Shown piece after piece: positions 1 through 64,000 of a stretch of 64,000 nt of DNA. The position numbers were made by a program, and so were the translations under genes. Position 1 is the first letter of the stretch. Each line of letters starts with the position of its first letter. Location of the stretch: contig JBAIAA010001152.1 of assembly GCA_037893245.1 (NCBI GenBank), forward strand, positions 62,001 through 126,000. The letters run 5' to 3'. This stretch comes from Crossaster papposus. Lineage: Eukaryota > Echinodermata > Asteroidea > Velatida > Solasteridae. The notes beneath the pieces were generated by a model, which did no database searches, had not been told where the DNA came from, and saw nothing but the letters and a program-made list of their open reading frames with translations.

Positions 1-60
1 CCCCCCCCAGATCCACCAATTCTTGACAATTCAAGCAATTATCAACGGTGTATCCTACCT
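1..60. repeat. Right end of a TTAA-type MITE (AGGTAGGATACACC family)
   Basis: The window opens inside a repeat whose right end reads GGTGTATCCTACCT. The same terminus closes the complete copies at 17268-17410 and 54005-54369. The left part lies outside the window. Confidence 0.6.
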
Positions 61-242
61 TGTTAACAATGCAATAACTTACTGTCGTTGAGGTTGATCA
101 GATGAAAACAGAATGCTGTAATGTGTTTTTTTGTCTTCCATAACACAAAGTTGAAAGTGAAATTAGCCCTTTGACAGAATTAGGATATTTAGGCATCAAC
201 ATCAGTAACACATTGGTTTGTTTTCTCGTTTGTTGCCAACAG

Positions 243-2151
243 AGTGTTCGAGTCCGCAGCCTCTCGGCATGGAGGACAGGACAATCCAAGATGATCGCAT
301 CACAGCGTCCGGTAGTCACAGTAATTGGCCTCCACACCGGGCACGCCTCAACCGGAGTCCCTACGCATGGATACCCTCGAGGTTGGCATTAAAGTGAAAC
401 ACCACGCCTGATACGTATCTTTATTACAATGCCACAAAACGCGCCCAAATGGTTTAATAATCATCAAAACGCCGACTCGGATTTGTTTTCGTATTTTTTT
501 CTTTGTCTGTTTTGTTTTTATTCTAAACAAAATCTAGCCCAATTCCGATGCGCCGCTCAATTATTGCACACTATTTTACAGTTTCAATAATTGTGTTTTA
601 GTTTCAAATCCATTTAAGCAATCGATTAAATCGCGTTGTTGTGTTATAATGTCATCAGTCTCGCATTACACATATAAACATTCGAATATGATATGTAATT
701 AAGATAAGTACATGTAGTTTGCAGTACTATCATCATGATCATGTGGCATTTCGTTTTTGTGAGTTGTGTGGTTCTGAAATGAACTGGCGGGAACTCGACA
801 TTTTGGATAGTATGCTCTGCCCGTCGTCAGGAAACTAAGGGATTCCAACGGTGAAGTGGGGTTATATTGAGCCTGGAAAGTTTAGGAAGGATGCAACTGA
901 GGGGTACTCATGCAGGACGCTTGATGATCACTGAGGCGTGTCAGTGTGAAGGAACGGACCGAGATGGAAAGTTGCCAAGGGTATAAGAAATCCATAGGCT
1001 TGAGAACTACGTGTCCTAGAGTACACGGGACCCATCGGACTGGGAGGTGATGATGGGTAGGGCACCAAATGTTGCTTAACCGTTATAATCACTCAGTCTC
1101 CTGACTAAGGGCAGGGCATTCTGTCCGAAACGTTGAGATCCCTCCGTTTCTTGTTAGAACCATACAGCTCACTAAAGAGAATTACCACATGGTGCTACCG
1201 CAAATTACTTATCTTATTGCTTTTTTGCCATGTATACCTTCAAATTTCAAACAAATAAATGATGTACCAGCTGATGATATAACGACACAAAATGACGATT
1301 TAATAGGCCATATTTTTGTTTCCTCAAGCCTATCAAATGTAATGGTTCCTATTCATCCTCCCTTCACATTATACATAGGAGCACTGGTTCCTGGATAGAG
1401 GTGGACCTCGTTGAGAGTACAGTGCTGACAGGAGTAATCACACAGGGATTCGGAAAAGGGTATGTGAAGCGGTACAAGGTGGCGTATCAGAAGCAGCCAT
1501 CATCCACCTATGAACACGTGACAGATGAAAACGGAAACATCAAGGTAAGGGTCAAGCCTAACTTGACAGGCTTTGCAGGTATTTACAGGACATCAACATT
1601 CAGACATGATTTGAGCTGAACTTCGCTTTTGTTGAAATTCAAATGAGTTTTCATTACAACGAGGAAAACGTGCTAAATTAGAAACAGAGGGGTCCACTAA
1701 ATCGGTGTCCTGAAAATTTTCACATTCTGGGCAGACAGACTTACGAAGCTGTATGGGGACATGGTGAAAAATAATTAATATCTCTCACTTTTTCTATTTT
1801 GTACGTACAAGTTATATGTCGTACGTATACGAGTTAGCTGAATGGAATCTCACCATGTCCCTAATACAGCTTCGCACAGACTATAGATAATTATAGTGCA
1901 TGTGCTGCGGCGCTGCGTTTCTGGGAACAAATTGTAAGTGTTAAAAATGTCCTCTTCGACGAATGGTTATTGATACCGCTGAATGTAATCGTTTTGGTTT
2001 CAGGTGTTCGTCGGCAACACTGATGGCAACACCCCGGTCACCAACATGTTCAATGGGAGTGTGGTGGCCAAGAAGGTGCGCATTAAGCCTACTACTATGG
2101 ATGGGATTTATTGCTTTTCGGTTTGAGTTGCTTGGATGCCGCCTTGACTAA
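243..2151 (+). CDS. C-terminal F5/8 type C (discoidin) domain, three exons, partial gene
   Basis: Three exons encode one F5/8C domain, a beta-sandwich used by secreted or membrane proteins to bind lipids or glycans. Exon 243-381 follows an AG and gives CSSPQPLGMEDR, ITASGSHSNW and RSPYAWIPS, the usual N-terminal half (C..PLGM, ITAS, AW.P). It ends at a weak GT donor in phase 2. Exon 1379-1544 completes the Arg codon and gives TGSWIEVDL, GVITQG and VKRYKVAY, ending AAG|GTAAGG. Exon 2004-2151, after TTTCAG, gives VFVGNTDGN, MFNGSVVAKKVRIKP and GIYC. In the straight frame it stops at 2124-2126. One frame over, the conserved ending FRFELLGC runs to a stop at 2149-2151, so one extra T in the TTTT near 2114-2118 separates the two. 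This is either an assembly homopolymer error or a pseudogene. Upstream exons lie before the window, so the full protein is unknown. Confidence 0.85.
382..1378. other. Intron of the F5/8C gene
   Basis: Runs from the GTTGGC donor to the acceptor CATAG. I see no other coding sequence or clear repeat in it. Confidence 0.6.
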
Positions 2152-2183
2152 TTCTGTTGAAGCATTTAAAATAGCCTAGAAAA

Positions 2184-2315
2184 ACTATAGATAAATACAG
2201 TGCTCACCCGTATTATTGGCTGTGACCGAGTTTTCGGACTTGGCGTCCTTCTTTAGGTGTTGACAGTAATACAAACGCGCCAATAATAAGGGTGAGCACT
2301 TTATTTATCTAAAGT
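2184..2315. repeat. Short hairpin MITE
   Basis: Arms of about 37 bp (2184-2220 and 2279-2315) are near-perfect reverse complements around the word GTGCTCACCC, with a loop of about 58 bp. It lies just past the F5/8C stop. Confidence 0.75.
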
Positions 2316-2498
2316 CTTCACAATATGTTGTCTTAGTGCTACGCAGCACCCTATTACAAAACTATAGTTTAGCCCAGTGGACATGACCCGAAAGTGAATG
2401 AAAGTAATGCAATGTTTATTCCTTTCTGGGTTAAACCGACACTTTTCCCTTGTCATTGTGACACGTTTCCCGCTAAAACGACCTAAGCAAAAGACTCG

Positions 2499-4394
2499 GG
2501 GGCCGTATTCACAAAACGACTTAACAAAAAAAAAGCACCCTACTTAAATACCCGACTTAGATAAATCTGAATGACTTGGCGGTATTCACACAAATTGTGG
2601 CTAAGTACCCCACTTATTTTCGAGTCTTAAATCTAAGTGTGGTCTGACTAGTCTTAACTCGTTTAAGCGGAGAGCTTAGGTGTCATGGCGGCTTTTTCTG
2701 TCCTTCAGTTGGTACATTGTTGGCACCAAATTTGATATTCTAGGGGCTATGGGAAATCTCGTCAGTATCGAATTATTGTAAAAGGAAGCCAAGTTGAAGT
2801 TAATGTGTGACAGCTCTAGAATTGTAGTTCGTTTTCATTCTAACGATTGTTTTCGATCGATTTGTAAAATTGTAGGCGGGCGGAATTATTGCGATTGATG
2901 ACATGTTACGTTAAAGATGGACTACAACGGAATAATGATAAAGGCTTTGTTGCCTTTTTTTGTTCGAGAAATGTATAATGATTACTAATATATCATTAGT
3001 ATTCAATAAAACTTGTTCCTTCATGCAAAAAACACCAACATTGATCGGCGTTCTACGACCCAGAAAAACTCAGTTTCAGCAAAAGCCCTTAACTCATGAA
3101 TAATTCATACTTTGTGTGTGACGTACTACCCATGACGATTTACTCGGGTCGATCGTGTGCGTGCATTTTTACCGTACAATGCAATGCGGAATAACAGCGG
3201 ACAAGCTAGGCTATATTTTGGTACAACTATTTTCGACCGAAAAACAGCGAAAAAATGTCCGATAGCAGCGAGTATTGGGAAGACCACAGTAGAGATGAGG
3301 AAGAGGCATTTCGTGGAGGTACTTCTGAGGACAGTGATGGCAGCTCTAGCGATGAGGGGAGCTCACCAGACGAGAGAGAAGGCGATGACTCTGCGGCCAC
3401 GGCAGACCCGGCGGTTGCCGATGACTCGGCCGACGTAGAAGCAGTAGGCCTGGTAGTACGAATTCTCTCGATGTTTGGCGCTTTCAATGTGGGGATCGAT
3501 CCAGGCTTCAAACGAAACTTTGTTGTCAATCCCAGTGAATTTTTCAAAGCACTTGAAGGTTCAACACAGTCCTCTGAAAAATGTGCTGAACAAATCAAAG
3601 GCCTACTTCTTGCCGAGAAGGTCAGACATGTCAGAAGGTGAAATCCTTTCGTGTAATATTTACGAACTTCACCCATTCCTTTGATAACGCAGGATCCCGC
3701 GGAAATTGCACAAAATGAATCTCTGGATTCTTCGAACAATTTCTCGTGCATCCACCAACAACACATGAAGTTGGCATTATTGTAGCTGATAGTGATACAC
3801 TATAAAAAAAAGATTCGTAAAAACTTCATGCCTCTGCATGAAAACGCATACATAATACACACGGAATAACATGGCGTTTTTTGTTTACTCTCGGTTGCTC
3901 ATGGGTAGTACGTCATCACTTTTCGCTGGTTTACAAGTCCGCTGGTACTATATCGTGGATTTCATTGTGGTTTTCAGTGGATCTTTGCCGGGAACCAGTA
4001 CAGGGCGGGAAATTTCAAAATCGAAGAATCGAGGTCTAATTTTTTCGGTCAAATTGCAACAAAATTATTTAGAGAAAAACATGACCGTAACAATAAAGTG
4101 TTACCTGAACACAACAAAAACAAGGTCCGATAATAAATTTAATGTGTGAGTTTTCGTTGTAGTCCATCTTTAACGTTAACCAATGACATGCATTACACGT
4201 GACTGCCGATTATAAATCGTACCTTCCAGCATGTAGACTAGTTATACCACACTAGATTTAAGACTCGAAAATAAGTGGGGTACTTAGCAAAATGTTTTGT
4301 GAACACCGCTAAGCCATTCAGATTTGTCTAAGTCGGGTATTTAAGTGGGGTGCTTATTTTTGTTGGACTTAAGTCGTTTTGTGAATACGGCCCC
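2499..4394. mobile_element. 1.9-kb foldback DNA element
   Basis: Ends are GGGGCCGTATTCAC and GTGAATACGGCCCC. Inverted similarity is strong over the outer 160 bp and continues in patches inward: near 2900-2940 against 4130-4190, and GACGTACTACCCATGA near 3120 against its complement near 3900. The unpaired centre is about 3200-3790 and holds an acidic ORF. I could not find a convincing target-site duplication. No transposase is recognisable, so it is non-autonomous or of an unknown type. Confidence 0.7.
3255..3641 (+). CDS. Acidic 128-residue ORF in the centre of the foldback element
   Basis: The ORF begins MSDSSEYWEDHSRDEEEAF and its first 70 residues are dominated by Ser, Asp and Glu. The second half (VVRILSMFGAFNVG, NPSEFFKALEGS) is less biased and could be the start of a folded domain. 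It fills the unpaired centre of the 2.5-4.4 kb element. It may be the first exon of an element-encoded protein, since AAG|GTCAGA near 3620 could act as a donor. I do not recognise the family. Confidence 0.35.
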   Translation: MSDSSEYWEDHSRDEEEAFRGGTSEDSDGSSSDEGSSPDEREGDDSAATADPAVADDSADVEAVGLVVRILSMFGAFNVGIDPGFKRNFVVNPSEFFKALEGSTQSSEKCAEQIKGLLLAEKVRHVRR

Positions 4395-5550
4395 ATAGTT
4401 TGGCTACTACGTTGATTGATTTGATTAATCTCATCAAAGATTAACCCTAATGAAGTTTGATTCGTAGTTCCGAATCCACACTTTACTAAAGATTTGTGGA
4501 TACGATCGAATTCACACTTTTTGTCCAAAGCGTCAATTTGTCTATGCGAATCCACACTTTTAACAGTAGAGTGGCGTCATAGCAATGGTTTATATAAACA
4601 TAATTGGTCATTGACGTGTTGCCCAAGCGCAATGGTATATGTAGTTTCTCCGTATTTTCAATAATAGATCTTGTGTATATCAACAAATCACAACCTGTAA
4701 ATTGTACGAAAACAGGCGTCGGACTTAAGATACGGCCCGATGTCTTAAACAAACGCGTACATGAATTACCACGCGTACATGTGGCAGGTTATTTTTTCAG
4801 AGATCGTTTATTTCACTTTTCTTAATGGATTAAACACTTAAGAAAATGATTTAGGCGACCACTGTGTTAGAAAATAACAATATGAGGCAAAAACCTTCTT
4901 TGCACTGACTCGACTAAAGATCTCAAAAAGAAAAAGGTATTCTTCAACTACGTTTTTCACGTGAATCAAGTATGGCTATATGTGTACACGGTTTGGGAAA
5001 GAAATGAACGGTCGGTCGTCACAGTTTGAATGGTTTTCAGTCCATAACAACAAAAAACGGTTACCAGTTAACACTGTATCAGGCATACTCGTATAATGCC
5101 CCTCATTGGTACTAAGATCATAATTATAATAATACAATGTACGTAGATGTCGTGTATCTCTATTCCACTTGAATTAAATTAATGTGTATTCATAAATACC
5201 TGGGACAGTTTATGCATTCCTATTGGTCGAGAGCCCGTCACGTGGCCGGTATGTCGCATTATACCCGTCCCAGGGCTCACTTTATTTCCAACCGTATACC
5301 TCGTCTCCAATAGTAAGAGCGGGTAGTGTTGGGCGCGTACAGCTCGACACCCTGGGAACGAGGTTTCCAATGGCAGTAATAGTCTGGTTCATAGTAAATA
5401 CGCTTTATTGCATGTATTGTGAAGAGCGACAGAGGCGGAAACATGTCATTTGACACACACAGAATGGCGAAACACCGAAAGTTACTTGCGACAATTTTCC
5501 GGGATTTTCGGGGCTTTTTGGGCTGAATTTTAAACAAAAGGTAATTATGA
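4395..5550. other. No gene seen
   Basis: AT-rich sequence with only short random reading frames. No repeat structure that I can support. Confidence 0.5.
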
Positions 5551-5718
5551 ATGGGATAAATGTGTGTTCGGTCGGTATTAATCACTCTGTTTAATACCGC
5601 TTGCAGTCTGGGTGCTAATAATTACCCTCGCCTTCGGCTCGGGTAATTATCAGCACCCAGACTCCAAGCGGTATTAAACAGAGTGATTAAAACCTCTCGA
5701 ACACACGTTTATTCCCTT
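5551..5718. repeat. Near-perfect palindrome with CCTCGCCTTCGGCTCG loop
   Basis: Arms 5578-5627 and 5641-5690 pair almost completely (TTAATCACTCTGTTTAATAC against its complement), around a centre that contains CGCCTTCGGC. Weaker pairing (ATAAATGTGTGTTCG) extends the stem to about 5551-5718. It is a candidate hairpin MITE. Confidence 0.75.
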
Positions 5719-6295
5719 ATTATAGTACGTCTGAATTATGAAGTCCATTTATGTTCAGGTTAATTATAGTTTATTTATTACTATTGTATTTGTTCAATAT
5801 TTGTGTGTGAAAACATGGAAATCAATAAATCAATAAAACAGTTGTGATCACACACGACAAAAAATATTAAGCAGCGTTAACTACATGTATAGCTTAAAGG
5901 GATTATATATACACCATTTACTGTAATGCTCGGAAATGGGTGGGTTGCCTAGGAAATTCATGTTTTATAGTAAATATTTTGACCGCTGACCTGTTTAAAG
6001 TTTTGTGTTCAAAAAAAAAGGGAAAGGTGCTGTTCGGGTAGTCTGGTATATTGACTTACGTCCAACAAATTCAATAAAAGGGAGTGTTTGAAAATAGTCA
6101 GAATTTTCCAACGATTGCCGGCCGCCAATCGTTAGAAATTGATACAAAATTCCACTTTTCCTAAAATAAAGCCCAGTACATTAGGTGGAGTGATTTCACA
6201 GGATGCTTGAGACTGTTATTCACTTACAGTCAAGTAAGGTAATATTTTAGTAGTTTGTAATGTTTGCAAATGTCTGTGTCTGCGAACGTATTTCT

Positions 6296-8138
6296 TTAGC
6301 AGCCGCAACTCCAATGGGTCATCCGGGTGTAGTTTGACCTCGACCTCGCCTCCAGCGGTGACTTTAGAGCATTCGCCGACAGGCGTTTGCTGAGCAGCAG
6401 TCTGAAGTCTTCCATGATCTTTTTCTTCAGATCCTGATCGGTTTGGAAGCTCGGATCGAGCACGTTCATGCCTTCAAGAGTGCCTCGGTCAGGCGTGCTG
6501 CTGTGCTCAACTGTTTGCAGACCCGGGTGCCTCTCTGAACTGGTTGGGAAGAACGGTTTGCTGCTGGTATCCCACAATATTGGGTACTCGGAATATCTTG
6601 TGCTGTTTAGAGCAGAGGCGCTTTGCATACTGGGCAATCGACTCTTCGGGCGCAATTTCAAGACTTCCTTCTCTGAACTGTCTGCACTTATCTATCGGCT
6701 TTCCCCTGCAGTCCCCTGGTTGTCTTTCAGCTTGGCTTCTTCCGCTACCACGAATGTGCCTGTATTCCTACCATGTAAAATGTCATTCAGTTTTCTTGAT
6801 TTATTTATTTGCGTCGTGTCCTCTTTTACATAGTCTTTTGCGCGGACCCCGATTTCTTGTTCAAGGTCCTCGTTTTATTTTTTAGGCTCTGATTTTCTTT
6901 TACAATGTCCTCGTTTCTTGTTTAATGTCCTCGTTTCCGTTTCCCAGTTCTCGGTTTCCTGTTCAATGTTCTCGTTTCCGTTTTCCCAGTCCCCAGTTGC
7001 ACTTAAACGTTCCTCGTCTGCCTTTACACGGTCCTCGTTTGCCGTCACACGGTCCTCATTTTGTTCGTTCACTGTCCACGCTGCTTTCCCCCGCTGTGGT
7101 GTGTTCGACTATGGGAATAATTTTTGGTTCCAGTGTCGCTTCTGTGGATGCGTCATTATCGATGTATTCGGTTACGCTGTCTGAGCTGCCGGTGTCCCAC
7201 GATGTTGGATACTCGGAATATCTTGTCTGGGTTGTCTCGGATTCATTTTCTTTTACGGTGTCCTTGTTTCCTTTATCAATGTTCTCGTTTCCTATTTTAA
7301 TGTCCTCGTTTTCTTGTTCAATGTCCTCGTTTCCGTTTTTACAGTCATCGATTTCTTGTTCAAGGTCCTCGTTTTCTTTTTTAGGTTCTGATTTTCTTTT
7401 ACGGTGTTCTTGTTTTCTTTTTCAATGTCCTCGTGTTCTTGTTCGATGCCCTCGTTTCTGTTTTCCCACTCCTCGTTTTCTTGTTCAATGTCCTCGTTTC
7501 CGTTTTCCAGTCCTCGGTTTCCTGTTCAATGTTCTCGTTTCCGTTTTCCCAGTCCTCAGTTGCACTTAAACGTTCCTCGTCTGCCTTTACACGGTCCTCG
7601 TTTGCCGTCACACGGTCCTCATTTTCTCGTTCACTGTCCACACTGCTTGCCCCCGCTGTCGTGTGTTCGACTATGGGAATTATATTTGGTTCCAGTGTCG
7701 CTTCTGTCGATGCGTCATTATCGATGTATTCGGTTACGCTGTTTGAGCTGCCGGTGTCCCACGATGTTGGGTACTCGGAATATCTTGTCTGGGTTGTCTC
7801 GGATTTATTTTCTTTTACGGTGTCCTTGTTTCCCTTATCAATGTCCCCGTTTCCTATTTCAATGTCCCGGTTTCTTGTTCAATGTCCTCGTTTCCGTTTT
7901 CCCAGTCCTCGGTTGCACTTAAACGTTCCTCGTCTGCCTTTACATGGTCCTCGTTTGCCTTTACATGATCCTTATTTTCTTGTTCAATGTCCTCACTGCT
8001 TGCCCCCGCTGTGGTGTGTTCGACTGTTGGAGTTGTATTCTGTTTCAGTGTCGCAATGCTGCAACCAGACCGAATCACAGCTATTGCCCAAGATCGCAGT
8101 AAATGGAAGAAGCTTATAGTCGCCTGCTCCGCAGCCAA
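6296..8138 (-). CDS. Repetitive Glu-rich, probably coiled-coil protein with about three higher-order repeats; broken or intron-split
   Basis: On the minus strand the frames share repeated phrases: EDRVKADEERLSATEDWENG, NENIEQET and RYSEYP.SWDT. The phrase RYSEYP recurs near 7785, 7215 and 6590, giving roughly 570-630 bp units. Inside each are shorter repeats of the DNA word TCCTCGTTTCCGTTTTCC. The highest-coordinate piece starts MAAEQATISFFHLL at 8138. The lowest ends near 6296 after DLKKKIMEDFRLLLSKRL, a non-repetitive C-terminal segment. Composition (Glu, Asn, Thr, Lys) suggests an extended helix. The frames are not continuous, so either introns or indels intervene. I do not recognise the protein. 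It could be host or element-derived. Confidence 0.5.
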
Positions 8139-8749
8139 ATGATGATGATGATGACATTAATAATAGCAATAACCTTACCTTTCTCGTGTATATATTAAGC
8201 TCCGTATACATGACGTATACATAACGTAACGGCGATAAGACGAAACAAACACGTACCATACAAACAAACTATCCCACTAAACAAAAATGAATCGTAAACA
8301 TAATTGCAAATAATTTAAACTTTGCTATCTTTATTGTTTCTTGTGTGTGTTGAAATAAAATACTTGTTTGTGTCTATAGGCGCGTGTTGTTGTGTTTGCT
8401 GTCGTTGGAAAGACTAATGAAAGAACTCAAAATTTGCCGCCGTTATTTAATTTCGTTTTAATTAAGTACCATCAACATCGGCGGAAACATAACAAAAATT
8501 CGCGATGGGCTTTATTGTTCAATTTCAAAATTTGCATTTTTGTTCATTTCAAGACGGTGTTTTGTTTGAACTACTCAATTAGCTGTAGCCTTGAGTGCGA
8601 GGTTGTGCTGTATCTGCAACGCATTTACATGAGAGCAGTGTGGGCTGCATTGCCATAACCCTTTCAGTACCAATGCATATGTTGTCACTATGCTTAGGTT
8701 ACCACAGTAATTACATGATATGACCAGTTAGTGACCAAGTACTTTTTGC
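8139..8749. other. No gene seen
   Basis: AT-rich spacer between the repetitive coding region and the inverted arm that follows. Nothing supportable. Confidence 0.5.
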
Positions 8750-9362
8750 CAAGTTTTAGTGTATAGCGCCCTCTCATAGTCCAGCGGATAAGTGCAAAAA
8801 TGTGAAAGTTTTGTGCACTTTGTGGTAAAAGCATGAAACTTGGCACACGTGTACTTTGTACCAAAACATGAAATATTTGATATAGTGCCATCTATCAATT
8901 GACCTGTGGTGGCCTTGGCGGCCATTTTCCAAAATGGCCGCCATTTCTGATATAAAACTATATAACTCGGAAAGTAAGAGGCCTAGAATCTTCATTCCAG
9001 TGGCTATGTATAATGTTTTCCGTGTCCAACAGTTCAAAAAATGCATTATTGAGTGTGTCAGACGATTGGGTCCGCCATTTTCAAAATGGCGTCCTCATTT
9101 TCCAAAATGGCCGCCATTTCTGATACAAAACTACATAACTCGGAAAGTAAGAGGCCTATAATCTTCATTCCAGTGGCTATGTATATGTTTTCCGTGTCCA
9201 ACAGTTCAAAAAATGCCTTATTGAGTGTGTCAGACGATTGGGTCCACCATTTTCAAAATGGCATCCTTATTCTTCAAAATGGCGTCCTTATTCTTCAAAA
9301 TGGCAGTCCTGCAGCCCAAAATACTGTATTAAAGAACTCAACGGCATTCATGGTGAAACAAA
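8750..9362. repeat. Left arm of an inverted-repeat pair rich in ATTTTCAAAATGGCG
   Basis: This arm is the reverse complement of about 11850-12420. It contains two to three tandem units of about 185 bp sharing CGGAAAGTAAGAGGCCT, ATTCCAGTGGCTATGTA and palindromic CCATTTTCAAAATGG or CCATTTTCCAAAATGG words. The two arms enclose 2.5 kb that includes a Penelope-like RT. Confidence 0.75.
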
Positions 9363-9854
9363 TTAGGTTATAAGGGTCAGTCACTTTCACATAGGTACTG
9401 TACTAACAATACCCCCGGACCACAGTATCTGTCATTTTTAAAGATGGCGTCATATCCCCTATGGTGCCCCTTCAAAAATGTAAAAACTATATAGCTGTAG
9501 CCTACACATATTGCAAGTTTGTGTTAAAAGAAATAATGGGATTATGCTAGATCTTAAAAAAAACAAATCGTGTTTATAGGGAAGCAGCGTAATCATACAT
9601 GTTACTTACGTTTTTTTTAATTGTTAGAACGATTCTCGGTCACCTGGGAAGGACATTAACGTGAAGGACGTGTAATAGTGGGTTTTGTGGGGTTTTTTTT
9701 CTTTTTCTGTGAGACTATTAGGTTTTTTAATTCTAATGGAGTGCTTTTGCAAGAAGGTATAGCACAAAGAAACCGGTTTATGCAGGCATACTTCAAGGAA
9801 TGATCAGTTTATTAATTTTTTTATTTTTTAAAATCAATTCTAGAGTTAGCTGCA

Positions 9855-10548
9855 GTGAATCAGAACTCCTTCTATGTGGGAAGGGGAGGGTGTTTATGGG
9901 AGTTGTCACAAGTCAGAACTTTTTCTCATCGTTTTCGTTATTTTTTGTGGAGATGCTGAAGCAGTTCTGCTGCGTGAAGTATCATTGGATTGTAGATGTG
10001 TGTGGCTGGTCTGCAGAGATAAATCTGTATAATTTATGATGTGCTGGTATGCCAGCAATGTGGTCACGGTTGCGTAACTATCCCGCCCAGAGCGTAATTC
10101 TTAATTTAAGGGTTTTTTTGCTAGTGATATACGCTTCATGGGAGGTCAGTTCAGGCCACATTTTTTCCCTGCGAGATTGCAGTCTGTAGGAAGGGGGGGG
10201 GGGGGGGTTGTTTCTTGTACAAGTTTCAAAAGAACCCCTCCGTGCTTTTCGTAATTTTTTTGAGACGCGGAAAAGGTTCTGCTGACAAGTATCATATGAA
10301 TTGTATTTGTGACTGGTCTGCAGAGATAGATCTGTAATTGTACGTTAACTAGTGGGTATGCTAGAAAGTGGTTGTTTGACTGGTCTCTCCAGAGCGTAGT
10401 TCTAAACTCTTTTTTTTTCTTTTTTGTGTAAGACACGCATCTGGGGGTCAGTTCTAGCCACATTATCTCTGCTAGATGACAGTCCGTGGTTGGAGTTCGT
10501 GGACGGGCAAATACATCAAACGTCTGCAGGCCAAGGACAAAGGGGGGG
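9855..10548. repeat. Two diverged tandem units of about 345 bp
   Basis: Units at about 9855-10198 and 10199-10548 share in the same order CTGGTCTGCAGAGATA, CCAGAGCGTA.TTCT, GGTCAGTTC.(A)GCCACATT and end in a poly-G run (about 10193-10207 and 10543-10560). They lie just 3' of the minus-strand Penelope RT and may be its untranslated tail. Confidence 0.6.
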
Positions 10549-10706
10549 GGGGGGGGGGGGGTTGACTTATTTATTTTGTTTTAGTCTTGAGATCCATTTC
10601 TTTGATCATTGTTTTGTTCTTTCAATAGTTCCAATAGAATTTGCAGATTCTCCTCATCAAGATTTTGTTCCTCTTGGTTGGATTGTGGAAATGCTTTAGT
10701 CCTAGA

Positions 10707-11564
10707 TCAAACAAGTTCATCTTTTATGTTTTTGTGCCGTTTGTATGCCAGGATGGGTTGGGTATCAAATATCCTATTCAGATATTCGTTTTCGCTAATC
10801 AAGGGCCAGTGTTTGAGGATAGCCCGTTTGAGGGCTGGGTGCGCGATATGTGGGTAGTATGGTAGGACGAACACCAGTGGGATATTGTTTTTGTTTTTTT
10901 CACGCTTAGGGTCCGCGGGAGTCTTGCCCCTTTGAGAAAGGAGGGCTAGGTCTTCGTTTGTGTATCCGCGCTTTTGAAGTTTGTCTTTGAAGAATTCAAC
11001 CCTCTCCTCAAAGTCTTTTGAATGGGTACATATACGTTTGTATCTGGTCACTTCGCCCTTGATTAATCCGCCAAATACCGACTTGGGGTGTGCTGAATCT
11101 CGAGCTAGGTACTGACATGTATCAGTTTTTTTGGTAGCGACTCGAGTATCCAATATCTCTTTATGTATGAATCGTTCGCCTTTGTAGATAATAAGGTCGA
11201 GAAAAGTGACTTGGCGGTGCGAGATCTCAGACGTGAACTTCAGCGTAGGATGCATTTTATTAAGTGATTGCATTAGGTCAGCAGCCTGCTTTTCATTTCC
11301 GTTAATGATTATAAGAACATCGTCTCTATATCTCATGTAGCTCACAATTGAGGGATTGTGAGGGAGGATTTTGTCTTGTTCGTATTTGAATAGGGTTATG
11401 TCACAAATCTCCGGACTACATTCGCTGCCCATGGCCACGCCAATTTTTTGTCTAAAAAACTTGCCATTGAATTTAAACGTGTTTCGACGCATAATGAGTT
11501 CAAGGAGACTTCGCGCGTGGTCTGTCGTGGGCTTGGGTATTGCGTATAGTCCGTCCTGAGGCAA
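10707..11564 (-). CDS. Penelope-like element reverse transcriptase fragment
   Basis: A 285-codon frame encodes the C-terminal two thirds of a Penelope-type RT. It shows KIGVAMGSECSPEICDI (the GxxMGS.lSP block), the catalytic MRYRDDVLII, LKFTSEIS....FLDL, then HPKSVFGGLIKGEVTRYKRI and YKRHKNIKDELV. The last phrase is where the thumb region of these enzymes ends. In many family members a GIY-YIG endonuclease follows; none is seen downstream, where the two 345-bp units and poly-G runs begin. The N-terminal RT blocks are also absent. It lies between the inverted arms at 8.75-9.36 and 11.85-12.42 kb. Confidence 0.85.
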   Translation of the reverse strand: MPQDGLYAIPKPTTDHARSLLELIMRRNTFKFNGKFFRQKIGVAMGSECSPEICDITLFKYEQDKILPHNPSIVSYMRYRDDVLIIINGNEKQAADLMQSLNKMHPTLKFTSEISHRQVTFLDLIIYKGERFIHKEILDTRVATKKTDTCQYLARDSAHPKSVFGGLIKGEVTRYKRICTHSKDFEERVEFFKDKLQKRGYTNEDLALLSQRGKTPADPKREKNKNNIPLVFVLPYYPHIAHPALKRAILKHWPLISENEYLNRIFDTQPILAYKRHKNIKDELV

Positions 11565-11849
11565 GCAAAGTGTGCAGAGAACTTTTGCGCTGTGGCTGCA
11601 CCTAGGGATGTCGAGCTAATTGCAAGTGCATGAAAGCTGCACTGACATGCACAGCCCTATGTAAATGTGGAGGCTCTTTTTCTTGCTAGTGTGACGGATT
11701 TCCAAGTTTGTTCTTTGGGTGTTTTTTTTTTTTTTTGGGGGGGGCTTTTTTGTTTGCTCAATTAAAACAGGTGAGCAATATTGTGATATCCACTATGTGC
11801 AGAGTAGCCAATTAGTCTTTATTCAAGCCTTTGATCCTAAAAATCACCA

Positions 11850-12420
11850 TGTGTCACCAGAATAAAGGCTTCATGCCGTTGAGTGCTTTAGATATGGAAT
11901 TTATGGCCATTGAAGACCACCATTTTGAAGAATAAGGACGCCATTTTCAAAATGGCGGACCTAATCGTCTGACACAGTCAATAATGCATTTGTTGAACTG
12001 TTGGACACGGAAAACATATACATAGCCACTGGAATGAAAATTATAGGCCTCTTACTTTCCGAGTTATGTAGTTTTATATCAGAAATGGCAGCCATTTTGG
12101 AAAATGAGGACGCCATTTTGAAAATGGCGGACCCAATCGTCTGACACACTCAATAATGCATTTTTTGAACTGTTGGACACGGAAAACATATACATAGCCA
12201 CTGGAATGAAGATTCTAGGCCTCTTACTTTCCGAGTTATGTAGTTTTGTATCAGAAATGGCGGCCATTTTGGAAAATGGCCGCCAAGGCCACCTCAGGCA
12301 AATTCAGAGATGGCACTATATCTAAAATTTCACGTTTTGGTATAAAGTACATGTGTGCCAAGTTTCATGCTTTTACCACAAAGTGCACAAAATTTCCTCT
12401 TATCCGCTGGACTATCAAGG
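11850..12420. repeat. Right arm of the inverted-repeat pair
   Basis: Reverse complement of 8750-9362, including TTATCCGCTGGACTATC, TACCACAAAGTGCACAAA and the ATGGCGG/CCATTTT words. Divergence between the arms looks moderate, with small indels. Confidence 0.75.
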
Positions 12421-13372
12421 CAAAGTAATGAAAGGCCACTCTTCTTTGAAGTGGTGTTGAATTATAATGGATTGACAGTACCCCCAAAGCAATGACTATT
12501 ATATTAATTAAAACAACAATATTGGCCTGTGATAATTATTTGTTGGAAGGGTAGGAACGATTCTATATCTCACCCCCACTTTTTTGCCCTTCATATGAGT
12601 TGACAACTACCAAGAAGTGTAAAGAAACACTAATTTAGGAGTAAGAAAATTTCAAGTTTTTCCCTGAAAATACTTGGATTTTATTCAAAATGAAGGAAAT
12701 CCGGACTGTGAAGGTAATTGCAGAAACATTCAAAATGGGTACACTATGGATGCAGTCAAAAGTTTAAATGAAGGCCACAATTCAACAATTGCAACAATTC
12801 AAAAGAGCGTAAAATATAAATGTAGTCGAATTTTTATGAATCCAAAATACATATGGTAGCTGATTGCGGCCTACATTTCAGCCTACAATGCGGCCTACAT
12901 TCTTGGCGAAAACAAATGAATTTCCACAGTGCACTGGTTATTTTCTCAAACTAAGGAACGATTTCGTGAACTTCTTCTGTGAAAGGCATCATACCAATCT
13001 ATTCTTTTTTTGGTTAAAAAACATGTGAAATTAAGAAGTTGACTTAAATCACCAAAAAAATAAACAGCATTTTACGGAAAGGGCGGTATAATGAACAACA
13101 AATTATTAGCAAAACCACATCAATTTATATTTTACCTAGACTGTATATACCATGCCTATTGTCAAACAGATTTCAAAAGCAGTTTTTTCGAGGGTGGTGT
13201 ACATCTTACACTATCGGGAACAGTCTTCAATTAACACAATCCGGCATCCAAACGAATATACAGTCATCACCAACACATTTTCGTGCAATAGTTAATAACC
13301 ATGAGCTTTGTTTGTTAAATTTCGAGAAAAGCCAAGTTGAACTCTTTTCAGTAACCTCCCTATACCTGTAGT
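12421..13372. other. No gene seen
   Basis: AT-rich sequence. Nothing beyond short frames until the putative exon that ends at 13373. Confidence 0.4.
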
Positions 13373-13511
13373 TTGGCTTTGCCGAAGAAGATGAAGGAGT
13401 TGCTTCTTCATCACTTTCGTCAGGTGTTGCTACAGAAGATTCATAATCGGACATATCTGAACCGCTATCTGCGAAGATATCCTCCAAAATCTTGGAAGCG
13501 TTTTCGGCCAT
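13373..13511 (-). CDS. Possible first coding exon of an acidic protein
   Basis: Reading starts MAENASKILEDIFADSGS at 13511 and stays Ser/Asp/Glu rich. At AACTACAG|GTATAG there is a plausible donor; reading on reaches a stop at about 13227. The 90 bp upstream is GC-rich (GCACGCGCGC) and carries an inverted CCAAT, as expected of a promoter. The type of N-terminus is common in transposase-derived and chromatin proteins, but I do not recognise the family and see no second exon. Confidence 0.35.
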
Positions 13512-13600
13512 GATGGCAGCTAAGTGGCGTGGGCATGCATAGTGCTTTTCGCACGCGCGCGTCCTGGCTTTTTAAGCCAGTTTGAAACCAATAATAAACC
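13512..13600 (-). promoter_or_regulatory. Putative promoter of the 13.4-kb exon
   Basis: Contains ATTGG on the minus strand (near 13590), a short palindrome CTGGCTTTTTAAGCCAG and CpG-rich GCACGCGCGCG just upstream of the ATG. This is inference from composition. Confidence 0.25.
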
Positions 13601-13878
13601 ACACAAAAAGTGAGGGCGCTGTTCACATTTCAGTTGCAAGCAATTGCGCTCGTGCCATCAGAGAACGCTGGTCACTTAACGACGATTATAATGGGACATA
13701 TTTGCTCTTTGGTTGCCAACGTCTATGCAACTTTGAGCCCAGGTGGCGCGTGCGGTACTGATAGGGATAAGGTACATTGTACATGTGTACTATTCTATTA
13801 GTATATACTGGCCACCCATGTGGAGTATAATCACTGGCAGTTTCATTGACAGCTTGACCGCAAAGCAAACCGCACATT

Positions 13879-13957
13879 ATGGAGTTCTATATCTGCCACC
13901 TCGCGTCGCGGATCTCGCATCTCCCCATCAGCGAGGTGGTAGATATAGAACTCCATA
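13879..13957. repeat. Palindrome, 27-bp arms
   Basis: TATGGAGTTCTATATCTGCC and onward to 13905 pairs with 13931-13957, with one mismatch and a CpG-rich loop. Confidence 0.75.
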
Positions 13958-14011
13958 GTATTCGGCCTTGAATTAATTTGCGATGAAATTGGCCGGGAAA
14001 ACCTATATTAG

Positions 14012-15346
14012 TATAGGTTTTCCCGGCCAATTTCATCACAAATTAATTCAAATTCATTAACACGCATTCAGATTCACGCAATTCCTACTATTGCATTCAA
14101 TTTCGTGTTTGTGCACACACGATTTCGTTCTTTTCATTCAGGTTAGTTTTAGTCATTCTAATTCATGGATAGGCATTCAAGACTACATTTTCACCATTCT
14201 TTGGTTGAATTTCTGCTACATATCTACAATTAATGAAATCGAATTAAGACGCATCGAAGCGCACATCAATTTGTTGCTAGGGTTTGTTTTCTTTTTCGTT
14301 TATAGGCAACGAATTTCAACTTCTTTGCGTTCAAATTAAACATAAGTTGTGGCTTGTTTATTCGAGAAAGCTGTATGGCAGTATACTGGCACTTTACTTT
14401 GGCGTGTCCGTGTTGTTTGCATTCCATGTACATGTACGTCATGTGTTTTGTTTAAATTGCAATATTGTTCCTTGTGCTTTGTTACCCCATGATTAAAATT
14501 AAAGCCTGTACCCTGTATCTAGAAGAATGGTAAGTAAAGTTAGAAAAGTTATGGTGATAAGTTTGAAATGAAAACAACATCTTTTTCTACAGCCTTGTGA
14601 TCGTTTGCACTGGTCTTTATGTTTTCTTCTTTATTTTATTTTCTGCTAATGTTTGGACCATGTCAAATTAAAAACTAAACAAATGTTTTTAAGAAACAAA
14701 AGCTTAAACTTATCAGTGGGTCTTTATAAAATTAACCAAAACAAAATGATGTTTTTTTTCATGTATATTATTTTTCTTCAGAGGCCCTTTTTTGTGTGTA
14801 TGTATATTTCTTTTAATCGTTTCTGTATATCTGAAGTTTCTTTAATCTTCAATGTTTACTGGCGTGCTAGGTTTCTCGCCATGCACATGTGGCTGTGGTT
14901 GTACCATTTCACACACTTTTCAAGAGTTATTTGGCCGACATTCAGTTATACTGACTACGGGCAGCCATCGTTCAAATTCGCTTTACTTAAAAGTATATAA
15001 CGCAGAATTAGTGTAAACATGAATTCTCCTCAAAATATCTGCCTTTATATAGACACATACGAAATCAAAAAGCGCATACCATAGAAACAAATTTAAATGT
15101 GAACATTAAAAACATGTTTGCCAATAATGAAAATGAATGGCTGACCAGCCTCTTGCTGCTTTTTTTTAACGAATTGAATGATCTTTGCGACGGTGAATTT
15201 CAATGATCTTATTTGGCCAGTGAATGCTAACTGCTGAATTGAATTACTCCTTTTGACTGTTGAATGCTGATGCAACGGAGAATTCATTTTCAAGCCGGGT
15301 ATTAAATTGATTGAATTTATGTTTAAATTCGCCGGGAAAACCTATA
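14012..15346. mobile_element. 1.3-kb TIR element, TATAGGTTTTCCCGGC ends, beside a second end in head-to-head contact
   Basis: Starts TATAGGTTTTCCCGGC at 14012 and ends GCCGGGAAAACCTATA at 15346, with TA-rich flanks. Immediately left, 13970-14007 holds an inverted copy of the same terminus, making a perfect hairpin across 13970-14055. Subterminal DNA repeats CATTCA/TGAATG words. I see no transposase. Confidence 0.6.
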
Positions 15347-15376
15347 TTATAAAAACAATTATTACGAAAAACTAAG

Positions 15377-15921
15377 AAATCTATTTCTTATATACAAGAA
15401 ATTTTGAAGCACAAAATTTAATTATGAATTGGAAGCCCATTTATTGAACTCCTTTTTTGTAAACAAAATATTCAAATTGCTCTACCCGTTACATTTATAG
15501 CACTATTTAAACATAATCCCCCTTAAATCAGGTTCGTCCAAAAATGTGTAAAAAGTGTAGTTTACAATTTTCTTCACACATTACTAGTGCTAAAACCTCA
15601 TTTAAAAAGTAAAACCAAATATTTAAAGTCCTGAAACCTCACCTTGATAAGGCAGATGTAGGGTTGTTAATAAAGATTAATACAATTGTTGAAATGGGTA
15701 TTCTGTGTCATTTTCTTTGTTGTTATATCACACAATAAATCGCAGTTTTGGACGAAACTGATTTTAGGGTGATTTCCTCGAAATAGTGATACATTTTTTT
15801 TAATTACCGGATAGAGCAATTGAAATATTTGTTTCACAAAAAGTAGTTCAATAAATGGGCTTCCAATTCATAATTAAATTTGATGCTTTATAGTTTCTTG
15901 TATAGGAAATATATTTCTTAT
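15377..15921. repeat. About 545-bp hairpin MITE
   Basis: Arms about 15377-15490 and 15795-15921 pair over TATGAATTGGAAGCCCATTT and GAGCAATT; inner patches (GGTTCGTCCAAAA against TTTTGGACGAAAC) also pair. Confidence 0.7.
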
Positions 15922-16204
15922 TTTTTTTTTTTTTAACTCACCCTGTATTTCTATAATCTAATGAAGAATAATTATTACTTCATCATTGGGATGTGGAAGA
16001 AAGTTGCTAATTAATTTATATATGTTGCCCTTTTTACTTTATAGCCCTTTTGAGATGAAATAAAGGATGTGTTTAGTTAATTGTTTTCTTCTGATCAAAA
16101 ATTTGCTCATTCTGGTTTTTTTTATTGGCATAATAATCCACCGCTTTAGGCCGAGACGGTTCCCAGAACATGTTACTCTTTACCGTATACTCTATAACCG
16201 ATTG

Positions 16205-16320
16205 TATTTCAGGTTGAATGCATATTGAGGGAGTACCGCCCCTCTAAATCTTTAATTGTAGCTTTAATTAAATTCAACCTGAACATTATAATATAAATTA
16301 AATGTCCCCCTTTATTTATC
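16205..16320. repeat. Dispersed repeat, copy 1
   Basis: Shares TTGAATGCATA, AGTAC.GCCCCT, TAGCTTTAAT and the following stretch with 17710-17810, in the same orientation but diverged. Confidence 0.5.
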
Positions 16321-16528
16321 TGGTACATATGCTTTAACACACGTCTAGTGGTCAAATAGGCCAGCACGGGACCAACTGATATTAGTCCACATAGTTCTTG
16401 GTTATACCGCCCTCCAGCGACAGGACTTTTTTTGCCCGCCAAAACACACTGAGAATGCTGGCACTTTAGAATGTCGGCATTTACATGCCACCGACACACA
16501 AAGTTACTTAAGAAAGTCTTCTAATGAT

Positions 16529-16800
16529 CATTGACCCTCAAAACATGGGTACAAACACCTTACTTGTGCAATTACGTCAATATTGGCCGATATATGTATA
16601 CAAATGATTTTTCGATAATACTCCTATCTCACGGACACGTGTCACTTCCAGAATAGTTTTATTGTGATTTTTGACCATCAAAACGTGGATCTAGACACCT
16701 TCTTTATTCAATTACCTGCAATATTGGCTGAGATATATTAAAAAATGGATTTGTCGATAATAGCGGCACTAATTTGCATAAAAATGACACGTGGACATTT
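16529..16800. repeat. Two diverged tandem units of about 145 bp
   Basis: Units share TTGACC.TCAAAAC.TGG, ACACCTT, GCAATATTGGC.GA.ATAT, TCGATAATA and GACACGTG.CA.TT. Confidence 0.6.
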
Positions 16801-17267
16801 TTTGAATTTTTTAACATAGCTAATCGCTTTCTACGCGTTTGTTCGGACCTAGAGACACCAATTAGAAATTGATTTCCGAGGGTGCACAATACCCCCTCTT
16901 TCCAGCCCAACTAGTTATTTATAAGCCAAATTCGGAACAATGAGGCATGGAGATATGAATAGTTGTTTTATGAGGTTAAATTGGCTGTAATAATAAACAA
17001 AACTAACGTTCATTTATGCATTCTAGATCTAGCACAGCGTTTATTGTACTTGTGACATTTACATATGAATCCGTAGTTTTCTTGCATCAATTCAATTAAT
17101 TAATCAAGTGCCGATTCTAGTTAATTGATCATAATAGTCTCAGTAATTGTTTGTAATTATTTAAGGACAGGATACATGCTACAATACCTTACACTTTACT
17201 TGTAGACACATCATACATGTCCCTCTCACATGTGGTGGACATATCGATTCATGTTTTGACATGTTAA

Positions 17268-17410
17268 AGGTAGGATACACCATTGGTAATTGCCTAAATT
17301 ATCATGAATGGGTAGATTTGGGGGGTTGTATTTTATAGTAAATCTGACCTGTCCGAAGTTTTACAGTCATTTATGCCGATATTGATATCTGCAAATGGTG
17401 TATCCTACCT
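17268..17410. mobile_element. Complete 143-bp TTAA MITE
   Basis: TIRs AGGTAGGATACACCATT and its complement are flanked on both sides by TTAA (17264-17267 and 17411-17414). The size and TTAA target fit a piggyBac- or Kolobok-mobilised MITE. Confidence 0.85.
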
Positions 17411-17709
17411 TTAAATCTGTGTTGTGAATAGGTCTTTACATTGCAAGGTTAGGTCAGAAGAATAATGTAACAGGGTCAAATTGCAGTTGCCTCACTTATT
17501 CGGTTGTTCTTGTATTTTGCTTATAGTTCTCACGGAGTGTCTAACTATAAATGGGAGTGCCTAACTATTCATTGAATGTGTGTACATGAAAAGTCAAATT
17601 ATACACCAATAAATAATCCCATGACTTTGCTAAGTTAGCCATTTCACTGAAGCACGTGTCAGACTATGAATTTTGCAATCTCAGATTCAGCGACAGGACC
17701 TAATACGTC

Positions 17710-17810
17710 TTGAATGCATAATAAACAAGTACTGCCCCTTTAATTCTCCGATAGCTTTAATGAAACCTAATATAAATACAACTGGTAAATAAAGTGCTGC
17801 TTTTGTGTGG
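17710..17810. repeat. Dispersed repeat, copy 2
   Basis: Diverged direct copy of 16205-16320. Confidence 0.5.
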
Positions 17811-18099
17811 AGCTTTAATACAATTTACATACAACCAAGCATGAAAGAAAATAATTGCTGCCGCTTAACAAAGATATACAAATACATGTACATGTTACCT
17901 TTAATTTCCATTCCTTCAATTGAACTGGAATATAAAATATAAACAAACACCGCAATTTAATAAATTCCATGCGTGTGCTATCTTTTTTTTAAAATTTTAA
18001 CGGCATTTACTCAACTACATCACGTAGGCCTACTGTTGACAATGATTCCGGCGGTACATCAACTAGTGCATGTACGATTGGAATGCCGATATGATTATC

Positions 18100-18380
18100 T
18101 CCGCTTTTTCAGCGATTTCTGCTTGGGCACATTCTTCCACCTACCGGCACAAGCGTGGAATTTTTTTTTACTCTTTTCAGAGAACAACAAAACCCTCGAA
18201 TCTGCATCTGAACCGTGCATAATACACTTTTTCGTTTTCAAATCGCTATCATCTGAGCAGCTCGTGTCAACAGCGCCTACGCTCGCTCTATTTTACAACG
18301 CCCGCTATTGGTCCATTTCCCCACTATTCGCACAAACGTGCCGCACCACGACAGAAGGGCCTCGTTGATTGGTCGTTGGA
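18100..18380 (-). promoter_or_regulatory. Possible minus-strand promoter and first exon
   Basis: Two CCAAT boxes face the minus strand (ATTGG at 18368-18372 and 18307-18311) in locally GC-richer DNA. Below them one minus frame reads TSCSDDSDLKTKKCIMHGSD and FSEKSKKKFHACAG, followed by a good donor CCG|GTAGGT near 18142. The pattern C...H....FSEKS..K...C is like a small Cys/His N-terminal domain, but I do not recognise it, and no following exon was found before 17.4 kb. Confidence 0.3.
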
Positions 18381-18853
18381 AAACTGGGAAAACATGAATT
18401 TTAAATGGAGATTTTATCGAGTACTGGTTCGCAGACCGTTTGGGGATTTTATTTGTGAGTTTCCCAACAACTTCCTAGTAGTTTAAAGTAAAATGTGTAT
18501 AGATTCACGATATGCGTCAAGAAGGTGCAAGATAATCGGCCATGCCCTGTGGTATACCCTCTCCCATCCCCACCTTGTCCAATTTGATTGTGGAAGTTTG
18601 TGCATAACTCAAGTTATACATATTTGACAGCATCTACAGCCAACACTGCAAGTTTGATCCAGTAAAATATTAATATCAGTTAATCATTCATCACGCTCCC
18701 TAGATTACTTAGACACTGATTTACACCAAACCAGTTCTTTTTTCTTCCGATATTTCAGTTAATGTTTTTTTTTACTAAACCTTCATACTCCCCTGGTGAA
18801 GATATCAGGTTAACAGGGCCTTTTCCCCTGGTGATATACTATAGGAATTATTC

Positions 18854-18859
18854 TTTATT
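18854..18859 (-). terminator. Polyadenylation signal AATAAA of the LRR-GPCR gene
   Basis: Minus-strand AATAAA about 200 bp past the receptor stop codon, a reasonable 3' UTR length. Confidence 0.5.
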
Positions 18860-19058
18860 CATGTTAACCAGTCTTGTTTCAGTTGTCGCATAAGTAACAG
18901 CTACATTGTTTACTCTCTCCCTCTTTTTAATGGGCACTTTTCTGATACCGTGTATTCTTGGTTCTGTACCGAGTGAAAAATAAAAGTGGAGACCAACTAA
19001 TATAAACGCATTCATCTAAATCTTGTACAGTTTTAATCCAACACAAAAAGTGCATTGC

Positions 19059-20250
19059 CTATTTTCTGTTTATCATCGGAATGTTTTGTGCTGCACTATG
19101 TACATTAGTCGATGTTGCTACGGCAGTGAGAGATGTGCGCCGAGTACTCTGGTTACAGCCACCGCTAGTTAGAGGTGCTGTCTGCGAGCTTTCATTAGTC
19201 CGTTTGAGACGCTGGTATCGTTGAGTCAACAGAGTCGATATCGTGTACAAATAGGGGTTAATGGAAGAGTTGATGGGAAGGACAAACACCATTGTCCAGG
19301 CGTATGTATTTACCGGGATCGTCACGGAACCAGTCTGTGACAACAGGCCCATGATTATGATCGGCATCCAGCAGGAAAAATTAGTGCCAACAATCAACGC
19401 CATCTTGATGGCCATTTTGACCTCCTCGTCACGATCCCGCCCCCTGGTGGCACCCTTGGAGGAGCGTTTGACGGATACAAAAATGGCAACGTAGCAAGCA
19501 GTAATAATGACGAAACAGACGAGGCTGACGACAATGAAGAGAAAGATTGCGTAGTACGAGGCTGGTGTCTTTTCATCCATTTCATCGAAAACAAATGTAA
19601 AGGTCAGATTGTCCGTTTCATGCCAGGATGCCTTGTAGTCTGACTTAGTGGCCAATGGAAGTCCCACGCATACGTCAGAAAGGCCGTAAAATCCGGGCAC
19701 GTATCTCTCGATGACATTGGGAAGAAGGCTGAAAAAGGCTGACACGACCCATATAGTTACTGTTATGATCCGTGCAGACCTAATGCGCAATCGAATGCTG
19801 CCAAAGGGGAAAACAATACATAAGAACCTGTCCACACTGATGACGGTGATAATAAGCATGGAAGCCTCGCTGGACATGACAGAGATAATGCCAGCTAACT
19901 TACACAGTGGGGCTGAACGCCACTGCACAGCGTGAAGGAAGTAGTCCTGACTGAAGTGTAAGTCTGCACTGCCGATCATGACCATGTAAACACCCATTAG
20001 TAAGTCAGCTACGGCTAGGTTCAGGATCAAGAAAATCTGCACCCAGTTTTGAGGTTCATTGTGTCTCTGTTTGTACCTCCAGAAAATAACGAAGACATTG
20101 CCCACCACGGCGCTGAGACCAAGGATCCACATAAACAAGCGCAGCACCGTGCGCCGGAGTAGACCCTCGCAGGTGGCAAACGGTGAGGGCGGGGTGTGAC
20201 ACTTTGTACTGACATTGAGAAGACAGCAGAACCGATGATCATCGGCTGAA
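19059..20250 (-). CDS. Receptor exon: hinge, seven transmembrane helices, C-terminal tail
   Basis: The exon begins after TTTAG at 20250 and encodes about 396 residues. Residues 1-35 are the cysteine hinge of LGRs: DDHRFCCLL, then C17, and FATCEGLLRR with C27. TM1 is about 36-57 (LFMWILGLSAVVGNVFVIFW), TM2 includes LNLAVADLLMG, TM3 starts with the conserved Cys in PLCKLAG and ends VDRFL in place of DRY, TM4 is ITVTIWVVSAFFSLL, TM5 AIFLFIVVSLVCFVII, TM6 MALIVGTNFSCWMPIIIMG and TM7 LPINSSINPYLY with NPxxY. The third loop is short and basic (KRSSKGATRGRDRDEE). The tail of about 55 residues is Ser/Thr rich and ends MINRK, with the stop at 19059-19061. Confidence 0.95.
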
Positions 20251-23200
20251 CTAAATCAAATGAAAGTCAAAAAATGAAATCAATTTAAAATTCACAACGC
20301 TTCAATGCAACGTATACAGGGTGGCCCACAAAAAAACCTAACAAGCATACTTCTACTACTGTTACATTATATTTCCTGTTATTCATTCTATTTTTTTCTC
20401 GCGCGTGTTGGTTGTTGTTTTATTTTAATTAAACCCATGCTTAGACAGCCCGCAATCATAGAACCGTCCAAAGTTTTTAGCCAATCAACAATATCCATAA
20501 TTCCCTCACAGACTCGCTATATACATGCAGCTATTACAGGAGTTTTATCGTGTCCTGCGTAATCTAATTACAGCGGACTAGCCCCGCCCTCCCCTATGCC
20601 ATAATAAATACTGGAGGTGACGTCATGAAGACGTCATCATACAATCTTTTGTGAATTATTACGTGTTTTACCTTAAGCCATATCTCAGCAACGGAACATG
20701 CTGAAATAAAAATTCTGTTTTGCATTATAGTCGGGTTCTTAATGTAACAGTTTCGTTAACTTTTTTGTAGATTTGCTAAACTATACATTTTTGGAAACGT
20801 TAGGATACAATCAACATGAAAACCAATGTTTACATTTGTTTTTAGGTTCTTTTGAGAAAAAACAAACTGTAATGTGACGTGACACATGAAAAGTCATTGG
20901 GTGTCACATTAAAGGTCCATTTTTTCCAATGCCCTTTATCTCTGGAAGTATAGGTTCGATTGGGTTCAAACTTGGTACGCAGGTATAGCGGGATGTGTTA
21001 TAGATATAAATTGAAGTGACATCATGAGGACGCCATCGTGTGATTTGTTTATGATTTTGTTACATTTTTTGGCCTTTAAGCCATATCTCACCAACAGAGC
21101 ATAATACATTTAAAATTATTTTTGTAATATGTTTATTGGGTCATAGACATTATGCACACAATTGTCATCATGACGTCATCGAAATGCCATTAAAAAAATC
21201 CAAGATGGCCGCCATAAAGAACCTGAAAACAAATGTAAACATTGGTTTTCATGTTAACGTTTCCAAAAATGTATAGTTTAGCAAATGTACACAAAAAGTG
21301 AACGAAAATACATAAGAAACCTGACTATTATGTTTGAGCCAAGCCCCATTCATTTGTGTAGAAACCTAACCCTTTGTGTATAGAAGTCCAGCCGCATGTC
21401 TACAACAGCTGTGGTGTATCAAATGACCAAGAAACGGTCTCAGGCTACTAGCGGTTTGCCTGGTTGGTTGGGGGGGGGGGGGGGGTGGGAGAGAGAGAAG
21501 GCCTGCGGCTGTTATATGGATTTCAGTGTACAACTAATGAATGGTTGCAATAGCTGTACTTCAAAACTACGGCTGTTTGGTATGCCAGAATGCTTCAATG
21601 TCTGGTGTGTGTCCAGAAAATATATATATAAATGTTTATACCATTATACAAACAATTGTGACCCCCCAAACACAGTTCTTTATATAGTTACACATATGCC
21701 TCTTGCGTAAACACCGACTAGCAACCGTAGAACAATGTTTGGTCGGTGCCTCCGAGGATTAAGCCATATCTCAGTAACGAAACTTCATTGTTATGCTAAA
21801 ATCAATAGCAGCAAAACAGCAATAATACAGTATAGAACAGCAATGGTATGAGGCACAACATGGTTGCTCATTACATAGGTCAGTTACAATATACATGAAC
21901 CGTGATCTACCATTATATTTTTTTCAGGAATACTTTGGTAGTAAACTACAGTAGAATCTTTAAGACAAACATGAAACGATATACAGTACTTACAAAGAAT
22001 GTAGAGACTCTAACCCCACAAACATCTCAGGTTCCAGATCAGAAATTTCCGCTGCCATCAAAACCCTAAAATAAACATAGCAAGAAATAAAACAAGCAAA
22101 TGAACAACGTAGACATTAAAATGTCCGTTCGTTCATGTTTTCGACTATACATGTATCACTTTGTTTGTAAACTGTTTATTTTTTTATTTTTTTATTTGCT
22201 GTATGAGAGTTCATTTATTGACCGATATAAAAATTCATTCGAAAATAATTTGTTAAAGGACAGTATGAGAATATAGAACAAACAGCGAACAAACAACTTT
22301 ATTAAAACGATAGAAACATAGTGACGTCGTTCATACCGTACCCTCCGACGTGCCACCGTACTATTTCTGGTAGTCACTTCGCCGTAAAAAAAAAAGCAAT
22401 AACTTTTTCATCAAAGGTCAAACAAATCTGTATGTATTATGTATTCCTAGTTCAAAGCATGTCGAATATTGTGTGAACATACAAAGGCGTAAAACCAAAA
22501 CAGCTTGGGAGTATACACCAAATACAAGCGACTATCGAAAAAAGTACGTATAGGGGTTGGTGTAAAAGTAAGAAGGCGGCACGTCGCAGCTTTTTGAGGT
22601 CTGGATTTCACCGCAAGCAATCAATTGTGCTATTGTTGTCTTGCCTTATTCAACAACACCAGCTGGTTTCTGGGTCTCTGACCTATGATAAAGGGCTGTG
22701 TGAATATAAAGCGACTATCGAAAATACAAGCGACTATCGAAAATAGTACGCGTTGGTGTATAAACAAGATGGCGGCACGTCGCAGGGTTTGTAAATATCA
22801 ACTTACATATACAACTCGTTTATTCTTGACAGGTCGGAGAAAGCACCTTTCTCGATCATAGTGATGGGATTTTCTGACAGATCACTGCCAACAAAACACA
22901 AATACGGAAATCATCGCAACTATCCACATTACTCACTATTTTTATTTCTGCTGGTATCAATATTAATTAATTTATTTTTTGAAGCAATATCATTAGTAAT
23001 TGTATTGCATAATTTGTATAGAGGGACTATTCGTATAAGGAATCTGCGTTCAGTTGATGTAAATTATGATTGTAATAGGTATAGGTGAAAGACATATGCA
23101 CACAATTGTTTTAAATGTGTGACGTCATCCTAACGTCATCAGAAAATGCCATTTGTAAAAACACATACTGACTGACGTGAACATTCTAAGGGTTAACGAT

Positions 23201-26200
23201 TCTGAGGGAAAAGACTAGGGGTCAAAATTTGAAGTGCCTCCCAATTTATCAATGTTTTGTATGCAATTATCAACATGTGTACCAATTTTGTTCGTGCTTT
23301 TATATCAACAATTGTTTTGCTTTGCCGCTGCACTATTGTCCGGTGTAATTATACTATTGTCCGCGAGTATACAGCGGTTATAACAACAAAGTTGGTGAAG
23401 GGCAAAATCCAATATTGATATTGTATAGATGGAGTTTGCCACAAGAGGAGATATTCAGAACTAAACTCATCACAAAAAGTATCGAGACACTTGATGATCC
23501 AATAATTAACGGCCCAAAAGGGTATGGATTAACCGAAGCAAATAACCCAGTGCATAATTTGTTCTGCGTATTTTGACACCTCGATTGTTTAAATACGATG
23601 TAGCGGAGCGGAGTCATTGTCATTTCAATGGTCGTAGATCCAGTTTTAAAAGTGACAATCATCCCTCTAGAAGCAGGATTGTATTGCTCATGTTGATGTT
23701 AAATGATCAGCCAATAAGATAATATCTACAATGCCCACCTTTTCAAAAGAAGCCTGCATATATTCTACACAACATAATTATTAGTTTTCTTTTAAACGTT
23801 TGGATTGCGACCAAGGTGATGATCCGACACCAAAGTTGTAGAGAGGAAGGTACATAACTCACGATAATATTCTGAACAAATGTCAACAAAGAGCCGCGCG
23901 AATAATCCTTCAGAGGATATGTTTGCTAGCCTTAATTGGGCTCCATTTTATCTAGAAGAGTTAAATCCAAAAAGGCTATTTTCGTCTCCAAACGTATTGA
24001 CAAAATTACTCCTTTGTAGATGACAAATCTTTAAACACTATACATACAGTGATTCGCAAAACAAGGCAACAAACCCACATAGCACTGGCAGTTCCTTTCG
24101 CCCAAAACAAAATGCTACGCCACAAGTTATAACTTTGTTTTCGCCCATCCCGTAAATCAGAATTGGCCTTAAACAGGACTGTTTTAAAAGTTAATTCACA
24201 GACTTACTTAAGTATAAATGTTATGTATTCCTGTAAATATCCTGTATGTACGTCTGTAACAATTGTGTTTGTATAGTATTGTGTAAATGTTGTTGTATTT
24301 CTATGTATTATTGTGAGTTGTGAGTTCAACAGATGTACGGTTCTGTTGATGACTTTTGATGTATTCTTTATCTAATTGTAATGGAAATTAGTTTTTAAAC
24401 TGTTTTGGCACACCCTGGGTAACAAAATGTAATAAATAAATAAATAAATAACAATTTAAACATTTTACTTACAGGTACTCAAGCTGGGAAAGGCCGGTGA
24501 ATGTGCCATTCCGCAAGAACGCGAGATTGTTCAAGTCAAGGTGTCTGTCAATAAACCAGATGAACAGATTGACAACAATATACAGAGCCGCTTGACTTCC
24601 GAATCATTAATCACTAATAAGACAGGTCGGGGTACGAATATTTTTTCCCAAACGTAACTGGCAGATTTCATGAATTATTCAGTAGTTTGGATGAGAAGTT
24701 ATGTTTATTCATCGGAATAAAACATGACGTCACAGCATTGTTGTTATTTAGTTAACTAGTTACACTAAATCACTTTAAAGAACAGCTGTTGTCAAGCTGC
24801 TCTACGTATAGTGGGATGGGCTATGGATCAGAGATCCCTGGTTTGAATCTTGCTGTAGGTTACCTCGTTTTTCCTAGTTAAATGGATATCTTTGGAGTAT
24901 TTTTAATTTAAGGGAAAAAAGTAACCTAGAACCTAAGTGTTGTACACTGGGAAAAACAAAATTCGCGGCCGGGGTCCGCTCGTACGTCCGACGCCTCATA
25001 GGTCCGACAAAATCTCACCCCCACCAAATAAAAGCTCATAGGGCGTCGGACTTTTGAGGCGTAGGAGCTATGAGGCCGAATACTATAATTACGATGCCGC
25101 ATAAATCCGACGCCTGATAATTCCGAAATATCGGACTTATGATGCGTCGGACTTACGATATGGCCCCGTGAGACCGGTAGAATTGTTTTCCCTTAAAATA
25201 AAACAACTTCTACAGTACAAATTCTTGCAGGATATTTAAAAAAACTATATGGACTGATTCGAACCACGTACCTTTTGAACGCTAGTGCTAACCACTATAC
25301 ATTGTACTACGCAAGTTACCTCGAACGGCAATCACTTTTGTTTTGTTCTTTTGTATCCACCAGCTTTAATACAGTCGTGCGTGTTGCGTAATACATTGTG
25401 TTACCGTAATATATTACCGGCATGCTTGTAACGTGGCATTTGGACTTAACAAACCTCGCTTATTAACAACGGTGGGTAGTCGGATCGAGTGTCTGGCGCA
25501 CTGTGTTATGCAACCGTGTCGGTTCTTTAATCCTAGGAGAGCCCGTCGACACCATACCCCAGCCAAGGAAGTAATAACAATTAAAAGAAAACAAGTTGAG
25601 GAGCAAAGTCCCCCGGTGAAGTCTGACCTCCACGTTGTCATTTTGCTACGTCCTTATTCTCTAAAATAATGTAACATATTTAAATAGCATGAGGTAAGCA
25701 TGGAACCAACACGACGCGTCCATAACAGATACCTCCCCCTTGCCCTCCATAAACCGGTTAGCTTCAAGTTTCCAAGCTGACGTTTTAAATAACACTGTCA
25801 AACGTTTGAATAGTTTTTAATTTTGCTGTAAATAGTTGGGCAAATAGGGGAATTATTTGGGGGAAATGTGCTTTTGATGAAATGGATATAGTCGTGCACC
25901 AAATGCACTGACACCCTGTATATACTCACAGTGTTTGCAAACAAGCCATTGGGGAAAACACACCAGGAATAAGATTCGTTATGTTGTTCTCACTCAAAAA
26001 TCTAAAACATAAATTGAACACATTTAATGTAGCAAAACAAATCGTCGATTATATAAACAAGAAGAGGCAATTTGTATGGGATCACCGGCCCGTAGTATTC
26101 TTGTATAACCCTTTCGCTACAATGGGCTCCATTTGGCACCAAAGTTCCACGCTACTTCCTTACCGGGGGCTCCGATCCTTTTAGCACCAATACAAACCCA

Positions 26201-29200
26201 CACTGTAATTGGTTAAAATGTGAATAGCGCCCCCTATTGACAAAAAGTCTTTTTCGCATCTGCGTGGACCGTAGTTTTAAAGCATTTCAAATTAAAGAAT
26301 TATGTGAATATAAATAATTGTTTCTCCGCCCCCACCATTCTTCTCCCTTCCTGATGACCCGTTCATTATGATAACACGACATCTGTGCAGTTGTATAAAC
26401 TACATGCACAAGTAGCTTGTTCGTACAGCTTGGTGAAGCGTTACGCAAACTGATTAATAGTAGGAATCACTTATCCCTCTTTGCTAATAAATTATTGTCA
26501 GCATCCATGAATGAAAACTTGAATATATTAAACAGACGTATTTGAAATAATGAATACTTACAAATGCTTCAAATTGTGTAAACCCCAAAATGCGCCGTAT
26601 TCAATTGTCTCGATGGCATTTTTCTTCAAATTCCTGTAAAGGTGAATAAAAAGTGTACGGCGCGCGAATTCACTGTATGAAAGTATAATAATTGAAGATC
26701 AATAATTGTTAATCTGGAGTGGTTTATAATAGGGAGTTAAAATTGTGATAGTGATTACCTGCGTGTCAAATCTCTCTCGCTTGTCATAATAAAATATAAC
26801 ATGGTTTGAGGGTGGGTAGTCCCTAGTGTGTCAACTTCCAATACTGCATGAGGGAAGCTGATATCCACTACCTACTCGAAATAAACCATTCTATATTTGT
26901 TTTACTCTACCTCATACAAATTCAGTTTTATTGTCAGGAGTTTGGGAAAACGCTGAACAGTTACGTACGCAATGTTCGCGCGTGCGTTCTATTGTACTTC
27001 ACCCCTGTGCTAGTTCTGCGAGTACTTCGTAAAACGCATGCGTAGTAGACTAGCACACCGGTTACCCGTGTGCCATTCTACTACGCATGTGTATTTACCT
27101 TGAACGTAAATACTCGCGTGCGCACTTTGCTAACATTAAAAATAGCAGCTGGTAAGAATGTAGCTCTTGATAATGAATAAGTAGGATATAGTAATATAGT
27201 AATTAGCACTGTCACATTTGGGTCTATGCGTTGTATAGGCTCCTTGGTGATTTTGTGGAGTTATTGAAGAAGCTTACAGTTTACCATCGACGGGAATACA
27301 CTGCAAAAACTGTGGTGTTAAATTGTACACCAATGCTGTAAAATTTGATTATTTCCTGGTGTTTATTTTGAGCAAGGATTTGGGTGTTAAATAACACCAG
27401 CTTGGGAATCAAATTATGTGAACACCAATTTTGGTGTACACCATGATAGCAGAATTTCACGTGGATATCACGTAATTTGCTCGTCATTCTAGAGAAAAGA
27501 TATACTGTTTTAACACAATAATGTTGTACATATTAACAGCATGGACAATTTACGTAATGAAATAATACCAAGAACTTTAAACTTATTACACATTACACAT
27601 CCATACAATAATAACCTATTCCTATTAGATATTACCTACTGAATACGTACTACAAACATAGCCATTGCCGTTAGTTAGTTTTATACCGCGCTTTTTTGTC
27701 CACGACGAAGTAACAGCTAGTTTTTATGAATAATGTCAAATTTGAAAACGAATAAAATGTAACGCGAATTGTTTACTATGTTTGCACACAAAATCAAAAT
27801 TCAATCATGGAATCGTAATTACATATTATGGTAAAAAATGAATTTTTGGACTAAATACAACAATTTAACATCGACTATTGAACACAGAGATATCCCATAA
27901 TTTCTTATCGACCAATCAGAGGGCTTTATTTCACACACGCATGCGCACTAGGTCAAATTTTAAAACCAAAAGTAGGTAACACCAGTACATGATTTGAAAA
28001 TAATACTTCAAGAATCATTTTACTCCATTTTAACACCAATTTTCATTCCAAAAGATTTAAAAAACATTGGTGTTAAAATTTTAACACCACAGTTTTTGCA
28101 GTGTACATGACTCTAATTGATAAAAGCGTGATGTCATGTCAACAAATCACGATTCTCTGCAGCTGCAGTTGCCCTTGTTAATATTACCGACTTTGTTGAA
28201 ATATGCCTTTCAATTCGTAACCACGACATTTAGTATCTTTGTTATTTTGTAAAAAATCTTCACTAGATATCACAAACGGCTGATTGAGAAACGAATACTC
28301 AACATCCATACACTTTACAATGAGACTGAATATCAAGCCAAGCATAACTATGTTTTGGGAAATATGTCTTGCAAAGCCAAAGTGTAATGATTTCAGAATG
28401 AGTTAATGACTTAAAAAGGGTAAATGAGCGTTCATTTTCAGATCTATTTGGCCTTTTTGTTGAAAATATGAGTTTGGTAGAGAATGTTATTATGTAGCCT
28501 GAACCCAGATAGCATGCTGATATTGAGCTAATGTTGGTCCAACATTGGCTGTAAAAAGAAGGCCAGTGTAATGTTTCGCACAGGCATAGGCAAAGCAGAG
28601 TGAAATGCCATCTGTCACCGAATGAAATTATTCTTTTCATCTCACGAATGTGAAACATTCATTAATTGTTGTATACAACGCCTGAATAAATTATCGTCAT
28701 CTGATTGGTAACTTGTAAACTGGTTCTATCAATGCGCGCGCACCGTTTGATAGAACCATGTGATAGAACGTTTTGGGCGGTGCGGGTTCGCGTCGTGTGA
28801 TGGGTCGAATAATTCAATGCACGAGATCGACGATCCACCAATCGGATGGCGGGGATTTATTTAAGTGTTGTGTAAACCCTATTGTTCTCAGAACACACAC
28901 ATTCTAAATTTAACTCGATATTAACTCGATATTAACTCGATATTGGCCCAACATTGGACAAATTGGCCCAATATTTGCCAATGTGCGACAACCTAAAACC
29001 AATACTGGACCAACGTTTAGTGCTAGCTGTGTATTAATTTATAATGTTGGGTAATCAAAGCAGTATTGTTAGGACAACATAAGCTGTCATAATACACGTA
29101 GTGACATTTTATCAATATCATTTTTCTCAATGGCATCTTAGGGTTCATCCACTACACTGAGTCAAACCATCCAAGGACCAATAGTTTAGTTGAGAAAAAG

Positions 29201-32200
29201 GCAGGACTGGAAATGATTATACCCATAAGACTTGGTGCACACACAAAGTATATGTTCTGGGTACGAACTACTCTGTCATATATTGTTTGATGTTCTATGC
29301 AGCTAATTTAGGTTAGTTACATCTGAGGTAAAGCCATTTTCTCTGGACTTAGTATATCTACGAACCTCTGCAATTAAGGAATCCATAACTGACTGTATTG
29401 TCAGGGTTTTTCATTAAAAACTCGTTTGGCATTGAGAGTACAGGGAAGCAGTAACAATGACAATTGCAGTAGGATTTCATGAGTACTTATTGATTGCACA
29501 GACATTAACTAAAGCGTAGAACCATTGTGTGGCCGAGTTGAACGTTGGCGGTATGTAATACCAATCGCCAAAAATAACAAGGGACCGATGTTGGTTTCAA
29601 TTTGTTGTCGGCCAGCATTAGAAAACGCAACACTAATGTACAATGTTGACCAAATGTTAATTAGAAAAGTGGGTCAGCCCCTAATTAATATTGAGGCAAC
29701 TGTAATATTTGGCTAACAATGAGCTAACTTTAACAATGGGTCAACAAGATGCCAATGAGCAAAATTATACAGGCCCAACATTGACAACTACCTTTAGCCT
29801 AACACTACTTTTTGGGTGACACATCATTGGAAGAAGGTTATACCTAATTAATCTTGGCTTACGTCCGACACCCAGGATTGGCTTAGTATTTGTATCCTAC
29901 ATTTGAACGACACGGCGATTACTCCATATTTCCCAACATTGGTCAGCTCTGTCTAACCAATATGGTATAACTGTTGGCTTGCGATCTACAACCAATATTG
30001 GTTTAGTATTCGTATCCTACAGTTGGCAAAATGACAACTGCCAAATGTTCCCTAAGGCATAACAAAGAAAATGTTATGTTGGCGTAACCCGACCGACCCT
30101 AAAAATACGGCCGACCCTGGATATTGTTTGCTTCAAGGAACGAAATTTAATGATTAAAATCTATATAAATCTAGTTATCAATACGTTTGAAACCATTTCT
30201 GACCGTTTCTCATTGTTGTGTGTGTGGATTGTGTATATATTGAACCTAGACACGCTATCGTGTATCACTACCGGCTTAAACAATTATAAAACATATCATT
30301 TGCATTGCTGGGAGGGGGGAAAAAAGAAAACAAATCCCTACCTACCTACCCTATTTTTGGGGGGCCCGTTACGCCAACATAACATTTTTGTTGTATGCCT
30401 AACATTGGACCACGTTTTTGAAACAACATGGCGTCAATGTCGGCTCACAACCTTCAGCCAATGTTGGTTTAGTATTCGCATCTAGCTTTTGAACTACGTG
30501 ACGACTGTATACATGTGTCCAACGCTGGCCATTGTAAACCACCAACCTTAAACCAACACTGCCGATGAATTTTCGACATTCGCCCAATCAGAAACCAACA
30601 TTGACCCAATTTCAAGCATGCTATCTGGCAAGTTTATCAAATTTATATTCATTTGCACTTTCTCCACTTTTTAAAAGTAAAACACAACTGCTTACATGTA
30701 CTTACATTCTCTTATAAATGTATTCATATTACTTCTTAGGAATGACAACATTGTTTCTGATGTTGTTAATTAGTCAAGTTAATGATTAACCACACACACA
30801 ATGACACAACGTATGCAAGCAACAGCGAGGAAATAATGTCTCTTGTTTAGAACTATGGGCTGAGGGTTGATTTGTTATTTACTCCAAAAGAACAACAACA
30901 AACATGATTTATGTAGATTGTTGAAAATCTTACACGGCATGTTAACAGCAAATAATGTTTCTTGTGATGGCCCTGTCACACTAGAACGTTTTAGGCCAAC
31001 GCGTGAGTAGCGCGTTAAAAATAGTTGATACGCTGGCAAACGCTGAACTTCCACAGAAAAAGTCAAGTGGAACCGTGATTTCAGCGTGTCAATAACGCGT
31101 TGTTAACGGGTTCAATGCGTTCGCCAGCGCGTGAGAAACGCGTTAGTAACGCGCTCGACGACTGATGAACGACTGCCCAGCGCGTGAGTAGCGCGTTCCA
31201 ACGCGCGCCAGCGTACTGCAACGACCACATGGTTAGTTGTATAAAAAGCCGACGCGCTACTACACTAATGGCCCTGTCACACCAGAACGTTTTAGACCAA
31301 CGTGTTGGAATTTCGGTAACACGCGGGTAAACGTTGACAAACGCTAGGCTAGCGTTTGCAACTCGCTAAGCGCGTTACCCACACGCTGGAACACGCTGTC
31401 ACACGCTGAGGCAAAAATACATTTTTCAACATACCTAAAATTTTCAGCGTTTGCCAGCGTGTGCCTGCACACGCTGGCGGCGCGCAGGGTGGTCGTTAAT
31501 CATGCGTCGAACGCGCTAGACGATCGTTACTAACCCACTCTCACACGCTGGCGACCCGCTGTCGTATTTTTACTATAAATCAGTGATACGTTCCTCACAC
31601 GCTGAGCGCGTTCCTCACACGATACTCACGAGCTGGCATACGCTATGAACCCGTTATCAACCTGTATAGACACGCTGAAATCACGGTTCCACTTGACTTT
31701 TTCTGTGAAAGTTCAGCGATTGCCAGCGTATCAACTATTTTTAACGCGCTGTACTCATGCATTGGCCTAAAACGTTCTGGGGTGACAGGGCCATAACCAG
31801 CGTGTCGCCAGAGTACGCCAGCGTACGCCAGCGTGCGCCAGTGTGTGAGTAGCGGGTTGATAACGATCGTCTAGCGTGTTCGACGCGTGAGTAACAAACC
31901 TCCAACGCTCCGCCAGCGTGTACAATCACACGCTGGCAAACGCTGGAAATTGTATGTATGTTTAACAAAATATGTTTTCCTCAGCGTGTGACAGCATGTC
32001 TCAGCGCGTGAGTAACGCGCTCAGCGTGTTGCTAACGCTGGCCTAGCGTTGGTCAGCGTTTGCCAGCGTGTTGCCAAAATTACAACACGTTACTCACGCG
32101 TTGGCCTAAAATGGTCTGGTGTGACAGGGCCATGAGAAGGGACATAATGTATTCATGTATTAAATTCAAAATTGCACATGTATTAAATTTAACATTACAT

Positions 32201-35200
32201 TTTACATTCCTTGTAAACATTGTGCTGACTCATTGTCAGCAAAAAGAAAGGAATAAAAGATAACAGAATAACTTGACTTACAATATATTCAGCGACCTGA
32301 GTGGCAGGAAAGCATTGGCAGGCAACGTCTTCAGCACATTATCGTCAAGATGACTGCAATATAATAATACAATGTCAATTCTTCAGACTGGATCTTTGTT
32401 GTGATTTATGCTCACCCGTGTTGTGGTACATGTATATGTTGGAGGTATGTTGCGGTTGATGCTGGAGCTATGTTGTGGTGTATGCTGGATCTATGCTGGA
32501 TCTGTGCTGTGTTTATGCTGGAGATATGTTGTGGTTTAGGCTGGATCTATGTTGTGGTTTATGCTGGAGCTATGTTGCGGTATATGCTGACCTGTGTTGC
32601 GGTTTATGCTTGATCTGTGGTGTGGTTTATGCTGGATTTATGTTGTGGTTTGTCTGATGCTTGTTGTGGTTGCATGTTGTATGCTAGACCTAAATTGTGG
32701 TCTATGTTGGATCTGTAGCGACAAGTTTTATATTGTTTACAATTTTGGACCATTAGGCGCGCTATACAGACAATTATGCAAATTAGGCCAACAGGGAATA
32801 TTATGGGATACGAGTACATGTACATGTGAGCATGCTGCTTTTGGGCGGACGATGCGAAGTATATGTACGTTTTTTATACAGTTTTTGTGGTTAGTATACA
32901 ATTAAGGGTACTTGCACATGGGTTTTAACTCTCGGCAGTTTTGACATTTGCTAAAAGTAAAAGTTTCCACTCAGTTTTCCTATCACAAAGACAGGTATGT
33001 TGTAGAGCAATAAACCTGAGAGGCTGAGCTGAGAAGAAAGTACGACTACGAGTTTATTTGCAATCTTGTGACGGAAGTCTCCAGACAAATGTCAACACTA
33101 GTAGCAGACAGTGTTTAATCAGTTACGTGAACATTTAATATTGCTACAGATCTATGTCGGGGTTTATTATGGATCTTTATGTTGTGGTTTAGGATAGATC
33201 TATTGTGTGGTTTAGGCTGAATCTGTGTTGTGTTTTAGGCTGGAGCTATGTTGTGATTTCTGCTGGCTCAATGTTGTGGTTCATTCTGGATCTAAGTTGT
33301 GTGGATTATGCTGATTCTATGTTAATAATAATAATAATTGTATTTATTTTGCGCAGATACCATAAAATGTTCTGATGCGCATTACAAACCCTAAACATTG
33401 TAAAAATCTTTAAACTACTAATTAAAAGAAAACATTAGTCGAATGTCTTTGTAAAAAGAAAAGTCTTAAGCTTATTCTTAAAAACCAGAAAGAGACTGAA
33501 CAGACTGAACCTCTGACTGGTAGCTGATGCATGAGCTTGGAGCAGCTTGTGCGAATGCACGGTCACCCATAGTTTTTAGCATTTTTCCAGGTGGATAATC
33601 TAAACGCAACCACCCGTTTGACCGTAGGGAATAGTTTGAACGGGCTCTTACTTTCAACATATCTACAATATATCTAGGAGCAAGATCATGAATAGCCTTG
33701 AATAATCAAGTCGACTGGTTATAAAATCATGAACCAAAGTAATCAATGCATCTTTGACAAGTATTTCCTAATTCTTCTGATATTGTGAATGTGATAGAAA
33801 GCAACGGAGCATGTGGTGGCAATCTTGAGTTTTGAGTCAAACCACGTTTTGACTGGATCTATGTTTAGGCTGGATCTACGTTGTTGCTTATGCTGGATCT
33901 ATGTTGTGGTTAATCATGGATCTGTGTTGTGGTTTATGCTGAAGCTATGTGGTGGTTTATGCTAGATCTATGCTGTGGTTTATGCTGGAGCTATGTCGTA
34001 GAATTTGCCGGAGCTATGTTGTGGTTTATGCTGGATCAGTGTTGTGGTTTAGACTGGATCTGTTTTGTAGTTGAGGCTGGAGTTATGTTGTGGTTTATGC
34101 TGGATCTGTGTCGTGGGTTATGCTGCATAGATGTTATAGACGGAAGTATGTTGTGAATAATGGTTGATGTATTTTATGGTTTGTGCTGGATCTGTCCTGT
34201 GGTTTAGGATCAATATATATTTCAGTTTGTGGTGGATCTATTATTGTAATTAATGCTGTGTATATGTGTGTATATATTGTGGTTAGTGTACCGTTATTCC
34301 CCTACACGGCACATCTATATACATTGCACTGGTGTCTTTCAATTTGTATTAAAACGTTTCCAATAACACTTTGTACACATTAATGTTGACATTATTGTCA
34401 ACCACTTATACACTTGCTAAGAATCCATTTGGTCCCATATAATGTAGGTGATCGTGTATCATACTTATGTATATCCTGATAGATACTCACAGGTGCTGAA
34501 GACTTCTCAGCCCGACAAAGACATCAACTGCGAGGTCAGTCAGGGCGTTTTGGGAAAGATATCTAACATATAAACAAAACACAAAAATTCTTTGAGATTT
34601 TGATGTCGTTTCCTACACAATCAAAAACGTTGCGCCCCATTAATCACTGAGTGAAAACTAGGCTTTAGATATATTCTGTAACATTTGAAAGTGAGACAAA
34701 TAACTTACAAAGTTTTCAGCGCTACCATGTCTTGGAAACTTCTCGGCTTAATTGTTGAAATCAAATTGTTGTAAATTAATCTGCAGAGACGGAAAGACGA
34801 TTGTCAAACACAATTGCCGTGTTGTTATTTCTGTTGTCTGCAATTACCGCCATTTTGGTATGAGTGGCCACGCTTATATAACGTTTCCTATTTTTTAGAG
34901 GCCACTGTTAAAACATATTTAGTGAGATGGGTTAAGATTGATGATACACAAGAGAAAAGCACTGTTTTGTTCAGAGTACTTTTGGTTTTATGGGATCTAC
35001 CTTAATATAATACAGTACATGTATGATTTAATTAACGGGGACAAATATACTTTTGTTCTATATGGGGCGTCGGCAGGCCTTCGGGAAAAAACTTCTTCGG
35101 GAAATGCCTTGTACACAGACTCACCCTTCTATCGAGATAACGTGGGGGCAGGAACCAGACTTTTTTACGGGAAATAAATTCTTGCTGTGACGTAAGTTAC

Positions 35201-38200
35201 TTAATTGTATGTTTTATTACTGTAAACTATGTTTGGATCTTCACTAATTAAGGTCTGTTTTACTTACAGTGTGTGAACGTATTTCAAGCTAGGAAAGGAA
35301 TCCTCATCGAGGTGACCAATTCCAATCTGCACGAGAGTTCTGTCCAAGACAAAACAGATATAGTCCTGTACATTTAAGATTGATTATTATATTGATGACT
35401 CTGAACATACATAGTGGGCAAGTCTAAATGGCACACAAAAATCACACACAGAACGACAAGAGAACTTAACTATAAATTGTAAACCGTGCTTTATAAATTC
35501 AACATAAACTCCATGTTAATTGCATAGACTGATTCCAATCCGACGAAACTTAGGGCCAGTCATTATCATAACAATAACACTTCTCGCGTGTTGCAAGATT
35601 TAAGCCAACCTTGTTACCTATTCTCACAGAATAGAGCTAAACAACTCTTTAGAACTCATTGGTGGTTAATGTGTACTGGTTGGAGATTTCTTATTTCAAA
35701 GGAGTTTAAATCAAACCGTGGCCTATACCGGACAACAACAATTCAAGGGGAGGGGAGTAGTATAGTCTAAGTCACACAAACCCCGTTTGGATGAGCAGTC
35801 GGGACAGCGCATGCGCGCCAATGGTTCTCATCGGTATTTTTGGAGGGGCGCTGTGTTTGCATTAATTTGAATACTACCTCAAACTAAAACACCTGTAACA
35901 ATTCAATTTGTTATCAAAGCACTTATTTCTATGAAAATAGAAGTAATTATCCTCTTTTCCAATATGTCTCACTTTGCTAGGAAATGCCCATAAGGATAAC
36001 AGTCTGAAAAAGAAAAGGAAAAACAAATCTTAACGAAAACAAGAGCTGTTCCCGATTAAAATCGGGAACAGCAAAAAAATAATTCTAAATACTAAATACT
36101 TCGCCAAAAGGCACCTATGCTGCATACACCCACCCACAAAAACAATGTTTTCCCAACAAAATGTGTTCTGGATCCGCCGTTGATACCGGGTGTTAATAAC
36201 GCGAACAGTTCACACATTAGAACAAAAGAAGATTTGCAGCTCTCTACTTTATTCGATCAGATGAAATCCATCAATTTCCTTAAAAGTTAAAATACTGCTT
36301 TACCTCTTTTGATTGGTTGTGATATGATTCGTAATAAAAACCTCGCTTTAGATTCTAATATGCATTAATTTCACCGCACTGGAAATTCAAACAAACTCTT
36401 AAGTGATACGTTTAATTCCAAGTCGACACGAGTAAATAATAGCTTGGTCTTTTAAAACCCATTAAGGCGAGACTGCAATTTACCGGCGTATTTAGTTAAT
36501 TGATCTGGAGAGTTTCTCGATTTGTTTTTTCTTTGGCTTGTGTTTATCTACTGTAACCCACCCAACACGTTCTGCACAAACCAAACTATTATCATTGATT
36601 ACAAATTACAATAATGTTGACGTTTTATTACACAAAGGGTTTTTAAAAGAGACAAATACCCACTCTTCATGGGAGAATTGTGTTTTGTTGTGTTGTGTTA
36701 AACACTGGCAATTTCGCAGCGCGAAAACTGGCCCTGACGTCACAATTGAATTAGCCTCAAGGGTTGGAACTGGTGGACTTACAAGATCTTGAGCTGTTTG
36801 AACTCTTCAAAGTTCAAATGGATGCTGTCTTTTACTGATAGCGATGTGACGGGAGTAGTACTGGCATCAACTTGACTGAAGTTAGAATAAAATTTCCCAA
36901 GATTCATGGCGAGGCTGTAGACGAATTAAATAAAAACCATTCCTTTAACTACTTTCCGCTTCTGTTGTTGTTGTTGCAGCTCTATATGAACTAGGTGTAT
37001 TCTCCAAATTCATTTATCAACATTTATTAACTATCATAATAGCCCTTGTCTTATGTGCGTTTGAAATAAACTCATCACAAAAAGTATCTAGATCAAACAG
37101 TATTAAAAGAAAAGGCGGATATAATTATGTAGAGATTATCTTATTGGCTGATAATTTAACATCAACAAAAACAGAAACAAACCTGCTTCGATAAGGATGA
37201 TTGTGGTTTTTGAAACTGGATCTACGACCATTGAAATGACAATAACTCCGCTCCGCAACATCGTATCTCAACAAACGAGGTGTTAAAATACGCAGAACAA
37301 AATGTATGCACTGGGTTATATGCTTCGATTAATCCATACCCTTTCGAGCCGTTAATTATTGGCTCATTTTTAAATGTATCGATACTTTTTGTGATGAGTT
37401 TAGTTGTTCACTAATGCACCGATCTAACAGAATATGCCCCATTAAAAATTGACCAATCACAGTGCATGATTTAAAGTCTGAGATATTTCCGCTATTTTGA
37501 TTGACATCAATTCCTTACTTTAGCACAGTTTACCGCACACTGTTTTCCGATTTTATATTTGGTTTACTTTCCCGCTCTGATACCATTATGAACCTGGTGT
37601 TTGTTATAGTCACGGTTATGCTGTGCTGTAATGATAATTATAAACCCAGTAACCTAAACAAGGGGGAAATGTGGGTGTTTGCACATTTACTAAGCCAAAG
37701 ACGTTACATAATCTGTGTATGTAATACACCTTTCCAATATACACGCCATTTATGTAATTACATACAAGTAGGTCACGTCTTGGGCTGAGGAAGGGACAAC
37801 AAATTACCTTTCCTCTTTATTAACGGTACATAACAACAACACATAACAACAACATTTCTCATGTTGCATTTGACATGAGTTTACAACTGTTTCGTTGTTC
37901 AACCACCTTAATTTGCAGTGGGGAACAAGATGTCAAATTCGATTATTACTGCAACGCATACTCTTGGTTTCAGTGTTACCTTAGTTGAGTAACTTATTAA
38001 AATATTTGTCCGGGATTGATAACACTTACAGGTTGACGGTATCCCTTGAGACCCAACTTGCTGAGGCTTCATCCCATGGAACACTGGAACAAAAGAGATT
38101 GTAGCCTCCACATCGGCACTGGAACGGACATGGCTCGCCTAGGTCAGTCAATAAGATAATAATGATAACTTAACCTACTGCTATCTGCTACCGGTACACA

Positions 38201-40482
38201 TTGAGAGTATACGAAATTAACTCCCTATGGCGTTTGCAAATTTCTATTGAAATTGAAGTATTCAGGACTGTACTGTTGTATCAACATTTTAATCGTAAAT
38301 ATTTATTTGAAAAATAGTTCCCAACAACGTGGAATAAAATATTTTGACGGATGATGTCAAGCAGTCTTGTTCTCTTAAAAAATTTAGAAAAAAACCTCAA
38401 ACTTAACTTGCTCAATGATTATAACAAATTAATTCATGTATTATTTGGTCTGATATACTGGAAGTGTAATTGTTTGTTGTAGTTCATGTATATTGTACAT
38501 AGTTTATGTGTCAAGGGTTAGGGGGTGAGGGTGGGGTGAGGGGGTGAGGGTGGGGTGAGGGGGTGGGGGGGGGGGGGGTGGTAGGGAAAGGAACAAAAGC
38601 TTCGGCTTCTTTTTTTCCCTCAATGTTGACACGTTTTGGTTCTACACTTAGTTTTAACTGTCATAGTATTGTTTAATTATTTGTATTGATATTGTGTGTT
38701 TATTTGTAATGATTTGTTGTTGTTGCCAACATTGAAATGCGTGTGTGAATAAACTTGAAACGGTACAGGCACTAAAGGTTTTCGGATTTATGTTTACACC
38801 TCCAGGGTCTCCACTTAAGCAAAATAATGAGCGCCTTCACTTAAGTCCAACCAAACAGTAGATGTTTATGATACGAGATCTTCTTGTCTATTGGCACGTT
38901 CATATAAACTTAACAAGAGCGAACAAGAATATTACGGCATCCTAGCTCGTCGCCACCACCAGGACATTCTGTCTTCCCATCACACACCGCGCTGATGTTG
39001 ACGCATGCGTTATCGGTTGCGCACAGAGTCCGACCTACGCAGGAACCGTCATCCGGAATTTCTTTTGGGAAAAGTGGACAAAATGAGACAGTAAGGATTA
39101 GTATACAATAACAATATAACATCCAATAATACATAAGATGTTTAGGTTGATCTGCAGTCTGTTGTTGCTTTTGCGTGCACGTTGTTCTAGAACAACTGCT
39201 TTCCATGGGGGCCTTTCCGCCCTGCATACATTAATCAACTATTATTGGGCGACCAATGAAAGTTCTATTCACCGTTAAACGTTTGCAGGCCCCTAGAGTG
39301 TTTTTATGTCCGACATTTATTTAGGAGCAAACGGAGGGGAGGGGGGGGGGGAGGAGGGTAGGGTGGTTCCGAAGGAACGCTCTATTATGGGGTTCCGGGG
39401 CCTGCCCCAAACACTTTTAGAATCTATAATGCTTCGGCATGCACTATAAGGTCATTTGAAAATATATTTAAGAGCTCGAAGCATGGAGTTAGACAGCCCA
39501 GCATCAAAAGACCAATGATCGCCACCGCCAGCGATTGTACCACTGCACAGGTGCTAAAATAATAATGAAGCAAATTCGAATTATGCGCCGCTCGTGGGCC
39601 GAGATGAACGCTAAGAAAAACGTTAGTGTGGTGTTCTAAAACGGACAGGCAGCGTCGTGGTTCAACTTTCAAAACGTCGGACTTCAACTTTCAAAACGTC
39701 GTGGTTCAACTTAAAAAACGTCTCGGTTCCACTTTTAAAACGTAGTACTTCAATTTTTTTCAAAACTTTGGTGGCCCTGAAGGGACATCACACATCGCAG
39801 ATTTCTGCGATTTTGCAGATTTTATTGCACATTTCTGCGCAGGTTTCTGCGATATGGCACATTGTATCGCAGATTCTGCGCAGATTTCTGCGAAATTGAA
39901 GAGTGTATCTCACATTTCTGTACAGATTTTTGTCAACATTGAAATGTGTTTAGCATTCGAATGTCGAATAATGTTCTGGTTACTTATTGAATATTGAACA
40001 AGGAGCGAGGAACGAGCAACCTCCTTATAGTACAGTAAGTTCAAAATTGAACCAGTTCCTATATGAAAACAAATTCAACTAAAATTTACAAACAGAGGAA
40101 TAAAATGTCCAATCTTACATGTTGGTGTGATGGTTTTGGCAAAAATCAACCATACCATACAAGGCCCATACGCAAGGGGGGTGGGGGGGGGGGGGGGGGG
40201 TGCGACGGGTGCGTACGCAGCTATTATGGTTTGCAAGCGGCTATTATATGAACTACTGCATAATTGCTATATAACATGTACTATCTGATTAAGCATAATT
40301 AGTGTGGCTTAAAAGTAATGTAACATACGATTGTGGACAGACATCCAATAACTTACGGCAGAAGAATTCATCATCCCCGGTAGAGCAGTCTTTGGTTCCG
40401 TCACAGACAAGACTGGACCGGATGCATTGCCTTACCTGCCCCATGCAGTGGTAGCTGCCAACCGTACAGGGGACGCTAGCTG
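19059..40482 (-). CDS. LDLa + LRR + 7TM receptor (LGR type C, GRL101/relaxin-receptor-like), 5' incomplete
   Basis: Thirteen exons in order on the minus strand: 40482-40357 and 39061-38936 (LDLa), 38138-38030 (LRR N-cap), 36875-36783, 35339-35268, 34780-34709, 34562-34491, 32353-32282, 26633-26562, 24544-24473, 22884-22813, 22065-21994 (one LRR each), 20250-19059 (hinge, 7TM, tail). Every intron shows GT..AG and phases agree: 1-1 for LDLa, 2-2 for LRR exons. The product should be a plasma-membrane receptor with a large extracellular ligand-binding domain coupling to G proteins. Vertebrate RXFP1/2 have one LDLa; two or more modules fit the invertebrate GRL101-like subgroup. The signal peptide and any further LDLa exons were not found between 40.5 kb and the fossil retroelement at 43.2 kb. 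The 5.6-kb gap at 26.6-32.3 kb holds only transposons. Confidence 0.9.
20723..21332. repeat. Inverted-repeat element in the receptor's last intron
   Basis: Arms 20723-20865 and 21215-21332 pair over GCTAAACTATACATTTTTGG, AACATGAAAACCAATGTTTA and flanking parts. The loop repeats TTTAAGCCATATCTCA.CAAC and TGACATCATGA words also seen near 20620, 20680 and 21755. Confidence 0.7.
21994..36875 (-). CDS. Nine single-LRR exons of the receptor
   Basis: Eight exons are exactly 72 bp (24 residues) and the first is 93 bp. Each starts one base into a codon and ends two bases into one, so any could be skipped without a frame change. Translations in order: SLSVKDSIHLNFEEFKQLK; TLVQIGIGHLDEDSFPSLKY; LIYNNLISTIKPRSFQDMVA; YLSQNALTDLAVDVFVGLRS; HLDDNVLKTLPANAFLPLRS; NLKKNAIETIEYGAFWGLHN; HLDLNNLAFLRNGTFTGLSQ; DLSENPITMIEKGAFSDLSR; VLMAAEISDLEPEMFVGLES (each truncated here). 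They fit LxxLxLxxNxIxxLxxxxFxGLxxL. The exon 22813-22884 uses GTATAT six bases before a stronger GTAAGT; the LRR register supports GTATAT. The array forms the curved ligand-binding solenoid. Confidence 0.92.
22515..22790. repeat. Direct repeat, two units about 185 bp apart
   Basis: AAGCGACTATCGAAAA.AGTACG, GGTTGGTGTA.AA and GGCGGCACGTCGCAG recur in order at 22525-22595 and 22725-22790. It lies in the receptor intron. Confidence 0.55.
23462..23735. repeat. MITE copy, end word CTCATCACAAAAAGTATCGA
   Basis: About 75% alike by eye to the complement of 37067-37402: TCATTTCAATGGTCGTAGAT, CTCCGCTCC and CAATAATTAACGG words are shared. The right terminus appears decayed here. Confidence 0.65.
23800..24450 (+). 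mobile_element. Degenerate 3' end of a non-LTR retrotransposon (LINE)
   Basis: Broken frames resemble the C-terminal end of a LINE ORF2, e.g. QQRAARIILQRI, then LIGLHF, and further on a Pro/Lys-rich tail, followed by a long T/G-rich 3' UTR ending in AATAAATAAATAAATAAATA near 24430-24452. 5' truncated, with several frame breaks. The clade (CR1, L2 or Jockey-like) cannot be decided. Confidence 0.55.
24970..25168. repeat. Short element built of GTCCGACGCCTCAT words
   Basis: Ends CGGGGTCC and GGCCCCG are near-complementary. Between them the word TCCGACGCCT.AT occurs several times in both orientations. Confidence 0.55.
27299..28103. mobile_element. 805-bp CACTA-like MITE
   Basis: TIRs CACTGCAAAAACTGTGGTG and its complement, flanked by TA on both sides. 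Subterminal ACACCA/TGGTGT words are frequent. CACTG ends with a 2-bp duplication suggest the CACTA/EnSpm group. No transposase. Confidence 0.75.
28505..30628. mobile_element. 2.1-kb TIR element filled with CCAACATTGG words
   Basis: Ends CCAGATAGCATGCT and AGCATGCTATCTGG. The interior repeats AACATTGG, CAATGTTG and CCAATATTGG dozens of times on both strands, densest near each end (28530-29030 and 29580-30600). A second MITE sits at 30070-30386. It occupies the largest receptor intron. Confidence 0.7.
30070..30386. mobile_element. 317-bp nested MITE
   Basis: TIRs ATGTTATGTTGGCGTAAC and complement, with subterminal CGACCGACCCTAAAAATA. Inserted in the 28505-30628 element. Confidence 0.7.
30968..32132. 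mobile_element. Outer copy of a TGGCCCTGTCACAC element
   Basis: Ends TGGCCCTGTCACAC and its complement, flanked by TGA on both sides (30965-30967, 32133-32135). Arms are arrays of GCGTGAGTAACGCG and CACACGCTGGC-type words. An inverted copy of the same element is inserted at its middle. Confidence 0.8.
31269..31793. mobile_element. Inner, inverted copy of the same element
   Basis: Identical terminal words, flanked by TAA on both sides. Its left half pairs with 31797-32132 and its right half with 30968-31268, as expected of an opposite-orientation copy inserted at the centre of the outer one. Confidence 0.8.
32410..32715 (+). repeat. Minisatellite, about 24-bp unit TTGTGGTTTATGCTGGATCT
   Basis: Degenerate units TATGTTGTGGTTTATGCTGG repeat some twelve times. 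Related arrays follow at 33150-33320 and 33845-34245. Confidence 0.8.
33150..33320 (+). repeat. Same minisatellite, second block
   Basis: About seven units of the GTTGTGGTTTA.GCTGGATCT type. Confidence 0.7.
33321..33710 (-). repeat. Dispersed repeat splitting the minisatellite
   Basis: Begins with an AATAATAATAAT run and TTGTATTTATTTTGCGCAG, then carries CACGGTCACCCATAG, CTTGGAGCAGCTTGTGCGAA and AGATCATGAATAGCCTTG. The order resembles a widespread invertebrate interspersed repeat. The family is not certain. Confidence 0.5.
33845..34245 (+). repeat. Same minisatellite, third block
   Basis: About fourteen diverged units, ending where the unit decays to TATTGTAATTAATGCTG. Confidence 0.75.
36045..36072. 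repeat. Perfect 12-bp-arm hairpin
   Basis: GCTGTTCCCGAT, four bases, ATCGGGAACAGC. In a receptor intron; function unknown. Confidence 0.6.
37067..37402. mobile_element. 336-bp MITE with two intact ends
   Basis: Starts TAAACTCATCACAAAAAGTA and ends with its complement. Inverted relative to the copy at 23462-23735. Both sit in introns of the same receptor gene. Confidence 0.75.
38030..38138 (-). CDS. Receptor exon: LRR N-terminal cap
   Basis: 109 bp, phase 1 in and phase 2 out. Encodes EPCPFQCRCGGYNLFCSSV with the cap pattern CxxxCxCxxxxxxC, then WDEASASWVSRDTVNL leading to the first repeat. Confidence 0.9.
38515..38582 (+). repeat. G-rich minisatellite GGGGTGAGGGT
   Basis: Repeated GGGTGAGGGTGGGGTGAGGG ending in a run of G. 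Four or more G-runs fit a quadruplex on the plus strand, that is the non-template side of the receptor gene's antisense. Confidence 0.7.
38936..39061 (-). CDS. Receptor exon: LDL-receptor class A module 2
   Basis: 126 bp, phase 1-1. Encodes GSCVGRTLCATDNACVNISA and VCDGKTECPGGGDELGC: six cysteines and the calcium-binding acidic end (D..ECP.G.DE). An N-glycosylation site, NIS, is present. Confidence 0.93.
39655..39925. repeat. Solo arm with GGTGGCCCTGAAGGGAC end and CAGATTTCTGCG array
   Basis: 39655-39745 repeats GGTTCAACTTTCAAAACGTC. At 39768 the terminus GGTGGCCCTGAAGGGAC begins an array of CGCAGATTTCTGCG-type words to about 39925. The same terminus starts the 53507-54824 foldback, but the array word differs. 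Confidence 0.6.
40357..40482 (-). CDS. Receptor exon: LDL-receptor class A module 1 (first seen)
   Basis: 126 bp, phase 1-1. Encodes PCTVGSYHCMGQVRQCIRSS and LVCDGTKDCSTGDDEFFC, with six cysteines and the DGTKDCSTGDDE calcium site. The phase-1 start implies another exon upstream. Confidence 0.93.
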
Positions 40483-41559
40483 CTAGAAAAAAACCAAAAA
40501 AAGCTAGTAAAACAAAAAAATAAGCTAGTTATAGGACTAGGTTACATTTAAAGGTCATACGCAGCTATTGATATACGCAGCCATCTGAGCAGACAGTAAT
40601 TATCAGCTCCTTAGCTGTTGTATAATAAATCTTATCCCCAACGATGGCATCTCGGCATCTTGGATGGATACATGTATGGTTGCTATTCATGCTTGATAAG
40701 TCAAGTCGCAAGACAGCGATGTTAATAACTACTCAGCTCCTTCAATTACTTAAACATCTGGGCCCAATTTCATAGCGCTGCTTTAAGGGACACTATGCCC
40801 TGGAAACGCCCAGGCTACAAAACGTTTTAAACGGAGAGGTCTTAACAATAACAGGAAAGAGCATTAAAAAAAAACATCCACACAACCATCCTTTAACAAC
40901 TAGACGTTTGTGTCATTCTTGTGCAGACCGAATTTCGTTGTCCACTTTTGCGACCTTAAAAACTCGAGCTGTTTGGGTATATAGTCGCGATTCCGGCCGT
41001 AAAGTGTTCGCCCTTTGCGGATGTGTAAGAAACGACATGAGAAATACATACGTACACCGTCGAAATACATACGTACACCATTTTGTAAGTGGGCAACACG
41101 ATAATAAAATACCCGGATGTATCATGCACTTCAACGGCGCGGCAGCTATAATTTAGTATACTTTATTGGCCGTTTAATGTCGGTTTCAAGTGACATTGCT
41201 TGTGGTACTTGGACAGACAGTTTCATCGGTAAATATTATCCCTATTTCGCCCCAAGTCAGTGGCGGATCTATGATTTTCAGGGAGTTTGCTCATGGCTGA
41301 TAAGGTCATGACGAGGCGGATACAGAGAGCAGAGGCGTCAAGCAGCGGACTGCAGTTGTGTTGTCATAACATTGTGTAGACTAATACACGATGTTATGAC
41401 AGGCCGATTTTGCATGTTGCTTGGTTTAACCACCATGGTTTCACTCAAAATGAATGTTGTTTTTAATAAATATAAACAGGTGAAATTTTCGGGATGATCG
41501 TGGTGGGTAGCAATCTCATCTTCCGGCAACCCTATGCCAGAAACTATTTACTTGTCAAA

Positions 41560-41760
41560 AGAGACGTTTCTGGTCTTGTTGACGTTGCTCCGATTTGTGC
41601 AGCCAAAGCCATCTCACCCCGGCATCTCTTTGCCGCGCGCGGCAAAAGGTTGAAAGAGATGCGTAGGCTATGTCAACTACGTACTTTTTCCCACATTCAA
41701 AATGGCGTCCATGCATCATTGCCGGAACGGGGTCACGTGATAAGTGAGCTCACTCTTATA
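41560..41760 (-). promoter_or_regulatory. Possible promoter-like stretch upstream of the receptor
   Basis: Locally CpG-rich, with TATCACGTGAC (E-box), CGCCATTTTGAA (YY1-like) and GCCGCGCGCGGC within 150 bp. It lies about 1.1 kb upstream of the first seen LDLa exon. Assignment to that gene is a guess. Confidence 0.2.
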
Positions 41761-41899
41761 ACTCTATAAAACAACCGGTTTTGTTTTTTTCAACGTCCAC
41801 TATTGGGTTAGTCTGGTTCCCAGACTAAATATTTCTGACTATGTATTTCTGATGAATTATTATTTAAAAGAAAAGGAGGAATGCTGCTTTTCCCCGAAG

Positions 41900-41906
41900 C
41901 CCCCCC

Positions 41907-41942
<36 letters not shown>

Positions 41943-41967
41943 CCCCCCCCCCCCCCCCCCCCCCCCC
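41900..41967. repeat. Long poly-C tract
   Basis: About 65 bases, nearly all C, broken by a few A. Confidence 0.95.
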
Positions 41968-42867
41968 GACATTTTCCAAATACGTGTAATTTACAGTCGG
42001 GTGTTATCGTTAAATTTCGCGACGTTTAATTTTTTTTCGGAAGTTTCATTGTTTTAAGGTTGATAACGTTAACAAAACAAGCCTATCGATCTAAATTCTC
42101 TGTTTTAGTTAGCATAAAATTAAAACTTGCATTGGCAAAAATTAAAACCAGCCAGTGCAGGTGTTGATCCTTTGATGACAACGTTGTTAGGAAAGGAAAC
42201 CATACTACTGTTGCGTAAATGTACATGTACGTACATTATACAACTCGCTTTGAGCATACACTCGGAAAAAGCGCATGCGCATACTAGGCCCCCTAACAAA
42301 TTAGGAGCGGGTGCTTCTAATTCGAAATTTGAAATTAATTAATGAATTACTCACCGTGGGCCAATTTTGTTGTGCCATATTTTATTTGAAAGCTTATAAC
42401 AAAATAAAACAACGGTAAAAGTGATAAATACAATTGGAAAATCAATTGTTCAGGGTGCCACACCTAAAAAGCACGGACACACCAACTTTAAGGTAAAAGC
42501 AAATAAAATTGAATTAAATAATCATTAAATTGATTTGATACTTAGGTCAAGATTTGTTCAGTGTATAAGACTACTCCGTGAAAGGCTCTTCTCAAAGTGT
42601 AGAAAAGAGCTACCCCTGCTCTTTAATTTTGACCATGTTAGCGTTCATGGTGAAGACATTATTAAACAATTTTCTTGCAAACAGTCTAGTAAAAAAGAAG
42701 AGATCATTATTACTGAGCCTGTTATGTGTTCACAGGATTGCTCCAATTCAACTATGTAATGCCATAGAAATGTATTTCGACAGACATGGTTTTAATGCTA
42801 GAAATAAGGTCGTATCCCCTAGGCCCACGAATGTTTCAAGCAGTTCTATAAGTAATGTCGGTGCAAA

Positions 42868-42985
42868 TGTCATGGAATAACATTTCTTCATCGATACAGC
42901 CTGAAGTGCGCCATTTTGTCTTTTCGCTTCCGGACCCCTTCCTGACTCTTCTATGGGCATTTTACACGGGGTTGCCCTTTCTCTT
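42868..42985. repeat. Dispersed repeat, inverted relative to 59036-59110
   Basis: The complement shares GTGTAAAATGCCCATAGAAG, AGTCA.GAAGGGGTCCGG and AAAGAC with 59.04 kb. Confidence 0.55.
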
Positions 42986-43369
42986 GCTATATTTGTTGAC
43001 ATATGTTTTAATTTTAGCCTGGCAATCCACACAAAAAAACCTTACGACCGTTTCGGATTTTCGTTCTTATCAGATCTCCTTGATCGATCGTTTGTTTTTC
43101 ATTGTGTATTTGCGTGAAAACAAAAAAACGATGCAAACATTTACTATACTGACACCCGATGGGTCCACATGCATTTTGGATTTTCTGGAGTGAGAGGTAA
43201 ATATACATTTTCTATCGTGAGCGATAGAGCGTGACGAATATTAGCATATTACGCAAGAGTGTGTTGGTGCAGTGCACACAGTCTGGGTGTGGCAGTCATT
43301 GATCGTTTTCAGCACAGCTACAACGGACGTTACAAATACACAGCTCTCTGCGGCCACGCATACTACAAT

Positions 43370-44148
43370 GTTGAACGACGACGACGACGTTCAGCGATCA
43401 GATTCTAATATGCAAAGTGCACAAGATTCTCATCGGTTATCATCCTTAACCGCCAAGGATGTCTCCAAAATAGTAACGGCAGGAGTTACAGAGGCCCTCG
43501 GCTCCTTCCAGTCACGTTTTGACAGGATCATAGCAGAACGTAAACAAGAAAACGAGAAAGCGTTGCAGCAAGTCCAGTCATTGAAACGAGCCAGTGAGTT
43601 GCAATTTCGTTTCAAGGGTAACCGTACCCAGTTCCAGTTCAATGACAAGATTACTCTAACTGTTGAAACTGTTAAAAAATTAGTCGAGGAGGGTTCCTTG
43701 ACAGCAGCAAAGGAAAACCTTGTGGAGGTAGAGAAGGAATTGCGCAAGAGAAACAAGCTTATCCGCCTTGCCGACAAATCTGAGGCGGGTTGGGCTGCAG
43801 TAGACGAATACGTCAGCGATGAATTGGCAGATGACTCGGATGACGAAAAGCGCATCAGATCGGCTCAATCCCGAGCCATGGCAAAACGTAAGAGAGCTAA
43901 AACCCCATACCACCCCAAGTCGGTTCAACAGAAAAAGCAGCAGGTATCAGAGTCGCCTGCTAATCCAGATAGTCTTTTTCGGCATTATGGTAGCCAGTAT
44001 AGATCAGCATCTTGCGCACCATACAGCACAAGCTTCAGAGCAGCTCCACGATCCACTGACATCTGCTTTAAGTGCGGCAAAACAGGCCATTGGAGAAAGG
44101 ACTGTACCGGCACGCACGGTATCGGAAGCAAAGACATCAGTCACAGAT
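43370..44148 (+). pseudogene. Gag-like part of the fossil DIRS element
   Basis: The region has a Gln/Lys-rich coiled segment and a single zinc knuckle near its end (CFKCGKTGHWRKDC), as in gag proteins of DIRS and other retroelements. Confidence 0.8.
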
Positions 44149-44464
44149 AGAGTGGTGGAAGGTCAAGGGAGTTCAAGTCAAGGCATCGAGGCAGAGTACG
44201 ATAAGTTTTACTCAGATAACTATTATGACTATGAACAAGGGTCAGCAGAACCAATAGTGAAAGGACGTTTGAAGTCCTGCATAACCTTTTGGGAGAATAT
44301 TCAAGCCTATCAAGAGGTGTTGGACATTATCCGTACCGGGTATAACATTCCATTCATAAATACCCCTCCAGTGTCGTATTCCAAGAATAATCATTCTGCC
44401 ATTGTTCATTCCGCATTTGTGTCGGAAGCCATAACAGAGCTAAAAGCTAAAAACCTGATATATG

Positions 44465-46782
44465 CACTCTAAAAAAAAAGTACACAATGTTGCGTAAAAT
44501 CGTACTCTTTGTGGTGGTTAAAAGGGAACATGGTCGTTTGCGGGGTAAAACGCTACGCAACAGGGGTTGTGTCAACATTTACTCAACTTCTGTGTAAAAC
44601 GTTTACCCAACAGCGACGTCAAATTTCTTACCCAATTTTGTTGCGTCAAAATTATACCCAATAAATGAGTACCCTTTTGATACCCAGTTGGTTCAACGTT
44701 ACCCAACACCTGTGTACGTATCCTGCTTTTTACTCAGCTATTGAGCACTTTTCCCCCAACAGTTGTGTCAATTTAATACAAACTATTTTTTTTACAGCAT
44801 ACTCCAGTGACATGGACATGAATAACAGTTTTACTTTTCACCTTCTTTATTCATTTGTTTATTTTAATTGACAGTTATTAAATTAAGATTACAATTTGTT
44901 TCAAATACTTCATTCAAGTTTACATTCATTTTGTGAGCATATTTAACTAAAACAGTTTGTAATGCCTTAGAAATTTGGGTCTGAATCTCCTCACACATAG
45001 TGGGGCAGCCATTTTGAAAATTGTGATGTTATTGCTTGTATTCAAAGGATAAATCTGTGGTGGTCCTATGGCAAAATATCTTTCTCATGACAACCAAATG
45101 TCATGCTTTTAAAGGCAAAATCCTAACACTCACCACCACTCAAACAATCATCAATGCAAATAACCTACCAGTGTTATGTTTAAATATTGTCCACATACAT
45201 TTTGTAAGTTCAAACCTGAAGTTAATTCAATTATTTTAATATAATAGCAAACTGCTACAAGATTACAGCCAATTAAGGGAAATAAACCACAAAACAACAG
45301 CTGTTGTGTAAATTATACATGTACATTGACTTGAACCTACTTTTGTGTATCTTGACACATTGTATTTTGTTTTATGTTGTGTGTTGATTCAATTTACTAA
45401 GGCCACAACATGATATTTAACTTCTCATAAAACAGATGGAACATTGTACAAAAGAAATTATCAATTTGCAAGTTGTGTAGCCTTGTGTGCACTGTGCAAC
45501 ACAGCTAGAACTTTGTCTCTTGTGATCAAACTATACAGAATATTATAAATAACAAATTGAGTGTTCTTCCTCTACAACAGCAACTGAATAATGTGCTAGT
45601 GATAATGTGTTATTAATTCTTGAATTAAATCCTTTATCCAACCTTCGACATCAAATCTGTTATGGAATCATCAGTGGTGGGAATACCCGGTGTCCTGTCA
45701 TTTCTGCGAAAGAAAAATACAAGGGAAATGCAATATGTAACTTGAACAATTATCCTTAGTTTTTACATGCAATATTGAAGTTGTACTTAAACCATGGAGC
45801 TACGTGTTTATAGCTCCATGTCAGACCGGGGACTGTCGACGTTTCGCTGTATTTAATTACCAGTCGTCCCCCACCCCCAAGACCCACGCCAGTTTCATAC
45901 TCTGTTGATAGAGAGTGATGTCGGGCAGACCAAATAATAACTGCGGTTTGAACAATTTCAATGTTACAACGCATGCACATGCATGACATGTACATACACG
46001 TTTGTTTATGGTGTAAATCGAGGAGTTTCCTTTGTTCCTCTCGAAAATTTCTTTTGTTTGTACTCTAACGTTTTTCGACGGCTCCCATTGGTTTTGTACA
46101 CGAATCTCAATCGAGGTCGTCCTCGATTCTAACCCTAACCCCAATTCACCTTCGTGTCGCCAGGTATGTGTCCTCAATTTACACCATAAACAGACGCATA
46201 CATACATGTACATGTACGTATACGTACATGAATGTGTACGTTGTTCACAACGTGACACTGCAATCCAATCATCAATCTTATTTTATCCCAAATAAAACAA
46301 ACAAACTTCAAAATAATGCAGAACATAGCCCACGTTTTCACAATAACGTATTTTATTGATCTGTACATTGTAACAAGTAAATAATTACCTTCAAACCGAG
46401 AAATCGGCGATTTCGAATCCCACTATTCGCAGCACGTTCGCAACTCCACGGTCTGCCATCTTGAATGTTGATGTCATTTCGAGAAGGCAACAGATGGGCA
46501 AAATGTACCCATTTCGAGGCAATATTTACCTATTTGAGGGCATACTGCCTGTTTTGTTGTACACTGCAAGGTCAACTTGACCTAGTAGCTAGGCAAAAGT
46601 TCTTTCTTACACTAACGTTGCTTACAACTTCAATATTTTCGGTTGCTCAATCAAAAGGTCAAAGTTACTTTTTGAAGGGTACTGGTCAAATTGCCACTTA
46701 ACCCATAATTGGGTAAGAAAGTACTCAACTTTTGTACCCAACACATTTACTCAGCAGATTTTGACACTTTGTTTTTAGAGTG
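44465..46782. mobile_element. 2.3-kb CACTA-like DNA element inserted in the DIRS fossil
   Basis: Ends CACTCTAAAAA and TTTTTAGAGTG, flanked by TG on both sides. Subterminal ACCCAA/TTGGGT words recur. On the minus strand, a possible small gene: MADRGVANVLRIVGFEIADF begins near 46460 with a donor-like AAGGTAATT, and TTTCTTTCGCAG|AAATGACAGG marks a possible acceptor near 45700. No transposase. It shares ends with 52874-53106. Confidence 0.75.
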
Positions 46783-48710
46783 TGAGTTTGATTCTCCTCC
46801 ACATGTCATAAACCCGTTAACTGTTTCGGTCCAAAATTCCGGAAAGAAAAGGCTAATTCTGGATCTCAGATACGTCAATCAATTTGTTTGGAAAGAGAAA
46901 ATTAAATTTGAAGACTGGAATGAAGCTTTGCGATATTTCAAAAAAGGTGATTTTATGTTCTCGTTTGATTTGAAAACGAGCTATCACCACGTTGAGATTT
47001 TCCCTGAACATATCAAATACTTGGGATTTGCTTGGGAAGTACAAAGTAGTACCAGATATTTTGCGTTTAACGTATTACCATTTGGCTTAACTACAGCCCC
47101 TTACATTTTTACTAAGATGATCAGACCACTAGTAGCCTCTTGGAGAAGGAGAGGTATTTACATAGTAGTATATCTAGACGATGGATGGGGAAGAGAGGAT
47201 ACAAGAGATAAGTGCGACAACACGGCACAAGTTGTAAAAGCTGACTTAATCGCCGCAGGGCTTGTTCCTAATAAGGAAAAATCCGTATGGTCACCAACGC
47301 AGAAAATCAACTGGTTGGGGTTAACATGGAATGCCGTGGAAGGTTCTATTCAAGCAACGGAACTTAGAGTAACGAATCCGGCCTGGGCCAATATGTGGAT
47401 TGGGTTTTCAGTCCCTGCCTGACTCCGTGGGTTTTTCCCCAGGATATTCTTCTGGGGTTTTCCTCCCACCTCTAAAACTGTAACTTCTTCACATTAATTG
47501 TTAAATGAAATAAAAAATTGTTGAATGAAATTTGTTCCCGCCGTGAATATGGCCATTGATGCTGGTACGGCGTTAAACCCTAAATACTCACTCACTCACT
47601 AGAGTAACGAATACTGTGTTATCAATCGAGAAATTGTTCCTAAACATGCCAAAAGTAACTGCTAGAAAGTTGGCATCTATTGCAGGTAAAATAATATCTT
47701 TTTCTTGCGTTGTGGGGAACATTTCACAACTCAAATCTCGTTATCTACATATGGAGATCGCTAATAACAAGAACTGGGATTACGAGTTCTCCTTAGATAG
47801 CAGTAGTAAAGCAATCGAAGAATTGTTTTTCTGGAAATCAGAGTTGCCTACTCTTAATAACCGTTTACTGTTTGATTATTCCCTCCCACAGATTCTGCTT
47901 TATACTGATGCAAGCCAGTCGGGTTGCGGCGCATGGACGATTGGTTCACAGAAATGTGAATTTCAACAGAATTGGTCAAACGTCGAGAGAGGCAAAAGTT
48001 CCACATGGCGTGAGTTAAAAGGGGCATCCCTTGCAATCAAAGCATTCGCTTCAACCCTCAGGGGTAAATTGGTGATTTTACGCACAGACAATAAAGGAGT
48101 AGTTTCAATAGTTACTAAAGGAAGCATGGTTCCAGAATTGCAAGAATTGAGTGTAGATCTGTTCTTTTTCTGTAACCGCAACAAAATTAGCATGAAAGCT
48201 GAATGGATCCCCCGTCATGAAAATGTAGAAGCAGATCGTCTTAGTAGACAAGACGATTTAGACGATTGGGGTGTGTCCCGAACGTTTTTTAATTTTATAG
48301 ATGACTTGTGGGGCCCACATTCAGTGGATAGGTTTGCTAACGAAGATAATGCAAAACTACCACAATTTAATTCAAAGTATTGGAGCCCCAATTCGGCTCA
48401 TGTTGACGCTTTTACCGTAGATTGGAGTAAAGACAACAATTGGCTAGTACCGCCAATAGATTCAATTTGCAGTGTTCTTCAACACATTAAAGAATGCAAA
48501 GCTAAAGGCACATTAGTGGTCCCTGAATGGCCGTCTGCGGCATTTTGGCCGCTGTTGAATTCCACTTCTAGTCCTTACCGGGGATTAGTTGTCGAAACGG
48601 TGAGGTTCAGTAACTCAGAGAACATTTTCAAAAAAGGAAAAAATCCTAACTCTGTTTTTGGTACCAACAGAATGACAAGCCCAGTCTTATGCATCAGCTT
48701 GCAGGGATAA
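46783..48710 (+). pseudogene. RT/RNase H part of the fossil DIRS element
   Basis: RT blocks include RLILDLRYVN, FSFDLKTSYHH and the catalytic VVYLDDG; the RNase H part shows LLYTDASQSGCGAW and LRTDNKGVV. A SINE-like copy interrupts it at 47378-47600. Confidence 0.9.
47378..47600 (+). mobile_element. SINE-like insertion with 12-bp target duplication
   Basis: Flanked by AGAGTAACGAAT at 47366-47377 and 47601-47612. Contains GGGGTTTTCCTCCCACC and ends CGGCGTTAAACCC..CTCACTCACTCACT, a tail type known from other marine invertebrate SINEs and LINEs. Confidence 0.85.
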
Positions 48711-48982
48711 AACAAGGTCGATGACAATAATAATTGTTACCGCACGGGTGGTAGAACAGAACGGCCGCATGGCTTACGAGAGTAATAATTCCGCTTGGTA
48801 GCTCTCGTTGAGGTCGCTGGATATTGTTACGAATTAATCATGAATAAAAGCATATCCCCTTGCCGCTTGGTGGAGTTAAATCAATACCGGGGTATTGATT
48901 TAATTGCTAGGAATGCTGGTCTGAACGAAAGACCATCTTTGTGCTGTTTAGCAAATAATTGGGGAATTCGTCATTTTAATCA

Positions 48983-49969
48983 GTGCTTTTCGTGTGGCTT
49001 TTGTTTTTCAGAACTGACAAACATATATTCTCATTACAAAAAGTGTTGAAAGCATCGAGAGCAACAGGAACGACAGAAATATATCAAAGGCGTTTTGCTG
49101 ATTGGATAGCCTGGTGTAAAGCGCATAATGCTACGGTGCTCCCAGCCAATTCAGAGGATTTAGCAAGATTCTTTATAGAATTACTAAACGAAAATGCACC
49201 CTTCTCAAGAATACAAGAAATATTTTACAGTGTCAAATGGTTCCATGATTGCAGTCCAAACATAACAGAAAATCCATGTGACAAGAAGTTCCTACACTTG
49301 GTCTTAGAAGGGATAAAGCGGATGACCGCAAAACCTGTTTCCAAGAAGGAACCTGTGACGGTAGAACTTCTTAGAAAAATTGTTATCAAGTTTGGATTAA
49401 CAGATAATCTAATGCATGTTCGTCTCTGTACAATGTGTCTACTTTCATTTGCTGGTTTCTTAAGAAACAACGAGCTCATAAACATCCGAGAATGCGACTT
49501 AGACATTCATTCATCCTTCATTATAATATTTTTGCTCAAAAGCAAGACTGATCAATACAAGGAGGGTTCCTGGATTCACATTGCTAAGACTGGAACCATC
49601 ACATGCCCCGTGCAAATGTTGCTAAATTACATTGAGTTCGCGAAGATTACATCTTTTACCGAACAATTCTTATTTCGACCAGTTGTGTATATTAAATCAT
49701 CTCAGAATTACAGATTACGTAAAGGGCAGCTTTCCTACTCCAGATGTAGAGAGATATTCAAGGAGGCTTTGAAAGAGGTCGGGGCTGACCCGAAAAGGTT
49801 TGGCCTACACAGCCTACGCGCTGGCGGGGCAACGGCAGCTGCCTCTGCAGGTGTGCCAGACAGGTTGTTCAAGAAACATGGCAGATGGCAGTCTGAGCAG
49901 TCGAAAGATGGGTATGTTCATGAATCCTTGAAGAATCAGCTAAGTGTATCGCTAAACTTAGGTTTATAA
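48983..49969 (+). pseudogene. Tyrosine recombinase part of the fossil DIRS element
   Basis: Similar in length to DIRS-type recombinases and long open. Its C-terminal half has HSLRAGGATAAA, KKHGRWQS and GYVH, the H-x-x-R...H/W...Y pattern of the family. This enzyme, rather than a DDE integrase, integrates DIRS elements. Confidence 0.9.
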
Positions 49970-50049
49970 GTGTCAAACATCATGATAAATGTTGTATAAC
50001 GTTGTATTTATACGAACAGTACAAAATTAGTACTACTTAATTGTTAGCA

Positions 50050-50975
50050 TAATAATAATACTAACTAGGCGGTCACCCGGGGTTTGTCGGTTCTCGGGTT
50101 TGTAGCTACTTCCCTGGATGGATGGGGATTGTGGATACATGTTGACCGAGTTTAAGCACGATCCGACCAACTTCAAAAAGGTGACCCCTGACCTTTGACC
50201 TCGTACGCTCTAGCGAATGCAAACTGGTTCTTGCGGGGACCGAGCCGGACCCACCCACCGAGTTTGAACGCCGCACGACCCCGGGAAGGGGACGAAAAAG
50301 CGCGCACAGACAGACACACAGACAGACAGACAGAGAGTATAGGACAAACTTTGAAAATTCGACCCTTAGACGACCTTTGACCCCGGAAGACCCGAAAAAC
50401 GCTAACCCGTTTTATTTTTGCCACGCTCACCTCGCATCGAGCATTGCGATCACCGAGTTTAAGCACGATCCGACCAACTTCAAAAAGGTGACCCCTGACC
50501 TTTGACCTCGTACGCTCTAGCGAATGCAAACTGGTTCTTGCGGGGACCGAGCCGGACCCACCCACCGAGTTTGAACGCCGCACGACCCCGGGAAGGGGAC
50601 GAAAAAGCGCGCACAGACAGACAGACACACAGACAGACAGACAGTATAGGACAAACTTTGAAAATTCGACCCTTAGACGACCTTTGACCCCGGAAGACCC
50701 GAAAAACGCTAACCCGTTTTATTTTTGCCACGCTCACCTCGCATCGAGCATTGCGATCACCGAGTTTAAGCACGATCCGACCAACTTCAAAAAGGTGACC
50801 CCTAGATGACCTTTGACCTCGTACGCTCTAGCGAATGCAAACTGGTTCTTGCGGGGACCGAGCCGGACCCACCCACCGAGTTTGAACGCCGCACGACCCC
50901 GGGAAGGGGACGAAAAAGCGCGCACAGACAGACACACAGACAGAGAGTAGCGTATTATTATATAGATAAATAATG
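50050..50975 (+). mobile_element. Repeat insertion with a triplicated 310-bp body and (CAGA)n tail
   Basis: Head CTAACTAGGCGGTCACCCGG. Three near-identical units start at about 50148, 50455 and 50762 with GAGTTTAAGCACGATCCGAC and contain TGACCTTTGACCTCG, CCCCGGGAAGGGGACG and CAGACAGACA. The end is TATTATTATATAGATA. The tail resembles RTE-type LINE or related SINE 3' ends. It lies between the recombinase and B1 of the DIRS fossil. Confidence 0.7.
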
Positions 50976-51042
50976 GAAAATAAGCAGTGAGAAAAAGTGC
51001 TACTTGTGACCCTCCCGTTCTTTGTTGCTTGAGGAGGCGGAC

Positions 51043-51676
51043 CTGTCGCTGTCCGCCTGTAGCTCGTCGCCGAAGAACGATGTTACCCATATCGGTGCAT
51101 TAACATGTTCTTTCTTTGCAGGTCAAGGGGGGGGGGCGGGGCGAGGAAAGCCGGTTCGCGAGATAGAAAATAATTTATTCGCGGTTGAGCCGCGAATTAG
51201 CGAATAATATACATTTTCTATCGTGAGCGATAGAGCGTGACGAATATTAGCATATTACGCAAGAGTGTGTTGGTGCAGTGCACACAGTCTGGGTGTGGCA
51301 GTCATTGATCGTTTTCAGCACAGCTACAACGGACGTTAAAAATAAATTGTAAGAGATCAGGTCTAATCCGACAGGGTTGGCTTACACATCAGCGAGGGAT
51401 GGACGTGTTAACGCAGCTGAATACCTTGGACATGACAAGGCAATTGGCAACCAGCCGCTGATCTTCAACGGCGTCTTCCAGCTGCACACCGATTCTACTG
51501 TAATTCACTGTCGCTGTCCGCCTGTAGCTCGTCGCCGAAGAACGATGTTACCCATATCGGTGCATTAACATGTTCTTTCTTTGCAGGTCAAGGGGGGGGG
51601 GGGCGGGGCGAGGAAAGCCGGTTCGCGAGATAGAAAATAATTTATTCGCGGTTGAGCCGCGAATTAGCGAATAATT
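51043..51676 (+). repeat. B1-A2-B2 terminal block of the DIRS fossil
   Basis: B1 (51043-51206) and B2 (51508-51676) share CTGTCGCTGTCCGCCTGTAG through GAATTAGCGAATAAT, including a poly-G run. A2 (51207-51344) repeats A1 from the left end. The 51345-51507 spacer is unique. Confidence 0.9.
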
Positions 51677-52145
51677 ATACATTTATATGGTGGTAACAAT
51701 TTTACAAAGGCCTTTTCCAAGGGTGGTTTTCTTGAGAAATCAATGTAATTCTTTTTTTTACTTTGACTTTTACTCACTTATTTTGTTATTTGAAGGTTCC
51801 AAAAGAGCGCGACCAGACGTCAACTTTCTGGCTCTATTCAACCTGCTTCATCCTTTCATAGTTTCAATGTTTATATTTAAAAATGTATTTTAAAATATTT
51901 TTTTTTGTTATAATTATTTGAATGGCTATGTTTTGTGTAAATGTTTTCTTCTTCTACAAAACATTGATGGAAAACAGCCTGTGCTGATTTTTTTGTATTT
52001 TTTTTAAAAATATTTTAATACATAAATAAATAAACAAATTCTACATAACTAATTAAATAAACAAATGCTAATTCATTGGATTAATTCTAAACCAGACGCG
52101 GGGTAGACTTCAAATAAAAAGTCTTTGGAATCACTGGAATAAAAT

Positions 52146-52815
52146 CGTCACCGTTTTCACGAAGAGGCGAATTTAGCCTTTCACGGTCTGAACAAACTTT
52201 CGAGAAAATCGCTTGTAAAGTTGGTCCTTTTTTCGTTTGGCAGTTCGAAACATAAAGATCCATAGAATATACAAGATTAAGGTATCATGGGAAAGAAGAG
52301 ATTCCAATCTTCTTAAATATAGCAAACGTTGAGAAAAATAGGTGATTAGTTTTGCACAATTAATCAATTAATAGAATTGCCTCTTCGTGAAAACGAAAAA
52401 GATATAAATTAGCAAATTCGCCCGTGGCTGTGAGAGTCAGAATGTATACATTTTCCCATTGCGCCCCAAATTCGCCTCTTCGTGAAAACGCTGAAAGCCA
52501 GTACGAGCCAAATTCGCCCAATTCGCCTCTTCGTGAATACGCTAAAGTCAATACACGCACCAAAACGCCCCTTCATGAACACGTTGAAGTCAACGCTATT
52601 TTAAATTCGCCTCTTCGTGAAAACGCAAAACGACACTTGAGGACCAATTCGCCCATTTGTTAATTAGGTTAATGGGGATTTTAAAGATTTTTTTGGATGT
52701 ATAACTTCACCAGGTTGTAGAAATTGCAATATTTAATCGTTTTCATTAAAATAATTAATATCGATAAATAGACGATTTGTTTAATGAAATTCGCCCCTCC
52801 GTAAAAACGGTAACG
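52146..52815. mobile_element. 670-bp element with TTCGCCTCTTCGTGAAAACG array
   Basis: Ends CGTCACCGTTTTCACG and the diverged complement at 52798-52815, flanked by AAAT on both sides. About seven copies of the 20-bp word, most in direct orientation between 52378 and 52650. Confidence 0.7.
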
Positions 52816-52873
52816 AAATGTGTGTACTTATACTGTGCTGTGTTTGGTTTTTGCACCCGTATCAAACAAGGTA

Positions 52874-53106
52874 CACTCTAGAAACTGCTGGGTCAGAATT
52901 GACCCTGTAACGCATCTGAGTCTGCACGATTCTTTTTACATGTTAAAAAGGACATTTGGGAGGTCAGAATTAACTAGAAAAAAAGTCAATTTGACTCTGA
53001 AAAGTGCCATTTTCGACCAAACAAATTGTCATTTTCAACCCGGAAAATGAATCGTGCAGATTCGGATGCGTTTCGGGGTCAATCTGATCCAGGATTTTGT
53101 AGAGTT
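52874..53106. mobile_element. 233-bp CACTCTAGAAA MITE
   Basis: TIRs CACTCTAGAAA and near-complement, flanked by TA. Subterminal GGGTCAGAATTGACCC palindromes. Confidence 0.75.
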
Positions 53107-53506
53107 TAGGATACACCGTTTGCACCGCTAAACATTATGGACACAATCGAGACAAAGGGGCTGAATAGTTTTCCAATTCCATGGGTTAGGTTGTCTCCAC
53201 AAGAAATTGTATGTACAAAGTTTATGGGGTATAACTACAGGGAGAGAGGGGAGAACAATACCATTTCTCCACAGGGCTGCAAACATTGTGATCTTATATA
53301 CCGTACCCTGTGGAGACATTAACACAATATATGGACAATAGGACTGAATACGTAATTTCCGTAGGGGAATTTATAAAGGTGAATATAGGTCTCCACAAGG
53401 ATTTCACTACATAGATATTATGGATTTTACTCAAAAACCAAGGTTAGTGTTTGGTTAGGATAAGGGTTAGGGTATGGTATATATTGGTCCAAATTTCAGG
53501 TTAGTA

Positions 53507-54824
53507 TGGTGGCCCTGGAGCTAGGGACACGCATACTGACGTCAATATTCGCGACAAATTTCACAACTTTCCCCAAAGTCGCAAATATTGACGTCAATAT
53601 TTACGTCAAATTTTACGATTTTCCCCAAAAGTCCCGAATATTGACGTCAAATTTGACGTCGATTTTCGCGTCAAATCTCACGACTTTTCCCGAATGTCGT
53701 GAATATTGACGTCAATATTGACGTCAAATTTTGCGACTTGCCCCCAAAGTCGCGAATATTGACGTCAAATTTCACGTCAAATGTTACGACCGGAAATAAA
53801 TTTTGACGCGAATTTTTTCCCAGCAAGCTAGGTTTTGGCTGGTCTTGCTCCAAGACCGAGTTTTTCATTTGTCCGGGGCGCGCCTTTGCAGTTCACCAAT
53901 CATCCATACTCCGGAAACGGGCTTATTGAGGGCGCCCTCGATTTTCACGTTAGATCAGTGGATTTGTTTCAAGTTCAGAAAAAAAATTCGTGAACTGAAC
54001 TTTAAGGTAGGATACACCATTTGCAGATATTGAAAATATTTACTACCGAATTTTTAAGAAATATCTTATAATTCTAATATCTTATCTTTTTGAAAGTAAA
54101 TTATAATTCTAGGCATCCAGCAAAATGATCGCGGTAGATATTCTGTAATTATTCCAAACGGCGATCGCGAAAAAACAATAATAACATAAGAATATTCAAC
54201 TGCCCGACGGCAGTTGAAAACAAACGCAGTTTTTCGTGATTTTCTCGCCATCCATAATTGTAAACCTTAATTTGGACAGGTCAGTTAAACGAGATTAACT
54301 ATAAAATACAACCCCAAAAATTCCCCCATTCATGATAATTTAAGCAATTACCAATGGTGTATCATACCTTTAAAACAAATCCACTCGTCCCTCATGACAA
54401 TCGAGGGCGCCATCAATAAGCCCGTTTTCGGAGTATTGAATATTGATGAACTGCATAGACTAGACGGACGGCGCGCCCCAACTTGGTCTTGAAGCAAGAC
54501 TAGCCAAAACCTAGCTTGCTGGAAAAAATTATGTCAGGTCGTGAAATTTGACGTAAATATTCGCGACTTTGGGGGCAAGTCACAAAATTTAACGTCAATA
54601 TTGACGTCAATATTCACGACTTTAGGGGAAAGTCGTGAATTTGTTAAGGCAAGTCGTTAATTTTGTCGCAAATATTGACGTCAATATTCGCAACTTTCGG
54701 GGAAAGTCGTGAAATTTGACGCGAATATCGACTTCAAATTTTACGTCAATATTCGCGACTTTTGGGAAAATCGTGAATATTGACGTTAATATTCACGATG
54801 TGTGTAGTCCCTTCAGGGCCACCA
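53507..54824. mobile_element. 1.3-kb foldback element with TGACGTCA arrays
   Basis: Ends TGGTGGCCCTG and CAGGGCCACCA, flanked by TA. Outer arms (about 53530-53815 and 54535-54800) are tandem ATTGACGTCAATATT and CGCGACTTT.CCCC words. Inner arms (CAGCAAGCTAGGTTTTGGCT, GGGCGCCCTCGAT, CAGTGGATTTGTT) also pair. A TTAA-type MITE occupies the apex. Confidence 0.8.
54005..54369. mobile_element. 365-bp TTAA-type MITE at the foldback apex
   Basis: TIRs AGGTAGGATACACCATT and diverged complement, with TTTA left and TTAA right. Same family as 17268-17410 but with a longer interior. Confidence 0.75.
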
Positions 54825-56327
54825 TAGCTTCGGAAAGTAATTGCGGTTCAAGTAGGAGTATTTTGAACAAAATTGTTTTACAGCGATACAAATTCACGAT
54901 TGTGCGTTTATGATGTGTAAAACATTTCAAAAACTGAAATAAAACTCGCTGCACGGAATGGAGTCATCGTCTTCTTTGTAAGAACCCTCGTAACAATCTC
55001 ATACAAATGCAATTACATGGTGCAATCGCATCAACGTATAATAGGCCCCACATAGTCTTACTCTGTAGATTACACATTCACTCGACACTGATGAAGACGG
55101 ACAACCCATACACGTTCTCTGTCATGGTTGTGTCGGTTGGAGACCAATAACGGGAGCACGTCCGCTCCATTTGTAAATTAATTGCAAGGTGTAAAGTGAC
55201 ACATGTATCAGCGTTAAGACTAAAGTGAACGCCGCGCCAAGCGACGTTATAAAATATATACCAAAGTCGCCTTCCCTGTTTGTTTCATTCGTCAAACTAC
55301 TTTTACTCTTACTCTAGTTCCGACTACGTTCAGTGAGAGCGAGACTTGTTGTTATAAAAGGATACGTCTTATGATCAATCAAAAGTACTAAAAGTGCTTT
55401 ATTAAAAAAATTACTGTCTCGGTTTTTATAATTGTGACCGATATTCAAAGCTAATTTTGTTTTCAAAAAAAAGGTGAGGCATCAGAAATTCACGAGGTTT
55501 ATCATAAGCTTTATGTTGTTATTAATTTTGAAAAAACGGAACTTATGTCGAAAGAACAAACAAACAAACAACCCCCCCCCCCCCACCCACCCCCTCAACA
55601 CCCCTAACAAACACCCCAACAAACAAACAATATTCAACATCGCACAGTAAACAAAATGAGCGACAAGGTGGATCACTGTTTGTCCAGGTGAGTATTTGAA
55701 CATGTTTCAAGAGAAAAAAAAGTTCACCGTTATTTATTTAATTGCTAGCTAATGCAGAATATAAATGGCATTAATATAATACACGGCATCCAATCTACGA
55801 TAATGGGATATAACATTCCGGCATATTGAAAAGATATTAAATAAAACCCGTTTGTTTAGAATGTTCGATATAGGGGTAGGGCAGGCCTTATCGATAGTGT
55901 TTAAAGAGGAAAAGGGGAAAAAGAAAGGAATAATTTTAATAAAAACTTACCAGAACATGTGGAGAAAGTAAAGCATAGCATAAGAACAGCCTTAAATAGA
56001 CACATAGTAGGAGAAGTAACAGACGAACTATGATACACGAATCCTCGCGCGGTGAGTTGCTAACATACATGTACAGCTTACGGGGGTAATTCTGACTCGT
56101 GTCCGGTGTTTCACGTAGCGGCCTAGTCGACGGAAACAGAGATGACTGGAACCCGACTGCTGATATCAAACGGTCTGAAGGGCAGAAACCTATCTGCAAA
56201 CCCCGTGAGACCGAGTTCTATTAAAGTCACGGATCCCTGCCGGCTAGTGACTCTGGCTATACGACTATTTTATGTGCAAAACTGCATATAATATTATTAT
56301 TTTCCCTCGCTTTTCCCAACATGCCAA
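54825..56327. other. No gene seen
   Basis: Contains a poly-C tract at 55572-55585 and short random frames only. Confidence 0.5.
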
Positions 56328-56514
56328 CACTCTAAAAACTCCGGATTGAATCGAAATCCGAATCTAAAATTTCTCAATCCCGTTCCGGATCAAAATGACT
56401 AATTTTGAGGTCAAAATAACATATGTTATTTTGACAAATAAAACTGTGATTCTGACCCTGAAAAGGACTGAGCCAAATCAAAATCAGATTCCGAGTCAAT
56501 CCGACCCACGAGTG
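56328..56514. repeat. CACTCTAAAAACTCCGG MITE, about 187 bp
   Basis: Left end CACTCTAAAAACTCCGGATT; right end GAGTCAATCCGACCCACGAG, an imperfect complement. Interior GGATCAAAATGAC / GTTATTTTGAC words. Same terminal group as 52874-53106. Confidence 0.55.
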
Positions 56515-57659
56515 TTGTGTGTGGTTATTTTGTATAGAGTATACAGCTTAGGACCAGTTTTAGGTAATATAAATGGGAAAAGAATAGAAAAAGAACTGCT
56601 CGTAAAATTAAGTTAAAGTGACAGACAAAGTATTTCTTATTTCCAAAATGTATAATCCACGATTTTCCCCTCATTTTCCCTACTCATCGAAACAAATCTA
56701 CATCTTTGTTTGAATAGTGTTTTAAAATTGTACACAATATTCCATTTTCGTATTCCTAAGGACCACACATCGCCTTAGGTTTCTACAGAAGTCGCCACAA
56801 CTAGACAATTACCTATCTCTGCACACTCTCTCTGTTACTTAGTGGGGGCCGTACATGGGTATATTTAGTTTTTCATTTCAAATTGATGCAACAGTTTTGT
56901 TTTTAGTACCAATTTGAAGGTAAGGGTCTATAGAACAATTTTGGTTCGAGTGTCAAGCACTTGAATTAAAAAAATCAAAATGGCCGCCAAAATCAAAGAT
57001 GGCTGCCAATTTCAGTTTTTGTTGGCATTACGCCTCGTAACTTTTGTCCTATGGAACCTAGAATGGTGATTTCGGTGTCTATATCTAGGTTTTCATGTAT
57101 GAGTAATTGATTAAAAATAAAATAAACATGATTGGAATATATCTTATATGGTATTTCACACTAATGAGACAATAAATACAGAATGTGATGATACAAATGG
57201 GTTATTTGTAGGCCTATCTCTTTCCTGTTGAACCTTTTCTATTTTTCTTTGCTATAGCCATGTCAACGAGCTGAGGATGGTCTGTTTTTGCCAAAATCAA
57301 ACCGAAGAAAACCGTTCATTATGCTGATCACTTTCTCTTTCCACCTTTTAGATATCATGGATGGCTAAGAAGCTGAAATGGGGGTTTTCACTGCAACCTG
57401 AAAAGACACCCAGAAAAAACAATATTAAATAACTGCTGTCTGTATGCATAACAATGTTGGATTCATGAAGGGACAGAGACAGGTTACTATAGCCAGCGCA
57501 CTCAAATCTCGGCGGCGGGTCTAGTGTGTATTGTCTTGTACTCTTATGAGACAACTTTTCAAGGGTCTAACAATTGTATAAATCGTGAATAAGATTAATA
57601 CTGCTGCAAACTGCTTACTGGCTGGAATGACCTGAAATATACAAATCAAATAAGTTAAG

Positions 57660-58140
57660 AGGGCCTAATATTTCGATCTTAACAAGATCTTCTTCAGAGA
57701 CTAAATGACTGTGTACAAGAAACAAACATAATTATATAGGGCAAAATACAGCATGATGCACATCATTGACGCTGAAAAAAACACAAAAGAAAAAAGCACA
57801 GAGTTCAATGGAACAAACAACAAAAGGAGGATTAGGCTGAGGGATTAAAGGGTGAGGTAAGTGTGGGTAGGATCAAAGGCAGGGTAGGAACAAAAACAGA
57901 GGGGGTAAAGCCACAAGAAAAGGGGTCCAGGGTGGAGATCAAAGGGAAGAACTAACAAAGAAGTATGAATAGGAGTAACGAGGAGGTGGGGGTTGAGGAA
58001 AACCAGAGGAGTAAGAACAAACAAAAACAAAATTCTGGCAAGGAATGAATCTGAAACAGATGACAAATGGAGAAAAAAATAGAAGTTAATCATTTCCTAG
58101 TTGGATGTTAAGCCCATGTGGTTGAATAGTCCGAAGACGA
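57660..58140 (-). mobile_element. Truncated 3' end of a Penelope-like element, family 2
   Basis: Direct copy of 61165-61625: GACTGTGTACAAGAAACAAA, GGGATTAAAGGGTGAGGT, AAATTCTGGCAA and GTCCGAAGACGATTCATC. Similarity stops at GATTCATC, where the full copy continues toward the GIY-YIG region. Contains TTAACAAGATCTTCTTCAGA, a word often seen in Penelope tails. Confidence 0.65.
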
Positions 58141-59035
58141 TTCATCGTATAAATCATTATATCATATATGGATAGATAATTATAATGAAAATAAATTCGT
58201 TTTGGTGGACGTACGAAATTATGTACAGAAATGGGATCGGCAGACGTATCCAATTAAGAAATGGTTGACACCGGTAGACACAGGGTATGATCCGTTTCAC
58301 TTCAGTTAGGTCAGCAATGATCCGTTGCATTAATCAGTTTGTAAACTGTATAAAGCCTGACAGTTGATCCCTGGTGGCGCGCTTCCATGCCCCTCGAATA
58401 GCAGAATTAACGTGTAAAAGTTAGAGTTTTAGACATAAGTGTTGATACATTGATTTCCTAAAAAAAGTCGCCCTTCGGAAATGGCCTTTGTAAATTGTTG
58501 CTAGCATCTCAATTTATGAAAACTGTAAAATAATAAGATGACCAAAGAGAAAATTTACCTCTCACCCCTGAAAATAGTCAGTACATGTGGACTCGTAGAT
58601 CGGCGCACACGTACAAAGATACACATTTATGAAATAATTTTGTAGCGGTCATTTTGTTAAAAAAAGTAAACTTAAAGAAGACAGAAATGTATCTTGGGAC
58701 ACACATTTTTTAGAACAAACCTAAGTTGATAGACACTTTCATTTAAAAACAAATCTAAAATAACAGTGGATAATAACTATGGGAGGGGAGGGGGTCGGGG
58801 TCGGGGGAGGTGGGGTGGGGGGGAGGGCGGAGGGTAGGTAAATCTTCACGTTGTTTATCATTTTCGTTCTCACGCAAGTATGCAATGTGAAAACAAACAT
58901 GATTGAACAAGAATACCTAGGAACAAAAATCCGGATGTTAAGATCGTAAGTAAAATGCAGACATAAAATTAAAAAATGTTTCTCGCGGGAGAGTACGTTA
59001 GAATCATTATAGGTACAGCAGAAACAGAAGACAAC
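58141..59035. other. No gene seen
   Basis: Holds a G-rich tract (58780-58835) and no supportable reading frame. Confidence 0.5.
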
Positions 59036-59225
59036 CCCGGGTAAAATGCCCATAGAAGGGTCACGGAGGGGTCCGGGCGCGCAAAGACCCAATGTCGTAC
59101 CTTCAGGCGCCAATTTCATAGAGTTGCTTGAGCACAAACATTTGCTTAGCACAAAAACGTCTTGCTCATTAGAAACAGGTCACCGGCAAAATTTATACGT
59201 GTTTTTCATGCTAATAAAAAAAACC
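59036..59225. repeat. Dispersed repeat, possibly echinoderm-type MITE
   Basis: Joins GTAAAATGCCCATAGAAGGG (shared with 42.9 kb) to CCAATTTCATAGAGTTGCTT, GAGCACAAACATTTGCTTAG and AGAAACAGGTCACC. A short related piece, GGGCCCAATTTCATAGCGCT, is at about 40762-40782. Confidence 0.5.
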
Positions 59226-60379
59226 AGCTGATATCAATCAAAAACAATAGTATAGTGCACTGCATTCACCCATTCATGACTACATGTAGTAGCATCATGA
59301 CTTGAGTGAGACTATGTGCACATGCGTATAACACAGTGACACATGCATTCACCAATTACAGACAGGGGTGCCATTTTTAAAACAAATGAGTGCTAATTAT
59401 TTCAAATTTCTTTCTTTATCCTGGTGATTTTGTATTCCTAAAAAGATTTATCAAGCAACAGTCTCAAAAAATAGGAAGGCCTACATTAACCTGAAAACCT
59501 TTGGGGAAAATATTATTTGTATTATATTATTTGTATTATAGCGAAATATTTTTCGGATTTGGTTTTCTTAATTAATTTTTTCTTTGTGGTTTTTCATCAA
59601 TATCAATAAACATTGTTATCAGAATGAAATTCCCACTCAAATAATAAGTCTTTGTTATAAATAATCCTCTAAAAGCATTCTCAAATTAGAACATACAGTT
59701 GATGTCAATACATGCATAAGGGCTGTTATTGTAACATACACTTGATGTCAACAGAAACTTCAGGGAAGCGGTTCTCGCTAGTGTGCATCATTTGCGAGTG
59801 TGAACAAAAACTGGTGTTGCTTAGAAGGGTAATAGCCCCATTTTATCAAATGTCCACCCCGACCCCAGATGGTGGTCATTGAACTTGAAAAATACAGGGA
59901 TGTTATTAACCTCACTGCTCAGTGTCTACTAGAGTTTTGAAGGCGATTGTCGTGGCCATACAACAAGAACGTGTCACAATACAGGCACGAATTGGTCAGG
60001 CACGATACAGCCTAGACTTGAAATGAAGTCGGTAATTGTGTGGTTTTATTCGCCTCTCGCGGCCGCCGCGCCTGCGCCTGCCACGCTTCCTGCCAGGTGC
60101 GGGGTATAGACACGCCAACCTGTATGCGTGGATGGTACGTACATTGTCGATGCGTTTATTCGCTCTCAATCACCGACTTGAATAACCTGTTTTCAGCTTT
60201 GTGCACAAGCAATGAGATTTGCTACAACAAATTGGACGGAGCAGTCTGATTGGTTAGGAACCATTATATATGAATATTCATGATACATTTTTCAGCTGAT
60301 GCGCTAGAGTACATGCTCTCACACACGCAAGTGGGTAAATGCCGTCAATAGGGGACGGGGCATTGTCCGACCGTCTTCC

Positions 60380-60460
60380 CTCTTTTGTTTGTACTCTAAC
60401 GTTTTCGGATGATCGCCATAGGATTTGCACACGAGTCTGAATCGGGGACCTTTGCGGAAT
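60380..60460. repeat. Dispersed repeat shared with 46045-46115
   Basis: TTTTGTTTGTACTCTAACGT, then ACGA.TCTGAATCG. The other copy is inside the 44465-46782 insertion. Confidence 0.55.
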
Positions 60461-60660
60461 AGGGGACCCCATTGTTCCCTTTGTCCTACGTCCCCTATTT
60501 CAATCAAAAACAAACTCACACACACACCTGATTATTGATATTTTCGTTTTTACAAAATACTCTCAATCGTTTCATCGCATTTGTTCTGATTTCTTCGTGT
60601 TCAACGTCAAAGTGGAGGTGTTGGAGGGAAGCACCGAAAGGAATATAAGTTCCATTGACC

Positions 60661-60786
60661 ATGGGTTGCGAAAACTGGGGATTTCAAGTGCTCCGAAAAC
60701 CCCAACAAACCAAGGCAATCACTAGTTTTCTTGACGGCAACGCCACCTTCGTTAACCTACCGACCGGGTACGGAAAATCACTGTGA
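60661..60786 (+). pseudogene. RecQ-type helicase N-terminal fragment (motifs 0 and I)
   Basis: A 41-codon frame from ATG at 60661: MGCENWGFQVLRKPQQTKAI, then SFLDGNATFVNLPTGYGKSL, then TGA. The Gln of motif 0 (LR.PQQTKAI) and a Walker A, LPTGYGKS, are correctly spaced for superfamily 2 RecQ-like helicases. GYGKS in place of GGGKS is typical of expanded invertebrate copies. The frame stops just past motif I and the following DNA shows no motif II, so it is a truncated pseudogene or an isolated first exon. In-frame TAA lies upstream of the ATG. Confidence 0.7.
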
Positions 60787-61159
60787 ACTGCAGCTGTGAA
60801 CGAGTTAATTTTTCGGGGTACCTGTAAAACTGCGATAAATCACATGAGCAAAAAAGGTCGTGTTATGTCCCCGTTTTTCGTGTTGCCTGGTGGTACCTGA
60901 CGGAGAACAGAATGAAAAATCTCTTACACATAAATTGAACCACTGCGAAATAAAAAATCCACCTTGTCGGAGCAAGGGAATGGATTAAAGGGGTGAAATT
61001 AGGCCAAGACCCGTTTTTGGTCCTTGAATCGATGACATCGCAACAGACACAGTATGGACAACCATTTCGACAAAAAGAAAAGAAAAGTGACAATTAATTT
61101 ATTTTGGCTAATAATAGTAGCCCCAACCCCCACTTACATTTCACAAATTGATATACAAA

Positions 61160-63560
61160 ATGGCTGTGTACAAGAAACAAACATTTGTAGGGCAACATAC
61201 AGCATGATGGACATCATGGATGCAGAAGAAACACAAAAGAAAAAGCACAGAGTTCAATGGAACAGTCAACAAAAGGAGGATTAGGCTGAGGGATTAAAGG
61301 GTGAGGTCAGTGTGGGTAGGATCAAAGGCAGGGTAGGAACAAAAACAGAAGGAGTAAAACCACAAGGAAGGGGTCCAGGGTGGAGATCAAGGGGAAGAAC
61401 TGACAAAGAAGTATGTATAGGAGTAATGAGGACTAGGGGGTGGGGGTGGGGGGGGGGGGGGGTTAGGAAAATAGAGAGGGGAAACCAGAGGAGTGAGAAC
61501 AATCAAAAACAAAATTCTGGCAAAGAATGAATCTGAAACAGATGACAAAAGGGAACAAAAATTGAAGTTAATCATTTCCTAGTTGGATGTTAAGCCCATG
61601 TGGTTGAATAGTCCGAAGACGATTCATCCAAACTTTCTCCCGGCTGAGGCGGACTGAGCCTTTCCGATGGCCAAGTGATTCTATGCCCTGAAGAATCATA
61701 TCAGAAATGCAATGGTTAGGCTGGTTAAAGTGATGTCCTACAGGGGTATCCAGTTTCTAGGTGTTAACAGTCGATCGATGACCGTAGAAACGCCTTTTTA
61801 GGGCATTTTTGGTCTCTCCGACATACTGAACTCCACAAAACCTGCAAGAGATGAGATATATGACATTAGATGTACTGCAAGTGATGTTACCAATAATTCT
61901 ATGAGTAGTACCAGAAGAGTGGCCAGAAAAGGAGTCAGACTCCTGGATGTGGATCTGGCAGACCACACATCTGGAACTGCACTTGAAAGTTCCGTGCTGG
62001 ATGGGGGGGAGATGCATCTCAACTGGGAACTTCGGCTCGAACAATGGGGTCTCGTAGATTACGAGGGCGTCTATAAGCCAATACAGGGCTGTCGGGGACG
62101 GCACGGACAAGGCGATCGGAAGTGTGGAGAATGTGATGGCTGTCGTTAGTGATTTTGCGAAGGGAAGGGAGACTGGGGTGAAAGGTAGTCACCAGGGGGA
62201 TCATGGGTTTGGCATTAGCCTGGGGGCCTTTAGAGCCAAATTTCTGGGTAGGGCTTTGGCTCTGGCAATGGCACGTTGAACTTGGCGGGAACTGTGACCC
62301 CTGGCAACCAAGTTGTTCTTCAGTATCTGTGAATGGCGGTAGAAATCATAGTCGTTAGAACAAATCCTTTTGAGTCTGAGGGCCTGACTAAATGCTATAC
62401 CAGTCTTGCAATGCCTAGGGTGACAGCTGGAGGAGTAGAGATACTGGTGTGTGTCTGCATGTGGGTTTAGAATACAGATCAGTGGTTATTAAGTTATCCT
62501 CCTTGCGGATGGTGACATCCAGGAAGTGGGCTTGATGATGTGAGTACTCTGATGTGAACTTGATGGTCCTGTGGAAGGAATTCATGTAATTAGTGAAAGT
62601 CAGCAGACTGTCCTCATCTCTGGTCCAGATGAAAAATACATTATCAATGTATCTCCACCAGATCCAGGGACGGCACGGTGCTGCATGAGGCAAGCATGCG
62701 TTCCTCGAGGTCACCCATGAAGAGGCATGCAGAGGGGGATGCCATGCGAGTACCCATTGCAGTGCCATGTACCTGATAGTGCTTATCTAGGAAGGAAACA
62801 TTATTCTTCGTTAGAACAAGTTCATGAGGGCGCGAATGTCACTTATGGGAGGGGTAGTGTGTCCTGCCCTAGCTAGGGGGATGGAACAGGCACGAATACC
62901 TTCTTCGTGTGGTATGTTTGGTGTACAAGAATGAGACGTCAAAAATCCCAATGATGGCCGTTCTGGGAATCTGGTCCTTGATTCCTTCGAGCTTGCACAG
63001 GAAGTCTGGGGTGTCATGAATGTATGATGGAATCCTAGGGACAAGGGGTTTAAGAAAACTGTCAATAAACAGGGAGATGTGTTCCGTGAGTGAGCCATTA
63101 CCCGAGACGATGGGCCTACCAGGGTTACCAGTCTTGTGAATTTTGGGGAGAAGATAGAACCTAGCAGTTCTACAGTCAGTTGGTGAAAGACATCTGTGAG
63201 CTTTTTTGACAGTTGGTCACGTGATCGCATGTCATCAAGCAACTGCTGTATCTCTCAAGAGAATGTACCTGTGGGATCAGAGTCAAGGCAGATATAGTTA
63301 GTACGGTTGTCCAACTGGCGGTGGGCCTAGTCGATGTACTGCTGACGATCCATGATGACCACGGCTGAGCCTTTATCAGCTGGCTTGATGATAATGTCAG
63401 TACGAGAACGCAAAGCAGTAAGTGCAAGGCGCTCTTCCCTGGGGAGGTTATCATGGGTCCTGTGTGGAAAGTTACCAGGGTTAGTGACTTGGGTATTGAC
63501 AACTTGAACATTATGTCTCAAAGGCTGGTACACGATTCTTGGGGGGTACATCATACGTTT
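61160..63560 (-). mobile_element. Penelope-like element, family 2, with RT and GIY-YIG parts, broken
   Basis: Minus strand. The N-terminal RT part reads [20 protein letters not shown] near 63360-63430, the palm WWRYIDNVFFIW near 62640 and FTSEYSHHQAHFLDV near 62530. After the thumb come YRRPRNLRDPIVRA near 62040-62070 and the endonuclease TSNVIYLISCRFCGVQYVGE near 61830-61890, matching a GIY-YIG domain. A non-coding tail follows to about 61160, repeated at 57660-58140. Several frame breaks; not functional as read. It is distinct from the RT fragment at 10.7-11.6 kb. Confidence 0.88.
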
Positions 63561-63689
63561 AATGCCAAAGCAAGGCTTTGGGCGGTAAATTGAAGATGGT
63601 GGCTATAACTCAATAAGAACCCAAGTACTAATAATACAAGGTTAAGGTACCTGTTATAACAAGGTCATTGTAAAGTCCCAAAGGACCTT

Positions 63690-63885
63690 CCCTGGGAAAT
63701 TTTCCCATTGGATTTCCATGGTGAATTGGACATAGGAAACCCATGGGAATCGTACGTATGGGTATCCCATGGGCCTGCATGGGTATCCCATGGGATCCTG
63801 CATGGGATCCCATGGAGGATCCCATGAAGGATCCCATGAAGGATCCCATGGGATCCCATGGGGTCCCATGGAGGATAAGATGGGT
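63690..63885. repeat. Minisatellite of CCCATGGGATCC words
   Basis: Dense array of CATGGGATCCCATGGAGGAT-like units, 12-18 bp, self-complementary throughout. Confidence 0.85.
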
Positions 63886-63904
63886 TAATGAATGTTTTAA
63901 GATT

Positions 63905-64000
63905 CTCGCCATGGTGTTCTCCCAATGGTGTTCACCTCATGGTGTTCTCCCCATGGTGTTTTCCGCATGGTGTTTATCCCATGGTGTTCATCACATGGTG
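63905..64000. repeat. Minisatellite CCATGGTGTT(C/T)(T/A)C, runs off the window
   Basis: About seven units of 13-15 bp sharing CATGGTGTT. It continues past 64000. Confidence 0.85.

Follow-up and report, generated by a model that had tools for sequence, protein, structure and literature searches.

Short-word arrays, mostly helically spaced, in the arms of Crossaster papposus transposons and their possible role as subterminal binding sites

The array-bearing elements found in a 64,000-nucleotide stretch of Crossaster papposus DNA (hereafter the window, meaning the whole stretch that was analysed) are transposons, and the arrays of short words in their arms are real. At least five different word arrays were found behind one and the same terminus, the fifth of them at a single sorted terminus. 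We see an even chance that the elements are non-autonomous DNA transposons of three or more end types, carrying in their arms putative subterminal binding arrays with a family-specific word and a convergent spacing. The features are listed below by their positions in the window.

8765..12420 (approximate edges), unstranded: 8.75/11.85 kb arms with CATTTTCAAAATGG words, identified by eye
24970..25168, unstranded: 24.97 kb element with CGGGGTCCG ends; its TCCGACGCCTCAT array has 16-bp spacing and is not helically phased
28505..30628, unstranded: 28.5 kb element with CCAGATAGCATGCT ends and an array whose words are of CCAACATTGG type
30967..30968, unstranded: AT bordering the 31.0 kb element on the left, flank TGA-T
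30969..32131, unstranded: 31.0 kb composite element with (T)GGCCCTGTCACAC ends
32132..32133, unstranded: AT bordering the 31.0 kb element on the right, flank A-TGA
39770..39925, plus strand: 39.77 kb solo arm, in which a CGCAGATTTCTGCG-type array (class f4) follows an exact GGTGGCCCTGAAGGGAC
52142..52145, unstranded: AAAT target site duplication left of the 52.1 kb element, from flank reading
52146..52815, unstranded: 52.1 kb element, ends CGTCACCGTTTTCACGAAGAGGC, array word consisting of internal copies of its own end
52816..52819, unstranded: AAAT target site duplication right of the 52.1 kb element, from flank reading
53508..54823, unstranded: 53.5 kb putative IS3EU-like non-autonomous element, arms of ATATTGACGTCAATATT and TCGCGACTTTCCCC words
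53526..53800, plus strand: left arm array of the 53.5 kb element, GACGTC spacings 52, 53, 12, 53, 12, 41
54540..54800, minus strand: right arm array of the 53.5 kb element, the left array in inverted copy

When the words of each element were counted and compared with 200 dinucleotide-preserving shuffles of the same stretch, the counts were far above the shuffles: 5 against a shuffle mean of 0.01 for the 24.97 kb word (up to 2 mismatches), 10 against 0.28 for 28.5 kb (up to 1), 16 against 0.43 for 31.0 kb (up to 3), 6 against 0 for 52.1 kb (up to 4), 25 against 0.07 for 53.5 kb (up to 2), 4 against 0.05 for 39.77 kb (up to 3) and 8 against 0.12 for 8.75/11.85 kb (up to 2). The remainder of the window gave 0-5 such matches per word. 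The first-pass annotation was thus right that the named elements carry arms of short-word arrays, and also that each family has its own, several different arrays occurring even behind one terminus. Its description of the words as mostly palindromic applies to CCAACATTGG, CGCAGATTTCTGCG and the core of TGACGTCA, partly to CATTTTCAAAATGG, and not to TCCGACGCCTCAT, GCGTGAGTAACGCG and TTCGCCTCTTCGTGAAAACG as written.

A single 17-nt terminus, GGTGGCCCTGAAGGGAC, is found both at the 39.77 kb arm and at the 53.5 kb element, each of which begins GGTGGCCCTG. The ends of this group can also be written TATGGTGGCCCTGAAGGGAC. In the 1.02-Gb genome, the terminus occurs in 2,539 exact copies, and the reversed-pattern control gave 0. 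At the 53.5 kb element, it has 4 mismatches at the left end and 0 at the right end, and the flanks TAT and ATA are part of the ends; at 39.77 kb, it is preceded by TTT, not TAT. The other haplotype, contig C79, holds the 53.5 kb element with its left part missing, and has an exact 19-mer terminus at 113648 in the interval corresponding to the 39.77 kb arm. The elements had been called unrelated and their termini different, which fails for 53.5 and 39.77 and is correct for 31.0 and 52.1; these two, with TNA flanks and a 4-bp ANNT duplication, respectively, are types other than the 53.5/39.77 group, which has 6-bp flanks, giving at least three end types.

Sorting of 82 GGTGGCCCTGAAGGGAC termini, which are not independent, since an element may contribute both its ends and an insertion more than one copy, placed 45 with TGACGTCA, 11 with ACGACATCAC, 6 with GCAAATAT, 10 with TTTCTGCG, 1 with GTCGTGAA and 9 with no array or a degenerate one. 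By eye, the only loci without any array behind the shared terminus were L048, L146 and L142. A core word common to the arrays of these classes was not found by six-mer comparison between families. The core GAC[AG]TC, suggested by eye for all five arrays, found no support, with 0 six-mers ranking among the top 25 in at least three families; repeated on 42-nt units, the test returned 2, the null mean being 0.24 (p = 0.047).

Outside TAT..ATA, at offset 3, a 6-bp target duplication was exact in 13 of 35 flank pairs and matched at 5 of 6 positions in 4 more, and other offsets gave at most 1 exact pair; these 35 rows count the window element, which matches at 4 of 6, twice and include two loci with two alternative right ends each. 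The duplications were seen in three of the five classes, namely TGACGTCA (for example L004), ACGACATCAC (L131) and GCAAATAT (L134). The TTTCTGCG class, to which 39.77 belongs, has a single full element (L133), which matches 3 of 6 flank bp, and the GTCGTGAA class has no full element among those read for target duplications. The bases TAT/ATA were present at 28 of 37 full elements, the others being TAT/ATG (6), CAT/ATT (2) and TAA/ATA (1), and AT was on both sides in 36 of 37.

Two assignments of this group were ruled out. The superfamily Galileo/P has a 7-8-bp target duplication; in the 35 pairs, a 7-bp duplication was found in 0 at every offset tried, and an 8-bp one in at most 1 exact pair. 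ISL2EU, suggested at first by the nearly constant AT flanks and described in the available text of PMC4482050 with an AT target duplication in the target A-AT-T, was excluded since AT here belongs to the end and the duplication is the 6 bp outside TAT..ATA. IS3EU elements are characterized, in the parts of the two reports compared, by ends TAYGG..CCRTA in fungi (PMC12730594) and by TA..TA termini with duplications of usually 6 bp (PMC10045372). The ends TATGG..CCATA and the 6-bp duplication of the 53.5/39.77 group match these, and judged by sequence the group fits non-autonomous IS3EU-like elements. Unlike this group, the IS3EU elements in those parts (PMC12730594, PMC10045372) are described with no mention of internal phased word arrays.

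The 31.0 kb element consists of two interleaved element copies amplified as a single unit; besides the outer terminus pair it has a second, at 31270 and 31792, and the two pairs interleave. Among 40 of 2,070 candidates scored, the 39 other copies matched over nearly the full length at 94-100%. Of 17 insertions, one pair (L167/L168) was unreadable and dropped; in the remaining 16, every left side carried TNA, as did 15 right sides, and in 9 the TNA was identical on both. The element is missing from C79, where the empty allele is compatible with TGA duplication. This was the only usable empty site; two further candidates in repeats were rearranged. In the 52.1 kb element, inspection by eye shows that word and terminus are not distinct, the word being the element's own inverted end repeated internally. 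The 28.5 kb element contains a nested element of ~350 bp (about 30053-30402) that is missing from C79, and a genome search with a spaced-word pattern for 28.5 gave 0 matches. The 24.97 kb element is in both haplotypes. The flanks of neither 28.5 nor 24.97 gave a clear target duplication.

The arrays are kept in the full-length relatives compared. In the 53.5 family, 30 of 30 loci (the window copy and 29 relatives, the top 30 of 40 scored) carry 4-22 TGACGTCA words each, and in 9 of 9 copies of the 52.1 element read by eye the array is retained in place. Conservation of copy number and spacing within families had been the suggested check: number varies, both in the relatives of 53.5 and in the 21-bp family, and spacing stays mostly in phase. 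The earlier reading of a convergent design with a protein-binding array survives both conditions set for its refutation, array-less full-length relatives and freely varying arrays, since the families have their own arrays, these are kept in full-length relatives, and there are at least three end types; as protein-binding sites, the arrays are putative.

When we determined the phase coherence of word spacing at 10.5 bp, R was 0.79-0.90 in the five classes versus 0.32-0.42 for jittered spacings, and with a stricter null, in which each distinct interval was jittered once per class, p was 0.0005-0.0215 in the five classes. A motif-free scan gave a best period of 10.35-10.65 bp in 4 of 5 classes, in all three arms of 31.0, in 52.1 and in the left arm of 28.5. 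Of 17 element rows, 14 had power at 10.5 bp beyond that of jittered spacings (p <= 0.006), counting '31.0 all', which overlaps with three other rows; in the left arm of 53.5, the power was 0.52 versus 0.04 in the jitter null. Phasing was absent from the 24.97 array, a 22-bp array at 39.65 kb and L154, a relative of 28.5. The best period of the right arm of 28.5 was 12.1, and 13.2 bp fitted the TGACGTCA class better than 10.5. As for controls, which form a small set, no 10.5-bp phasing was seen in window satellites of 23 and 14 bp, and phasing was also present in a 21-bp array that lies at 6.9-7.5 kb, beyond any identified element. Phasing alone is therefore no proof of binding, and the arms are not independent tests because copies within a family share descent. 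A literature search, thin on subscription journals, found no published report of helical phasing in transposon ends.

ISL2EU-type DDE_Tnp_4 and YqaJ genes are abundant in the genome. In the stretches read of six such loci (L081-L084, L128, L129), with extra flanks (L126-L127), no transposase with the present ends was found, ends being placed for two of the six elements. These two autonomous lineages (L129, L081 with L126), with ends placed by eye, have other ends than 31.0 and no arrays. GGTGGCCC was missing from L081-L084 and GGTGGCC from four DDE/YqaJ stretches, and GGCCCTG occurred once in six DDE/YqaJ regions (L083, position 6905, minus strand). Among the matches listed, namely the first 100 each of 2,539 and 360 termini and 150 DDE and 150 YqaJ places, no inward-facing terminus was seen by eye within 10 kb of such a place. 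The 31.0 element resembles PHIS (PIF/Harbinger, ISL2EU, NuwaII) in having TNA flanks and starting with TGG, but differs in that the same TNA is on both sides in only part of the readable insertions and no coding relative was identified.

For the arrays, the best reading, by analogy, is that they may be comparable to the THAP sites of Galileo. The available text of PMC3688188 describes how the THAP domain of the Galileo transposase binds sites located in long arms that are family-specific and lie outside a conserved terminus of ~40 bp. Both systems have a short conserved terminus and family-specific, internally repetitive long arms, the Galileo repeats holding the THAP sites (PMC3688188). Galileo is, however, of another superfamily and target duplication, has three mapped sites per arm, and is built of longer repeat units (in one subfamily about 210 bp, according to the part of PMC3573991 compared), whereas the present words are dense and helically spaced. 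Coral CMITEs, MITE families in which terminus was compared against interior, show the opposite pattern in the excerpt of PMC2872659 used: their interiors are more conserved than their termini, while here the terminus is conserved and the interiors differ.

In the mechanism we propose, the short terminus would be the generic part, cut by a transposase supplied in trans, and the 6-bp, TNA and ANNT target flanks would reflect three different transposases. The array would be a row of sites for the DNA-binding domain of the transposase or of a partner protein, and in 52.1 this row would be the element's own end, repeated. Spacing by mostly whole helical turns would place the bound proteins on one DNA face, where they could assemble together. 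The word may drift between families along with the binding domain, and the spacing may be held by the geometry of protein assembly; the phasing would be under selection.

Ordinary tandem-repeat expansion in hairpin-prone, foldback-like arms, by slippage or template switching, might instead produce units of ~21 and ~42 bp without selection, and we regard it as an unlikely but serious explanation. Loci differ in copy number, as do copies of the 21-bp family, the 21-bp array outside elements is equally phased, the spacings of L147 drift (20, 22, 20, 22, 22, 22, 22, 23), and Galileo arms also grow and shrink by tandem repeats in the portion of PMC3573991 compared. Yet spacings in the 21-bp family partly compensate, 20 and 22 bp alternating, and the distance from first to last exact word is 294 bp in L130 (14 x 21, including two degenerate units) and 317 bp in L131 (15 x 21 + 2). 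Furthermore, the 31.0 and 52.1 words are phased though they are not simple head-to-tail repeats, and no phasing was seen in repeats of 23, 14 and 15 bp from the same sequences.

That the arrays bind host transcription factors, for example of CREB/ATF type on TGACGTCA, and thereby draw the element into open chromatin or promote its transcription is improbable in our estimation. It is favored by TGACGTCA itself, which is the palindromic cAMP-response element, and by its presence in all 30 loci of the 53.5 family that were compared, but most of the other array words correspond to no established host motif known to us, other arrays stand behind the same terminus without TGACGTCA, and the 52.1 word is its own end. 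Even less probable is that phased A/T tracts give the DNA an intrinsic bend favoring contact between the two ends, with no sequence-specific protein needed: T-runs separate the words of the 21-bp family and AAATTT/AATATT tracts are present in TGACGTCA arms, but 31.0 is phased although its words include G+C-rich ones such as CCAGCG and ACGCG, and the words are kept as words, not merely as tracts.

A broader and rather doubtful proposal is that the end has two parts evolving separately, a fixed cutting site common to many families and a changeable word 'address' with fixed helical spacing. This solution would have arisen within a single genome in three or more superfamilies and would be a general end-recognition grammar, in which word swaps may let families escape cross-mobilisation or silencing while the protein scaffold is kept. 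The arrays address the old question of why MITEs and foldback-like elements retain repetitive subterminal regions. One terminus followed by at least five arrays, with the spacing rule largely kept, is a natural experiment that could separate the roles of word, spacing and terminus in mobilisation, and the 10.5-bp coherence in the arms is a motif-free signature for which any genome can be scanned.

The arrays of short words in the inverted-repeat arms are real, as their counts lie far above those in shuffled sequence and they are sited in the element arms, yet the first-pass annotation partly mis-described them by taking their carriers to be unrelated elements with differing termini. The element at 53.5 kb and the arm at 39.77 kb have an identical start sequence, save four mismatches at the 53.5 left end. 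The 17-mer GGTGGCCCTGAAGGGAC had 1,263 + 1,276 exact matches in the 1.02 Gb assembly (1,841 contigs), where the window is C1151:62001-126000, and its reversed control had 0. The sequence following 82 termini (79 at genome loci, three in window stretches) was read, and the termini were sorted by word into 45 TGACGTCA, 11 ACGACATCAC, 6 GCAAATAT, 10 TTTCTGCG, 1 GTCGTGAA and 9 with none or a degenerate array. These proportions do not stand for those of the genome, because the termini were sampled among the matches listed (the first 100 per search, in contig order), part of the set came from a search directed to the less common '..ACAT' termini (360 genome matches), and some termini belong in pairs to a single element or repeat a single insertion. 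Six of the nine (L034, L058, L141, L144, L143 and L148) carry, by eye, truncated or degenerate forms of the listed words, those of L143 and L148 being of the GTCGTGAA kind, and by eye the other three, L142 and the two members of one family, L048 and L146, have no array. At L035, L037 and L049, TGACGTCA elements of 196 bp and 143 bp lie inside a palindromic flank, ACGCATACAT..ATGTATGCGT, that recurs at many loci; they probably go back to a single insertion that a larger element has spread.

The flanks read TAT|..|ATA in 28 of the 37 full elements of this shared-terminus group. To look for target duplications, 35 flank pairs were compared at varying offset and length; in this set the window element is counted twice and two loci have two alternative right ends. 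A 6-bp duplication immediately outside TAT..ATA was exact in 13 of the 35 pairs, part of them simple sequence (ATATAT, TGTGTG), and had one mismatch in 4 more; at this length any other offset gave at most one exact pair. The duplication was found in the TGACGTCA (L004, L006), ACGACATCAC (L131, L058) and GCAAATAT (L134) classes. The flanks of the window 53.5 copy agree at 4/6 positions and those of L133, which like 39.77 is of the TTTCTGCG class, at 3/6, and the TTTCTGCG and GTCGTGAA classes are tied to the others by terminus only. Fungal IS3EU ends are TAYGG..CCRTA (cited passage of PMC12730594) and IS3EU target duplications are usually 6 bp (cited passage of PMC10045372). The 53.5-type elements thus appear to be like IS3EU, as judged from agreement of their ends and duplication with these published features. 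The idea of an ISL2EU partner for the group was rejected in view of the 6-bp duplication.

DDE_Tnp_4 and YqaJ genes are abundant in the genome, with at least 150 scored matches each. One locus, L129, encodes THAP, HTH_Tnp_4 and DDE_Tnp_4 domains together with a YqaJ protein that has a C48 peptidase match:
L129:3238-5406, minus strand, YqaJ protein from an element of ISL2EU type, with a further domain match to Peptidase_C48 (Ulp1 protease).
The ends of L129 and of L081+L126 could be placed by eye; they are unlike those of the array-bearing elements, and no arrays were seen there.

The words are spaced mostly by 20, 22 or 21 bp in the ACGACATCAC class (first to last exact word 294 bp in L130, or 14 x 21 with two degenerate units included, and 317 bp in L131; the spacings drift in L147), by 42, 30, 61 and 54 bp in the GCAAATAT class (GATGTC words), by 12, 42, 30, 43 and 29 bp in the TTTCTGCG class and mostly by 12, 41, 52 and 53 bp in the TGACGTCA class. 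At 10.5 bp the core words had a phase coherence of 0.79 in the TGACGTCA class and 0.86, 0.90, 0.90 and 0.90 in the other four (P = 0.0215 for TGACGTCA, then 0.0005, 0.0045, 0.0035 and 0.012, the last from one arm only), under a null in which every distinct interval was jittered once per class. A motif-free scan gave best periods of 10.60, 10.35, 10.55 and 10.50 bp in four classes and 13.20 in TGACGTCA; 10.65, 10.55 and 10.65 in three arms of 31.0, 10.50 in 52.1 and 10.35 in 28.5 left; and 12.70 in 24.97, 12.10 in 28.5 right and 11.15 in the array at 39.65. In the seven control rows the best periods were 10.40, 10.20, 11.30, 11.50, 13.50, 11.25 and 8.55, the first two coming from arrays of one kind:
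6894-7548, phased 21-bp array outside identified elements, best periods 10.40 (7.26 kb) and 10.20 (6.89 kb).
Against a phase-breaking null of random shifts up to 5 bp, the 10.5-bp signal stood out in 14 of 17 element rows (P <= 0.006), the exceptions being 24.97 (0.862), 39.65 (0.184) and L154 (0.216), and in one of four control rows (7.26 kb). Among 16 background arrays of at least 110 bp, three are 52.1-type by their words and phased, 7.26 kb is phased, L039 is weak and 11 are unphased. Phasing is therefore frequent in element arms and uncommon but present elsewhere, as seen with a small control set.

Other end types bear arrays as well. Nine copies of the 52.1 element (window and L097-L104), which starts with CGTCACCGTTTTCACGAAGAGGC as read by eye, align over their full length; by eye, eight have 4-bp ANNT duplications (AAAT, ATAT, AATT, ATTT, ATGT), and the internal words are copies of the element's own end, kept in number and position across the nine. 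L097 has a broken right end, and in L100 the last base is altered. Relatives of 24.97 and 28.5 bear similar words, and no definite target duplication was established from them. The stretch 10600-11620, which separates the 8.75 kb arm from the 11.85 kb arm, looks coding-like by eye.

The termini of the 31.0 element are (T)GGCCCTGTCACAC, and the 15-mer including AT had 4,766 genome matches (reversed control, 0). It is a composite:
30969-32131, two interleaved terminus pairs at 30969, 31270, 31792 and 32131.
The order is left A, left B, right A, right B, which simple nesting would not yield. Over almost the whole length of the query, the 39 further copies that were scored are 94-100% identical to it, and the composite is, on this sequence comparison, amplified as one unit; a pair of termini separated by 301 bp recurs among the terminus matches listed. 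Of 17 insertions (16 fetched and the window copy), 16 were script-readable, with TNA on the left in 16/16, on the right in 15/16 and identical on both sides in 9/16; TNA and AT are both candidate readings of the target duplication. Contig C79, at about 94000-154000, most probably represents the window's other haplotype, because 13 of 20 sampled stretches match in collinear order (11 at 95-100% identity, one at 93%, one at 89%); five had no match and two matched repeats only. C79 lacks the 31.0 element, its site reading CTTGTGAGAAGG versus CTTGTGAT..ATGAGAAGG in the window, and this empty allele fits a TGA duplication. It also lacks the 350-bp element nested in 28.5 and about 11.6 kb corresponding to window 42.1-53.7 kb. 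Another window repeat sits, in C79, at the location of the left arm of 28.5 and is seen again, by eye, in L015:
window 50145-50944 and L105:52-1151, dispersed satellite, 307-bp repeat (143-bp subunit).

The word arrays are best read as putative binding arrays for a multimer, since the words are dense, adjoin the cutting site, lie mostly on one helical face and are kept in copies. The tested precedent is Galileo, whose THAP domain binds sites within the long-arm repeats, outside about 40 bp common to families (cited passage of PMC3688188); by analogy, similar binding may occur here. Multiple binding sites are said to seem a convergent trait (cited passage of PMC3573991). The earlier idea of convergent design stands better than sequence reading at first pass could show. 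This analysis adds the occurrence of many words on one terminus in apparently IS3EU-like elements, and a helical pitch common to different end types.
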